Positions 1 to 44,336 of a stretch of DNA of 44,336 nucleotides are shown one piece after another (the stretch's first letter is position 1; each line of letters opens with the position of its first letter). The notes under the pieces are model-generated. The model was not told the origin of the DNA. It worked only from the letters and a program-made list of their open reading frames with translations, and searched no databases. Made by a program: the position numbers and the translations under genes. The stretch is from Gracilibacillus sp. YIM 98692. GTDB taxonomy: Bacteria; Bacillota; Bacilli; Bacillales; Amphibacillaceae. The stretch is taken from assembly GCF_010993965.1 (NCBI RefSeq), contig NZ_WIXM01000032.1, positions 1 to 44,336 on the forward strand, written 5' to 3'.

Positions 1-41
1 ATGTGGAGCTGACGAATACTAATCGATCGAGGACTTAACTA
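1..41 (+). rRNA. 23S rRNA, 3' end (partial)
   Basis: The first 40 or so bases read as the conserved 3' end of Bacillus-type 23S rRNA (GTGGAGCTGACGAATACTAA, then ATCGATCGAGGACTTAAC). The gene enters from outside the window, so only the tail is present. It is transcribed rightward with the 5S gene that follows. Confidence 0.9.
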
Positions 42-181
42 TCATGATGAACGCTTTAAACCGTTCGTTTTCGATGTCTATTCTTCTTATCTAGTTTTTA
101 GGGTATATCCTAAATAAAAAGGAAGATCTGTTAATCCCGTTCACGTCCTGTGAACAACACAGATCGACTTACATCCTGTAA

Positions 182-298
182 GTCTGGTAATGATAGCGGA
201 GAGGTCACACCTGTTCCCATGCCGAACACAGCAGTTAAGCTCTCCAGCGCCCATGGTAGTTGGGGCTTTGCCCCCGCAAGAGTAGGACGTTGCCAGGC
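182..298 (+). rRNA. rrf: 5S rRNA
   Basis: Conserved 5S blocks are visible in order: GAGGTCACACCTGTTCCCAT, GCCGAACACAGCAGTTAAGC, and AGAGTAGGACGTTGCCAGG. The 5' CTGGTAATG can pair with the 3' CGTTGCCAG to close the molecule, which fixes the ends to within a few bases. The 23S-5S spacer (42-181) contains inverted repeats (AGATCTGT/ACAGATC and GTTCAC/GTGAAC) that could be rRNA processing stems. No tRNA gene is visible after it. Confidence 0.95.
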
Positions 299-310
299 AA
301 TACAAATTAA

Positions 311-357
311 AGCTGACTCAAATGATCGCAATTAGCGAATTTGAGTCAGCTTTTTTT
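311..357 (+). terminator. rRNA operon terminator
   Basis: A 13-bp perfect stem (AGCTGACTCAAAT / ATTTGAGTCAGCT) is followed by seven T. It lies 13 bases after the 5S gene, as expected for the end of the rRNA operon. Confidence 0.93.
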
Positions 358-420
358 GAGTTAAGGTCCCTGTCGTGATACTCAATTCTTGTCGAAGTGG
401 AAGGTGTACTAAATGCGGAA

Positions 421-452
421 GTCTTACGGAGAAATCTCTGTAAGGCTTTTTT
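421..452 (+). terminator. second terminator-like hairpin after rRNA operon
   Basis: An 11-bp stem (GTCTTACGGAG / CTCTGTAAGGC, two G-T pairs) with a four-base loop is followed by six T. It could be a backup terminator for the rRNA operon. The rest of 358-720 shows no gene. It has a TCCCTGTC motif at 368, and the motif GTGGAATAAAAAGATCATCA at 545 resembles repeat C debris seen again near 5370. Confidence 0.7.
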
Positions 453-720
453 GCTTCCATATTCATTTGGCTAATTTTCGATATAAGTATGGTAAAATGC
501 ATGTAAGATTGTGAATTAATGAACTTAAAGTAACGAAGCAGTAATGTGGAATAAAAAGATCATCATTTCCTTTAAGTAGAACAATTTCTGTTTTAGATGA
601 CTTTGTGAAAGAATGTACTTAAGCTAAAAGAGGTGAATTATTTTTCAATAAGAGTAACAATAGTATAAATCTGCCATAACTTACACAACCTATAATTAAT
701 CATTTTAGGGAGGGTTAATT

Positions 721-1728
721 ATGCCAGAAAAAGCATCAATTACATCATCAGAATTAGGAACGTTATGGCTTACATATCAAGAAAAAACAATGATTTTACG
801 AGTGTTAGAATATTTTATAGAGAAAGCAGATGACGAAAAAGCTAAGGATATTATGATTAATTTGCATGAAGAGCTTGAAATATATGTTGGGAAAATAGTT
901 CAGATATATGAAGAGGAAGGTGCTGTTATACCAGTTGGATATACAGCACAAGATGTAAATAAGGATGTCCCAAAGCTATATGATAATGGTTTTGACATTA
1001 TGTTTGTTCGCCTTTTAAAAGAAATTAGCATGGGGTTACATTCGTTAAATTTAACGATGACGTTTAGAGAAGATATAACTATTTTATTTGAAGATCTTAC
1101 TGCTATCACCCAAAAGTATTTCAGAATTTGCTCTCAATATTTGCTTGAAAAGGGGTTACTTGTTAGAACACCTTACGTTTCGATGCCAAAATCAGTTGAG
1201 TTTGTTAAAAATAATAGTTATCTAGGTGGGATAGCTCTAAATCCATTTAGCCAAAAAAGAACATTGAATACGGTAGAGGTTTCACACGTTCATAAAGCTA
1301 TTGAATCAAATCTTACAGGTTTACAATTGATTTTAGGTTTTGCACAATGTGCAGATGATGGAGAGGTTAAGAATTTTTTTAATGAAGGGGCAGAACTTGC
1401 CAAAGGTATTATAAAAGAATTGAGTGAAGTCATGATTCAAACAAACCTTTCAATTCCTCAAACTCCAGGAGGAAATGCAACTCGTTCAACAGTAGCTCCA
1501 TTTTCTGATAAACTAATGATGTATTGCACAAGTCTGTTTTGTAGTTTTTCGATGGGAAGCAATTCACTCGGATCTGCTTTTAGTTTACGAAATGACTTGC
1601 CCGCAAAAAATACGATTTTTATGAAAGATATTTTTGAATATGCTCATAAAGGTGCGAAAATCATGATTAAAAATGGTTGGATGGAAGAGCCACCTCAAAT
1701 GGAGGACCGCAAACAAAAGATGAATTGA
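721..1728 (+). CDS. DUF3231 family protein
   Basis: A 335-aa soluble protein with two tandem, helix-rich halves, matching the DUF3231 family of Bacillales, whose biochemical role is unknown. Each half looks like a four-helix bundle: roughly residues 1-165 and 175-325. The second half holds the HVHKAIESNLTGLQLILGFA stretch and CTSLFCSFSMGSNSLGSAFS. No signal peptide or membrane helix is evident. The start is set by AGGGAGGG eight bases upstream of ATG. The length matches the usual two-domain form. The next gene starts 10 bases later and may be co-transcribed. Confidence 0.85.
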   Translation: MPEKASITSSELGTLWLTYQEKTMILRVLEYFIEKADDEKAKDIMINLHEELEIYVGKIVQIYEEEGAVIPVGYTAQDVNKDVPKLYDNGFDIMFVRLLKEISMGLHSLNLTMTFREDITILFEDLTAITQKYFRICSQYLLEKGLLVRTPYVSMPKSVEFVKNNSYLGGIALNPFSQKRTLNTVEVSHVHKAIESNLTGLQLILGFAQCADDGEVKNFFNEGAELAKGIIKELSEVMIQTNLSIPQTPGGNATRSTVAPFSDKLMMYCTSLFCSFSMGSNSLGSAFSLRNDLPAKNTIFMKDIFEYAHKGAKIMIKNGWMEEPPQMEDRKQKMN

Positions 1729-1738
1729 GTGATATTGA

Positions 1739-2218
1739 GTGAGCTGTTATAAGAAACCTAAAAAACATGAGGCTTTACTATGGAGCATAGCATTACCAGG
1801 TTTTGGTCAGTTCTTAAATAGAAGGTTATTTAAAGGGAGTATATTCATTCTTTTAGAATTTCTTGTAAATGTACTAAGTAACTTCAACTTAGCGATTATA
1901 TATTCATTTACAGGAGAAATACAAAAAGCCATTGATGTTACAAATTTTCAATGGCTTATGTTCTATCCTTGTTTGTATATGTTTGCCATGTGGGATGCAT
2001 ATAGGGATGCAGAAGGAGAAATAAATCCATATTCGTATATCCCCTTTGTATTTGGTGCTTTTTTTATAACAATTGGGTTGATTTTTTCAACAAAACTAAA
2101 AATAATGGGGGTCGTATTGGGGCCAGTAATTCTACCTATACTTTCTTTAGTGCCAGGTCTAACGATAGGATTTATCATTTATCACATTGTTCTAACAACT
2201 AACTATAGAAGACACTAA
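1739..2218 (+). CDS. small multi-pass membrane protein, TM2/DUF5683-like
   Basis: A 159-aa protein with a GTG start and four or five hydrophobic segments. The N-terminal motif ALPGFGQFLNRRLFKGSIF resembles the PGxGQ...G start of TM2/DUF5683-type small membrane proteins. A short cytoplasmic-looking loop (MWDAYRDAEG) separates the helices. GTG at 1739 is the only start that fits: the nearby TTG at 1735 runs into a stop after five codons. A good SD is not obvious, so translation may depend on the upstream DUF3231 gene 10 bases away. Function is unknown. Confidence 0.75.
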   Translation: MSCYKKPKKHEALLWSIALPGFGQFLNRRLFKGSIFILLEFLVNVLSNFNLAIIYSFTGEIQKAIDVTNFQWLMFYPCLYMFAMWDAYRDAEGEINPYSYIPFVFGAFFITIGLIFSTKLKIMGVVLGPVILPILSLVPGLTIGFIIYHIVLTTNYRRH

Positions 2219-2336
2219 AAGGTTACTTCTGTTTTTCAACTAAGAGAGCTTTAGTTGAAGAAGGAATGATTTTAAAAGGCTTCTTTGTTGCGCAGTACAA
2301 ATATACTGCGTATTCAAACAACATCTTTTGTACTAA

Positions 2337-2410
2337 CTTTGTGAAAGAATGTGCTTAAAGTAAAGGAGTGCATGAGTTAAATAAGGCGATCATCATTGGT
2401 CGTCTTTTCA
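2337..2410 (+). repeat. intergenic repeat C, copy 1
   Basis: Reads TTTGTGAAAGAATGTGCTTA, then AAAG(T)AAAGG, a GTTAAATAAG block and a GATCATCA...GGTCGTC hairpin with T-rich tail. The same block order recurs about ten times in this window. The whole gap 2219-2588 has no gene. It also holds a TTCAACTAA/TTAGTTGAA hairpin at about 2236-2261 and a second partial C block at 2470. Confidence 0.65.
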
Positions 2411-2588
2411 TTTTAGCTGATAATTTTTGGAATATTATGTTAAAATTAATGCGACAAAAACAAGATAACGGGTGGCAAGAGTGTAACAAGGAGTTGTTTA
2501 TGCGACAGCTCCTATTGTGTTAGAGTGACAGGATAGTTTAATAACGAGTTTTCATTTGTTCAGTAGGAATTTCGCAAAGGTGGTTGTG

Positions 2589-2897
2589 ATGAAAATAAAA
2601 ATAGGTTTTACTATTACGGTTATCATTTTACTTTTGATGTTATCTTCTTGTGGTGTTCAAGAAAAGGTAGAGTATAGTGGAAGGTCTTACGATGAACCCT
2701 CTACTTATACTGCAGAGGAGTTTAATAAAAAGTATGCGAAAGTAGAACCAATCGGAGATAAAGTAAATGATATGGAAGTAATGCTCTCTGAAGAAGGACA
2801 AAAAATGATAGAAGAACAAGAAACAGTCCCTACGCTCCTCTTCCTGAAGAAAAACGAAGAAGAATATGTGGTGTATAGTTTACAAGGTGGTCCTTAA
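2589..2897 (+). CDS. small lipoprotein, unknown function
   Basis: A 102-aa predicted lipoprotein. Residues 1-21 form a signal peptide (MKIKIGFTITVIILLLMLSS) ending in the lipobox L-S-S-C. The mature part is short, acidic and hydrophilic and matches no family I recognise. A longer reading frame opens at 2556, but AAAGGTGG lies just upstream of ATG 2589 and the signal peptide begins there, so 2589 is chosen. It is one of a series of small lipoprotein genes separated by repeat C. Confidence 0.8.
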   Translation: MKIKIGFTITVIILLLMLSSCGVQEKVEYSGRSYDEPSTYTAEEFNKKYAKVEPIGDKVNDMEVMLSEEGQKMIEEQETVPTLLFLKKNEEEYVVYSLQGGP

Positions 2898-2957
2898 TGC
2901 GTATCCAGGGTGCTTTTCTAAAATAAGGGCTAGTGGAATTTAAGTGGAGGGTTTTAA

Positions 2958-3044
2958 TTGAAAAGAGGAGTAATTAGACCAATTGTAATTTGTATATTTA
3001 GTAATAACGAATCTATTCTTGTAATTAGAGAAGGAAGAGTTTAA
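2958..3044 (+). pseudogene. NUDIX hydrolase N-terminal fragment
   Basis: With GTGGAGGG upstream and a TTG start, this frame reads LKRGVIRPIVICIFSNNESI followed by LVIREGRV and a stop. This looks like the first strand of a NUDIX hydrolase of the Bacillus type. The rest of the domain, including the NUDIX box, is absent, so it is only a remnant. Identification rests on memory of the family and a short match. Confidence 0.5.
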
Positions 3045-3076
3045 TAAGATGAAAGGAAAATAAAGGGCGGGATTAA

Positions 3077-3514
3077 ATGAAAAAATTATTAATATTAATT
3101 GGAATAATATCGATTACCATTATTGGATGTTCAAAATCAACAACAAAAGATGTTAAAAACAATGGATTAGATATTAGCAATATGCAATTTGGCATTGGTG
3201 CCTTAGAAAATACAGACACGTTCGACAAGCAGAAATTTAGTTATAACATAACAATAAGTAATAAAGAGAAAACAGAAGTTAAAAAGGAATCTATTGAGAT
3301 TGTTTTAACTGATTGGATTAAACAAAATCAAATAGAAAATAAGATTACAGAATTAACATTCGGCACTGGTAATATTATTATCAAGGGTTATGTCAATTTT
3401 TATACAAAAGGCTTAAATAAATATGAAATAGTTAATCACAAACCATTTATGGATGGTGTTAATCTTGTAACCAAAGAAGGAGAGAAGATTTTTTTAAAAG
3501 CCCAATTCCATTAA
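3077..3514 (+). CDS. small lipoprotein, unknown function
   Basis: A 145-aa predicted lipoprotein: signal peptide MKKLLILIGIISITIIGC with lipobox I-I-G-C and a lipidated Cys18. The mature domain is rich in alternating beta-type sequence (KFSYNITISNKEKTEVKKES, then IEIVLTDWI), suggesting a small beta-sandwich on the outer face of the membrane. AAAGGGCGGG precedes the ATG. It follows the NUDIX remnant and is followed by repeat C. Family not recognised. Confidence 0.82.
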   Translation: MKKLLILIGIISITIIGCSKSTTKDVKNNGLDISNMQFGIGALENTDTFDKQKFSYNITISNKEKTEVKKESIEIVLTDWIKQNQIENKITELTFGTGNIIIKGYVNFYTKGLNKYEIVNHKPFMDGVNLVTKEGEKIFLKAQFH

Positions 3515-3526
3515 AGCGAGTAATCC

Positions 3527-3592
3527 TGGTTAAGCTAAAGGGTGGCAAGAGTTAAACAAGGCGATCATTGATTGATCGTCTTTTTCTTATAA
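3527..3592 (+). repeat. intergenic repeat C, copy 2
   Basis: Reads GTTAAGCTAAAGGGTGGCAA, GAGTTAAACAAG, then a CGATCA-ATTGAT-type hairpin (GCGATCA/TGATCGT) with a T-run. This is the clearest copy in which repeat C ends in a Rho-independent-terminator-like hairpin, placed just after the 3077-3514 lipoprotein gene. Confidence 0.7.
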
Positions 3593-3715
3593 CAAATGAG
3601 AATAAAATTGGAATATTATGTTAAAGTGGATTCAAAAAGATATTGTGCTAACTAGACAGAAGATTTTAAGAGTTAACATTTAAAGAAAACGCTAAGAAAG
3701 AAAAGGGGCACGAGA

Positions 3716-4180
3716 ATGAAAAAGGTAATAAAGGTGGCTTTTGGTATCAGTTTTTTATTTTACTTATTCGTATTGGTAAGACTATTATTCTTGCAAGATA
3801 GGGGGGATATGTGGACAGACTTATCATTGTTAGAATATATAAGGACTTCTTCAAATTTTGTTCCATTAAAAACAATCAGTACATATTTTCAGGTAATATT
3901 TGATGGTAGTATGAATATGGATATACCTTTAAAAAACCTTGTTGGTAATTTATTTATATTTTTGCCAATGGGTATTTATCTACCGTTTTTCACACACAAA
4001 TTAAATAAAGTAAGCATATTTACTATTTTAATGATTATAACGTTATTCTTTATTGAATTTATACAATTAGTTACCAGAAGAGGTAGGTTTGACATAGATG
4101 ATTTCATTCTAAATATGCTTGGTGCTTTAGTTGGTTTTGCAATTTGGAAAACAAGACTTGTTCAGAAAATAATAAAATAA
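3716..4180 (+). CDS. VanZ-like family membrane protein
   Basis: A 154-aa membrane protein with four hydrophobic segments (about residues 5-26, 80-97, 103-121, 130-146). The family hallmarks are present: the NxVPLKTI block after the first loop, NLVGNLFIFLPMGIYLP, and the C-terminal EFIQLVTRRGRFDIDDFILN followed by MLGALVGFAIWK. VanZ-like proteins are small membrane proteins. The prototype VanZ gives low-level teicoplanin resistance, but most relatives have no assigned function. AAGGGG lies upstream of ATG. It is monocistronic, followed by the first cassette E copy. Confidence 0.88.
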   Translation: MKKVIKVAFGISFLFYLFVLVRLLFLQDRGDMWTDLSLLEYIRTSSNFVPLKTISTYFQVIFDGSMNMDIPLKNLVGNLFIFLPMGIYLPFFTHKLNKVSIFTILMIITLFFIEFIQLVTRRGRFDIDDFILNMLGALVGFAIWKTRLVQKIIK

Positions 4181-4256
4181 TATTTATTTCAACAAACGGG
4201 TAAGATTACTATAACAGCAGATAACGATTTTATTGTTGTTGCAGTATATCAAAAAA

Positions 4257-4560
4257 CGATCCCACTAATCCCAAATTATTAAAGTTAATCGTTAGATAAC
4301 CATAAAAATATATGAAGAACTTTTTTTATTAATGAAGGGGTGGGATCGTGGAATTTGAGGTTGGATAGGTATTTCATTATTAATATCGGGAATTAAGCAC
4401 AAAAAGGATCATCACGAAGAACCATACAAACCTATTAAGATGGGTAAAGCAAAGTATGATGAAGATGCGGAAAAATCGGTTGTCGGTTTATCACTTTTTG
4501 GATTACTTAGTATGTTTCGGTTTATTGTTTTTATATTTCGGTTTTTTTGGTAACAAATAA
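4257..4560 (+). pseudogene. cassette E copy 1: decayed copy of the 88-aa membrane protein gene
   Basis: Homologous along its whole length to the intact copy at 42543-42901, including the leader inverted repeat CGATCCCAC / GTGGGATCG. The reading frame should begin at GTG 4348. A deletion of about 19 bp after GAGGTTGGA creates an immediate TAG, and a second deletion removes the PWWFIKIVNICLGL-coding part near 4517. Only fragments of coding sequence remain. The flanks (4181-4256 and 4561-4759) show no gene; 4605-4665 has a partial C-like hairpin (AGCTTAAA...TTTAAGCT). Confidence 0.85.
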
Positions 4561-4759
4561 TCAAGCATATTTGTTTTATACTAAAGGGATACGATTGTTG
4601 AACAAGCTTAAATGCTATAAAAAAATATATATAATGGCTTTTAAGCTAAGTGGTGCAAGAGTTGCAAAAAAATTCGATTACGAGTGTTAATATTAATGTT
4701 ACTAAGAATGATGTGTATTATAATAATGATATAACACCTTTAAAAGGAGGTATGGTCAT

Positions 4760-4942
4760 ATGAGCACGAAAGAAGAAGTAATTAAACTAATTAAGGATTT
4801 ACCGGAAAATGTAACCCTTGATGATATTATGCGGGAGCTTTATGTTAGAAAAAAAATAGATAAAGGGATTCAAGAGCTAGATGCTGGAAAATTTGTTTCT
4901 CATGAAGTAGTTAAGGAGAAATTAGGTAAATGGCTGAGTTAA
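4760..4942 (+). CDS. RelB/ParD-like antitoxin
   Basis: A 60-aa acidic protein. Residues 1-33 are MSTKEEVIKLIKDLPENVTL followed by DDIMRELYVRKKI, and the C-terminal part is KFVSHEVVKEKLGKWLS, the layout of small type II antitoxins (dimerising/DNA-binding N-terminus, toxin-neutralising tail with the xSHEEVxxxLxKWL pattern). AAAAGGAGG lies seven bases upstream of the start. The stop overlaps the start of the ParE-like toxin frame (ATGGCTGAGTTAA), typical of a coupled toxin-antitoxin pair. The antitoxin is intact although its toxin is frameshifted. Confidence 0.82.
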   Translation: MSTKEEVIKLIKDLPENVTLDDIMRELYVRKKIDKGIQELDAGKFVSHEVVKEKLGKWLS

Positions 4943-5224
4943 GATGGGCAGAGTCTGCTGTAAAAGATTTAGATAACATCTGTACCTATATTGCTGAAGA
5001 CTCTGAAAGAATATGCAAGGATGTTTGCCAGGAGAATTATGGATGCAATTGAAACAACTGCTGTTTTCCCTCACTCTGGTCGTATTGTTCCGGAATTGAA
5101 AGATGAAAAGATTAGAGAAAAGGTCTTATCTAACTATAGGGTAATTTATCGAATTAATAATGATGCAGTAGAAGTAGTTCGAATCATCCACAATGCTAGG
5201 AATTTTAAAGATATAAACCAATAA
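4930..5224 (+). pseudogene. ParE/RelE-like toxin, frameshifted
   Basis: The start ATG 4930 overlaps the antitoxin stop. The first frame reads MAELRWAESAVKDLDNICTY, then IAEDSERIC; the expected ParE continuation (YARMFARRIMDAIETTAVFP...YRVIYRINNDAVEVVRIIHN) lies in another frame. Skipping one base near 5010-5012 (GAAAGAATATGC) would join both parts into a normal-length toxin of about 97 aa with the ParE/RelE fold and the final HNARN motif. Either the toxin is inactivated by a one-base insertion or this is a sequencing error. A programmed +1 shift is possible but no classical slippery site is seen. Confidence 0.82.
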
Positions 5225-5280
5225 ACATCATAGCTTTGAATTCGTGGCTATGGTGTTATTTTTTTATATTAAAAATACTG

Positions 5281-5352
5281 ATGTTTGTGAAGCAGTGTAC
5301 TTAAAGTAAAGGAATGCGTTTCTGCAACAGCAGTAGTAACGCTTTTTTACTA
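5281..5352 (+). repeat. intergenic repeat C, copy 3 (variant)
   Basis: Reads TGTTTGTGAAGCAGTGTACT, TAAAGTAAAGG, then GCGTT...AACGC hairpin with a T-run at about 5343. The rest of 5225-5524 has no gene. The block GCATAATGTGGAATAAGAAA followed by ATCGTCATTT at about 5356-5390 is the same debris seen at 535-565. Confidence 0.6.
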
Positions 5353-5524
5353 TCGAAGCATAATGTGGAATAAGAAAATCGTCATTTGCTTATTGCGTAG
5401 TAGACGGATACTGTGCAATAGAGTTCTTCAATTTTAGATGATTTTTTGAATAAATGTTCTTGAGTTAGCGAGTCTAGTTTAAGGTGGTATTTAAGTAATG
5501 TAAACTGACAACTAAATAGGTCTA

Positions 5525-5553
5525 TAAAAAAGAAGACCCTTTAATGGGTCTTC
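5525..5553 (-). terminator. terminator of the SnoaL-like/MBL genes
   Basis: On the minus strand, GAAGACCC-ATTAAA-GGGTCTTC forms an 8-bp perfect stem followed by a T-run (A-run at 5525-5530 on the + strand). It lies 20 bases beyond the stop of the SnoaL-like gene. Confidence 0.88.
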
Positions 5554-5572
5554 AAAGTGGTCTCGTTAAAAA

Positions 5573-5989
5573 TTAAGAATTAACTCCAAGTTGACGTAGA
5601 ATGTCATGTACATCAACGTGAGATCTTTTCTCAATAATTTTGCCGTCAGCTATTCGTAATAGCATCATCAGGGAGAATTTAACGTTTTTTCCCGTAGCGG
5701 GAACTCCAAGGAAAGGAATACCTGTATGTGTACCTTCAAATATTAAATATACAGCTACTTGATCACCTTCAGCCAATATCGCTTTGATTGGCATTTTAAA
5801 GTTTGGAAATGCATCAAAGTTTTTCTTTTCTGATTCTACAAGACCTTCTACCCCGGGAAAAGGCGTATAAAGTTGTGGATAAAACACAAAGTCTTTATGG
5901 CAAAAATCTTTAAGTGCCTCATAGTTCTCTTGTTCAATCGTTTCATAAAAACGGCGAACTAAATCCTTGTTAGCTTCAACTGACATCAT
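5573..5989 (-). CDS. SnoaL-like (NTF2 fold) family protein
   Basis: A 138-aa protein of the NTF2/SnoaL-like superfamily (small cone-shaped alpha+beta proteins acting as cyclases, isomerases or binding proteins). Visible family features are the N-terminal helix NKDLVRRFYETIEQENYEAL, the central PGVEGLVESEKKNFDAFPNF, and the GKIIEKRSHVDVHDILRQLG tail with the buried His/Asp positions. The start MMS gives a choice of two adjacent ATGs; GGGGG lies upstream. It sits 15 bases downstream of the MBL hydrolase gene, so the two likely share a transcript opposite to the lrp gene. The substrate is unknown. Confidence 0.85.
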   Translation of the reverse strand: MMSVEANKDLVRRFYETIEQENYEALKDFCHKDFVFYPQLYTPFPGVEGLVESEKKNFDAFPNFKMPIKAILAEGDQVAVYLIFEGTHTGIPFLGVPATGKNVKFSLMMLLRIADGKIIEKRSHVDVHDILRQLGVNS

Positions 5990-6004
5990 GAATCCCCCTT
6001 ACAA

Positions 6005-6784
6005 TTAAAATCTGTATGCTTCTCCGTCATCCGGTACTAAAATATTTGAGGAGATCCCTTTTTCGTTAGCAAAGCTTTTTAATTCTTCTCTTGATAATGT
6101 CCAATGATTCACAGCTTCCATATGGACAGCAATAATTTTTGCGTTAGGGGCAGCTTTATTGACTTCATATACGTCGTCTTTACCCATTACTAGAGAACCA
6201 CCTATATTAAATTGATTATCTCCAGCATTTACGACAATAATTTCAGGCTTATGTGCGTTAATTACTTCCTGAACTGCATCATACCAAACCGTATCTCCAG
6301 CAACATATAATGTTTTCTCCGAGGCGTGTTTAAAAACTACCCCACATACGAGACCAGCAGCTTTTAAGATTTCGCCTCTTCCGTGTTCACCTTTTGTTTT
6401 AGTCAATTGAATATCTTCAAAAACGGTATTCTCTTGTAAAACCTCGACATTTTGGAAACCAGCGTTGCGTATATCTGTTGCATCTTCTTCATTTTGGGAA
6501 AATAGTTTCATATCTTTTGGCAATGCTTCTATAGCTTCCTTATCCCAGTGGTCAGGATGCAGATGAGTGACGATGACCGCATCAATATCTTGAATAATAT
6601 TGTCAATGGATGTTGGCAAGCTTACCAAAGGATTGTTCTGTTCTTGTCTTGGTGCTTCAGGTAAGCCTACCGCAGGTCCAAAGGCAGGCAAAGTCCTTTT
6701 TTCGGCTAACATTGGATCAATTAAGAACTTTTTCCCTGCATATTCAACGACGATTGTTGCATTTCGAATTAGTTGTATATTCAT
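6005..6784 (-). CDS. MBL-fold metal-dependent hydrolase
   Basis: A 259-aa metallo-beta-lactamase-fold hydrolase of the UlaG-like/COG2220 type. The metal motif THLHPDHWD is at residues 73-81. GEHGRG lies around residue 133, and VAGDTVWYD (about 165-173) provides the later Asp ligand. AVHMEAVNHW follows near the C-terminus with the final His. No signal peptide, so cytoplasmic. AAAGGAG lies upstream of the start. It heads a two-gene minus-strand unit with the SnoaL-like gene and is divergent from an Lrp-type regulator 130 bp away, which is a candidate controller. The substrate cannot be told from the sequence. Confidence 0.87.
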   Translation of the reverse strand: MNIQLIRNATIVVEYAGKKFLIDPMLAEKRTLPAFGPAVGLPEAPRQEQNNPLVSLPTSIDNIIQDIDAVIVTHLHPDHWDKEAIEALPKDMKLFSQNEEDATDIRNAGFQNVEVLQENTVFEDIQLTKTKGEHGRGEILKAAGLVCGVVFKHASEKTLYVAGDTVWYDAVQEVINAHKPEIIVVNAGDNQFNIGGSLVMGKDDVYEVNKAAPNAKIIAVHMEAVNHWTLSREELKSFANEKGISSNILVPDDGEAYRF

Positions 6785-6914
6785 TTATTAAAACTCCTTT
6801 TCTTTAAAAATGTCTTCGAACAATGTATATTCTAAACTATGACTCATGGACGAATACATAGATTAAATAAAGTCTTTTGGACGTTTGACTTTATTTATGA
6901 AAGGAGTTCAAGAA

Positions 6915-7325
6915 ATGTTAGATAAAACGGATATTCATATTTTAGACGAACTATCCAAGAACAGTCGGATTACAATGAAGGAATTAGGCGAGAAAGTCCA
7001 CTTGACTGGACCAGCTACCTCCGCAAGAGTGGCAAAATTAGAAGATAGCGGAGTTATTGAAGGTTATACCATTAAAGTTAATCAAGAAAAAATGGGGTAT
7101 TCCGTTCACGCTATCATACACATTTTTCTTAAAAACACTAATCATCAACCCTATTTGTCGTTCGTACAAAAACAAAATCAATATATCATAAACAATTATA
7201 AAATCAGTGGAGAGAGTTGCTATCTTCTTGAATGCAGATTTCCATCTAATGAAATGTTGGATGAATTTTTGACTGACATAAGTAATTATGTAAGTTATAA
7301 ATTATCGATTGTTATTAATAAATAA
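6915..7325 (+). CDS. Lrp/AsnC-family transcriptional regulator
   Basis: A 136-aa regulator. Residues 1-60 hold the AsnC-type winged helix-turn-helix (MLDKTDIHILDELSKNSRIT, MKELGEKVHLTGPATSARVA, KLEDSGVIEGYTI), followed by a RAM ligand/oligomerisation domain (about 68-136). The frame is open from 6885, but AAAGGAG sits nine bases before ATG 6915 and the family normally begins MLDxTDxxIL, so 6915 is chosen. Divergent from the MBL-SnoaL unit, and a decayed second copy of this junction exists at 33486-33657. Confidence 0.9.
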   Translation: MLDKTDIHILDELSKNSRITMKELGEKVHLTGPATSARVAKLEDSGVIEGYTIKVNQEKMGYSVHAIIHIFLKNTNHQPYLSFVQKQNQYIINNYKISGESCYLLECRFPSNEMLDEFLTDISNYVSYKLSIVINK

Positions 7326-7339
7326 TTCAACCCAAAAAG

Positions 7340-7425
7340 GATGTTTGTGAAATAATATACTTAGATTAAAGGGTGGCGAAAACGAAACAAGCATTATGAT
7401 CATCGATGGCTGATCATTTGTTGGC
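7340..7425 (+). repeat. intergenic repeat C, copy 4
   Basis: Reads GATGTTTGTGAAATAATATA, CTTAGATTAAAGGGTGGCGA, then an AACAAG block and TGATCATCGAT/GCTGATCA hairpin. Same block order as the other C copies, between the lrp gene and a lipoprotein gene. Confidence 0.65.
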
Positions 7426-7454
7426 AGGTTTGTTGAATAAAAGGGGGAAATATT

Positions 7455-7844
7455 ATTAGGTACCTCAAATACTTTGTGATGTTAGTCATTGTTTTGTTAA
7501 TAACAGGTTGTAGTTCTGCTTCTACGGGTAATCCAACAGCAAAAGAAATCTTAGATGGTAATAGTGATGCCGACATAATAAAGTTAGATGGTTTAATTTA
7601 TTCAAGAAACACTAATCCTGATAGAAAACCAGAAAATGGTTATTCCAAAGGTAAAAAAATAGGGGAAATTAAGAAAAAAACGACGAATACTTTGTGGTTC
7701 AGAAATCTTTATGCGAGTAAGCTACCAAAAGGAACAGAAGTATTTTCAACAAATGAAGAATATAAAAGTGGTGATGCACCATTTGTAATTTTAGTTGAAG
7801 TGGACGGAGAGTTAATTGATTATCACGCTTTAGTTGAAGGTTAA
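7455..7844 (+). CDS. small lipoprotein, unknown function (possible ATT start)
   Basis: A predicted lipoprotein with lipobox I-T-G-C followed by SSASTGNPTAKEILDGNSDA. The mature region contains one globular domain (IIKLDGLIYSRNTNPDR ... FVILVEVDGELIDYHALVEG). The first conventional start is GTG 7476, but starting there removes the positively charged N-region and leaves no SD. In the same frame ATT at 7455 sits seven bases after AAGGGGG and gives (M)RYLKYFVMLVIVLLITGC, a much better lipoprotein signal. I therefore infer an ATT start, or a recently mutated one; the minimal gene is 7476-7844. Family not recognised. Confidence 0.7.
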   Translation: MRYLKYFVMLVIVLLITGCSSASTGNPTAKEILDGNSDADIIKLDGLIYSRNTNPDRKPENGYSKGKKIGEIKKKTTNTLWFRNLYASKLPKGTEVFSTNEEYKSGDAPFVILVEVDGELIDYHALVEG

Positions 7845-7855
7845 ATTAACTTTTT

Positions 7856-7922
7856 GTCTTCAACTATTGGGGTGCAAAAGTTTAACAAGATGGTCGTCAA
7901 TTGTGGCGATCTTTTTCTTTTG
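7856..7922 (+). repeat. intergenic repeat C, copy 5
   Basis: Reads CTTCAACTATTGGGGTGCAA, AAGTTTAACAAGATGG, then TCGTCAATTGTGGCGA hairpin and CTTTTTCTTTT. It follows the lipoprotein gene and shows the hairpin plus T-run end that is replaced by repeat A in other copies. Confidence 0.65.
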
Positions 7923-8048
7923 AATTTAAAAGGTTAAATGGGAGTTTATGTTAAGATCAATGTAGCTTGTGGTTAATGGCATTAATCTTCAACAATAATT
8001 TGGTATTTTTATGGTAAAGTCGAACTAAAGAAAATGAGGGGGAGAACA

Positions 8049-8603
8049 TTGAAAAAAATTATAGTTTTGTTTTTATTTATAATACTTGTAGCTTGTCAAG
8101 AAAATAATGAAACATTAAATATGGAAAACCTTGAAGTTGATCAAGTGATACAGAATGCGAATGATCATGAAGGGAAGCAATACAAAGCACCATCTTTAGA
8201 TGTAGCGATTAACGCAATACCATTCAATTTAAACGTCCCAAACTTACCTAAAACATTTGAGCCGTTCAAACCAATATCCATAATAGATTGGTTAGATACC
8301 GAAGATGGTGAAGATATTTCTATTCAGCTTTTAGCATCTTCAAATGATAAGAACAGCAAAACATTAACGATTTATGCAAGGGATTTTGAAATAAATGACC
8401 TAAACGAAGATTCCGAAAAAATTACCTTAGACAATAATAAAGAGGTTTATTTTATACCAGATAGACTTTCTAATGACGGTCATTCCGTTTCTGTGGAATG
8501 GAAACAAAATGGCGTTTTTTATTCTCTTAATTTTAGTGGGAAAACCGATAATCCTAATAAAGCGAATGAAATGCTAATTGATTTAGTACATAAAATGCAG
8601 TAG
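8049..8603 (+). CDS. lipoprotein with DUF4367-like C-terminal region
   Basis: A 184-aa predicted lipoprotein with signal LKKIIVLFLFIILVAC and lipobox L-V-A-C. The mature part has a linker (residues 20-65) and a C-terminal domain whose order, strand-rich repeats (SIQLLASSNDK...SKTLTIYARDFE), then VYFIPDRLSNDGHSVSVEWK and an amphipathic tail helix, resembles DUF4367-type domains; this is tentative. A frame opens upstream at 8034, but GAGGGGGAG is placed six bases before TTG 8049, where the signal peptide starts. Neighbours are C repeats on both sides. Confidence 0.78.
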   Translation: MKKIIVLFLFIILVACQENNETLNMENLEVDQVIQNANDHEGKQYKAPSLDVAINAIPFNLNVPNLPKTFEPFKPISIIDWLDTEDGEDISIQLLASSNDKNSKTLTIYARDFEINDLNEDSEKITLDNNKEVYFIPDRLSNDGHSVSVEWKQNGVFYSLNFSGKTDNPNKANEMLIDLVHKMQ

Positions 8604-8612
8604 TAACAAAAA

Positions 8613-8670
8613 ATGCTGTTCTTAAACAAACAGGTGGCGAATATTTAACAAGTAGATCGTCAATCGTGGA
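8613..8670 (+). repeat. intergenic repeat C, copy 6 (joined to repeat A)
   Basis: Reads TTAAACAAACAGGTGGCGAA, TATTTAACAAGTAGATCGTC and AATCGTGGACGAT, after which the expected T-run is replaced by repeat A. The same C-A junction is found at 13580, 38704 and 42289. Confidence 0.7.
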
Positions 8671-8888
8671 CGATAAGTGTCATTTTCATTGTATGTCTTA
8701 TTGATTTGGTATTTATTCAGCTGTTAAGTACCAAGTTTATGAGATCTAGTCTTGATTTTGGCACTTATCACCGTTATAAGTGTCATTTTTGGTCGTGTGG
8801 TTATTCATTTTGGTACTTAATGGTGGTTTAAGTACTATTTTGACAAATTACTTTTTTCTTTATGGTACTTAACCTTGTGATATGATCA
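8671..8888 (+). repeat. repeat A, copy 1
   Basis: One of seven near-identical elements of about 200 bp, all in the same orientation. In order: R0 GATAAGTGTCATTTT; hairpin 1 GGTATTTA/TAAGTACC; hairpin 2 GGCACTTAT/ATAAGTGTC; hairpin 3 GGTACTTAA/TTAAGTACT; L4 GGTACTTAACC, which can pair with R0. This copy has TTTTTTCTTTATGGTACTT instead of TTTTTTATTTTGGTACTT near its end. That is the same junction left at the right side of repeat B inside copy 6. It is followed by TTGTGATATGATCAAA and then cassette E. No reading frame is conserved within it. Confidence 0.9.
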
Positions 8889-8890
8889 AA

Positions 8891-9248
8891 CGATCCCACT
8901 AATCCCGAATTATTGAAAGTTAATCGTTAGATAATCATAAAAATATATGAAGAACTTTTTTATTAATGAAGGGGTGGGATCGTGGAATTTGAGGTTGGAC
9001 GAATTATTGTGATAATTATAGGTATTTCATTATTAATATTGGGAATTAAGCACAAAAAGGATCATCACGAAGAACCATACAAACCTATTAAGATGGGTAA
9101 AGCAAAGTATGATGAAGATGCGGAAAAATCGGTTGTCGGTTTATCACTTTTTGGATTACTTAGTATGTTTCCGTGATGGTTTATTAAAATCGTTAACATA
9201 TGTTTAGGTTTATTGTTTTTATATTTCGGTTTTTTTGGTAACCAATAA
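8891..9248 (+). pseudogene. cassette E copy 2: 88-aa membrane protein gene with a nonsense codon
   Basis: Leader inverted repeat CGATCCCAC (8891-8899) / GTGGGATCG (8974-8982), then the gene from GTG 8982. The frame is collinear with the intact copy at 42635-42901, but a TGG (Trp) codon is TGA at 9174-9176, so only 64 residues (MEFEVGRIIVIIIGISLLIL...GLLSMFP) are made and the second membrane helix is lost. After the stop the frame continues cleanly to TAA 9248, so the mutation looks recent. A truncated one-helix product remains possible. Confidence 0.8.
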
Positions 9249-9443
9249 TCAAACATATGTGTTTTATCACTAAATGGCGGGATTGTTGAACAAAAAGTGT
9301 GAAACTATTTATCAAAACGATGCGTCTTTATTATTAAGGAGACAATAAAAAGTGAAGTACTTCTTCTTGTGCTAAAGGGTGGAGTTAGTGGAAGAGTTCA
9401 GATTTTAACATGAAACTAAAATACGACATAAGGAGGAGATTTG

Positions 9444-9680
9444 ATGATATCTTGGGTTTCTTGGTTTGCTGTGGGACTTATTGTAGCTGTATTAATTTAT
9501 GCGATTTTTAGCATATATTTAAAAAAACAGATAGGCTTATATATTGCAGCAGCTTTCCATATTGTTTTAGGTATTTTGTCACTTCCTTCAATTGGATTAT
9601 ATGTTTTAGGATTAGCCATTCTTGAAATAATCGCAGGAATTGCAATGACTGTAAAATATCGTCGTACACGGACTATTTAA
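9444..9680 (+). CDS. small hydrophobic membrane protein
   Basis: A 78-aa protein with three hydrophobic segments (about residues 4-24, 30-50, 52-70) and a basic tail (KYRRTRTI), consistent with an inner-membrane protein with a cytoplasmic C-terminus. AGGAGGAG lies seven bases upstream of ATG 9444; the TTG directly before it (9441) is too close to the SD. No family recognised. The region 9249-9443 has a C-like block (ACTAAATGGCGGGATTGTTG) but no other gene. Confidence 0.75.
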   Translation: MISWVSWFAVGLIVAVLIYAIFSIYLKKQIGLYIAAAFHIVLGILSLPSIGLYVLGLAILEIIAGIAMTVKYRRTRTI

Positions 9681-9829
9681 CGGAAATAAATGTGGCTATT
9701 GGCAGTAGAGTTTAAGAATCCTTTTGATTGAGATGTGAGTTCTGCCTAATATGAATAACTTATCCCAAAGTATTCATTTTTTAATTAGGTAAAGTAATAA
9801 GAACATTTTCAGAAGTTGGAGTTGATTGA

Positions 9830-10300
9830 ATGGGAATATGGATCAGGCGTCTTATAATAATAGGTTGTGTAATTGCACTTATACCGAATATTATTTCGTT
9901 TTTTTCAGGGCTAACTAATGAGTTACCAGAGAATATTAAAGGTAAAGTGAATAACGAGGATGCAGTACTTATTGATTTAGATAGAAAGGTAAACTTTGAA
10001 AATGATGAGATTTTGTTTAAATATCTTGTATTAGCACCAGATGAAACCTCATTAATTTTTGAGGTACACTCCAATGAAAACGGATGGTCATTTCCAGGAT
10101 CTGCACTTGAATTAAAGGATAAACAAGGAAATACTTATCGAATAACAAGTGGCTCTTCTTCAGGACATACATGGGGGCAGTACACGATTAATAATTATGA
10201 ACCTTTGGAAGCAGGTGTAGAAACAATAGTAGTAGATTTTGAATGGTTTGATCGGATGTTTCAAACGGAGTTTTCATTAGATCAGGGGGGAATGCAATGA
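9830..10300 (+). CDS. membrane-anchored protein, DUF5643-like outer domain
   Basis: A 156-aa protein with one N-terminal membrane anchor (residues 8-27, LIIIGCVIALIPNIISFFSG) and an extracytoplasmic beta-rich domain. The segment FPGSALELKDKQGNTYRITS with GVETIVVDFEWFDRMFQTEF resembles the DUF5643-type domain found after anti-sigma-like proteins; this match is tentative. The SD is weak (GGAGTTGATTG). It overlaps the next gene by ATGA at 10297-10300, so the two are translationally coupled and probably work together. Confidence 0.72.
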   Translation: MGIWIRRLIIIGCVIALIPNIISFFSGLTNELPENIKGKVNNEDAVLIDLDRKVNFENDEILFKYLVLAPDETSLIFEVHSNENGWSFPGSALELKDKQGNTYRITSGSSSGHTWGQYTINNYEPLEAGVETIVVDFEWFDRMFQTEFSLDQGGMQ

Positions 10301-10893
10301 ATAGAGAAAAAATAAAAGTGATAATAGAATGGACCATTGCATTTCTATTAATCTTTATTGTTATTAAAGACTCCCCTTATTTTAGTTATTACGAACTTTC
10401 ACCAGAAGCAGCATTTGAAAGATCTGAACGAACCTATCATTATGGTCCATCAGAAGTATTAGAAAAGGTAGATTTAGATGATGTTCAAATTTTCCTATCA
10501 AAATATAAGAACTGGTTTTCAGCTACTTTAGTTAACAAACATGCTGGCATTTTTTGGGGACCAGGTAGCGGTGTTGGTGGAATGGAAATTAAAGACGACC
10601 AAGATATTACACATTCTTTGGGTGGTACCACTATTAATGAGGATTACATGTTGAAGCGGTATTATGGTATTGTTACTAACCCAGAAATAAATAAGGTGGA
10701 ACTAGATGTTGCGGAAGGGTATGGTTGGGATGAACAAGTCCCTGCAGAAGATATTGTTACGTTAGCTTATCAGTTAAAAGATCATCGCATGTTTTTATTC
10801 CATTGGAATGAAGCGGAAGATAACTATCTCAGTATAGCTTTACGAGGGTTGAATAGCGATGGTGAAGTTATTTATGAAGAAGACCTAAGGTGA
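10297..10893 (+). CDS. membrane-anchored protein coupled to the preceding gene
   Basis: A 198-aa protein with one N-terminal membrane helix (residues 10-24) and an extracytoplasmic domain of about 170 residues. It carries no lipobox and no motif I can name; there is a Gly-rich GIFWGPGSGVGGMEIKDDQD. AGATCAGGGGGGAATGCA gives a strong SD before ATG 10297, inside the end of the upstream gene. The four-base overlap implies coupled expression. Function unknown. Confidence 0.75.
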   Translation: MNREKIKVIIEWTIAFLLIFIVIKDSPYFSYYELSPEAAFERSERTYHYGPSEVLEKVDLDDVQIFLSKYKNWFSATLVNKHAGIFWGPGSGVGGMEIKDDQDITHSLGGTTINEDYMLKRYYGIVTNPEINKVELDVAEGYGWDEQVPAEDIVTLAYQLKDHRMFLFHWNEAEDNYLSIALRGLNSDGEVIYEEDLR

Positions 10894-10957
10894 GCCTATT
10901 AGAAATTACTTTACTTAATCATGATACAACATAAGTAAATATTTCTGGAGGTGACTC

Positions 10958-11101
10958 ATGATGAAGTGGGAAGATGTATGCCAAGCTTTCCCAGAACAAT
11001 GGGTATTGATAGAAACTGTTCGAGCACATACAAATGAGAAAAGTGAGCGTATTTTAGATGATATTGCTCCCTTGAAAAAGTTTTCTAATTCTCCAGATTA
11101 A
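10958..11101 (+). pseudogene. truncated conserved hypothetical gene (MKWEDV... family)
   Basis: A 47-aa frame with CTGGAGGTG seven bases before the start: MMKWEDVCQAFPEQWVLIET, VRAHTNEKSERILDDIAPLK, KFSNSPD. It looks like the N-terminal half of a conserved small Bacillales protein that normally continues to about 85-90 residues. The frame ends where repeat D begins (CAGGGAATTTAAGTCCCTTT), so the element probably replaced the 3' half. Family recognition is from memory of the pattern. Confidence 0.6.
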
Positions 11102-11190
11102 CAGGGAATTTAAGTCCCTTTCTTCAAACACGAAGGATAAGTACTCTTCTCTATTGAATAAATGTAATTATGCTAAATGGCAGGTTAATA
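11102..11190 (+). repeat. repeat D, copy 1 (starts with an nhaC-like fragment)
   Basis: Reads CAGGGAATTTAAGTCCCTTT, CTTCAAACACGAAGGATAAG, TACTCTTCTCTATTGAATAA, ATGTAATTATGCTAAATGGC. The first 20 bases match part of the antiporter gene at about 30850-30870. The same composite occurs at 39080 and, shortened, at 37246. Confidence 0.7.
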
Positions 11191-11251
11191 CAAAAAGATA
11201 GAAACTTATCTCCAAATATAAGCGTCATATACAGAGGAGGGGTGGTATACT

Positions 11252-11593
11252 TTGAACAAATTGGTATTTATTTCACTGCTAATTCTTTTATCAATAATTT
11301 TAACTGGCTGTAATTTATTTGATTCTAAACATAATTTACCGATTGAGATGGTAGCTTTCAATAGCCTTACGAATGAAGAAAAAGATTTAATTCCAGTAAG
11401 TCCTAAAGATTCAATCGTAAAAAAGGTAGCTGTTAACGATGATATAGAATCATTAATTGATAATGACTATGACAAAGATCATGTTTACTCTGTTACATTT
11501 AATAATACCGAGACTGATTCTTCTGGGAAACTTGTAGTTTTTGTTAATTTGGATAAAAAAATAGTTGTTGGGAAAGGAATTACCAGCAAATAA
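11252..11593 (+). CDS. small lipoprotein, unknown function
   Basis: A 113-aa predicted lipoprotein: signal LNKLVFISLLILLSIILTGC, lipobox L-T-G-C, then a small acidic domain ending KKIVVGKGITSK. The TTG start is supported by GAGGAGGGGTGG upstream and by the signal peptide beginning there. Family not recognised. It follows repeat D and precedes another lipoprotein gene. Confidence 0.8.
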   Translation: MNKLVFISLLILLSIILTGCNLFDSKHNLPIEMVAFNSLTNEEKDLIPVSPKDSIVKKVAVNDDIESLIDNDYDKDHVYSVTFNNTETDSSGKLVVFVNLDKKIVVGKGITSK

Positions 11594-11691
11594 ATTGTGT
11601 TCTTCTTTTTCTAAAGCAGCAATTGTTTCATTGATTTCTCAATATGTCTTCCAAGGTATTGTGAATTTTACGAACCAAAGGGGAATGACAG

Positions 11692-12474
11692 ATGAAAAAA
11701 TTATTAGTGTTAATCCTGTTATTTTTTCTAATGTTAATCTTTAGTGCCTGCGAGGCGAATCAGCTAGTAGCACCTGATCAAGAGACGCTCACCCATGATG
11801 TTGAACAGAACGGGCTTGCACTACAAGCCACGATAAAAGTAGGCAAAGACATTAATGTAGACGCATCGATTACGAATACAAGTAGTGAGACAATTATTTA
11901 TAATGGTCGTTGCGGCATTCCTTTTAGGATATCTGTTCAAAAGGAAGATGCTCATGCGAACCTCGTCCCACGTAATCGCAAGGGAGGGGGATGCACTGAT
12001 GTATTCGATCCTGATGATTTAAGGGAAATGAAACCGAATGAAACATTTGATAAAAAAATAACCTTTAAACGTGAGGTCAGTTTAACGAATAAACGTACTG
12101 TACCTGCACTAAACGGCGAGTATAAAGTGTTCTTTTCGTTCGAAATGCATGAGAAGGAGAGATTCTTGTCTTCATTACCTATTAAACTTACGAATAATAA
12201 AGAAACTGAAATAATGACTGTAGATCAAGCAAAAAAGATGGCCAAAACGAATAAAGAAGTGAAGCGATGGTTTGACGAGCATGAAAAACAAGACATGCCG
12301 ATTGAATCAGAGGATGCCATTTTAAGCGAGGGGATGTGGACAGTTGCTTTCCATGCTATTTATCAAGATGGTGCTAACCGAATTGTCATCAACATGAATG
12401 CCGAAACCGGGGAAGTTAAGGCGATTCATTATGAAGAAGTAGGTAAAGATGTATTGGGATTTTTGAAAGATTAA
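11692..12474 (+). CDS. lipoprotein with BsuPI-like and PepSY-like regions
   Basis: A 260-aa predicted lipoprotein: signal MKKLLVLILLFFLMLIFSAC with a lipobox F-S-A-C. Residues about 35-165 (GLALQATIKVGKDINVDASI, TNTSSETIIYNGRCGIPFRI ... GEYKVFFSFEMHEKE) look like the BsuPI-type immunoglobulin-like domain named after an intracellular proteinase inhibitor. Residues about 175-255 (TVDQAKKMAKTNKEVKRWFD ... WTVAFHAIYQ...VINMNAETGEVKAI) resemble a PepSY module. AAAGGGG precedes the ATG. It is probably a cell-surface protein; the partner is unknown. Confidence 0.75.
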   Translation: MKKLLVLILLFFLMLIFSACEANQLVAPDQETLTHDVEQNGLALQATIKVGKDINVDASITNTSSETIIYNGRCGIPFRISVQKEDAHANLVPRNRKGGGCTDVFDPDDLREMKPNETFDKKITFKREVSLTNKRTVPALNGEYKVFFSFEMHEKERFLSSLPIKLTNNKETEIMTVDQAKKMAKTNKEVKRWFDEHEKQDMPIESEDAILSEGMWTVAFHAIYQDGANRIVINMNAETGEVKAIHYEEVGKDVLGFLKD

Positions 12475-12830
12475 ACTTGAATCACAATAACTGAAACGTT
12501 AGGACCTTACAAAACCACTTCCTAAAACTACCTCAATAATGGGTTCTATGATTGATGAGATATAATATTACTGTACAATGGTAGAATGGGTGCATTGTTG
12601 AATAAGAATGCCATGGTCGCTACATTATATATATGAATAAAATGTAGCAACCATTTTTCATAACTAGCACTGAAAATGAAAGCTGCAGTTGGTTTAAAAG
12701 TAGCGGCCCGCAGTAAAATCTGACAACAATTTAAGTTTGCATTAAATTTAATCATAGTAGAATCATAAAGGAAAATCATCTAAAATTCCTTTATAGCCGA
12801 GGAGTTTAGTGGTTTGCTTTTAATAGGTTC
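12475..12830. other. gene-poor gap
   Basis: No convincing gene. It contains a C-like block (GGGTGCATTGTTGAATAAGA) with a CTACATT...AATGTAG hairpin at about 12620-12648. The minus-strand frame through 12546-12779 has no SD and no recognisable protein. Confidence 0.6.
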
Positions 12831-12983
12831 TCACATGTCATGTGATGCACCATGTTTTTGTCGGGAATGGTTTTTATTTTTTACTTTATGTGATCCTGCT
12901 AATGGTTCACCATAGGGCTGTTGTACGCTTTTGGGTAAATCAGGTTGTTCCTGCTGTTTCGGTCCTTTACGATTTTTGGTCAT
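12831..12983 (-). CDS. sspP: small acid-soluble spore protein SspP
   Basis: A 50-aa minus-strand gene. It reads [20 protein letters not shown], then [20 protein letters not shown] and [10 protein letters not shown]. The C-terminal pattern GSxKVKNxNHxRxKHxxSHDM is diagnostic of the minor spore protein SspP (CotL). GGAGG lies nine bases upstream of the ATG. It follows a zinc-ribbon gene on the same strand and is expected to be made in the forespore; I did not find a clear sigma-G promoter. Confidence 0.9.
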
Positions 12984-13007
12984 ATTTATTCATCCTCCAT
13001 GATTTAT

Positions 13008-13250
13008 TTATGGTCTTTGAGCATACTTAATAAAGGTGTTTTCGTCTTCAATTAAGCCACATACACCGCATTGTATTCTCCTGCTAGGGCCGTTGTAGGC
13101 GACATGAAAAGCTTCTAACGGTTCCTGCTCGTAATTATTGATCACTTCCCCAGTAGCTGTGTTTAATTTTACTGGTTTGGCAACTTGTTCAATTACATTA
13201 AATCGTGAACGGTTTGTTTTACATTTAGGGCACCGGTAAGGCTGATTCAA
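13008..13250 (-). CDS. small zinc-ribbon protein, conserved in Bacillaceae
   Basis: An 80-aa protein with two Cys pairs, CPKC near the N-terminus and CGVC about 50 residues later ([20 protein letters not shown]), which form a zinc ribbon. The frame extends to ATG 13265, but that has no SD. GGAGGTG lies eight bases before TTG 13250, giving [20 protein letters not shown]. It is 24 bases upstream of sspP and may share its transcript. Conserved across bacilli as far as I recall, but its function is not known to me. Confidence 0.75.
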
Positions 13251-13513
13251 GAAAAACACCTCCATGGTTACTTTGTTATTTGTATGAGTATTGCTACAAA
13301 GTTTGAACCATACTTACCTTTTATTTTTTCTGATTTCTGCTAAATTATACGGAGGCTTTAACCTTTTTGATAAAAGGTATAAAGATTAACAAGCCACCAT
13401 TTTAGTTTAGTGCTGTGGTTTTGTCTACTTTATAGTAATACTCAGTCTTTTTAACTTGTTTTTCTCAGATTCATACGCATATTTCTCACCTGAATTCCCC
13501 GTTTTCATATTCT

Positions 13514-13580
13514 ATTGTGTGAATTATTACACTTAAAGTAAAGGGTGCGAATATTTAACAAGTAGATCATCAATCGTGGA
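13514..13580 (+). repeat. intergenic repeat C, copy 7 (joined to repeat A)
   Basis: Reads ATTGTGTGAATTATTACACT, TAAAGTAAAGGGTGCGAATA, TTTAACAAGTAGATCATCAA, TCGTGGACGAT, then repeat A. The first 25 bases are almost identical to the copy at 38637. The flank 13251-13513 holds no gene. Confidence 0.7.
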
Positions 13581-13798
13581 CGATAAGTGTTATTTTCATT
13601 GTATTTCTTATTGATTTGGTATTTATTCAGCTGTTAAGTACCAAGTTTATGAGATCTAGTCTTGATTTTGGCAGTTATCACCGTTATAAGTGTCATTTTT
13701 GGTCATGTCGTTATTAATTTTGGTACTTAATGGTGGTTTAAGTACTGTTTTGACAAAGTACTTTTTTATTTTGGTACTTAACCTGGTGATATGATCAA
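13581..13798 (+). repeat. repeat A, copy 2
   Basis: Full-length copy with the same hairpin order as the others. Hairpin 2 has a stem mismatch (GGCAGTTAT instead of GGCACTTAT). It ends GGTACTTAACCTGGTGATAT followed by GATCAAC. It lies between two minus-strand genes, so it is antisense to local transcription, yet keeps the common orientation. Confidence 0.9.
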
Positions 13799-13864
13799 CA
13801 CTGTTCCATGATAATAAATGGACATCTAGTACTCACTCCTTTTTTGATATTTTAAATAAACGTA

Positions 13865-13930
13865 AAAAACGCCCACCCAAATATTCAAAGTTCTGTCTTA
13901 GAAATTTTGAAAGCTTGAGTGAGCGTTTTT
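13865..13930 (-). terminator. terminator-like hairpin, 3' of the gene at 14009
   Basis: The arms AAAAACGCCCACCC (13865-) and GAGTGAGCGTTTTT (13917-) pair with two mismatches. An inner TTCAAA/TTTTGA pair and a T-run follow on the minus strand. It probably ends the minus-strand gene at 14009. Confidence 0.6.
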
Positions 13931-14008
13931 AGAAGTTCTCTTGTTTTAAAATTAAATGAACATTATAACAAGTTGCAGTATAGATGGCTTAGAGTTTGGT
14001 TATTGATA

Positions 14009-14365
14009 TTAGATAACGTATTTTTCCTCTCTTATTTGTTTTAGGATTTTTGTTTTGATTGGATCTAAAAGAAGATAAGAGTAAAAATTTAACACACTTT
14101 CATATTGCTTTTTCTCGCTATTCCATAGGGAAAAATGGTGAAATTTCCAAGAATCTCTGTTTGTTTGCAGCTCTTTCTTTAAAGTGATTTTGCATTTGTA
14201 CCACCAGGGAAAAGAATAAAACAAACCTGTAACCTCCATGAATCTACAAGTGGGATGATACTCTTTCCTATTAATAATATAAATGCAATCCTTCTTTATA
14301 TACTCTCGGCCTATTTGTATGTCTTTAATGTGTTCTTCATATTTCACTATTATCCCTACTTTCAT
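14009..14365 (-). CDS. hypothetical protein
   Basis: A protein of about 118 aa, basic and aromatic-rich (KVGIIVKYEEHIKDIQIGRE, TGLFYSFPWWYKCKITLKKE), with two Cys and no signal peptide. It matches no family I recognise. ATG 14365 is preferred because AAAGAG lies eight bases upstream; an in-frame TTG at 14398 lacks an SD. A terminator-like hairpin follows. The coding status is plausible rather than certain. Confidence 0.45.
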   Translation of the reverse strand: MKVGIIVKYEEHIKDIQIGREYIKKDCIYIINRKEYHPTCRFMEVTGLFYSFPWWYKCKITLKKELQTNRDSWKFHHFSLWNSEKKQYESVLNFYSYLLLDPIKTKILKQIREEKYVI

Positions 14366-14550
14366 TTTTGTTTCTCTTTTAGTAGGCAGTTTAGGCAAAT
14401 CGGTAAAGAAAAATACATAGTAAATTGGAATGAAATAATATTGTGGAGATGTAGAGGAATGGCATGTCTGGCTTACACCAAGACATCGTTAATCTACTCG
14501 CTTTTTTAAGATATATGTCGGAGAGGGGACACAATCATATACCAAAATGG

Positions 14551-15657
14551 TTATGGGCTTTGTTGTTGTCCCCCTTTTTTATTCTTAAACAATCCGGCAA
14601 CAAGCATTAATACAGGTAAAACCAATCCAAATGTTAAAGAAAAAGGAATCCATGCACTAGTTAAAAACTGCTTTTGCTCCACTACACTTGGCCTCATAAA
14701 AACGGCAAATACCAGTAACACATACACGAATGGAATCGTCGTTGTTTTATAATCCTTTAATTGTAATAATTGCTTAAATCCTATTATTAACACGTAATAT
14801 CCAATTGTAATTTTGAAAAAAATGGTAAAAAACCAAATGATAGCTACTAAAATCTCTATACGCTCTAAGAAATCAGCAATAGATATTTTTTTACCCAGAA
14901 TATAGGTAGGATATATATTCCGAGTCGTCATATCCACTCCTAGCACCAATAAACACACCAATGTAATCACGACTAGCAGAAGCCCGCCAATAGTGACACC
15001 CACAAGGAATTGTTTTTCAATCCTCTTGTTATTCACATTTTGCATAAATGCTAAGAAAAGTACCATTTCTAAAAAAGGATATCCTAATAATGGTAATGCA
15101 CCTGCAAAAGCACCAGCTACATCGGTTTGAAGAATGGGTTGAATATTCGTAATCTCTGCTTCTGGTGTTACTAAAATAAGTAACAAAAATATAGATAGGA
15201 TAATATACGGGAAAAAGATTTCTGCTGCTCTGGCAATGACTTCAATCCCATACCTTACTCCAAAGAAGCATGTAATTAAAGCTAGAAACATAACCATTTC
15301 TACTGGCGTTTCGATCAAAATTTGGGTCGTAATGAAATCACCCATTACCCGCAAATTACCAATCGTAATATGAAAGGCAAATAACATAAACAAGAAAGAT
15401 AGAAGTTTCCCGATCCACTTCCCAAATAATAGTTCTAGCTGTTGATAAATATTTTTGTCAGGATTTTTCTTGTAAATGGCGTTATAAACGACAACCATAC
15501 CAATTCCGAATATAGTTGCTAATAAAACGGAAAACCAACCATTCTGTTTTCCATAGGCAGAAACAATGGCTGGCACCGTAATAATTGCTGTTCCTAATAC
15601 GTTCATAATCACGAGAATAGTAAACTGACGACCACTTATTTTCACAAGTTCACTCAA
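14551..15657 (-). CDS. germinant receptor B subunit (GerB/GerKB family, AAP type)
   Basis: A 368-aa integral membrane protein with about ten transmembrane segments. It matches the spore germination permease family, a branch of amino-acid/polyamine transporters, starting with the typical ISGRQFTILVIMNVLGTAII. Germinant receptor B subunits sit in the spore inner membrane and form the germinant-binding site. Length fits the family. It is the last gene of a four-gene minus-strand operon (A, C, D, B). Confidence 0.92.
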   Translation of the reverse strand: MSELVKISGRQFTILVIMNVLGTAIITVPAIVSAYGKQNGWFSVLLATIFGIGMVVVYNAIYKKNPDKNIYQQLELLFGKWIGKLLSFLFMLFAFHITIGNLRVMGDFITTQILIETPVEMVMFLALITCFFGVRYGIEVIARAAEIFFPYIILSIFLLLILVTPEAEITNIQPILQTDVAGAFAGALPLLGYPFLEMVLFLAFMQNVNNKRIEKQFLVGVTIGGLLLVVITLVCLLVLGVDMTTRNIYPTYILGKKISIADFLERIEILVAIIWFFTIFFKITIGYYVLIIGFKQLLQLKDYKTTTIPFVYVLLVFAVFMRPSVVEQKQFLTSAWIPFSLTFGLVLPVLMLVAGLFKNKKGGQQQSP

Positions 15658-15697
15658 AATACTTCCTCCGTTCAGGTAGATGAACTATTTATAAGAA

Positions 15698-15946
15698 TTA
15701 CTGATCTTGAAAAGACTCAAGCATATTGGAAAAAGGCTCACCAACCGGTTGGAATACTTTCCCAACAAGCTTATTCATACTTGGGACAGGCAGATCAAGA
15801 ATCATACTAACTATAAAATATAACGCGATCATAAAGCCGATACTAAGCGTCCATTTATCTTTTTTCGACTGTAATTTTTTCACTCGCTTATATTCCAAAA
15901 GAAATATGAAAAGGGATAGTAAGCAAATAAAGGATGCTTGCACCAT
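15698..15946 (-). CDS. small germinant receptor D-type subunit
   Basis: An 82-aa protein with two membrane helices (about residues 4-18 and 35-53) separated by a short basic loop (EYKRVKKLQSKKDK). Small two-helix D proteins accompany several GerA-type receptors in Bacillus and modulate receptor output. Its position between the C and B genes, on the same strand with 2- and 40-base gaps, supports that role. Identification is by context, size and topology rather than a clear motif. Confidence 0.75.
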   Translation of the reverse strand: MVQASFICLLSLFIFLLEYKRVKKLQSKKDKWTLSIGFMIALYFIVSMILDLPVPSMNKLVGKVFQPVGEPFSNMLESFQDQ

Positions 15947-15948
15947 AG

Positions 15949-17160
15949 TTATTCATCCTTTTTTTTATTTTTTTCCATTTTATTAAGGAAGCTTTCCGAT
16001 ATAGTACCTGTTCTCCGTATCTTTACATCCGCTTTAACATCAACATTTAGATTTGTAAATTCTTCGTCCCAATTTTGTTCCCAATTCTTCCACTGTTTTG
16101 GTACTTGTCGTTTTAATACTTCTCCAAACCCAAATATGTCACTGTTTAATTCTTTCGCTTTATCGATACTAGCATACATAATATCTTTCATTTTCTTTTC
16201 TACCTTTTTTTCAACATCTGAAATGTTCTTTTTTTTCATGATATCAATGGGACAAAGAACCTCTCCAATATTGACTTCACTTGTTACATGAACAACCATT
16301 TTCGGACTGCCATTTTCTGTTTTACCTTTAAGCTCTGTATTCGTATTAATAACCTCGATGACAATTCTCCCAGGCTTGTCACACGCAACCGAGCCAACTG
16401 TGTTTGATACGTTATTCGTAATATAGTTAAACCCTTTACTTTGTTCTTCATCTAACCATCCGATTAATTGATCGTGACGAAACACGCCGATATGATCAAT
16501 TTTAATCAAAGTAGGTGAGTTTACTCTTTCAACATTATCTAGCGTAGATCCTATTTCTATATCACCTTGAACGTATAAACCATTTAAGACCGCTTGCTTA
16601 CTAGGACTAGTAAGGGAGTCAATTAATTCATCTACATGAACAACTTTCGTTGGAGCCCAGGCATCCTGCGACATTTCCAGACTAGAAAAAACCTTGTTTG
16701 CTGGTACTTTTTCCAATGGCGTTAATATTTTTAACACATCTTCTGCACGCATACCTTTCGCGATGGATAAAGTAAAGTCTGTGCGCATTTCATGATCTCT
16801 AGAAACAAAATCTATCGCTCGACCAATGCCTTCTTCAGCTAATTCTTCTCCAAATATAATGATGCGAAGATGGGATAAATATAATTTTCTTGGTGTCGTT
16901 TGAGTTAACCGTCTAACTGCTTCAAAAATAGTCTTACCAGTAGTAGAGTACGTAGAGACCGATAATCGGTTTGTCATTTGTGCACCAGCAATTTCACCAG
17001 GATTTAACACTTGTGCAGTAACTGTATACTCGTCTCCTTCTTTATCGATCGCTAATCCAGTTGCTAATGCCATTTCTGTCAGTTCATGTGAATCCCAGCA
17101 CCCAGCTGTTATTAAACACATAAAAAAACTAAGCAGAAGAATCATGATTTTTCTTTTCAT
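15949..17160 (-). CDS. germinant receptor C subunit (Ger(x)C lipoprotein)
   Basis: A 403-aa lipoprotein with signal MKRKIMILLLSFFMCLITAG, lipidated Cys21 and the family motif GCWDSHELTEMALATGLAID. It is the Ger(x)C family subunit, anchored in the spore inner membrane with its three-domain body on the outer side. Length and the C-terminal region (VEKKMKDIMYASIDKAKELN, SDIFGFGEVLKRQ) fit the family. Nineteen bases separate it from the A gene upstream, and its stop is three bases from the D gene start. Confidence 0.93.
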   Translation of the reverse strand: MKRKIMILLLSFFMCLITAGCWDSHELTEMALATGLAIDKEGDEYTVTAQVLNPGEIAGAQMTNRLSVSTYSTTGKTIFEAVRRLTQTTPRKLYLSHLRIIIFGEELAEEGIGRAIDFVSRDHEMRTDFTLSIAKGMRAEDVLKILTPLEKVPANKVFSSLEMSQDAWAPTKVVHVDELIDSLTSPSKQAVLNGLYVQGDIEIGSTLDNVERVNSPTLIKIDHIGVFRHDQLIGWLDEEQSKGFNYITNNVSNTVGSVACDKPGRIVIEVINTNTELKGKTENGSPKMVVHVTSEVNIGEVLCPIDIMKKKNISDVEKKVEKKMKDIMYASIDKAKELNSDIFGFGEVLKRQVPKQWKNWEQNWDEEFTNLNVDVKADVKIRRTGTISESFLNKMEKNKKKDE

Positions 17161-17178
17161 CCCAAAAACCTCTTTACT

Positions 17179-18762
17179 TTATTGTCTCGTTGGCTTTGGC
17201 TCTTTTGTATTTGCTCGTATTTTATCTTGTTTATTTAGATATGTCGGTCTCCTACTTTGCATCCATAATGGGAGGCGAATAAGCGCATCTTTTTGATCTT
17301 TTATTCCCATTGGTGCCATCGGGGACAGATATGGAATCCCAAATGAACGAAGACTGGCTAGATGGAGTACCATGATGATTAACCCAAGGATAATTCCGTA
17401 CAACCCAAAGATTGCTGCTAAGATCATAAAACAAAACCGTATCATTCGTACCGAAATCGCTATGTTATAATGAGGTAAAACGAAACTGCTGATAGCTGTT
17501 AAGGATACGACGATAACCATTGCTGGTGATACAATCCCTGCTTCCACTGCTGATTGCCCTAAAATTAACGTTCCAACAATCGAAATAGCTGATCCAACAG
17601 CTCTAGGCATTCGTATTCCTGCCTCTCTCAATATTTCAAAAGTGGCCTCCATCATTAATGCTTCAACTAAAGCAGGAAATGGAACGCCCTCCCGTTGTGC
17701 TGCTATACTAATTAATAGTGGGGTTGGTATCATTTCCTGATGAAATGTCGTTAAGGCAATGTACGCGGATGGAGTAATCATCGCTAAAAAGAATGCAAAA
17801 AAACGAAGCAAACGAAGCAAACTCGAAATATCACTTCGCTGATAATAATCTTCACTTGATTGAAAGAAATCAATAAATAACGCGGGTACTAATAAAACAA
17901 ACGGTGTACCATCAACTAATATCGCCACTCTTCCTTCTAATAGTCCTGCACAAATCGCATCCGGTCGTTCTGTATGATACATCAATGGAAACGGTGTGTA
18001 GGTTTCATCCTGAATCAACTCTTCTATATATCCGCTTTCTAATATGGAATCAATATCAATTTTTTGAAGTCGTTCCTTGACTTCTGAAACAATATCGTCA
18101 CTGGCTACCCCTTTAATATAAGCAACGGCAATATCTGTCTTCGTACGCTTACCAATTTTTTGGGTGTCAAACCATAGATTAGTATCTTTAATCCGTCGTC
18201 TAATTAATGCCGTATTTGTTCGTATCGTTTCTGTGAAGGCATCTTTTGGACCTCTAACGACTTGTTCTGAACTTGGTTCTTGTACTCCCCGATCTTGCCA
18301 CCCTCTAGAACCAACACCAAATCCGTTAGTGAAGCCATCAAGCAACACAATGGTGTCCCCTGATAGTAAGTGATTAAAAATTGCTTTCATCGTAGTGATT
18401 TCCGTTAACTCTGCTCCAGTTAACGAAAATTCTTTAATCCTGTTGTATAAATCCTGTGAATTCGCTATTTGCTGATTTAATTCCGCTTCTCTAACATCAA
18501 TCATTAAGGTTTCTAGCACATAATTATGTACCAAATCTTTATCTGCGAGTCCGTCCGTATACATCACAGCAGCCTTGATCGGATTCTTTTTCCCAAGCTT
18601 AAATTCTCTAATAACAATATCAAAGCTATTTCCTAATTCGGCGTTCACAAATGTTTTGTTTTCTTCAATTGTTTGCTTGATTGGTTGATTATAATCAGAA
18701 GAAATATTTTCAACGATTTTCTTCTTCTTCTTTTTTCTAGTACGTCTTAATATTTTCGCCAT
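17179..18762 (-). CDS. germinant receptor A subunit (GerA/SpoVAF family)
   Basis: A 527-aa protein with a large N-terminal cytoplasmic domain and several C-terminal membrane helices. Family hallmarks include GDTIVLLDGF, RGVQEPSSEQVVRGPKDAFT, NTALIRRRIKD and PFPLMYHTERPDAICAGLLE. The frame extends to 18807, but CGGTGAGGCTGAATGCT precedes ATG 18762 (MAKILRRTRKKKKKKIVENI), which gives the usual start with a basic tail. First gene of the operon A-C-D-B, which forms one nutrient germinant receptor; the germinant cannot be predicted. Confidence 0.93.
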   Translation of the reverse strand: MAKILRRTRKKKKKKIVENISSDYNQPIKQTIEENKTFVNAELGNSFDIVIREFKLGKKNPIKAAVMYTDGLADKDLVHNYVLETLMIDVREAELNQQIANSQDLYNRIKEFSLTGAELTEITTMKAIFNHLLSGDTIVLLDGFTNGFGVGSRGWQDRGVQEPSSEQVVRGPKDAFTETIRTNTALIRRRIKDTNLWFDTQKIGKRTKTDIAVAYIKGVASDDIVSEVKERLQKIDIDSILESGYIEELIQDETYTPFPLMYHTERPDAICAGLLEGRVAILVDGTPFVLLVPALFIDFFQSSEDYYQRSDISSLLRLLRFFAFFLAMITPSAYIALTTFHQEMIPTPLLISIAAQREGVPFPALVEALMMEATFEILREAGIRMPRAVGSAISIVGTLILGQSAVEAGIVSPAMVIVVSLTAISSFVLPHYNIAISVRMIRFCFMILAAIFGLYGIILGLIIMVLHLASLRSFGIPYLSPMAPMGIKDQKDALIRLPLWMQSRRPTYLNKQDKIRANTKEPKPTRQ

Positions 18763-18896
18763 AGCATTCAGCCTCACCGTGAATGAAATAAATATACCAA
18801 AAACCAATGACAGGGAATCGGCAATATTTTTAACTAAAGTTAGTTATTTACAACTTTGGATTTGTTATTCAAGATCCCTGTCACTTCCTGTTTAAA

Positions 18897-19097
18897 CGAT
18901 AAGTGTCATTTTCATTGTATTTCTTATTGATTTGGTATTTATTCAGCTGTTAAGTACCAAGTTTATTAGATCTAGTCTTGATTTTGGCACTTATCACCGT
19001 TATAAGTGTCATTTTGGGTCGTGTGGCTATTCATTTTGGTACTTATCGGTGGTTTAAGTACTATTTTGACAAAGTACTTTTTTATTTTAGTACTTAT
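18897..19097 (+). repeat. repeat A, copy 3
   Basis: Full-length copy, preceded directly by TTTAAA with no C repeat. It begins ACGATAAGTGTCATTTT and ends TTAGTACTTATTCAGG, a diverged right end. It lies between gerA (leftward) and the 3' end of the choline symporter gene. A TCCCTGTCACTT motif at 18874 can pair with TGACAGGGA at 18808. Confidence 0.9.
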
Positions 19098-19127
19098 TCA
19101 GGATCTCTATAAATGAGATATAGTTTT

Positions 19128-19164
19128 TAAAAAAAGTGCCTATCCTAAGAGATAGACACTTTTT
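19128..19164 (-). terminator. terminator of the choline symporter gene
   Basis: On the minus strand a 14-base stem (AAAAAGTGTCTATC / GATAGGCACTTTTT, one G-T pair) with a six-base loop is followed by a T-run, five bases beyond the symporter stop codon. Confidence 0.9.
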
Positions 19165-19168
19165 CATT

Positions 19169-20800
19169 TTATTTATTTTGTTCGATGGGTTGGTTACGGT
19201 CACGCTCATGCGGCATTAGCAGGCGTTTTGGTTTTTGTTTGTTTTTGGTTAATTCGGAAACGATATAGATCATTAAAAATGCTGCAATCGTTGCCGTTGT
19301 ACGGAAGGGGAATAATACTATCCCATCTTCAACCATTGGGTACGGCAAAAATGCAGGTAAACCAAAAGCAGGTTCACCGCCTCCTAAACGCAAGAAAATT
19401 GCTGCAAGGAAACCACTTAGAGCACCATAAAAGTTTGCGTTTTTATAGAATAAAGCCATCGTTAATTGAGGAAACAATATACAATAAACAAGATCTGAAG
19501 CTAAATACCAAAGCGTATAAACACTTTGAACACTTAGTGCAATAATCATTGTTCCCGTACCAATAATGATAATACTACGTTTAATCATTTTCTTCACATC
19601 ATCATTAGTTACGCGTCTTTTTACAAGTGGACGATAAACATTCCAACCCGCCATAGAGGAAGCTGATAAAATAGATGAGTCCATTGATGACATGACAGCT
19701 GCAGCTAATGCTCCTAATCCAAGTGCAGCGACCCATTCAGGAGTTAGATAACGTAAAACATAAGGTAATATCATAGATGGATTCTCAGGCTCCGTTACAC
19801 CGAAGCTTGCCCAGTCTGCACTATATCCAATTGCTCCAATTAATACGGCAGGAATAGCAGCGATAATACAGATGATTCCAGCTGTAATCGATAACCACAT
19901 GGCTGTCTTTTCATTTTTAGCAGATAGAACACGTTGGAAATAAACTTGCCAAGCTATTCCGCCAAAAACTAGTAATAAGGCATAATCCCACCAGTTCCAA
20001 TACCAGTTACCCCAAGCTGGGTCTTTCCAGCCATCTAATGGTGGAATGAGGTTTGCATAGCTTCCAAAATCCGCTTGGTAGGATGACCAGATTGCGCCAA
20101 GATTCCCCACGTTACCTAAGGCGAAAGGTACAACAAGCGCTAAACCAACAATTAAAATAACTAGCTGAATCAAGTCTGTATAGGCAACTGCCCACATACC
20201 TCCCAAAACGGTATAAGCAATGGCTATAACCCCTGATAGAATGATGGATGTTTGAAAATCAATACCTAAAATGGTACCGAATGTTGTTCCGAGAGCGGTC
20301 AGTATCGCTGCACTCCAGAATAGTTCACCTAATAATGCTGGAATATATAAAACTCCGGCTAATTTTTTTCCATAACGTTGTTCAAGTGGGTCAATAATGG
20401 TCATAAACTCATAACGGCGCATTTTTCGCGCATAGAAAATACCACCAATAATCAAGCTTAGCGCATATCCCCACGGGGCTTGTACCCAAGCCAAACCAGC
20501 GCTGTAAGTATATTCAGCGGTACCATTAATATAGCCTCCGCCAGTCCATGTAGCAGCCATCGTAAACATCGCAATTCCTAACGGGAGACTACGCTTCGCT
20601 ACCATCATATCATCTAAAGTATCCGTTTTTTTCGTCGCAACAAACGCACCAATATAGTAAATCAATGCATAGAAGACTAACATGGAAATAAAGCCGCCCC
20701 AATGCATATCGGCGTTTGAAAATTGTAAATAGATGAATAAGCCTGCGAATATGGCTAAAAATCCTAGTACTTTGAAAGAGTTCTTTTGCTTTTCTGTCAC
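19169..20800 (-). CDS. sodium:choline symporter, CHT/SLC5A7-like (SSS family)
   Basis: A 543-aa sodium/solute symporter with about 13 membrane segments. It resembles the high-affinity choline transporter CHT1 (SLC5A7) branch: FTMAATWTGGGYINGTAEYT, APWGYALSLIIGGIFYARKM, then DPLEQRYGKKLAGVLYIPAL and LGELFWSAAILTALGTTFGT. The SSS-typical AAAVMSSMDSSILSASSMAG follows. It is the nearest transporter to gbsR-betB-betA, so choline import for glycine betaine synthesis is the likely role. Most bacilli instead use ABC (OpuB/OpuC) or BCCT choline uptake, so this is unusual. A GAGTGG lies before the ATG. Confidence 0.82.
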   Translation of the reverse strand: MTEKQKNSFKVLGFLAIFAGLFIYLQFSNADMHWGGFISMLVFYALIYYIGAFVATKKTDTLDDMMVAKRSLPLGIAMFTMAATWTGGGYINGTAEYTYSAGLAWVQAPWGYALSLIIGGIFYARKMRRYEFMTIIDPLEQRYGKKLAGVLYIPALLGELFWSAAILTALGTTFGTILGIDFQTSIILSGVIAIAYTVLGGMWAVAYTDLIQLVILIVGLALVVPFALGNVGNLGAIWSSYQADFGSYANLIPPLDGWKDPAWGNWYWNWWDYALLLVFGGIAWQVYFQRVLSAKNEKTAMWLSITAGIICIIAAIPAVLIGAIGYSADWASFGVTEPENPSMILPYVLRYLTPEWVAALGLGALAAAVMSSMDSSILSASSMAGWNVYRPLVKRRVTNDDVKKMIKRSIIIIGTGTMIIALSVQSVYTLWYLASDLVYCILFPQLTMALFYKNANFYGALSGFLAAIFLRLGGGEPAFGLPAFLPYPMVEDGIVLFPFRTTATIAAFLMIYIVSELTKNKQKPKRLLMPHERDRNQPIEQNK

Positions 20801-20929
20801 TCTACCACTCCTATTAGTTTACTGTTTGAAATTTAATTTTTTGACATCATTTGACTCGAACACGTCTCTTTTCACAGAAATAGACTGTGGAATCTGTGAA
20901 CGTGCTTGAACTAGTTTAATAAGTGAATG

Positions 20930-21106
20930 ATCAAGCTACCATCACGAATGACAGTCATATTTATGGGTATGTCTTACCATTACGAATTCCGGCAATCCGT
21001 TTATCTAAAGGACCATCGCTTCACCAATGGATACAATGACAAGATCTTTAGCTTAGTCCATCGTCTGCTTGGCTTGATCATCAGATTGGTTCATTTCATA
21101 ACCTCC
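20930..21106 (-). pseudogene. possible decayed small gene upstream of the choline symporter
   Basis: A strong SD (GAGGAGG) is seven bases before an ATG (about 21098) whose frame reads MNQSDDQAKQTMD and stops, then resumes as AKDLVIVSIGEAMVL. A shifted frame reads GPLDKRIAGIRNGKTYP, and a third MTVIRDGSLIIHLLN. Together they suggest a broken gene of about 60 residues that once preceded the symporter. No family is recognised and the evidence is modest. The remainder of 21107-21533 holds no clear gene, only a GGCTGGGACAGGGG motif at 21358. Confidence 0.3.
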
Positions 21107-21125
21107 TCTGATTTTGTTTATTTTG

Positions 21126-21138
21126 TTAAATATAAATT
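21126..21138. promoter_or_regulatory. 13-bp motif shared with the gbsR-betB intergenic region
   Basis: TTAAATATAAATT occurs here, upstream of the minus-strand unit leading to the choline symporter, and again at 22306-22318 between gbsR and betB. It could be part of a GbsR operator; this is inference. Confidence 0.3.
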
Positions 21139-21533
21139 ATACAAACTTTATATTAACGAATATGAGAAATATGTCAAAAAATATTTTTTTCTGAATAATC
21201 TCTAAGCCTTGGTATAAGGGCGGTTAAAACGAATTTAAAAAATTTTTATAGTTAAGAATAAATTTAACAAACTTAACAGTTAGCTTTTGAAAAGGAGGTA
21301 AAGCGCGCTTGGATTGAAAATAGATAAATAGCAATGGGAAATGGGTTGAAGCTAAACGGCTGGGACAGGGGGAAGAAAACATACTGGGACGGACTTTTTT
21401 ATAAAGAGAAATTAATAAATGGAAAAAGTATGATCGAATAATGGGATATCTATTATCTGTGGGTGGGATAAGTAGATATGTGGGAAGTGCATATGGACAT
21501 GGTGGCTTTCAATTAGAGGAACGATGTTTAACA

Positions 21534-21557
21534 AAGCTCAGACATGAATCTGAGCTT
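21534..21557 (-). terminator. hairpin downstream of gbsR
   Basis: A 9-bp perfect stem (AAGCTCAGA / TCTGAGCTT) with a six-base loop, about 110 bases after the gbsR stop. T-rich sequence follows on either strand, though weakly. Confidence 0.5.
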
Positions 21558-21666
21558 TTCATTCTTGATTAGATATCCCAAATTTGTCTGTATTCATAGG
21601 GGCATGTCTAACTCGCTATCTTCTTACTAATTTCAAGGGATTTTGTAGATCTTGTTTGATCCATGT

Positions 21667-22254
21667 TCATTTGTGATCGTTATCGTTTGGATGCGATTTT
21701 TCAATCGGTAAAAATTCAAAAATCTCACCAGATTCAATGGAATGGGCTAGCCGTTCCAGCCAGTGACAATAACTTCTGTATTCCTCAAGTTGCCGTAAAT
21801 CTTGTTCGGCTCGTTGTTTCAATTCTTCTTCTGCTTCTTCATCTTCCAGTATTTGTTTCAGATTCTCTTTAGCATAATGGATGGCGGAAAGATTTAATTT
21901 GGCTTCCCTTTCCCACTTATCCCCGAAGAACTGGGAAAAATATTGAAAGAAATTTTTCTCGGCTAAAAACAAGTCCTTACGTGAACCTTTTTTCCAGACT
22001 TTCTTAACAATATTGATATCTTGTAATTTTCGAACAGCGGTACTCATGCTCGGCTTGCTCATGCCAAGGTCATCTTTCATATCATCAAGAGTCATCGGAC
22101 TATGCTTAAAATACATGGTTGCGTATAATCTGCCGATTGATGGAGTAACGCCGTAAAGATCCATAGTATCAGCAATCGAGTTAATGACTGCGCGTTCTGC
22201 TTGTTCAAGCAATTCTTCTGCTTTCTCCTGTTTTGCATCTGTTTCTTCTTCCAA
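21667..22254 (-). CDS. gbsR: GbsR-type choline-responsive repressor
   Basis: A 195-aa MarR-like regulator matching GbsR, the choline sensor that represses choline uptake and gbsAB genes in Bacillus subtilis. A winged helix-turn-helix spans about residues 30-100 (SIADTMDLYGVTPSIGRLYA, MTLDDMKDDLGMSKPSMSTA, VRKLQDINIVKKVWKKGSRK). It is followed by FLAEKNFFQYFSQFFGDKW and a long C-terminal coiled coil. It is divergent from betB, and an inverted repeat in the shared intergenic region is a candidate operator. Length and order fit the family. Confidence 0.93.
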   Translation of the reverse strand: MEEETDAKQEKAEELLEQAERAVINSIADTMDLYGVTPSIGRLYATMYFKHSPMTLDDMKDDLGMSKPSMSTAVRKLQDINIVKKVWKKGSRKDLFLAEKNFFQYFSQFFGDKWEREAKLNLSAIHYAKENLKQILEDEEAEEELKQRAEQDLRQLEEYRSYCHWLERLAHSIESGEIFEFLPIEKSHPNDNDHK

Positions 22255-22294
22255 TGAAATCCCTCTTTTCTCATTATGTTTTGCGGAATTTTAA

Positions 22295-22323
22295 AATTCA
22301 ATTGATTAAATATAAATTGAATT
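22295..22323. promoter_or_regulatory. inverted repeat, candidate GbsR operator
   Basis: A perfect 9-bp palindrome, AATTCAATT (22295-22303) and AATTGAATT (22315-22323), centred 55 bases upstream of gbsR. It includes the 13-mer TTAAATATAAATT also found upstream of the symporter unit. Sequence and position are seen; the GbsR link is inferred. Confidence 0.4.
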
Positions 22324-22388
22324 ACTTTAATTATTACTATAACGCATCTGGAGTAATTTTCAAAAACATGTAATTAAAAAAACGTTAG

Positions 22389-22417
22389 TTTACAAAAAAA
22401 ATTCACTGTGATAGTAT
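22389..22417 (+). promoter_or_regulatory. predicted sigma-A promoter of betB
   Basis: TTTACA (-35) and TAGTAT (-10) separated by 17 bp, 60 bases upstream of betB. Confidence 0.45.
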
Positions 22418-22476
22418 TAAAATTGTTAAAAACGTTAAAAAATAATTTAATAAAATAAACGCGAGGAGGAGATTAG

Positions 22477-23943
22477 ATGAAAAAAATGTTCATCAACGGG
22501 GAATGGATGGAGTCCCGTTCCAAGAAAACGAGGGACATCATCAACCCGTACAATCAGGAAACCATTGCAACGGCAGCTGAAGGAAACGAAGAGGATGCGA
22601 AGATGGCAATCGCTGCGGCTCGAGAAGCCTTTGATCATGGGGATTGGAGGCATACACCGGCTAGTGAACGCGGTAAAAAAGTACTCCAAATCGCTGAATT
22701 GATCGAAAGGGATAAGGAAGAACTTACTGAGCTCGAATCACTTGATACTGGTAAAACAATGGTAGAAAGCCGTGAAGATATGGATGATATTGCAGGGGTT
22801 TTTCGCTATTTTGCTGGTTTAGCTGATAAAGACGGCGGAGAAATGATTGAATCACCAATTCCGAATAGCCAAAGCAAAGTAGTTCGTGAACCAGTTGGAG
22901 TATGTGGTCAAATCACACCGTGGAATTATCCACTTTTACAAGCAGCTTGGAAAATTGCTCCCGCGCTTGCGACTGGAAATACCATTGTGATGAAACCAAG
23001 TGAAATTACTCCATTGACCACTATTAAAGTGACAGAATTAATGGAAGAAGTAGGTTTTCCAAATGGCGTAGTCAATCTTGTACTCGGTAAAGGTGATACA
23101 GTTGGTAACGAGCTAGCTGTGAGCCATGATGTCGATCTCATATCTTTTACAGGTGGCATTGTGACAGGTAAGAAGATTATGCAGGCGGCAAGCGGAAACG
23201 TGAAAAAGGTTGCGCTGGAGCTTGGAGGCAAAAATCCGAACATCGTTTTTGCTGATGCTGATTTTGATACAGCACTTGATCAGGCTTTGAATGCCGTTTT
23301 CTTCCATGCTGGTCAAGTTTGTTCTGCAGGGGCTAGATTACTCGTTGAAGATTCCATTCATGACCGTTTTGTCGAAGCACTTGCTGAAAGAGCCAACCGA
23401 ATTAAATTAGGCAATGGATTCGATGAAGAAACTCAATCCGGCCCATTGATTTCGAAAGAGCATCGAGCAAAAGTGGAAAATTACGTAGAAATCGGTAAAA
23501 AAGAAGGAGCTACCGTGTTAGTTGGCGGCTCTCGTCCTGATGATCCCGAACTGCAAAACGGATTCTTCTACTTGCCTACCATTTTGACTGACTGTCGTTC
23601 TGATATGCGGATCGTGCAGGAGGAAGTATTTGGTCCAGTTTTAACGGTTGAACGATTTAAAGGGGAAGAAGAAGCAGTACGTCTTGCTAATGACACCATC
23701 TATGGCCTTGCCGGTGCAGTATGGACGACTGACGTTGATAAGGCGGAACGAGCTGCATCTGCATTGAGGATGGGCACAGTATGGATCAACGACTTTCACC
23801 CATATTTTGCACAGGCTCCATGGGGTGGATATAAACAGTCTGGAATTGGACGTGAGTTAGGCAAACCTGGATTGGAAGAATACACCGAAACGAAACATGT
23901 TTATCGCAATCTTCAGCCAGAGCCGCTGAATTGGTTTAAGTAA
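22477..23943 (+). CDS. betB: betaine aldehyde dehydrogenase
   Basis: A 488-aa NAD(P)-dependent aldehyde dehydrogenase that oxidises betaine aldehyde to glycine betaine, the second step of choline oxidation (called GbsA in B. subtilis, BetB in others). Landmarks: TPWNYP 147-152, cofactor loop SFTGG 223-227, catalytic base Glu248 in LELGGKNP, nucleophile Cys282 in GQVCSAG. Cytoplasmic, normal length. GAGGAGGAG precedes the ATG. Divergent from gbsR and followed after 212 bp by betA, so probably choline-induced through GbsR. A repeat B element lies between betB and betA. Confidence 0.94.
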   Translation: MKKMFINGEWMESRSKKTRDIINPYNQETIATAAEGNEEDAKMAIAAAREAFDHGDWRHTPASERGKKVLQIAELIERDKEELTELESLDTGKTMVESREDMDDIAGVFRYFAGLADKDGGEMIESPIPNSQSKVVREPVGVCGQITPWNYPLLQAAWKIAPALATGNTIVMKPSEITPLTTIKVTELMEEVGFPNGVVNLVLGKGDTVGNELAVSHDVDLISFTGGIVTGKKIMQAASGNVKKVALELGGKNPNIVFADADFDTALDQALNAVFFHAGQVCSAGARLLVEDSIHDRFVEALAERANRIKLGNGFDEETQSGPLISKEHRAKVENYVEIGKKEGATVLVGGSRPDDPELQNGFFYLPTILTDCRSDMRIVQEEVFGPVLTVERFKGEEEAVRLANDTIYGLAGAVWTTDVDKAERAASALRMGTVWINDFHPYFAQAPWGGYKQSGIGRELGKPGLEEYTETKHVYRNLQPEPLNWFK

Positions 23944-24140
23944 ATTTTATATACGAAACTACAAACTATTAATTTGTTTTTCTAACCGTATAGGAATGTA
24001 TAAATTGTCAGCAAGGAAGTTATTACAGCGTAGTGGGCAATTTTAGGAATATAGATAAGCACAACTAGGCTATCGCACTGCGCCTAAAGGCTTGGCTAAG
24101 CCAAGTTTCCTTTATACTTTCATTCCTAGATTCAATATTT
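23944..24140 (+). repeat. repeat B, copy 1 (between betB and betA)
   Basis: An element at about 23985-24129. The left end CCGTATAGGAATGTATAAA and the right end TTTATACTTTCATTCCTA form imperfect terminal inverted repeats. Inside it carries AGCAAGGAAG, GTAGTGGGCAATTTTAGGAA and TATAGATAAG. Near the right end is a CTTGGC-TAA-GCCAAG hairpin plus TTTCCTTTA. No gene lies in 23944-24155. The hairpin with T-rich tail could attenuate read-through from betB to betA. Confidence 0.8.
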
Positions 24141-24155
24141 AAGGAGGTTCGTAAA

Positions 24156-25841
24156 ATGAAAGAAAGATACGATTATGTAATCATTGGCGGCGGTAGTGCG
24201 GGTTCTGTACTCGGTAACCGTCTTAGTGAAGATGGGACACGCAGCGTTCTTGTCTTAGAGGCAGGACGTAGTGACTATCCATGGGATTTATTGATTCAAA
24301 TGCCAGCAGCTTTGCCGTACCCAGCTGGGAAAAGCTTATACGACTGGAAATACGAGTCTGACCCTGAACCTTATATGAATGGACGGCGTGTCAAGCATGC
24401 CAGGGGAAAGGTGCTTGGAGGTTCGAGTTCCATCAACGGCATGATTTATCAACGCGGTAATCCAAAGGACTATGAACGCTGGGGAGCTGACCCAGGTATG
24501 GAAACGTGGGATTTTGCACACTGTCTTCCGTATTTCAAACGCTTGGAAAATACTTTAGCATCGGATCCAGATGATGAATACCGCGGACATGATGGTCCTA
24601 TTAAATTAGAGCGTGGACCAGCCAAGAATCCTTTATTCCAAGCCTTTTTTGATGCAGCGGTCGAAGCAGGCTACTCTCGAACACCTGATGTGAACGGTTA
24701 TCGTCAAGAAGGATTCGGACCATTTGATAAACATGTTTACAAAGGGAGACGCTTATCAGCTTCACGTGCTTATTTACATCCGGTTAAGCGTCGTAAGAAT
24801 CTCACTATAAGAACACGTGCTTTTGTTTCAAATATCGACTTCGATGGTACCCGAGCTAAGGGAGTGACATATCGCCGAAACGGAAAGACTCATCAAGTTC
24901 ATGCAGGTGAAGTGATTCTCGCTGGAGGTGCAATCAACACACCGCAGCTGCTCCAATTGTCAGGTGTGGGTGATGCAGAGCACTTGCGCTCACTTGGCAT
25001 TAAACCGGTAGTTCATCTTCCAGGTGTAGGTGAAAACCTTCAGGATCACCTTGAAGCTTATATTCAATACTCTTGTCCAAAACCGGTTTCTGAGCAGCCA
25101 AACTTAAATAAAGCCCGTATGCCGTGGATTGGATTACAGTGGTTGCTCGGCCGAAAAGGTCCAGCAGCAACCAACCATTTCGAAGGTGGAGGTTTTATCC
25201 GTTCGAACGATGAAGTCGACTATCCTAACTTGATGTATCACTTCCTGCCGGTAGCGGTACGCTATGATGGACAAAAAGCGGATACGGAACACGGATTCCA
25301 GGTACACGTCGGACCTATGTACTCAGATGCTAGAGGGTCATTAAAGATTCGTTCCAAGGATCCTAAAGAGCACCCAAGTATGGTCTATAACTACCTTTCG
25401 ACCGAACAGGACCGACGTGAGTGGGTTGAAGCAGTACGAATTACAAGGGAAATTATGTCTCAGTCAGCTATTGCACCATACAATTCAGGAGAAATTTCAC
25501 CTGGACCTTCCGTTCAGACAGATGAAGAGATTTTGGATTGGGTGGCGAACGATGCAGAGACGGCACTTCACCCGTCTTGTACTGCAAAAATGGGACCAGA
25601 TTCAGACCCTATGTCCGTTGTCGATCCGAAAACCATGAAAGTCCACGGACTCGACAATGTCCGAGTGGTTGATGCATCTGCCATGCCATACGTTACGAAC
25701 GGCAATATCCATGCACCAGTATTGATGTTAGCAGAAAAGGCAGCAGACTTAATCATTGGAAAAGAACCGCTCAAACCTGTTTATGTTGATTATTACCGTC
25801 ATGGAGTAGATCCGGCTGACGCTGGTACAGTAACTGGTTAA
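24156..25841 (+). CDS. betA: choline dehydrogenase (GMC oxidoreductase)
   Basis: A 561-aa FAD-dependent GMC oxidoreductase, BetA type, oxidising choline to betaine aldehyde. Landmarks: dinucleotide-binding [10 protein letters not shown] at 11-20; GMC signature [19 protein letters not shown] near 85-103; second signature [24 protein letters not shown] with likely catalytic His472; NGN at 515-517. AAGGAGG lies upstream of the ATG. B. subtilis uses an unrelated iron-type alcohol dehydrogenase (GbsB) for this step, so a GbsR-controlled locus with BetA is a mixed arrangement. A strong terminator follows. Confidence 0.94.
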
Positions 25842-25850
25842 GCTTTCTCT

Positions 25851-25908
25851 GAGAAGGACTCTATCAAAATGTATTATACATTTTATGATAGAGTTCTTCT
25901 CTTTTTTT
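25851..25908 (+). terminator. terminator of betA
   Basis: A long stem (GAGAAGGACTCTATCAAAAT with matching ATTTTATGATAGAGTTCTTC, mostly paired) followed by seven T, nine bases after the stop. Confidence 0.92.
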
Positions 25909-25989
25909 GGCTCTAAATATATGATTCTTATACAAACAAAGTTATAGGTTATGTACCGCAAGCAAACAAGTGTTGGTAACTGGATCAAA

Positions 25990-26192
25990 CGATAAGTGCT
26001 ATTTTTATTGTATTTCTGATTGATTTGGTATTTATTCAGCTGTTAAGTACCAAGTTTATTAGATCTAGTCTTGATTTTGGCACTTATCACCGTTATAAGT
26101 GCCATTTTTGGTTGTGTGGTTATTCATTTTGGTACTTAATGGTGGTTTAAGTACTATTTTGACAAAGTATTTTTTTATTTTGGTGCTTAACC
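25990..26192 (+). repeat. repeat A, copy 4
   Basis: Full-length copy, preceded by GGATCAAA without a C repeat. Hairpin 2 is fully paired (GGCACTTAT/ATAAGTGCC). It ends GGTGCTTAACC and is followed by CCCCTGTCACTT and then a tnpB remnant. Confidence 0.9.
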
Positions 26193-26224
26193 TAAGATAA
26201 GGCCCCTGTCACTTACATCGATCG

Positions 26225-26458
26225 CTTGTTCGAAAAAAATTAACGCAATTAAAAAAGGAATTCGTTTGGTTAAAAGAAGTAGACAGCATTGCTCTACAGT
26301 CATCCCTTCAAACCGTGCTGATTCGTATAATCTATTCTTTAAGAAACAAAACCAATTACCACGGTTCAAGTCTAAAAAGAATAAGGTACGGTCTTACACG
26401 ACTAACCTACGGCAACAATGCGGTGGTGGATCATAAGATAAAACAGAGCTTTAAGTAA
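26225..26458 (+). pseudogene. tnpB (IS200/IS605-type) remnant
   Basis: One frame reads LTQLKKEFVWLKEVDSIALQ followed by SSLQ. A shifted frame then reads NRADSYNLFFKKQNQLPRFK, SKKNKVRSYTTN. The first frame resumes with YGNNAVVDHKIKQSFK. Joined, these follow the N-terminal part of TnpB proteins (LKKExxWLKEVDSxALQxSL ... FFKKxxxxPRFKSKKNKxxSYTT). At least one frameshift separates the two parts and the rest of the gene, including the catalytic domain, is absent. The start is also missing. 26459-26540 holds nothing recognisable. Confidence 0.8.
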
Positions 26459-26540
26459 TGAGCGATCGCCATGTTATTTGGTCCCCTGCTGTTAAAGAAA
26501 AACTTACAAACTTGAGGTTTATTAATCCGTAAAAACAGAA

Positions 26541-27863
26541 TTAACCTGTTAAAATATCTTCATTTGGATACTTAATTTTCTCTTCTTTTGGTTGTGCAAG
26601 CGAGAATGCCAACGTTAATGGTCCAAGTTTACCGATGAACATAATGAAAACTATTACGACTTTCCCTATAAAAGTAAGAGTACTAGTTAAACCCATAGAA
26701 AGACCAACCGTTCCAAAAGCAGAGATTACTTCAAATAAAATAGTTAAAAATGGTTGCTTTTCGGTTATGTTTAAAATGAAAACTGCTACAACAATAAATA
26801 GAATACCCATTGTAGAGATAGCTAAAGAGCGTAATATGAAAGATTGATCAATAGACCGACGGGCAATAGTTATTTCTTTTTTACCTCTTAAGAAAATCGA
26901 AACAGAAAATATAATGACCATAAAAGTGGTTAATTTAATTCCACCACCAGTAGAAGCACTACCAGCACCTATAAACATTAAGAGTAATATAAAGAATATG
27001 GTTGATTCATTCAAACTCCCTATATCTAATGTGTTAAACCCAGCCGTTCTAGGCGTAATAGCTTGGAAATAAGAAGCCCAGACCTTATCACCCAAAGTAG
27101 ATAAACTGTCTAACGTCTGTGGATTACTGTACTCTAGTGTAAATACAGTAATCATAGCCATAGTATTTATAAGAAAAGTACCTATAATCATCATTTTTGA
27201 GTGAAGGGATAACGTTTTGAATTTCTTTTTGTACCACAGGTCGGAGAGTACTGTAAAACCAATCCCGCCAATAATAAACAAAAACGATATAACAATATTA
27301 ACTACTGGATCTCCAACATCCCCCATTAAACTATCTGACCATAAGGAAAATCCAGCATTATTAAAAGCAGAGATAGAATGAAAGAAGCTGACATATATTC
27401 CTTGTCCCCATCCCATTTCAGGTACCCAATTTATAGATAAAAATATCATTGCAATAAATTCGATGGTTAAAGAAAAAATAAACAAATTTTTTACAAGTTT
27501 AATAACTCCTCCAAGGGAAGTTTGATTAAGAGCTTGTTGAACAACCAATCGTTCTTTAATTCCAATTTTTTTACCAAGCATCATGTAAATCAGTATGGCA
27601 AAGGACATAATTCCTAAACCGCCCAGTTGTATTAAAGAAACAATGACTATTTCACCAAACAAAGTAAAGGCAGCTCCTGTATCCACTACAATTAAACCTG
27701 TTACTGTCATAGCAGATGTAGCTGTAAATAAGGCATTAATCCAACTAATTTGATCAGTAGTCGCAAATGGTAGTTTAAGTAAAAAACTACCTATTAATAT
27801 ACAAATTGCAAATACAGTAATAAGTAGTTGGGAAGGGTTAAGTTTAATATATCTATATTTCAT
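26541..27863 (-). CDS. ktrB: potassium uptake membrane subunit (KtrB/KtrD, TrkH family)
   Basis: A 440-aa membrane protein with the four-fold M1-P-M2 architecture of KtrB/TrkH. The four filter-type loops with conserved Gly are TSAMTVTGLIVVDTG, SAFNNAGFSLW, ITPRTAGFNTLD and SAFGTVGLSMG. It imports K+ with Na+ coupling when assembled with the RCK ring protein encoded three bases upstream. Assignment to KtrB versus KtrD is not settled. Regulated, with its partner, by the upstream riboswitch. Confidence 0.93.
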   Translation of the reverse strand: MKYRYIKLNPSQLLITVFAICILIGSFLLKLPFATTDQISWINALFTATSAMTVTGLIVVDTGAAFTLFGEIVIVSLIQLGGLGIMSFAILIYMMLGKKIGIKERLVVQQALNQTSLGGVIKLVKNLFIFSLTIEFIAMIFLSINWVPEMGWGQGIYVSFFHSISAFNNAGFSLWSDSLMGDVGDPVVNIVISFLFIIGGIGFTVLSDLWYKKKFKTLSLHSKMMIIGTFLINTMAMITVFTLEYSNPQTLDSLSTLGDKVWASYFQAITPRTAGFNTLDIGSLNESTIFFILLLMFIGAGSASTGGGIKLTTFMVIIFSVSIFLRGKKEITIARRSIDQSFILRSLAISTMGILFIVVAVFILNITEKQPFLTILFEVISAFGTVGLSMGLTSTLTFIGKVVIVFIMFIGKLGPLTLAFSLAQPKEEKIKYPNEDILTG

Positions 27864-27866
27864 ACT

Positions 27867-28523
27867 TTATACTCCTTCTTTTTCAAAGCGACCAATATCA
27901 GTATTATGCCCCATTATAATTAATATATCGTCCTTCAAAATGTGTTCGTCTGCTGAAGGACTTACCATGATTTTTTTCTCTCTTTCTATACCAACAATGG
28001 TTATTCCATATTTTTCTCTGACACTTAAATCGGTTAAAGATTTGTTATGAAGTTTATCGGAAGCAACAATTTCAACTATACTGTAATCTTCTGATAATTC
28101 TACATAGTCGATGATATTATCTGATACTGTATGATGGGCTATCCGTCTTGCCATCTCTCTTTCAGGGTGAATGACTCGTTCAACACCAATTCTACTTAAA
28201 ACTTTATTATGATATTCATTTTGTGCCTTTGCCCAAACTTTTGGAACACCTAGCTCTTTGAGTAATAGTGATGTTAAGATACTTGCTTCAATGTTTTCTC
28301 CGAATGAGACAAAAGCATGGTCTACATTTCTAATTCCTGCTTGTTTTAAGGAGTTTTCATCAATTCCATTAGCTTGAATAGCATGTGTAGCAATATTTGA
28401 ATATTCTTTTACTTTTTCTTTATCTATATCTATAGCTAGTACTTCAACTTCCATTGCGGAAAATTCTTTCACTAAACTACTGCCAAATTGGCCTAATCCA
28501 AACACTGCATACTGTTTTTTCAT
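27867..28523 (-). CDS. ktrA: potassium uptake regulatory subunit (KtrA/KtrC, RCK domain)
   Basis: A 218-aa cytoplasmic RCK protein: nucleotide-binding GLGQFG at 9-14, acidic end of the second strand (IDID), then RCK_C from about residue 140 (DYVELSEDYSIVEIVASDKL). Family members bind ATP/ADP, and c-di-AMP on the RCK_C part, to gate the channel. The frame opens earlier at 28541, but AAAGGATGG precedes ATG 28523 (MKKQYAVFGLG), the normal family start. First gene of a two-gene operon preceded by a c-di-AMP riboswitch. Confidence 0.93.
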   Translation of the reverse strand: MKKQYAVFGLGQFGSSLVKEFSAMEVEVLAIDIDKEKVKEYSNIATHAIQANGIDENSLKQAGIRNVDHAFVSFGENIEASILTSLLLKELGVPKVWAKAQNEYHNKVLSRIGVERVIHPEREMARRIAHHTVSDNIIDYVELSEDYSIVEIVASDKLHNKSLTDLSVREKYGITIVGIEREKKIMVSPSADEHILKDDILIIMGHNTDIGRFEKEGV

Positions 28524-28547
28524 AACTATCCATCCTTTCAAAACGAC

Positions 28548-28577
28548 AAAAAAAGACCACCCTTAAAAAGAATGGTC
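28548..28577 (-). terminator. riboswitch expression-platform terminator
   Basis: On the minus strand GACCATTC-TTTTTAA-GGGTGGTC (two G-T pairs) is followed by seven T, between the riboswitch aptamer and the ktr start codon. It is expected to form when c-di-AMP is bound. Confidence 0.85.
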
Positions 28578-28593
28578 AATGAAATCATTAACC

Positions 28594-28737
28594 TTTCTCT
28601 CTACATTGCTTACGGAGTTAGCTGTCGGATTAGGGATTGAGAGTATCCCTTCTTAAACATACCTAGTATGTTTAAGATTCACCCCAAGATAAACATGGTT
28701 TATCAAAAATGGTTCCCCCGCTCATAACGATTCAGCA
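28594..28737 (-). ncRNA. ydaO/yuaA (c-di-AMP) riboswitch aptamer
   Basis: The minus strand carries the conserved blocks in order: ATGAGCGGGGGAACCA, TTGGGGTGAAT, AAGGGATACTCT, AATCCGACAGCTAACTCCGT, AAGC, closed by AGAGAG. These are hallmarks of the ydaO/yuaA class, which senses c-di-AMP and turns off potassium and osmolyte genes. A terminator follows and then ktrAB. The rest of 28738-29000 has no gene. Confidence 0.95.
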
Positions 28738-29000
28738 AAAAGGTTGTTGTATAAAATTGATAAATATAACATACTCCTTTGATAATCAATAGTCAATATT
28801 ATTTTGACATATTTAACATTTTAATAAGTCAATTTGACACTGTTACAAAACATAGATTCCTATTACAAAGGACTCTTTATAACTGTCAAATGTATTAATA
28901 ATAAACAATAGCATAAGTTTCAATCAGTTAACAGTAATGGAGTGATTGAAAATCGATTAGTCCACTGAAAAGGTAATTTCCGAAACTTTTAAGTAGCCTT

Positions 29001-29534
29001 TCATTGGTGAAATGGATGTGGAGATTCTATTATTGGTGCTTCTGGTATAAACTTCGTAAAAGTAAAAAATAGAAAAGTAATCAATAAGATACTGATACAT
29101 AATCCGAAAGCCAATTGTTTGTGTGATAACAATTGGGACAGATGCCTTTTAATCTCTAAAATGGTCATACATACTAGTAAAAGAACGCTCAAAAGAAGTA
29201 AAAATAAACTTTCCGAAACGTGAAGCATAACGGACAGCATGGCTCCCATCATGGCAGACATCATTCCGGAAAAAAGACCTTCCAGGCAGACATGGTAACC
29301 TAACGGCAATCCGCTCACCGTTGTCATGATGGAAATAATGACTACGCTATATAATGTTGCCCAGAATAAATTATCATGAAAAAGGATACCTACCAAAAGA
29401 CCTATACATAAACCGAAGGCCATAGGAAGTACCATGCCAATCATTGCAGGACGTCTCTCTTTTTCCTTGAAGATCAAAAAATAAAACGTCAAAACACACA
29501 AAATTAATATCCCTACCGTATATTGGATTAACAT
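29001..29534 (-). CDS. multi-pass membrane protein, unknown function
   Basis: A 177-aa protein with five or six hydrophobic segments, Met-rich in the middle (GLFSGMMSAMMGAMLSVMLH). The frame runs up to 29633, but GAGAGGTGG is placed about seven bases upstream of ATG 29534 (MLIQYTVGILILCVLTFYFL), so that start is chosen. It is divergent from an NhaC-type antiporter. The Met-rich helices and GLPLGYHVCLEGLFSGM may suggest metal or small-molecule binding, but no family is recognised. Confidence 0.75.
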   Translation of the reverse strand: MLIQYTVGILILCVLTFYFLIFKEKERRPAMIGMVLPMAFGLCIGLLVGILFHDNLFWATLYSVVIISIMTTVSGLPLGYHVCLEGLFSGMMSAMMGAMLSVMLHVSESLFLLLLSVLLLVCMTILEIKRHLSQLLSHKQLAFGLCISILLITFLFFTFTKFIPEAPIIESPHPFHQ

Positions 29535-29732
29535 ACATGTCCACCTCTCTATCATGTTTATGCTTTGTTGGGTGTTGGTATCCCTACAATGTTCTGGAAT
29601 TTTGTCATATGCCTGATAACTTTCCTTAATCAAAAGAGGTTAAATTTCTTTTTAAAGACGAATTGTTATATAGAATAAAAAAACAGTTTTGCTAAAACCT
29701 ATTTGTATCATTGATATAAGGAAGTGGTTGTT

Positions 29733-31190
29733 TTGGAACTTATCTATTCCGTCATCCCATCATTGGTCGCCATCATTATTGCCATATGGACGAAACAAGT
29801 GATTCCTTCTCTGTTAATTGGATTATGGGTAGGGAGTCTTTTATTAACCCAATCATTATTTTTATCTGTGGGGCAGACTATAGATTATATCGTTGGAGTG
29901 TTAACTGATACAGGAAATATAAATGTACTTATGTTTTTATATATATTTAGTGGGTTAGTAGCCCTTATTCAAATATCTGGTGGGATACAAGCTTTTGGAA
30001 ATTGGATGAAAAAATATATTACCAATTCAAAAAGAGTGTTTGGTGTACTATGGGGGTTATTACCCATTACCTTTATCGATTGCGGATTTCGTGTAGTGGC
30101 TGCTGGTTCGATCGTAAAATCTCTTTCTCAAAAATATCATGTTTCCAGAGAGAGGTTAGCATATATGCTGAATAATTCCGCTAGCCCTGTTATTATTCTA
30201 ATTCCTTTAGCGACAACGTTTGTCGGTTATGTTTTAGGTGTTGTAGAAAAAGGGATGCAAGCTTCAGGAGTAGAGGGGTCTGCATTAGCATTATTTATTC
30301 AATCCTTACCTTTTCAATTTTTTAGTTATACTGCGATAGGAATTGCCATTTTATCTATCATGCCTAGATTTAATTTTAGCGGGATGAAAGAATTAATAAA
30401 AATGAATCATGCACCGCTTAAACCTGCACACGATGCTGAAATGTCTGAGGAATTTCATCATCATGAAAAAGGGGAATCTGCAAAAGACCAAACAGGGAAT
30501 GCAGTAAAGGGGAGTATGGAACACAACCATGATATGGATGAGAAACCAATTTTAAAACCAAGATTGATGAACTTGATTGTACCTTTAGTTGTATTAATTC
30601 CATTAAGTTTTTTCTTAATGTGGAATAGTGAAGAACCATCTCGCTCTATGTTGATTGCGTTATTGATTACAATGGTTATTACTTCCATATTATATAGGAT
30701 ACAAGGGATTAAGTTAGAAACGCTGGTTGAACGATTTATTAAAGGCGGTAATCAACTCATTGCTACCATTGCTATTTTAGCAGTAGCTTGGCCGATATCT
30801 GATGTATCACAAGATCTAGGGCTTGGTCAGTTAATTGAAAACACGTTAGCAGGGAATTTAAGTCCTTTTCTTGTCCCAGGTTTACTTTTTGTGGTGACAG
30901 GTGCTGTATCATACTTTATTGGGTCATCATGGGGAAGTTGGGCGTTGATGGTGCCTATTGCATTTACATTAGCTGTATCTACAGGTAGCGCTATACCGAT
31001 TGCATTGGCTGCTGTATTATCTGGAGGTACTTTTGGAGATGTTACTTCTCCAGTATCAGGGATGACGGCAATGTCTGCTGGGATTGCAGAAGCAGATCAC
31101 ATGAAATATGTCAAAGCAATGTCACCCTATAATCTTACAGCAGGCGTAGTGGCGGCTCTGCTTTTCTTTGTTGTTCCTTTTATCATCTAG
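29733..31190 (+). CDS. NhaC-family Na+/H+ antiporter
   Basis: A 485-aa transporter with about 11 membrane helices and a long hydrophilic, His-rich cytoplasmic loop (about residues 235-280: HDAEMSEEFHHHEKGESAKD ... EHNHDMDEK). Conserved blocks: IDCGFRVVAAGSIVKSL, LNNSASPVIILIPLAT, IGSSWGSWALMVPIAF and GGTFGDVTSPVSGMTAMSAG, which fit the NhaC branch. Probable role: Na+ (or another cation/organic acid) exchange for H+. TTG 29733 is preferred (AAGGA about ten bases upstream), GTG 29724 being too close to the SD. A 52-bp fragment of this gene type also occurs at 39051. Confidence 0.85.
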   Translation: MELIYSVIPSLVAIIIAIWTKQVIPSLLIGLWVGSLLLTQSLFLSVGQTIDYIVGVLTDTGNINVLMFLYIFSGLVALIQISGGIQAFGNWMKKYITNSKRVFGVLWGLLPITFIDCGFRVVAAGSIVKSLSQKYHVSRERLAYMLNNSASPVIILIPLATTFVGYVLGVVEKGMQASGVEGSALALFIQSLPFQFFSYTAIGIAILSIMPRFNFSGMKELIKMNHAPLKPAHDAEMSEEFHHHEKGESAKDQTGNAVKGSMEHNHDMDEKPILKPRLMNLIVPLVVLIPLSFFLMWNSEEPSRSMLIALLITMVITSILYRIQGIKLETLVERFIKGGNQLIATIAILAVAWPISDVSQDLGLGQLIENTLAGNLSPFLVPGLLFVVTGAVSYFIGSSWGSWALMVPIAFTLAVSTGSAIPIALAAVLSGGTFGDVTSPVSGMTAMSAGIAEADHMKYVKAMSPYNLTAGVVAALLFFVVPFII

Positions 31191-31380
31191 CTTTTCATAA
31201 GGATTCATTTTTTCATGATAAAGCAAACATATAAAACAGGAATAGCAGTGTAAGTGCAATGACGGATGAATGGAGTGATTGTTGATTATTAAGGCTATAG
31301 GGGTGGGCGAATGCTTAATATGAGTATTTGCTTAATTCGTTATTGAAGCAGGTTAGTTGAATAAAATTTCAACAATACAT

Positions 31381-31770
31381 TTAAGACTGTTCTCTTAAAT
31401 ACCATTCTAATATTTCCTCTTTATGTTTTGAGGGAGTATGATTGTAATTAACTAATTTTAGTCCGTCAATTTCTCGTGTAAATTTAAGTGTATCGGTGCC
31501 AATTGTATTATGTGCACCAACAAAAGCATCCAGTTGAATTGTTATTTCAAAAGAAAGTCCATCTGTCATTTTTAAATCTAACACTTTTTTATTCCACGTT
31601 TGAACACCTGTAAGTCCTTCATTGTTCAGGTAGTATTCATCAACAGCTCGGTAAATTTCTTCCCACATTAAAGATAATAATGCTTTTTCATAATTGGATT
31701 GATTTGATGCAAATGCTGGAGTCGAAAACATAAGAAATAGCGATAAAAAAATAATTAATACTTTTTTCAC
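31381..31770 (-). CDS. secreted DUF3888 protein
   Basis: A 129-aa exported protein: signal peptide MKKVLIIFLSLFLMFSTPAFA with cleavage after AFA. The rest is a DUF3888-like domain (EKALLSLMWEEIYRAVDEYY, GVQTWNKKVLDLKMTD, YNHTPSKHKEEILEWYLREQ). The frame continues upstream to 31779, but AGAGGTG lies six bases before GTG 31770. Function of the family is unknown. The gap 31191-31380 holds a C-like block (AAGCAGGTTAGTTGAATAAA). Confidence 0.85.
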   Translation of the reverse strand: MKKVLIIFLSLFLMFSTPAFASNQSNYEKALLSLMWEEIYRAVDEYYLNNEGLTGVQTWNKKVLDLKMTDGLSFEITIQLDAFVGAHNTIGTDTLKFTREIDGLKLVNYNHTPSKHKEEILEWYLREQS

Positions 31771-32068
31771 TAACAACACCTCTAATACCTTTTAATGATA
31801 TGTTTACCTAAAGAACTTCAAATATTACTAATAATATAGGATAACTATAATCTTTATTGTTGTTAGAAATTCAAGTAGCTCAGCAGAAGAAGTCTATAAG
31901 TTTTTAAGCAATGGTTAATTAATAAACAAACGAGCCTCGTTAGTACAATAAGAAAACCATATTTACCGTGTTATTAATCTTGAATTTTGGTATACTTCAA
32001 TTGATAAACTAAGGAAAATGGTGAGGTAAAGAATATTTAATAATTTTATAGAGGGAGTGTGTTACATA
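31771..32068. other. intergenic region with a possible gene remnant
   Basis: No complete gene. A frame at about 31860-31918 reads VVRNSSSSAEEVYKFLSNG and stops, which could be the end of a lost gene. Nothing else is recognisable. Confidence 0.35.
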
Positions 32069-32503
32069 ATGGTTGGCGTAGAAATTGATATGGTTGTGAA
32101 AGATAGCTTAAAAGCATTGGAATTATACGAAAAAATATTTGAGATCGAACGAGTTGAGGTTTCAGACTTTCCTCGAGGCGAAAATGAGGTAATCTTTACC
32201 CTTTACGGCGTTCACTTTCATATGCTGGATGAAAACCCGGAATTCCACTTGATCGCACCAACCCCTGATGATCCTAAAACACTTTGGTTTAACATCATGG
32301 TCTCAGACATTGAGGATACCTATGCAAAGGCGATGGATTTAGGTTGTAAAGAGGTGCAACCAGTGACGGAAATACCTGACTACGGAGTATCGAATGCCAT
32401 ATTTATGGACCCTTTTAGTTATATATGGATGCTGCACCAAGTACATAAAGAGGTTAGTCATGAAGAACGTACCCAGCTTTGGGAGGAAAAAAGGGAGTAT
32501 TAA
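32069..32503 (+). CDS. VOC-family (glyoxalase/PhnB-like) protein
   Basis: A 144-aa protein of the vicinal oxygen chelate fold, with two beta-alpha-beta-beta-beta modules: VKDSLKALELYEKIFEIERV ... FTLYGVHFHMLDENPEFHLI and LWFNIMVSDIEDTYAKAMDL ... FMDPFSYIWMLHQVHKEVSH. It is close to the PhnB/DUF1338-like small VOC proteins of bacilli, whose substrates are mostly unknown. ATG 32069 (AGGGAG upstream) is preferred over the GTG at 32057. Downstream, a 15-codon frame at about 32519-32566 (MKIKKRMAALFWLLK) is too short to call. Confidence 0.85.
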   Translation: MVGVEIDMVVKDSLKALELYEKIFEIERVEVSDFPRGENEVIFTLYGVHFHMLDENPEFHLIAPTPDDPKTLWFNIMVSDIEDTYAKAMDLGCKEVQPVTEIPDYGVSNAIFMDPFSYIWMLHQVHKEVSHEERTQLWEEKREY

Positions 32504-32723
32504 CAATGGGGGCGAGAGATGAAGATCAAAAAAAGAATGGCGGCTCTATTTTGGTTATTGAAGTAAAGAGGCAGATTTCTTAGAAGGAAAAGTCTCCTTT
32601 TTATTGAACTTTTTATTAGTACAGTAGTAAATTAGGTATATATATTTAAATAAATATATGAATACTCCAGCCATGTGTAACTATAGGAAACTGTAATACA
32701 TTCGAAAAAAGGAGGTAACATTC

Positions 32724-33200
32724 ATGAGTAACTATGGCAGTCTCTATGAAAAAGAAGGAAGACAGGTTTTGGTTTTTGAACGTAAATATCCATTTAGTCC
32801 CGAAAAAGTATTTCGTTTTATAACGGATCCTGATTACTTTACTCAGTGGTATCCATTTGCAACTGGAGATATGGATCTTACTGTTGGTGGAAAGATAAAG
32901 TTCGATGATGGTGAAGGGTCAATCTATGAGGCAGTTATTACCGAATTAAATCCCCCATATTCCTTTTGTTTTCGGGAAGTTGATGATTTGTTAGAGATAA
33001 GCATACATGTAGCGAATCAAGGGTGCACCTTGACATTTAGTCATACGTTTGATGATCGAGAAATGGCGATATATATAGCTGCAGGATGGCATAGATGCTT
33101 GGATGTCCTTGGTCAATTAATTCATGGGCGTTCAATAGAATGGGAAGATAATGCACTTGAATTACGTGAATACTACAAAAAAAGTTTGTATAAAAATTAA
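32724..33200 (+). CDS. SRPBCC/AHSA1-like START-domain protein
   Basis: A 158-aa SRPBCC (START-like) protein with a hydrophobic ligand cavity. The pattern KYPFSPEKVFRFITDPDYFT, QWYPF...MDLTVGGKIKFD, and the C-terminal helix AAGWHRCLDVLGQLIHGRSI is that of the AHSA1/activator-type branch. AAAGGAGG precedes the ATG. Related in fold, but not closely in sequence, to the second SRPBCC protein at 39268. Ligand unknown. Confidence 0.87.
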   Translation: MSNYGSLYEKEGRQVLVFERKYPFSPEKVFRFITDPDYFTQWYPFATGDMDLTVGGKIKFDDGEGSIYEAVITELNPPYSFCFREVDDLLEISIHVANQGCTLTFSHTFDDREMAIYIAAGWHRCLDVLGQLIHGRSIEWEDNALELREYYKKSLYKN

Positions 33201-33280
33201 GCATTTTGTAGTTAACTTACATATATATTAGCAGAATGCACAATAAGTAATACGTTCAACAATAAAAGAATAGCCATGGT

Positions 33281-33450
33281 GGACATTCGTTCCTTTATTT
33301 GTGGAAAAATAGGTGTTTTTGGATGGCTAACGGACATTTGTTCCTTTATTCAGCGAAAAGGCATTCGTTTTCCTAAGGTTATGAGCATATAACGACTGAT
33401 GTCCGAACCTCCTTCAAAAATGCCATTTTTTTAGAAAAAGGTACTCAGTG
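33281..33450 (+). repeat. GGACATTYGTTCC tandem motif
   Basis: GGACATTCGTTCCTTTATT at 33281 and GGACATTTGTTCCTTTATT at 33332 are direct repeats 51 bases apart, with weaker related pieces at 33363 and 33400 (TGTCCGAACCTCC). Similar motifs occur in bacillus intergenic DNA; role unknown. No gene in 33201-33485. Confidence 0.6.
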
Positions 33451-33485
33451 TCCGTAATAATTAGATCTCTTATCATAGTTTCAAA

Positions 33486-33657
33486 ATGGATGTTGGCAAG
33501 CTTACCAAAGGATCTTGTCTTGGTGCATCGGGATAGCCTATGGCGGGTAATCCCCTTTCTCCGCTGTAGAACAGATAATCTTATCATAGACTAACTAATC
33601 AAGAACAGTCGGATTACGATGAAAGAATTGGGCGAGAAAGTCCATTTAACTGGACCA
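33486..33657 (+). pseudogene. remnant of a second mbl-lrp locus
   Basis: The left part (GGATGTTGGCAAGCTTACCA, AAGGATCTTGTCTTGGTGCA) matches the 5' part of the MBL gene at about 6607-6665. The right part (AAGAACAGTCGGATTACGAT, GAAAGAATTGGGCGAGAAAG, TCCATTTAACTGGACCA) matches the lrp gene at about 6958-7012. Order and orientation are the same as the intact locus, but the promoter region between is compressed from about 270 to about 60 bases. Confidence 0.85.
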
Positions 33658-33710
33658 TAATAAATAGTGATGGGATGGATAATAATTACATACACTTGAA
33701 TCCATAATTA

Positions 33711-33743
33711 CGACTGCTGAAGAAAAAAGCAGTCGCTTTTTTT
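33711..33743 (+). terminator. terminator-like hairpin
   Basis: GACTGCT and AGCAGTC form a 7-bp stem followed by GC and seven T. It lies between the mbl-lrp remnant and csoR, with no obvious gene in front of it. Confidence 0.6.
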
Positions 33744-33879
33744 GGCTAAAGTTACTAATTTATTCTAAATAGAAGCGTTTTATGGGGCGAATTTGGAATT
33801 GGAAAATTAGTTATGGAAAAAATAAAAACAAGTATCAATAAGGACAGACTAGGTAGCGTCCATTTTCGAGTTTCTATAA

Positions 33880-33911
33880 TTGACAATTAATACTATAGGG
33901 GGGTATAGTAT
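33880..33911 (+). promoter_or_regulatory. csoR promoter with overlapping CsoR operator
   Basis: TTGACA (33880-33885) and TATAGT (33904-33909) form a promoter with 18-bp spacing. The palindrome ATACTATA-GGGGGG-TATAGTAT (33890-33911) fills the spacer and -10, which is the G-rich inverted-repeat layout of CsoR operators. Copper-free CsoR here would block transcription of csoR-copA-copZ. Confidence 0.85.
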
Positions 33912-33939
33912 AATTACAAAAGAAAAGGAAGTGATTGGT

Positions 33940-34245
33940 TTGGAAGAAAACTGCTCTCAAAATCATCCAAGTACACCGAGAACAAAAGCTGAAATGGATA
34001 AAATAATAAACCGTTTAAAACGAATAGAAGGTCAAATTCGCGGAGTACAGAAAATGGTAGAAGAAGATCGATATTGTATAGATATTTTAGTCCAAATTAC
34101 TGCCATTCAATCTGCATTAAAAAATGTAGGGTTCTCTGTAACTGAACGACATATAAACCACTGTGTTAGTGATGCCATTATAAAAGGTGAAGGTAAAGAA
34201 TCTATCGAAGAATTGATGAATGTGATGAAGCAATTTTCCAAGTAA
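33940..34245 (+). CDS. csoR: copper-sensing repressor CsoR
   Basis: A 101-aa DUF156/CsoR family repressor. The Cu(I)-binding triad is Cys46 (DRYCIDIL), His71 and Cys75 (ERHINHCV). Core motif MDKIINRLKRIEGQIRGVQK. The frame is open from 33880, but that overlaps the promoter. AAAGGAAG is nine bases before TTG 33940, which gives the normal family length. It releases the operator when Cu(I) binds. First gene of csoR-copA-copZ. Confidence 0.93.
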   Translation: MEENCSQNHPSTPRTKAEMDKIINRLKRIEGQIRGVQKMVEEDRYCIDILVQITAIQSALKNVGFSVTERHINHCVSDAIIKGEGKESIEELMNVMKQFSK

Positions 34246-34257
34246 GGAGGGTGTGTG

Positions 34258-36642
34258 ATGAGTGATGAAAAACATGTAACTCTTGGTGTAACAGGAATGA
34301 CTTGTGCAGCGTGTTCGAACCGCATTGAAAAAGTTCTAAATAAAATGGATGGCGTAGAAGCCCAAGTCAACTTAACAACAGAAAAGGCGACGGTGGACTA
34401 CGATCCAGAGAAAACGACTATGGAAGATATTACAAAGAAAATAGAAGATATTGGGTACGGTGTTCGAACGGAAAAAGCTGAACTTGATGTCTTCGGGATG
34501 ACCTGTGCAGCCTGTTCTAACCGAATCGAAAAGGTTTTAAATAAACAAGAAGGAGTATCACTTGCTACTGTCAACTTAACTACGGAAAATGCTTCTATTG
34601 AATATAACCCTGTATTAGTAGATCAACATGCCTTGATCGAAAAAATAAGTAAGCTCGGATATGAAGCGAAACCAAAGGCAGAATCGGAAGAAAAACAAAC
34701 CTATAAAGAAAAGGAACTGAAAAAACAGAAGACTAAATTATTCATTTCAGCGATTCTTTCTGCTCCCTTATTAATAACGATGCTGGTTCATTTATTTAAC
34801 ATGACGATACCGGGTATATTGATGAATCCATGGTTCCAATTTGCTTTAGCAACACCAGTTCAATTTATTATTGGGTGGCCATTTTATGTTGGTGCCTATA
34901 AAAATCTGAAAAATGGGGCAGCTAACATGGATGTGTTAGTTGCATTAGGTACTAGTGCTGCCTATTTCTATAGTTTGTACGAGTCATTTAGGACGATCGG
35001 AAATCCTGAATATATGGCCCATTTATATTTTGAAACGAGTGCCGTTTTAATCACACTCATTTTATTTGGTAAATATTTAGAAACAAGAGCCAAGAGTCAA
35101 ACAACGAATGCTATATCTGAATTGCTCCATTTACAAGCAAAAGAAGCCCGTGTGATTAGAGATGGTAAAGAAGAGATGATTCCTGCCCGCGACGTTATAG
35201 TGGGGGATCATTTAATCGTAAAACCAGGTGAAAAGATACCTGTAGATGGTATCGTTGTGAAAGGGAGAACATCTGTTGATGAATCCATGCTCACTGGTGA
35301 ATCGATTCCGATTGAAAAGGACTCGGGTGCAAAAGTCATTGGATCTACTATCAATAAAAATGGTTCGATTGAAATGGAAGCAACAAAGGTTGGGAAAGAT
35401 ACGGCACTTGCATCGATTATCAAAGTAGTGGAAGAAGCACAAGGATCAAAAGCACCAATCCAGCGGTTAGCTGATGTTATTTCCGGTTATTTTGTGCCGA
35501 TTGTAGTCGGTATTGCCATTATTACTTTTGTTATCTGGATTGCTTTTGTAGAGCTTGGTCAATTTGAACCAGCACTGGTTGCAGCAATAGCTGTACTTGT
35601 CATTGCTTGTCCGTGTGCGTTGGGATTAGCCACTCCCACTTCCATAATGGTGGGAACAGGAAAAGCTGCGGAAAGTGGAATATTATTTAAAGGCGGAGAA
35701 CACTTAGAAGGAACAAATCAATTAGAAGCAATTGTTCTTGATAAGACTGGAACAATCACAAAAGGAAAACCAGAAGTAACTGATTTTTCTGGTGATGAAG
35801 AAACATTACAATTATTGGCTAGTGCAGAAAGAGGATCAGAACATCCACTTGCGGAAGCGATTGTGACATACGCAACAGAACAGGATATTGATTTTGTTGA
35901 TGTGGACGATTTCTCCGCTATACCTGGTCACGGTATCAAGGCAACAATCGCAGGAAAACACATTCTTGTTGGAAATCGAAAATTAATGCAAAATCATCAA
36001 ATTGAGATGGAAGGTTCTGAAGAGAAGTTAGTTGATTATGAAAAAAGTGGTAAAACAGCCATGTTGATCGCCATTGATGGTCAGAATCGGGGTATAGTTG
36101 CGGTTGCAGACACCATTAAGGAAACAGCACCTGAAGCGATCAAGCAGTTAAAAGAATTAGGAATCGAAGTGATCATGTTAACAGGGGATAACGAAAGAAC
36201 GGCACATGCTATTGCTAAACAAGTAGGAATTGATCAAGTAATTGCTCAAGTATTACCTGAAGAAAAGTCAGATAAGGTAAAAGAAATTCAATCGAAAGGT
36301 AAAAAAGTAGCCATGGTTGGCGATGGTGTGAATGATGCACCTGCATTAGTTACTGCAGATATTGGGATTGCGATTGGAACTGGAACGGAAGTAGCGATTG
36401 AAGCTGCTGACATTACCATTCTTGGTGGAGAGTTGTTGCTCATTCCAAAAGCCATTAAGGTCAGTCATGCAACAATTCGAAATATCCGTCAAAACCTTTT
36501 CTGGGCTTTCGGATACAATACGGCAGGAATTCCAGTTGCAGCACTGGGATTACTTGCGCCATGGATTGCTGGTGCAGCAATGGCATTAAGTTCAGTTAGT
36601 GTTGTTACGAACTCACTTCGTTTAAAACGAGTGAAACTATAA
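34258..36642 (+). CDS. copA: Cu(I)-exporting P-type ATPase CopA
   Basis: A 794-aa P1B-type ATPase. Two N-terminal heavy-metal-binding domains carry CAAC (Cys16/19 and Cys83/86). Then come the transmembrane CPC (451-453), actuator TGES (346-349), phosphorylation DKTGT (495-499) and the MLTGDN and GDGVNDAP hinge motifs. It pumps Cu(I) out across the cytoplasmic membrane. AAGGAGGG lies before the start; ATG 34258 is preferred to the GTG just upstream. It lies 12 bases after csoR and 28 before copZ. Confidence 0.96.
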
Positions 36643-36670
36643 AAATATAAATTTAAAGGAGTGTAAAGTC

Positions 36671-36877
36671 ATGGAAAAGACAATAAGCGTTCAAGGCATG
36701 TCATGTGGTCACTGCAAAATGTCAGTGGAAGGTGCATTAAAAGATTTAGATGGCGTTACAGCTGCTGAAGTTAATTTAGACGCGGGTAGTGTGGATGTTA
36801 CCTATGATGACTCAAAAGTTACATTTGATGCTTTGAAAGAAGCTATTGAAGAACAAGGCTATGATGTGGAGGCTTAA
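36671..36877 (+). CDS. copZ: copper chaperone CopZ
   Basis: A 68-aa single heavy-metal-associated domain with the metal site GMSCGHC (Cys12 and Cys15) and the beta-alpha-beta-beta-alpha-beta pattern. It delivers Cu(I) to CopA. AAAGGAG lies upstream of ATG. Third gene of the CsoR-controlled operon. A hairpin without a clear T-run follows at 36898-36938. Confidence 0.95.
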   Translation: MEKTISVQGMSCGHCKMSVEGALKDLDGVTAAEVNLDAGSVDVTYDDSKVTFDALKEAIEEQGYDVEA

Positions 36878-37035
36878 TCATTTTCTAATGGAAATCAACC
36901 CTCGGGAGTGTACCATTCAGGTATACGCTCTCTAGGGTTAGCATTAGTAGGTACTATATTGGCGATTCACTATCTGATTTGTGAAAGAAGGGGCGATTGT
37001 GGAATAAGCTGCAATCGTCTTTTCTGTTAGGCAAA
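36878..37035 (+). repeat. C-like block before repeat A copy 5
   Basis: TTTGTGAAAGAAGGGGCGAT, TGTGGAATAAGCTGCAATCG, TCTTTTCTG, i.e. a variant of repeat C with its CGATTG...CAATCG hairpin and T-run intact. Repeat A starts after GGCAAACGAT, 15 bases later. Confidence 0.55.
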
Positions 37036-37226
37036 CGATAAGTGTCATTTTCATTGTATTTCTTATTGATTTGGTATTTATTCAGCTCTTAAGTACCAAG
37101 TTTATTAGATCTAGTCTTGATTTTGGCACTTATCATCGTTATAAGTGCCATTTTTGGTCGTATGGTGATTCATTTTGGTACTTAATGTTGGATTAAATAC
37201 TAGTTTGACAAAGTATTTTTTTATTT
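37036..37226 (+). repeat. repeat A, copy 5 (3'-truncated by repeat B)
   Basis: Same hairpin series but with more substitutions (TCAGCTCTTAAG; TTGGATTAAATACTAG). It stops at TTTTTTATTT, where the left end of repeat B (CCGTATAGGAAAGCATAAA) begins; the final GGTACTTAACC is missing. Confidence 0.85.
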
Positions 37227-37320
37227 CCGTATAGGAAAGCATAAATTGTCCCTTTCTTCAACACGAAGAATAAGCACCCTTCTTTATTGAATAAATGTAA
37301 TTATGCTAAATGGCAGGAAT
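37227..37320 (+). repeat. repeat B left end (copy 2, truncated) joined to repeat D copy 2
   Basis: Only the first 24 bases of repeat B (CCGTATAGGAAAGCATAAAT, TGTC) remain. They run into TCCCTTTCTTCAACACGAAG, ATTGAATAAATGTAATTATG and CTAAATGGCAGG of repeat D, so a deletion or recombination joined them. No gene in 37320-37447. Confidence 0.75.
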
Positions 37321-37447
37321 TATAATGACATGTTGCATTTTGGTGGAAAAATTTACACTGAAAAATCCGCTGAAAAAGGTGATGTTGTGTTAAAGTGGCA
37401 GGTTAGTGGAATAAGTATTTAAATATTTTGTAGGGAGAGATATAATT

Positions 37448-37891
37448 TTGAAAAAAAAGATTACAACATTGTTAGGACTAATGATTCTTTTGTTGGTTGG
37501 ATGCTCAAATGAAGAGATTCCTAACCATCTAGTGTTTGAAGGAAAAAGTGAAAATTTTAAAGTTCATTTTGAAGTAAGTCAATCCCCTAACGAGAATAAA
37601 AAAGGAAAGTATCATTATTCAGAAAGACCAATGATTGATTATATAGGAGATGATTACGAACTAGGTACTCATTTTAAATGGAAAATCACTGGTTCTGATA
37701 TTATACAATCACGAGCTTCGGGTACTAGTAAAAAAAGAAAATTTGGTGTAATCCCACCCCAAAATTGGTATGAATCCACTGCATTTGATTCCTATCTAAA
37801 AGAAGATGCTTCACTTACTTTTAAAATGGATTGGGGACAAAAAAGTGAGTCTATCCCTTTAAAACTTACAAAAGTTTCATACACCGAATAA
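37448..37891 (+). CDS. small lipoprotein, unknown function
   Basis: A 147-aa predicted lipoprotein: signal MKKKITTLLGLMILLLVGC with lipobox L-V-G-C. The mature part is one beta-rich domain (HLVFEGKSENFKVHFEVSQS ... LTFKMDWGQKSESIPLKLTK), reminiscent of small Ig-like lipoproteins of bacilli; not assigned. The start is TTG with GGGAGAG upstream. It follows the A/B/D repeat cluster. Confidence 0.8.
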   Translation: MKKKITTLLGLMILLLVGCSNEEIPNHLVFEGKSENFKVHFEVSQSPNENKKGKYHYSERPMIDYIGDDYELGTHFKWKITGSDIIQSRASGTSKKRKFGVIPPQNWYESTAFDSYLKEDASLTFKMDWGQKSESIPLKLTKVSYTE

Positions 37892-38082
37892 ATTTCTCGA
37901 TACAAAGAGATAAAACTAACAATAAATAGAAACATCTACCGAAATATAAGATAAATAAAGTGAAATTAAAGTATATGGGTCTCCTAATGGAGGCTTATCT
38001 GGAACAAGAAACGTAGACCTTATTGCGTTAAAGGGAAGGTTAATTTAAAAACAAAAATTTATTGATAGATTGGAGGAGTAAG

Positions 38083-38619
38083 ATGTCTAAGCGGAAAATA
38101 AGTGTAATTGCTATGATTTCTATAGTGTTAAATATTGCTTTGATTTGGTTTGGATTTTCTTTTTATCAAGAAAATAAGACTATTAAAAAAGGAATTATTA
38201 CTCAATATTCAACACAACAAGAGGAAGCACTGTTTGAATTGGAAAGAGCACTAGAAAATCAAGATGACAAAGAGGAATTTGTCAAAGCATTAACATCGGC
38301 ATATGGAATCATATATCATAATGAAGTCTTAACGAGAACTTATACACCTATTGGTGAGAATGTGGAAATTCCTGAGAATATAAACATAATAAATAGTCCT
38401 TACACATCCAAAGCGATTGGGAATGCACTATTCGAACGAACAATGGATAGGATGGATAATGACGATATGCAAAAATTAGAAGAATATACATCATATGTTG
38501 ATGATGTGGTTAAAACACTTGATTATCGAAATACAATAGAGGAAAAAAGTTTAAGCCAGCAATATAAAGTCTTAAATGAAGTTAGTAATTTAATCGAAGG
38601 TTTTGATTTAGAAGACTAA
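38083..38619 (+). CDS. membrane-anchored protein, unknown function
   Basis: A 178-aa protein with one N-terminal membrane anchor (residues 6-24, SVIAMISIVLNIALIWFGFS) and a helical, acidic extracytoplasmic domain rich in Glu/Asp. ATG 38083 is preferred because GGAGGAG lies five bases upstream; the frame is open from 38062. No family recognised. No gene partner on either side. Confidence 0.78.
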   Translation: MSKRKISVIAMISIVLNIALIWFGFSFYQENKTIKKGIITQYSTQQEEALFELERALENQDDKEEFVKALTSAYGIIYHNEVLTRTYTPIGENVEIPENINIINSPYTSKAIGNALFERTMDRMDNDDMQKLEEYTSYVDDVVKTLDYRNTIEEKSLSQQYKVLNEVSNLIEGFDLED

Positions 38620-38636
38620 AAATGTAACTTCATCTT

Positions 38637-38704
38637 ATTGTGTGAATTATTACACTTAAACAAACGAAGGGCGAATATTTAACAAGTAGATCGTCAATCG
38701 AGGA
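38637..38704 (+). repeat. intergenic repeat C, copy 8 (joined to repeat A)
   Basis: ATTGTGTGAATTATTACACT, TAAACAAACGAAGGGCGAAT, ATTTAACAAGTAGATCGTCA, ATCGAGGACGAT, then repeat A. Confidence 0.7.
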
Positions 38705-39044
38705 CGATAAGTGTCATTTTCATTGTATTTCTTATTGATTTGGTTTTTATTCAGCTGTTAAGTACCAAGTTTATTAGATCTAGTCTTGATTTTGGCACTT
38801 ATCACCGTTATAAGTGCCATTTTTGGTCGTGTGGTTATTGTTTTTGGTACTTAATGGTGGTTTAAGTACTATTTTGACAAATTACTTTTTTATTTCCGTA
38901 TAGGAAGTATAAATTGTCAGCAAGGAAGCAATTTCGACGTAGTGGACAATTTTAGGAATATAGATAAGGGCAACTACGTCTCTGACTTCACCAAAGGCTC
39001 GTCAATCGACGAGTTTTCTTTATGGTGCTTAACCTTGTGATATG
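38705..39044 (+). repeat. repeat A, copy 6, interrupted by repeat B
   Basis: The A part runs 38705-38895 (ending TTTTTTATTT). Repeat B occupies about 38896-39020: CCGTATAGGAAGTATAAATT, GTCAGCAAGGAAGC, CGACGTAGTGGACAATTTTA, ACTACGTCTCTGAC, CTCGTCAATCGACGAG. The A right end then resumes as TGGTGCTTAACCTTGTGATA. Within B, GACGTAGT pairs with ACTACGTC. Confidence 0.85.
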
Positions 39045-39050
39045 ATCAAA

Positions 39051-39165
39051 GCTTGGTCAGTCAATTGAAAACACATTAGCAGGGAATTTAAGTCCCTTTC
39101 TTCAAACATGAAGGATAAGTACCCTTCTTTATTGAATAAATATAATTATGCTAAAGGGCAGTTAT
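39051..39165 (+). repeat. nhaC-gene fragment and repeat D, copy 3
   Basis: 39051-39102 matches 30821-30872 inside the NhaC-type antiporter gene with about three differences in 52 bases (GCTTGGTCAG, CAATTGAAAACACATTAGCA, GGGAATTTAAGTCC). It continues into repeat D (CTTCAAACATGAAGGATAAG, TTATGCTAAAGGGCAG). Likely gene debris carried with the repeat. No other gene in 38620-39229. Confidence 0.8.
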
Positions 39166-39267
39166 GTTGAAGAAGAAGTATCCTTTTGGTTAAAGTATAA
39201 GAAATGACAATGAAAAGGTGGTATAAAAAGTGATAAAAAGAGAACTTCGGAAAACAGCTGATGGTGG

Positions 39268-39693
39268 ATGGCTTCGTTTACAAACAGTCACGAATATTTG
39301 TCAGAGCAAGTGTGGGAAGTATTAACAAATGAAGATTATGTTAATAAGTGGCATCCAGAACTTCGAATGCACCAACTACGTGACGGTGGTAACATAATTT
39401 TTGATTTCGGGAATGGTGAATTTCATAAGTTACCTATTCGAGAGTTTAAAGAAGGTAAGATTTATGGATTTGACTGGTACGGAAGTTACATACGATTTGA
39501 AGTGGAAGAGGATGGACAGTTGCTGATGACGTTTAAAGTCAACGAAGTAAATGAGCAATCACTTCGGGACCTTACAGGATGGACGATGATTAGTGAAGCA
39601 ATTGATGCCACATTACGTGGAGAAAGTTTCACGTTTGATAAGGAACGGGCTGGAAAGATACGTCAAGAATATGAGCGTGAGTTGGAAGTATAG
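39268..39693 (+). CDS. SRPBCC/START-domain protein, probable N-terminal frameshift
   Basis: A 141-aa SRPBCC protein: ASFTNSHEYLSEQVWEVLTN, NKWHPELRMHQLRDGGNIIF, RDLTGWTMISEAIDATLRGE. Upstream, AAAAGGTGG precedes GTG 39230, whose frame reads MIKRELRKTADGG and then continues out of frame. Relatives begin with a similar RxxxxTxDGWxASF, so a one-base loss at about 39263-39265 probably separates the true start from the body. As it stands, translation would have to begin at ATG 39268 without an SD. Confidence 0.75.
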   Translation: MASFTNSHEYLSEQVWEVLTNEDYVNKWHPELRMHQLRDGGNIIFDFGNGEFHKLPIREFKEGKIYGFDWYGSYIRFEVEEDGQLLMTFKVNEVNEQSLRDLTGWTMISEAIDATLRGESFTFDKERAGKIRQEYERELEV

Positions 39694-39801
39694 TTACTTA
39701 AAAAGAAATAGTTATTCAACTATCGCGTGCTTTTCTTCAATAAGATTTGAATCATTATCTTCCACAATCGAGGCACGATTGTGGAACTAGATATATCAAA
39801 A

Positions 39802-39836
39802 AAAGCAGATTTCTTAAAATTTAGGAAACCTGCTTT
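39802..39836. terminator. bidirectional terminator-like hairpin
   Basis: AAAGCAG and CTGCTTT with an inner imperfect stem (TTTCTTA/TAGGAAA). An A-run at the left makes it terminator-like on the minus strand. No minus-strand gene ends here; on the + strand it follows the SRPBCC gene by 110 bases. Confidence 0.5.
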
Positions 39837-39971
39837 GTAAAAATGAATCCGAGTACTGGAATTAATGGGATCACCTATTAAATGGGTATATTTCAAGAAA
39901 ATACTAAAAATGCAATAAAGTGCAAAGAGCGTAAAAAAAACTTGTTGTATCAAGGGTTTAACCCTCTGCAA

Positions 39972-40376
39972 AAAATGATGATTGCAATAAAAATGAAAGC
40001 GGTTTAATCTAAGTGTAAGACATGAAGCAGTTACCCAAGATTAATTGATAAAGTGAATGGATCAAGTAACTGAAAATGTGAGAAACAGATCTGAGTTGGC
40101 CCGTTTAAATGGTAAATCAATTAAAGGAATAGGCACTGCCAAGGAAGCAATTTCGACGTAGTGGACAATTTTAGCGAATATAGATAAGTGCAACTATGTC
40201 TCTGACTTCGCCAAAGGCTCGTCAATCGACGAGTTTTCTTTATATGCTTTTAAAGGAGGTGACTTTAAGTAACCTGTTGTGCCTATACTCCTTGTTCAGG
40301 GAAATAAGGAATCTATCAAACATTTAAAGCAAGGGCATTTAACTCGGAAAAATCATTAACGAGAGGAGACTTTTTT
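39972..40376 (+). repeat. gap with repeat B, copy 4, cutting a possible gene remnant
   Basis: Repeat B occupies about 40139-40248 (AAGGAAGCAATTTCGACGTA, ACTATGTCTCTGACTTCGCC, CTCGTCAATCGACGAG, TTTTCTTTATA) but lacks its left inverted repeat. It joins a frame that begins at ATG 40057 (MDQVTENVRNRSELARLNGK, SIKGIGTA) and is stopped by TAG inside the repeat, so it may have truncated a gene. The remainder up to 40376 holds the SD and leader of the pectate lyase gene. Confidence 0.65.
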
Positions 40377-41906
40377 GTGAAAAAAATTGGAAGTTTGATT
40401 ATGACTATTTGTATGCTTGCAACCGTGCTTACGACAAATACTGTTAGTGCGAATGCAGAGGGTTATACGGAGACGGGATCGAATTCGGCAATTTACTACA
40501 TATCTCCAACTGGTAGTGATAGCAATCCAGGAACTAAAAGTGAGCCATTTAAAAGTTTGATGAAGGCGCAAGCCGAAGCTTCCTCTGGGGATACCGTATA
40601 TATTCGTGGCGGAGTTTATGATGAGTTTGAGTTTGATCAAGATACAGATAATCTGCACGAGTCTGTTTATCATTTTGTGCATGATATTTATAAGAGCGGG
40701 ATTACCTATCAGGCTTATCCTGGAGACGAAAGACCTGTTTTTGATTTCAGTAATGTACCAACTGATCAACGTGTAGCTGCTTTTTACATAGGAAGAGAAG
40801 TTACTGATATCAATTTCATCGGATTTGATGTGACTGGAGTTAAAGTAGGTGACCAAAAGCAGTCCGAAGCTTTTAGAATTGGTGGTGAAGCGAACTTCGA
40901 GAATATGGCTGCTTATAATAATGAAGCAAATGGTTTTTACTATTTTGCCAATGGGACAGGAGTTGTTCTAAATACAGATGCTTATAACAACATTGGACCA
41001 ACTCCTAGATCAGCTGGAAATATAGATGGTTTTGGTGCTCATGGAGAAGCAGTTTGGTTCATTAACAGCCGTGCATGGAATAACAGTGATGATGGATTTG
41101 ACAGTATCAATTCAAATGGGCCAGTAACTCATATCAATAGCTGGGCTTTTAATCATAATGGTAATCAAGAGCGTATAGGCGACAAAAATGGGTTTAAAGT
41201 CGGCGGATATGCTTATATAACAGAGGGACTTCCAGATCCATTGCCAGTTCATACCGTTATAAATAATTTATCTGTTAATAACGGAGGTAATAACTTTTAT
41301 GCGAATCATCAGCCAGGGCAATCAGCTTATTGGATTAATAACACGGCTTCCAATCCTGGCTATGGTGCTAACTTCAATATGCTAGAGCGTGTCAGTCCAA
41401 CTAGTACAGAAGACATCCCTGGTTACCGAGAAGTTTTACACAATAACATTGCTTATGAGGGTCCACTAACATCAAATTTAGACAATGATAAGACTCCGCA
41501 AGAAAATATAACGAATAATTCTTGGACCATAGATGGTGGTCTTGATGTCACTGCTGATGATTTTGAAAGTATGGATATGGAACAATTAACTGCACCTAGA
41601 AAATCAGACGGCAGTTTACCTGATGTGACATTTATGAAACCTGTACCTACTAGTCCGCTTTACCAAAACGGTTTAGGCTACCTTGCTGACAAAAATGATC
41701 CTTTTGTAACCTTACAAAAACTAGTGTCAGTATACGCCCAATCCGGAAATATAGATAATCATGGAATTGAAAGAAGTCTCCAGATGAAACTAAAGAACCA
41801 TAATCTGTCTGGTTTTATTAATGAGTTAGAGGCTCAATCAGGAAAGCATATAGATGAGGAAACAGCACATAGTCTGACTCTAGTAGCGAATGCTTTGATA
41901 AAATAA
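40377..41906 (+). CDS. secreted PL9-like pectate lyase with FIMAH-like C-terminal domain
   Basis: A 509-aa exported protein. Signal peptide about 1-27 (SLIMTICMLATVLTTNTVSA). Then ISPTGSDSNPGTKSEPFKSL (about 45-65), typical of right-handed beta-helix (DUF1565/PL9) lyases, and many Asn-rich beta-helix turns (GVVLNTDAYNNIG, FINSRAWNNSDDGFDSINSN, VINNLSVNNGGNNF). Residues about 445-509 (LVSVYAQSGNIDNHGIERSL ... HIDEETAHSLTLVANALIK) look like a FIMAH domain, a small helical module of surface proteins. Probable substrate: polygalacturonate. GTG start with GAGAGGAG upstream; a terminator follows. Confidence 0.85.
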   Translation: MKKIGSLIMTICMLATVLTTNTVSANAEGYTETGSNSAIYYISPTGSDSNPGTKSEPFKSLMKAQAEASSGDTVYIRGGVYDEFEFDQDTDNLHESVYHFVHDIYKSGITYQAYPGDERPVFDFSNVPTDQRVAAFYIGREVTDINFIGFDVTGVKVGDQKQSEAFRIGGEANFENMAAYNNEANGFYYFANGTGVVLNTDAYNNIGPTPRSAGNIDGFGAHGEAVWFINSRAWNNSDDGFDSINSNGPVTHINSWAFNHNGNQERIGDKNGFKVGGYAYITEGLPDPLPVHTVINNLSVNNGGNNFYANHQPGQSAYWINNTASNPGYGANFNMLERVSPTSTEDIPGYREVLHNNIAYEGPLTSNLDNDKTPQENITNNSWTIDGGLDVTADDFESMDMEQLTAPRKSDGSLPDVTFMKPVPTSPLYQNGLGYLADKNDPFVTLQKLVSVYAQSGNIDNHGIERSLQMKLKNHNLSGFINELEAQSGKHIDEETAHSLTLVANALIK

Positions 41907-41924
41907 GGAATTATGATCACTGAA

Positions 41925-41959
41925 AGAGGCACCTCATATTGGGTGTCTCTCTCTTTTTT
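41925..41959 (+). terminator. terminator of the pectate lyase gene
   Basis: AGAGGCACC and GGTGTCTCT (one G-T pair) form a 9-bp stem with an eight-base loop, followed by CTCTTTTTTT. Confidence 0.9.
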
Positions 41960-42229
41960 TAATAAAAGTGTATTTTTCTAGTGAATGCAATTGCAAGTTT
42001 TATGCTTTATTTAGTTTTAGGAAAATTCAAGTTTTTTTGTTAATGTACGTATTTTTGTTAATAAAAATGTTCTTAGCACTATAATGGGCTTCTATTAGCT
42101 GGTTCGTATTATAAGGTTAGAAAGCACAAAGAAATCCTTTGAAAGTATAAAAAGTCAGCATTATTAAGCTATCCATAGGGTGGCATTTTTAATTTTGTTG
42201 TATATTAAATTAAAGAGAGAAACTCTCAT

Positions 42230-42289
42230 GTGAAGCGTTTCACTTAAACAATCGGGCTAGTATTTAACAAGTAGATCGTCAATCGAGGA
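42230..42289 (+). repeat. intergenic repeat C, copy 9 (joined to repeat A)
   Basis: TGTGAAGCGTTTCACTTAAA, CAATCGGGCTAGTATTTAAC, AAGTAGATCGTCAATCGAGG, ACGAT, then repeat A. The rest of 41960-42229 has no gene. Confidence 0.7.
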
Positions 42290-42500
42290 CGATAAGTGTT
42301 ATTTTCATTGTAATTCTTATTGATTTGGTATTTATTCAGCTGTTAAGTACCAAGTTTATTAGATCTAGTCTTGATTTTGGCACTTATGACCGTTATAAGT
42401 GCCATTTTTGGTCGTGTGGTTATTAATTTTGGTACTTAATGGTGGTTTAAGTACTATTTTGACAAAGTACTTTTTTATTTTGGTACTTAACCTTGTGATA
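42290..42500 (+). repeat. repeat A, copy 7
   Basis: Full-length copy with fully paired hairpins 1 (one G-T) and 2 (GGCACTTAT/ATAAGTGCC). It ends GGTACTTAACCTTGTGATAT and is followed, 40 bases later, by cassette E copy 3, as at copy 1. Confidence 0.9.
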
Positions 42501-42542
42501 TTTTCAGCTGCTTGGTAAGTCGAAGTTGCAATATATTAAAAA

Positions 42543-42634
42543 CGATCCCACTAATCCCAAATTATTGAAAGTTAATCGTTAGATAATCATAAAAATAAAT
42601 GAAGAACTTTTTTTACTAATGAAGGGGTGGGATC
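42543..42634 (+). promoter_or_regulatory. cassette E leader: inverted repeat covering the SD of the 88-aa gene
   Basis: CGATCCCAC (42543-42551) can pair with GTGGGATCG (42627-42635). The right arm overlaps the SD (AAGGGGTGGG) and the G of the GTG start codon. The same arrangement is kept in the three copies, so translation could be gated by this long-range pairing; this is inference. Confidence 0.5.
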
Positions 42635-42901
42635 GTGGAATTTGAGGTTGGGCGAAATATTGTGATAATTATAGGTATTTCATTATTAATATTGGGAATT
42701 AAACACAAAAAGGATCATCACGAAGAACCATACAAACCTATTAAGATGGGTAAAGTAAAGTATGATGAAGATGCGGAAAAATCGGTTGTCGGTTTATCAC
42801 TTTTTGGATTACTTAGTATGTTTCCGTGGTGGTTTATTAAAATCGTTAACATATGTTTAGGTTTATTGTTTTTATATTTAGGTTTTTTTGGTAACCAATA
42901 A
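42635..42901 (+). CDS. cassette E copy 3: intact small membrane protein
   Basis: An 88-aa protein with two membrane segments: residues 8-23 (NIVIIIGISLLILGIK) and 62-86 (PWWFIKIVNICLGLLFLYLG). They are separated by a charged loop with HHEE and a YDEDAEKSV motif. GTG start; the SD AAGGGG lies inside the right arm of a leader inverted repeat. This is the only unbroken one of three copies in the window (others at 4348 and 8982). Family not recognised. The preceding DNA is the C and A repeats, so the cassette seems to have been copied as one piece. Confidence 0.75.
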   Translation: MEFEVGRNIVIIIGISLLILGIKHKKDHHEEPYKPIKMGKVKYDEDAEKSVVGLSLFGLLSMFPWWFIKIVNICLGLLFLYLGFFGNQ

Positions 42902-43119
42902 TCAAGCATATGTGTTTTATCACTAAATGGCAGTTTAGTACAAGAATCAATATTTAGATACTCTTTACAAAGAATTACGATTCCTAAGTATGGATACTGA
43001 CAACTAGTTACTTAAAATAATTTGTAGACTTACTTACAACAGAATAGATATGTTTTCCAGATTATAGTAGTATGAATCCTATTATTAGGTTCTCATTTAT
43101 TGAGGGAAAGGAGTAGGAA

Positions 43120-43668
43120 ATGTCAAAAATAGTTTCATTTGTTGGTGGAGTTCAAGGACCTTGGAAAGTTGTCAAAATTGAAAATGTAGTTGGAAAACCC
43201 ATGGAACCAGTTGAGAAACTCCAAATAGTTGATGGTTCTGTAGAAAATCCTTCTTTCAACACAAATTGGATACTACGGGGTGTAACAAGCAACTTGCGTT
43301 ATACCACAAGTCAAGAGAAAGAACATTTAAATAAGCATTCACCGCCACTTGGTAGAAAAGAAGATACTTGTGCTGCATTGATACCAATAAAGAAATCAGT
43401 TGAATGGTGGGAGCTTGCACAGGACGAAAGACGTGAGATTTTGGAGGAACAGTCTCAACATATTAAAATAGGACTACGACACTTGCCTGCCATTGCACGA
43501 AGATTACACCACTCGCGTGACCTTGGTGAACCATTTGATTTTATCACTTGGTTTGAATATTCTCCAGATTATTCTAGGGATTTCGAAGAGTTAGTATCAA
43601 GTCTTCGTACTACACTTGAGTGGAAGTATGTAGAGCGAGAAGTAGATATTAGATTGGCTTTAGACTAA
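43120..43668 (+). CDS. chlorite-dismutase-family protein
   Basis: A 182-aa protein of the chlorite dismutase/HemQ-like fold. The C-terminal part carries the family pattern GLRHLPAIARRLHHSRDLGE, FDFITWFEYSPDYSRDFEEL, VSSLRTTLEWKYVEREVDIR. The His-rich HLPAIARRLHH region may hold a haem ligand, but this is shorter than HemQ (about 250 aa) and differs from it at the N-terminus, so haem binding is uncertain. AAAGGAG precedes ATG. Nothing recognisable in 42902-43119. Confidence 0.75.
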   Translation: MSKIVSFVGGVQGPWKVVKIENVVGKPMEPVEKLQIVDGSVENPSFNTNWILRGVTSNLRYTTSQEKEHLNKHSPPLGRKEDTCAALIPIKKSVEWWELAQDERREILEEQSQHIKIGLRHLPAIARRLHHSRDLGEPFDFITWFEYSPDYSRDFEELVSSLRTTLEWKYVEREVDIRLALD

Positions 43669-43806
43669 TTTTCCATAAGATAAACCAATAATCGTTTTTA
43701 AAAGTATAATTAAAAAATGATTTAAGATTAATTTTTTTAAGTAAAGGGGTGCTTATCTAGAAAGTTCCACTTAAAAGACCAAATGAATATTGGAGTGGAG
43801 TGTACT

Positions 43807-44247
43807 ATGCGTGAATTGCTTCTAGAAATTGAACTATTTAAGAATTGGGCTAAACCAGCAGATAAATCCTTTGGAGAATGGGAAACTGAATACCTCCATT
43901 GGGACAGAATATATCACTTTGTTAACAAGCTAATTGAAGATAGCCCTGTTGAAAAATGGAGTCCAGACCTAATAAACGAATTTTTATATATTTTAGCGAG
44001 AGACAACGAATGCGAAATAATTATTGATACTTTAATAGAAAATCCACCTCAATTACTATCCATTGCTAAACACTCGGTATCGTTTCCAGACCACGATGCA
44101 AGGTGGCAAATAGCCTATGGACTTGGGGAAATAAATGAAAATGAACAAGAAATAAAAAATATTCTAAAAAAGTTACTAAATGATGATAAGGAATACGTTA
44201 GGATAAGAGCATCTTTTGCTTTTGAGAAAAAGGGATTTAAATTGTAA
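43807..44247 (+). CDS. HEAT-repeat-like protein
   Basis: A 146-aa all-helical protein whose C-terminal part (HDARWQIAYGLGEINENEQE, KNILKKLLNDDKEYVRIRAS, FAFEKKGF) shows HEAT/PBS-lyase-type helical repeats. A longer frame opens at 43783, but TGGAGTG lies just upstream of ATG 43807. No enzymatic motif; probably a protein-interaction scaffold. A terminator hairpin follows at 44296. Confidence 0.75.
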   Translation: MRELLLEIELFKNWAKPADKSFGEWETEYLHWDRIYHFVNKLIEDSPVEKWSPDLINEFLYILARDNECEIIIDTLIENPPQLLSIAKHSVSFPDHDARWQIAYGLGEINENEQEIKNILKKLLNDDKEYVRIRASFAFEKKGFKL

Positions 44248-44253
44248 TTCCTA

Positions 44254-44292
44254 TATTGCATTAACGGGTGCGTTAGTTTAACAAGCCGATAT
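44254..44292 (+). repeat. intergenic repeat C, copy 10
   Basis: TTGCATTAACGGGTGCGTTA, GTTTAACAAGCCGATATT, the same AAGG(G)TGCGTTAGTTTAACAAG core as the other copies, placed between the HEAT-like gene and its terminator. Confidence 0.55.
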
Positions 44293-44295
44293 TAT

Positions 44296-44333
44296 AAAAA
44301 TGGAACTTCCATAAACTAGGAAGTTCCATTTTT
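44296..44333 (+). terminator. terminator after the HEAT-like gene
   Basis: A 15-bp perfect stem, AAAAATGGAACTTCC and GGAAGTTCCATTTTT, with an eight-base loop. The stem itself supplies the A- and T-runs, so it can act on both strands. Confidence 0.85.
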
Positions 44334-44336
44334 ATA

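What the first reader, a model, noticed from the sequence alone, without database searches (positions are those of the whole stretch)
8671..42500. Repeat A: seven copies of a 200-bp element built from successive hairpins with one shared stem motif
Copies start at 8671, 13581, 18897, 25990, 37036, 38705 and 42290. Each reads R0 (ATAAGTGTCA), hairpin 1 (GGTATTTA/TAAGTACC), hairpin 2 (GGCACTTAT/ATAAGTGCC), hairpin 3 (GGTACTTAA/TTAAGTACT) and L4 (TGGTACTTAACC). R0 and L4 can pair over nine positions with two G-U pairs, so the whole could close into a cloverleaf with three arms. Between arms, a C-G pair in hairpin 2 replaces the T-A pair of hairpins 1 and 3, i.e. paired substitutions that preserve the stem. 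No reading frame is conserved. Alternative pairing (R0 with the left arm of hairpin 2) is also possible, as in switch-like RNAs. I know no described element with this design.
Basis: partly seen in the sequence, partly recalled or inferred. Interest (0 to 1): 0.78.

Follow-up and report, generated by a model that had tools for sequence, protein, structure and literature searches.

The report
Replication-oriented palindromic DNA repeat arrays
The seven 200-bp repeats belong to a kind of chromosomal DNA repeat found in many Bacillus-like bacteria: rows of 27-bp palindromes about 52 bp apart that, in the genomes checked, nearly always face one way relative to DNA replication, which hints at an unknown DNA-binding or DNA-moving protein.

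Summary
In detail: seven copies at the stated places, all on one strand, about a dozen more elsewhere in this Gracilibacillus genome. The cloverleaf-RNA reading does not. Each copy is four units of a 27-bp interrupted palindrome (GGTACTTAA–N7–TTAAGTACC plus an outer T/A pair) repeated every 51–52 bp; the closing stem shows almost no covariation. A model of this layout hits 90 of 397 sampled Bacillales genomes (36 of 135 genera). Stems differ by paired changes, but the period stays at 50–52 bp. In one genome 21 of 23 arrays share identical consensus stems while spacers are 65% alike; other genomes carry several stem types. In ten (near-)complete genomes, 77 of 80 array loci point their pyrimidine-rich strand against fork movement. 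A terminator-like hairpin precedes 34 of 35 testable arrays. Stems show little G·U preference. Y1/RAYT transposase is missing from four of six array-bearing Gracilibacillus genomes. I read these as double-stranded-DNA binding arrays for an unidentified protein; a non-Y1 mobile element is the main rival. The window's own subfamily has the opposite polarity. My searches found no description.

The parts
8671..8874 (+). Repeat A copy 1 (four units, a-b-c-d)
13581..13783 (+). Repeat A copy 2
18897..19099 (+). Repeat A copy 3 (last motif TAGTACTTATTC)
25990..26192 (+). Repeat A copy 4
37036..37226 (+). Repeat A copy 5, last F motif lost at CCGTATAGG
38705..38895 (+). Repeat A copy 6, last F motif interrupted by another repeat
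39014..39048 (+). detached end of copy 6 (query 218-251 of 251)
42290..42492 (+). Repeat A copy 7

Best explanation
Each copy is a short, partly degenerate array of phased protein-binding sites that acts as double-stranded DNA. SHOWN: the unit is a 27-bp interrupted palindrome (10-bp arms, 7-bp centre) plus a ~25-bp pyrimidine-rich spacer. Palindrome centres sit 51-52 bp apart, about five helical turns. Arms covary between genera. In some genomes (G273, G459) the arms are nearly the same in all arrays while spacers drift; in others (G208, G270, G393) two or more arm types occur. In the complete genomes examined, arrays lie beside genes co-directional with replication, past a terminator-like hairpin where this could be tested, and face one way relative to the fork in nearly every case. 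INFERRED: sequence-specific DNA-binding proteins (one or a few per genome, not identified here) bind the palindromes on one face of the helix, and an array works as an oriented structural or topological site on the chromosome, in the way tandem BIMEs are thought to work for gyrase (recalled). In Gracilibacillus the array became a four-unit (a-b-c-d) element, and the window's subfamily then spread, partly together with shared flanking modules.
For: Covariation of FR stems across genera: 88.2% of cells paired against 34.8-42.5% when slid, 18 of 20 pairs with double changes, score 0.517 against 0.231 in shuffles. In Gracilibacillus, FR stems plus closing stem exceed all 500 shuffles for percentage paired, doubly changed cells and score; RF pairing does not (392, 177 and 111 of 500 reach it). 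Period 52 in 54 of 54 TRF arrays from 60 loci (filter 49-55); 50-52 in other loci. In 21 of 23 G273 arrays consensus stems are identical, spacers 65%. Polarity 77 of 80 loci; all 16 convergent gaps follow the fork. Unpaired part 80% pyrimidine against 53% in flanks. Terminator-like hairpin before 34 of 35 arrays tested. Little wobble preference. No shared neighbour gene. One locus has its array directly beside the same gene in all six array-bearing Gracilibacillus species.
Against: No binding protein was identified. Several stem types within one genome (G208, G270, G393) do not fit a single protein with one site. Arrays are patchy: 90 of 397 Bacillales genomes and 8 of 17 in the genus, two of those by one weak match each. 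The window subfamily faces the opposite way (17 of 18 copies, read). Loci were found with a model built at 52-bp spacing, which favours that period. In one search two of five measures do not exceed shuffles (pairs with double changes, 198 of 500; pair types, 400 of 500), and the c/d stem has no double change. A mobile element with its own recombinase could explain arms and polarity equally well. A4 and the window subfamily do show an excess of G.T over A.C (14 to 4; 33 to 1).
Confidence: 0.42

Rival explanations
1. Mobile or selfish DNA element: the palindrome is the recognition site of a recombinase or transposase (not Y1/RAYT) that copies or moves 52-bp units; insertion at single-stranded DNA of the fork sets the polarity, and unequal recombination changes copy number.
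For: Geometry (10-bp arms, 7-bp asymmetric centre, 27 bp in all) resembles tyrosine-recombinase core sites (recalled). Dispersed copies in one genome, patchy distribution, several stem types in one genome, unit gain/loss at one site (L005 3 units, L006 2), six G273 arrays with near-identical spacers, array-bordered rearrangement in G000 C1. Fork polarity.
Against: No family occurs more than three times among 108 flanking ORFs. The one presence/absence pair examined gave no clean empty site and no target duplication. None found in phages, plasmids or viral contigs with the queries used. One locus is shared by six species.
Confidence: 0.32
2. Structured RNA (cloverleaf or tandem hairpins, possibly a switch).
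For: Folding z-scores -6.9 (+) and -4.1 (-) for the 42290 copy and -9.8 for a G273 array; stem covariation; G.T-only deviations in the window subfamily.
Against: Closing helix hardly covaries; little wobble preference in 393 units; terminator-like hairpins precede arrays; no Rfam match; strict period in unpaired spacers is unexpected for RNA.
Confidence: 0.1
3. REP/BIME-type element mobilised by a RAYT (Y1) transposase acting on lagging-strand hairpins.
For: Extragenic palindromes of REP size in tandem arrays with strand polarity. PF01797 is present in the nine array-bearing genomes of other genera tested and in G004 and G008.
Against: PF01797 has no match in array-bearing G000, G002, G014 and G016, while 7 of 8 array-free Gracilibacillus genomes tested have it. 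No GTAG/CGTC tag beside the stem in the unit consensuses (read by eye).
Confidence: 0.06
4. Neutral satellite DNA that expands by slippage at palindromes, with polarity set by mutational strand bias.
For: Copy number varies (2.2 to 38.6 units); a palindrome can promote slippage.
Against: Consensus stems identical while spacers are 65% alike in 21 of 23 G273 arrays; 0 of 495 flank windows are as pyrimidine-rich as the median array; the window subfamily has reversed polarity.
Confidence: 0.1

Closest known systems
REP / BIME elements (BIME-2 tandem arrays)
   Same: Extragenic palindromes of 20-40 bp, dispersed and in tandem, often past gene ends
   Different: No Y1/RAYT in four of six Gracilibacillus carriers tested, no GTAG/CGTC tag seen, ~52-bp period, fork-locked polarity
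BOX elements of Streptococcus pneumoniae (recalled)
   Same: Modular element with a variable number of internal units
   Different: No distinct end modules seen; the same kind of unit throughout; found across an order
bcr1 repeats of the Bacillus cereus group
   Same: About 150-bp dispersed repeat in Bacillaceae (size in a table), said to have mobile-element characteristics (title in a reference list)
CRISPR arrays
   Same: Partly palindromic ~27-bp repeats and ~25-bp spacers at a fixed period
   Different: Spacers repeat within an array (TRF match 74-98%); arrays stand next to arbitrary genes

Membership tests
REP/BIME with RAYT | 20-40-bp extragenic palindrome in many copies | tested here: met
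   27-bp palindrome, 23 array loci in G273 alone
REP/BIME with RAYT | Y1-type RAYT transposase in the genome | tested here: not met
   0 PF01797 matches in array-bearing G000, G002, G014, G016; present in 11 other array-bearing genomes tested
REP/BIME with RAYT | GTAG or CGTC tetranucleotide at one end of the palindrome | tested here: not met
   read by eye from unit consensuses; flanks are TTT and CTT in G273
MITE | terminal inverted repeats with target-site duplication | tested here: inconclusive
   many arrays start with R and end with F; no duplication seen at ends read by eye; no clean empty site in the one pair examined
CRISPR | unique spacers within an array | tested here: not met
   spacers repeat within arrays
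CRISPR | adjacent cas genes | tested here: inconclusive
   no cas family among the 25 most frequent of 155 Pfam families in 108 flanking ORFs; the rest were not listed
Rfam RNA families | match above gathering score | tested here: not met
   only 5S rRNA, Bacillaceae-1 and c-di-AMP riboswitch elsewhere in the window
structured RNA | discrete transcript | not testable with these tools
   no RNA-seq available
bcr1 | sequence similarity to bcr1 | not tested
   no bcr1 sequence was fetched

The most novel reading that the evidence does not exclude
An order-wide class of oriented chromosomal DNA arrays: unidentified Bacillales proteins bind 27-bp palindromes on one helical face every five turns and read (or set) chromosome polarity relative to replication, with recognition sequences that shift between lineages, and in some genomes between arrays, by paired changes in both arms.
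Probability: 0.27. Interest if true: 0.88.

Novelty: new variant of a known kind. Interest (0 to 1): 0.73.

Why it matters
Extragenic palindromic repeats are best known from Gram-negatives, where a transposase family accounts for many of them (recalled). Here a comparable layout is found in 36 of 135 Bacillales genera sampled, without that transposase in several carriers, with a period of about 52 bp and an orientation that in one genome is seen to flip at the replication origin. Kept stems, drifting spacers and paired stem changes between genera suggest that something recognises these sites. Finding it would give either a new chromosome-organising system or a new kind of mobile DNA. The question is directly testable by pull-down and deletion.

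Tried and rejected
RAYT/Y1 hypothesis: tested, not met in four of six array-bearing Gracilibacillus genomes. RF (inside-out) hairpin as the unit: fits many array ends but shows no covariation beyond shuffles in Gracilibacillus, though it equals FR where arrays are homogeneous. Polarity as a by-product of background skew: not supported. Shared neighbouring gene: none found. Rfam relatives: none (one sub-threshold hit in L121, outside the array). Phage, plasmid and viral-contig carriers: none found with the queries used. Empty-site search between L061 and L070: no clean site. A helical-phasing claim for half-sites was dropped because it depends on where the half-site centre is set; only the palindrome-to-palindrome distance is claimed. 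Literature: searches (open-access PMC text only) found no description; of PMC2267715, PMC3733652 and PMC4666352 I read only passages; other papers only as listings. On checking this report against the calls I corrected a claim that stems are fixed within every genome; odds for the best explanation and the novel case were lowered a little and those of two rivals raised for that reason and for fuller account.
Full report
WHAT IS IN THE WINDOW. Seven copies of a ~200-bp repeat lie on the + strand at the stated places, none overlapping an ORF of 100 aa or more. The same genome gives 26 blastn hits to a 251-bp query and 19 to the 210-bp core, fragments included. Not every copy has L4: the 18897 copy has TAGTACTTATTC, and the 37036 and 38705 copies are cut at CCGTATAGG. 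The detached end of the 38705 copy is at 39014-39048, so another repeat is nested in it.

ANATOMY. Two motifs, R (TAAGTACC-like) and F (GGTACTTA-like), alternate R-F-R-F-R-F-R-F: 17 bp from F start to R start, 35 from R to F, about 52 per unit. Many arrays begin with R and end with F; in others an end motif is degenerate. The four units a, b, c, d can be followed in order across species (read), and other loci hold two to seven units.

WHO HAS IT. An exact pattern in 84,980 species genomes gave 18 stretches, all Gracilibacillus. A sequence-only profile (R1) hit 8 of 17 genomes of the genus, two of them by a single weak match, and 8 of 159 of the family. One of those 8 is in another genus: an 8.2-copy tandem array with period 52 but different stem letters, GGGCACTCAT..ATGAGTGTCC. 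Blastn with that array matched 12 of 397 Bacillales genomes; of the 18 loci returned, 14 hold a 51- or 52-bp tandem repeat (several loci are the same array) and 4 do not.

ORDER-WIDE CLASS. Aligning two units from these arrays with Gracilibacillus ones gives an almost gap-free alignment of 17 sequences. A structured model from it (R2) hits 90 of 397 Bacillales genomes and 36 of 135 genera at E<=0.001 (rough E-values; only 10 candidates scored per genome); I count 22 family labels in that list. Of the 26 non-Gracilibacillus loci returned, 25 contain a tandem repeat of period 50-52 by TRF (L142 does not). Most of the 90 genomes were not checked further. Limit: the model carries the 52-bp spacing, so very different periods would be missed.

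COVARIATION. On the cross-genus alignment, FR stems pair in 88.2% of cells against 34.8-42.5% when slid; 18 of 20 pairs have changes on both sides; covariation 0.517 against 0.231 in shuffles. RF pairing looks the same there because units within an array are alike. In the Gracilibacillus alignment A2 the two can be told apart. FR stems plus closing stem exceed all 500 shuffles for percentage paired, doubly changed cells and score, but not for the number of pairs with double changes (4 against 3.3; 198 of 500) or pair types (400 of 500). The signal is carried by the b/c stem (T-A to C-G in 9 rows, A-T to T-A in 8); the c/d stem has no double change. The closing stem, tested on R_b..F_d, has 85% paired with two single-row double changes. 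RF pairing reaches no more than shuffles. So the unit is the FR palindrome, and the cloverleaf closure is not supported.

DNA OR RNA. In 393 units of the other genera, stem positions are WC 3721, G.T 70, A.C 53 and other 118 (arrays whose consensus stem has two or more non-WC positions were left out): no marked wobble preference. Against this, A4 shows G.T 14 and A.C 4, and the 13 window-type copies scored show 33 to 1 in FR stems, from few independent changes. Of 48 arrays next to a co-directional gene, 35 gaps of 35-400 bp were tested with a loose scan of my own; 34 hold a terminator-like hairpin with T-run, 8.3 expected in mononucleotide shuffles, and about six of the matches are weak. Single-strand folding is strong for both strands of the 42290 copy and for a G273 array, as any inverted repeat would be. 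No Rfam match.

SELECTION. In G273, 21 of 23 arrays have identical 10-bp consensus arms, while loops are 62% and spacers 65% identical; CTT, a central TTT and terminal TTT in the spacer are nearly invariant. Two arrays were dropped for a 51-letter consensus; one of them (L176) has a deviating left arm, TGTCCTCTAT. The seven G459 arrays also share one arm type, but G208, G270 and G393 each carry at least two, so arms are not fixed in every genome. One locus (L051, L060, L069, L080, L092, L107) has its array directly beside the same gene in six Gracilibacillus species, with differing unit numbers and other spacers in G004. A second (L052, L065, L074, L083, L096) is shared by five; in G000 (L106) the same genes are separated by extra DNA with two arrays 0.7-1 kb away. 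L005 and L006 differ by one whole unit at one site.

POLARITY. With dnaA as origin and the midpoint as terminus, 77 of 80 array loci in 10 (near-)complete genomes of 7 genera have the pyrimidine-rich strand opposite to fork movement. I entered the positions by hand from the printed rows and merged hits within 2.5 kb; unlisted weaker matches are not counted, and G208 is in four contigs. Exceptions: G393 2463142 (0.51 of the circle, near the terminus), G459 4461344, G394 2937687. In G270 the orientation flips between 4444952 (+) and 4654924 (-), on either side of dnaA at 4461502. For G002, weaker arrays would add four concordant (1177010, 1178675, 4269057, 4472631) and two discordant (2281357, 4261805). 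The loci are not phylogenetically independent. Of 54 TRF arrays in 60 loci, 32 lie between two co-directional genes, 16 between convergent genes (all following the fork), 5 between divergent genes (3 with, 2 against the rule) and 1 between two genes against the fork (genes are simple ORF calls, and ORFs overlapping the array were excluded beforehand). The unpaired part of arrays is 80% pyrimidine against 53% in flanks, and 0 of 495 flank windows reach the array median, so background skew does not explain it. The window subfamily is an exception: by GC skew (sign right in 11 of 11 G002 loci) its pyrimidine-rich strand runs with the fork in 17 of 18 copies (read by hand; 17 of 19 with the diverged L028), as does the one G002 copy (2281357). 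Six of six C1-type arrays in the same genome follow the general rule; L087 does not.

MECHANISM. Kept arms, drifting spacers and a period of about five helical turns suggest a trans-acting factor that recognises the palindrome. Y1/RAYT is unlikely: no PF01797 match in array-bearing G000, G002, G014 and G016, while 7 of 8 array-free genomes of the genus tested have it; G004, G008 and all nine array-bearing genomes of other genera tested do have matches, so this rests on Gracilibacillus. Among 108 flanking ORFs no family occurs more than three times. My best reading is a double-stranded DNA-binding array with an oriented chromosomal role; the closest rival is a mobile element with its own recombinase.

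IN PRINT. Searches found no description of a 52-bp array of this kind; subscription journals are mostly missing from that library.

Noticed in passing
window 38896-39013: Another dispersed repeat (GTATAAATTGTCAGC...GAGTTTTCTTTAT) is nested in the last motif of the 38705 copy; a like nesting is seen in L025 and at L021:17745.
   Followed up: partly
window 4303-4602, 8956-9255, 42609-42908: A 300-bp stretch is present three times (65% and 97% identical to the middle one), twice just after a Repeat A copy.
   Followed up: no
window 6923-7013 and 33567-33657: Two 85% identical stretches that look like the start of an Lrp/AsnC-type regulator, the second with an early stop (the name and the stop are my reading).
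   Followed up: no
L107 1976-11567: G000 has ~9.6 kb between stretches that are adjacent in G002; it begins 21 bp before an array, and gene order differs around three arrays, as if arrays were rearrangement breakpoints.
   Followed up: partly
L049 2640-3170: G002 has one more half unit and ~500 bp of extra DNA directly next to an array compared with L062.
   Followed up: no
L090, L092, L093, L094, L098, L101: Several contigs of G004 begin or end in or within a few bases of arrays, so the assembly seems to break there and copy numbers may be underestimated.
   Followed up: no
L148 1-2007: One genome (G459) has an array of 38.6 units with a 104-bp super-period.
   Followed up: no
window 115-298 and 28592-28747: Bacillaceae-1 RNA and 5S rRNA at the contig start, and a c-di-AMP riboswitch on the - strand.
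   Followed up: no
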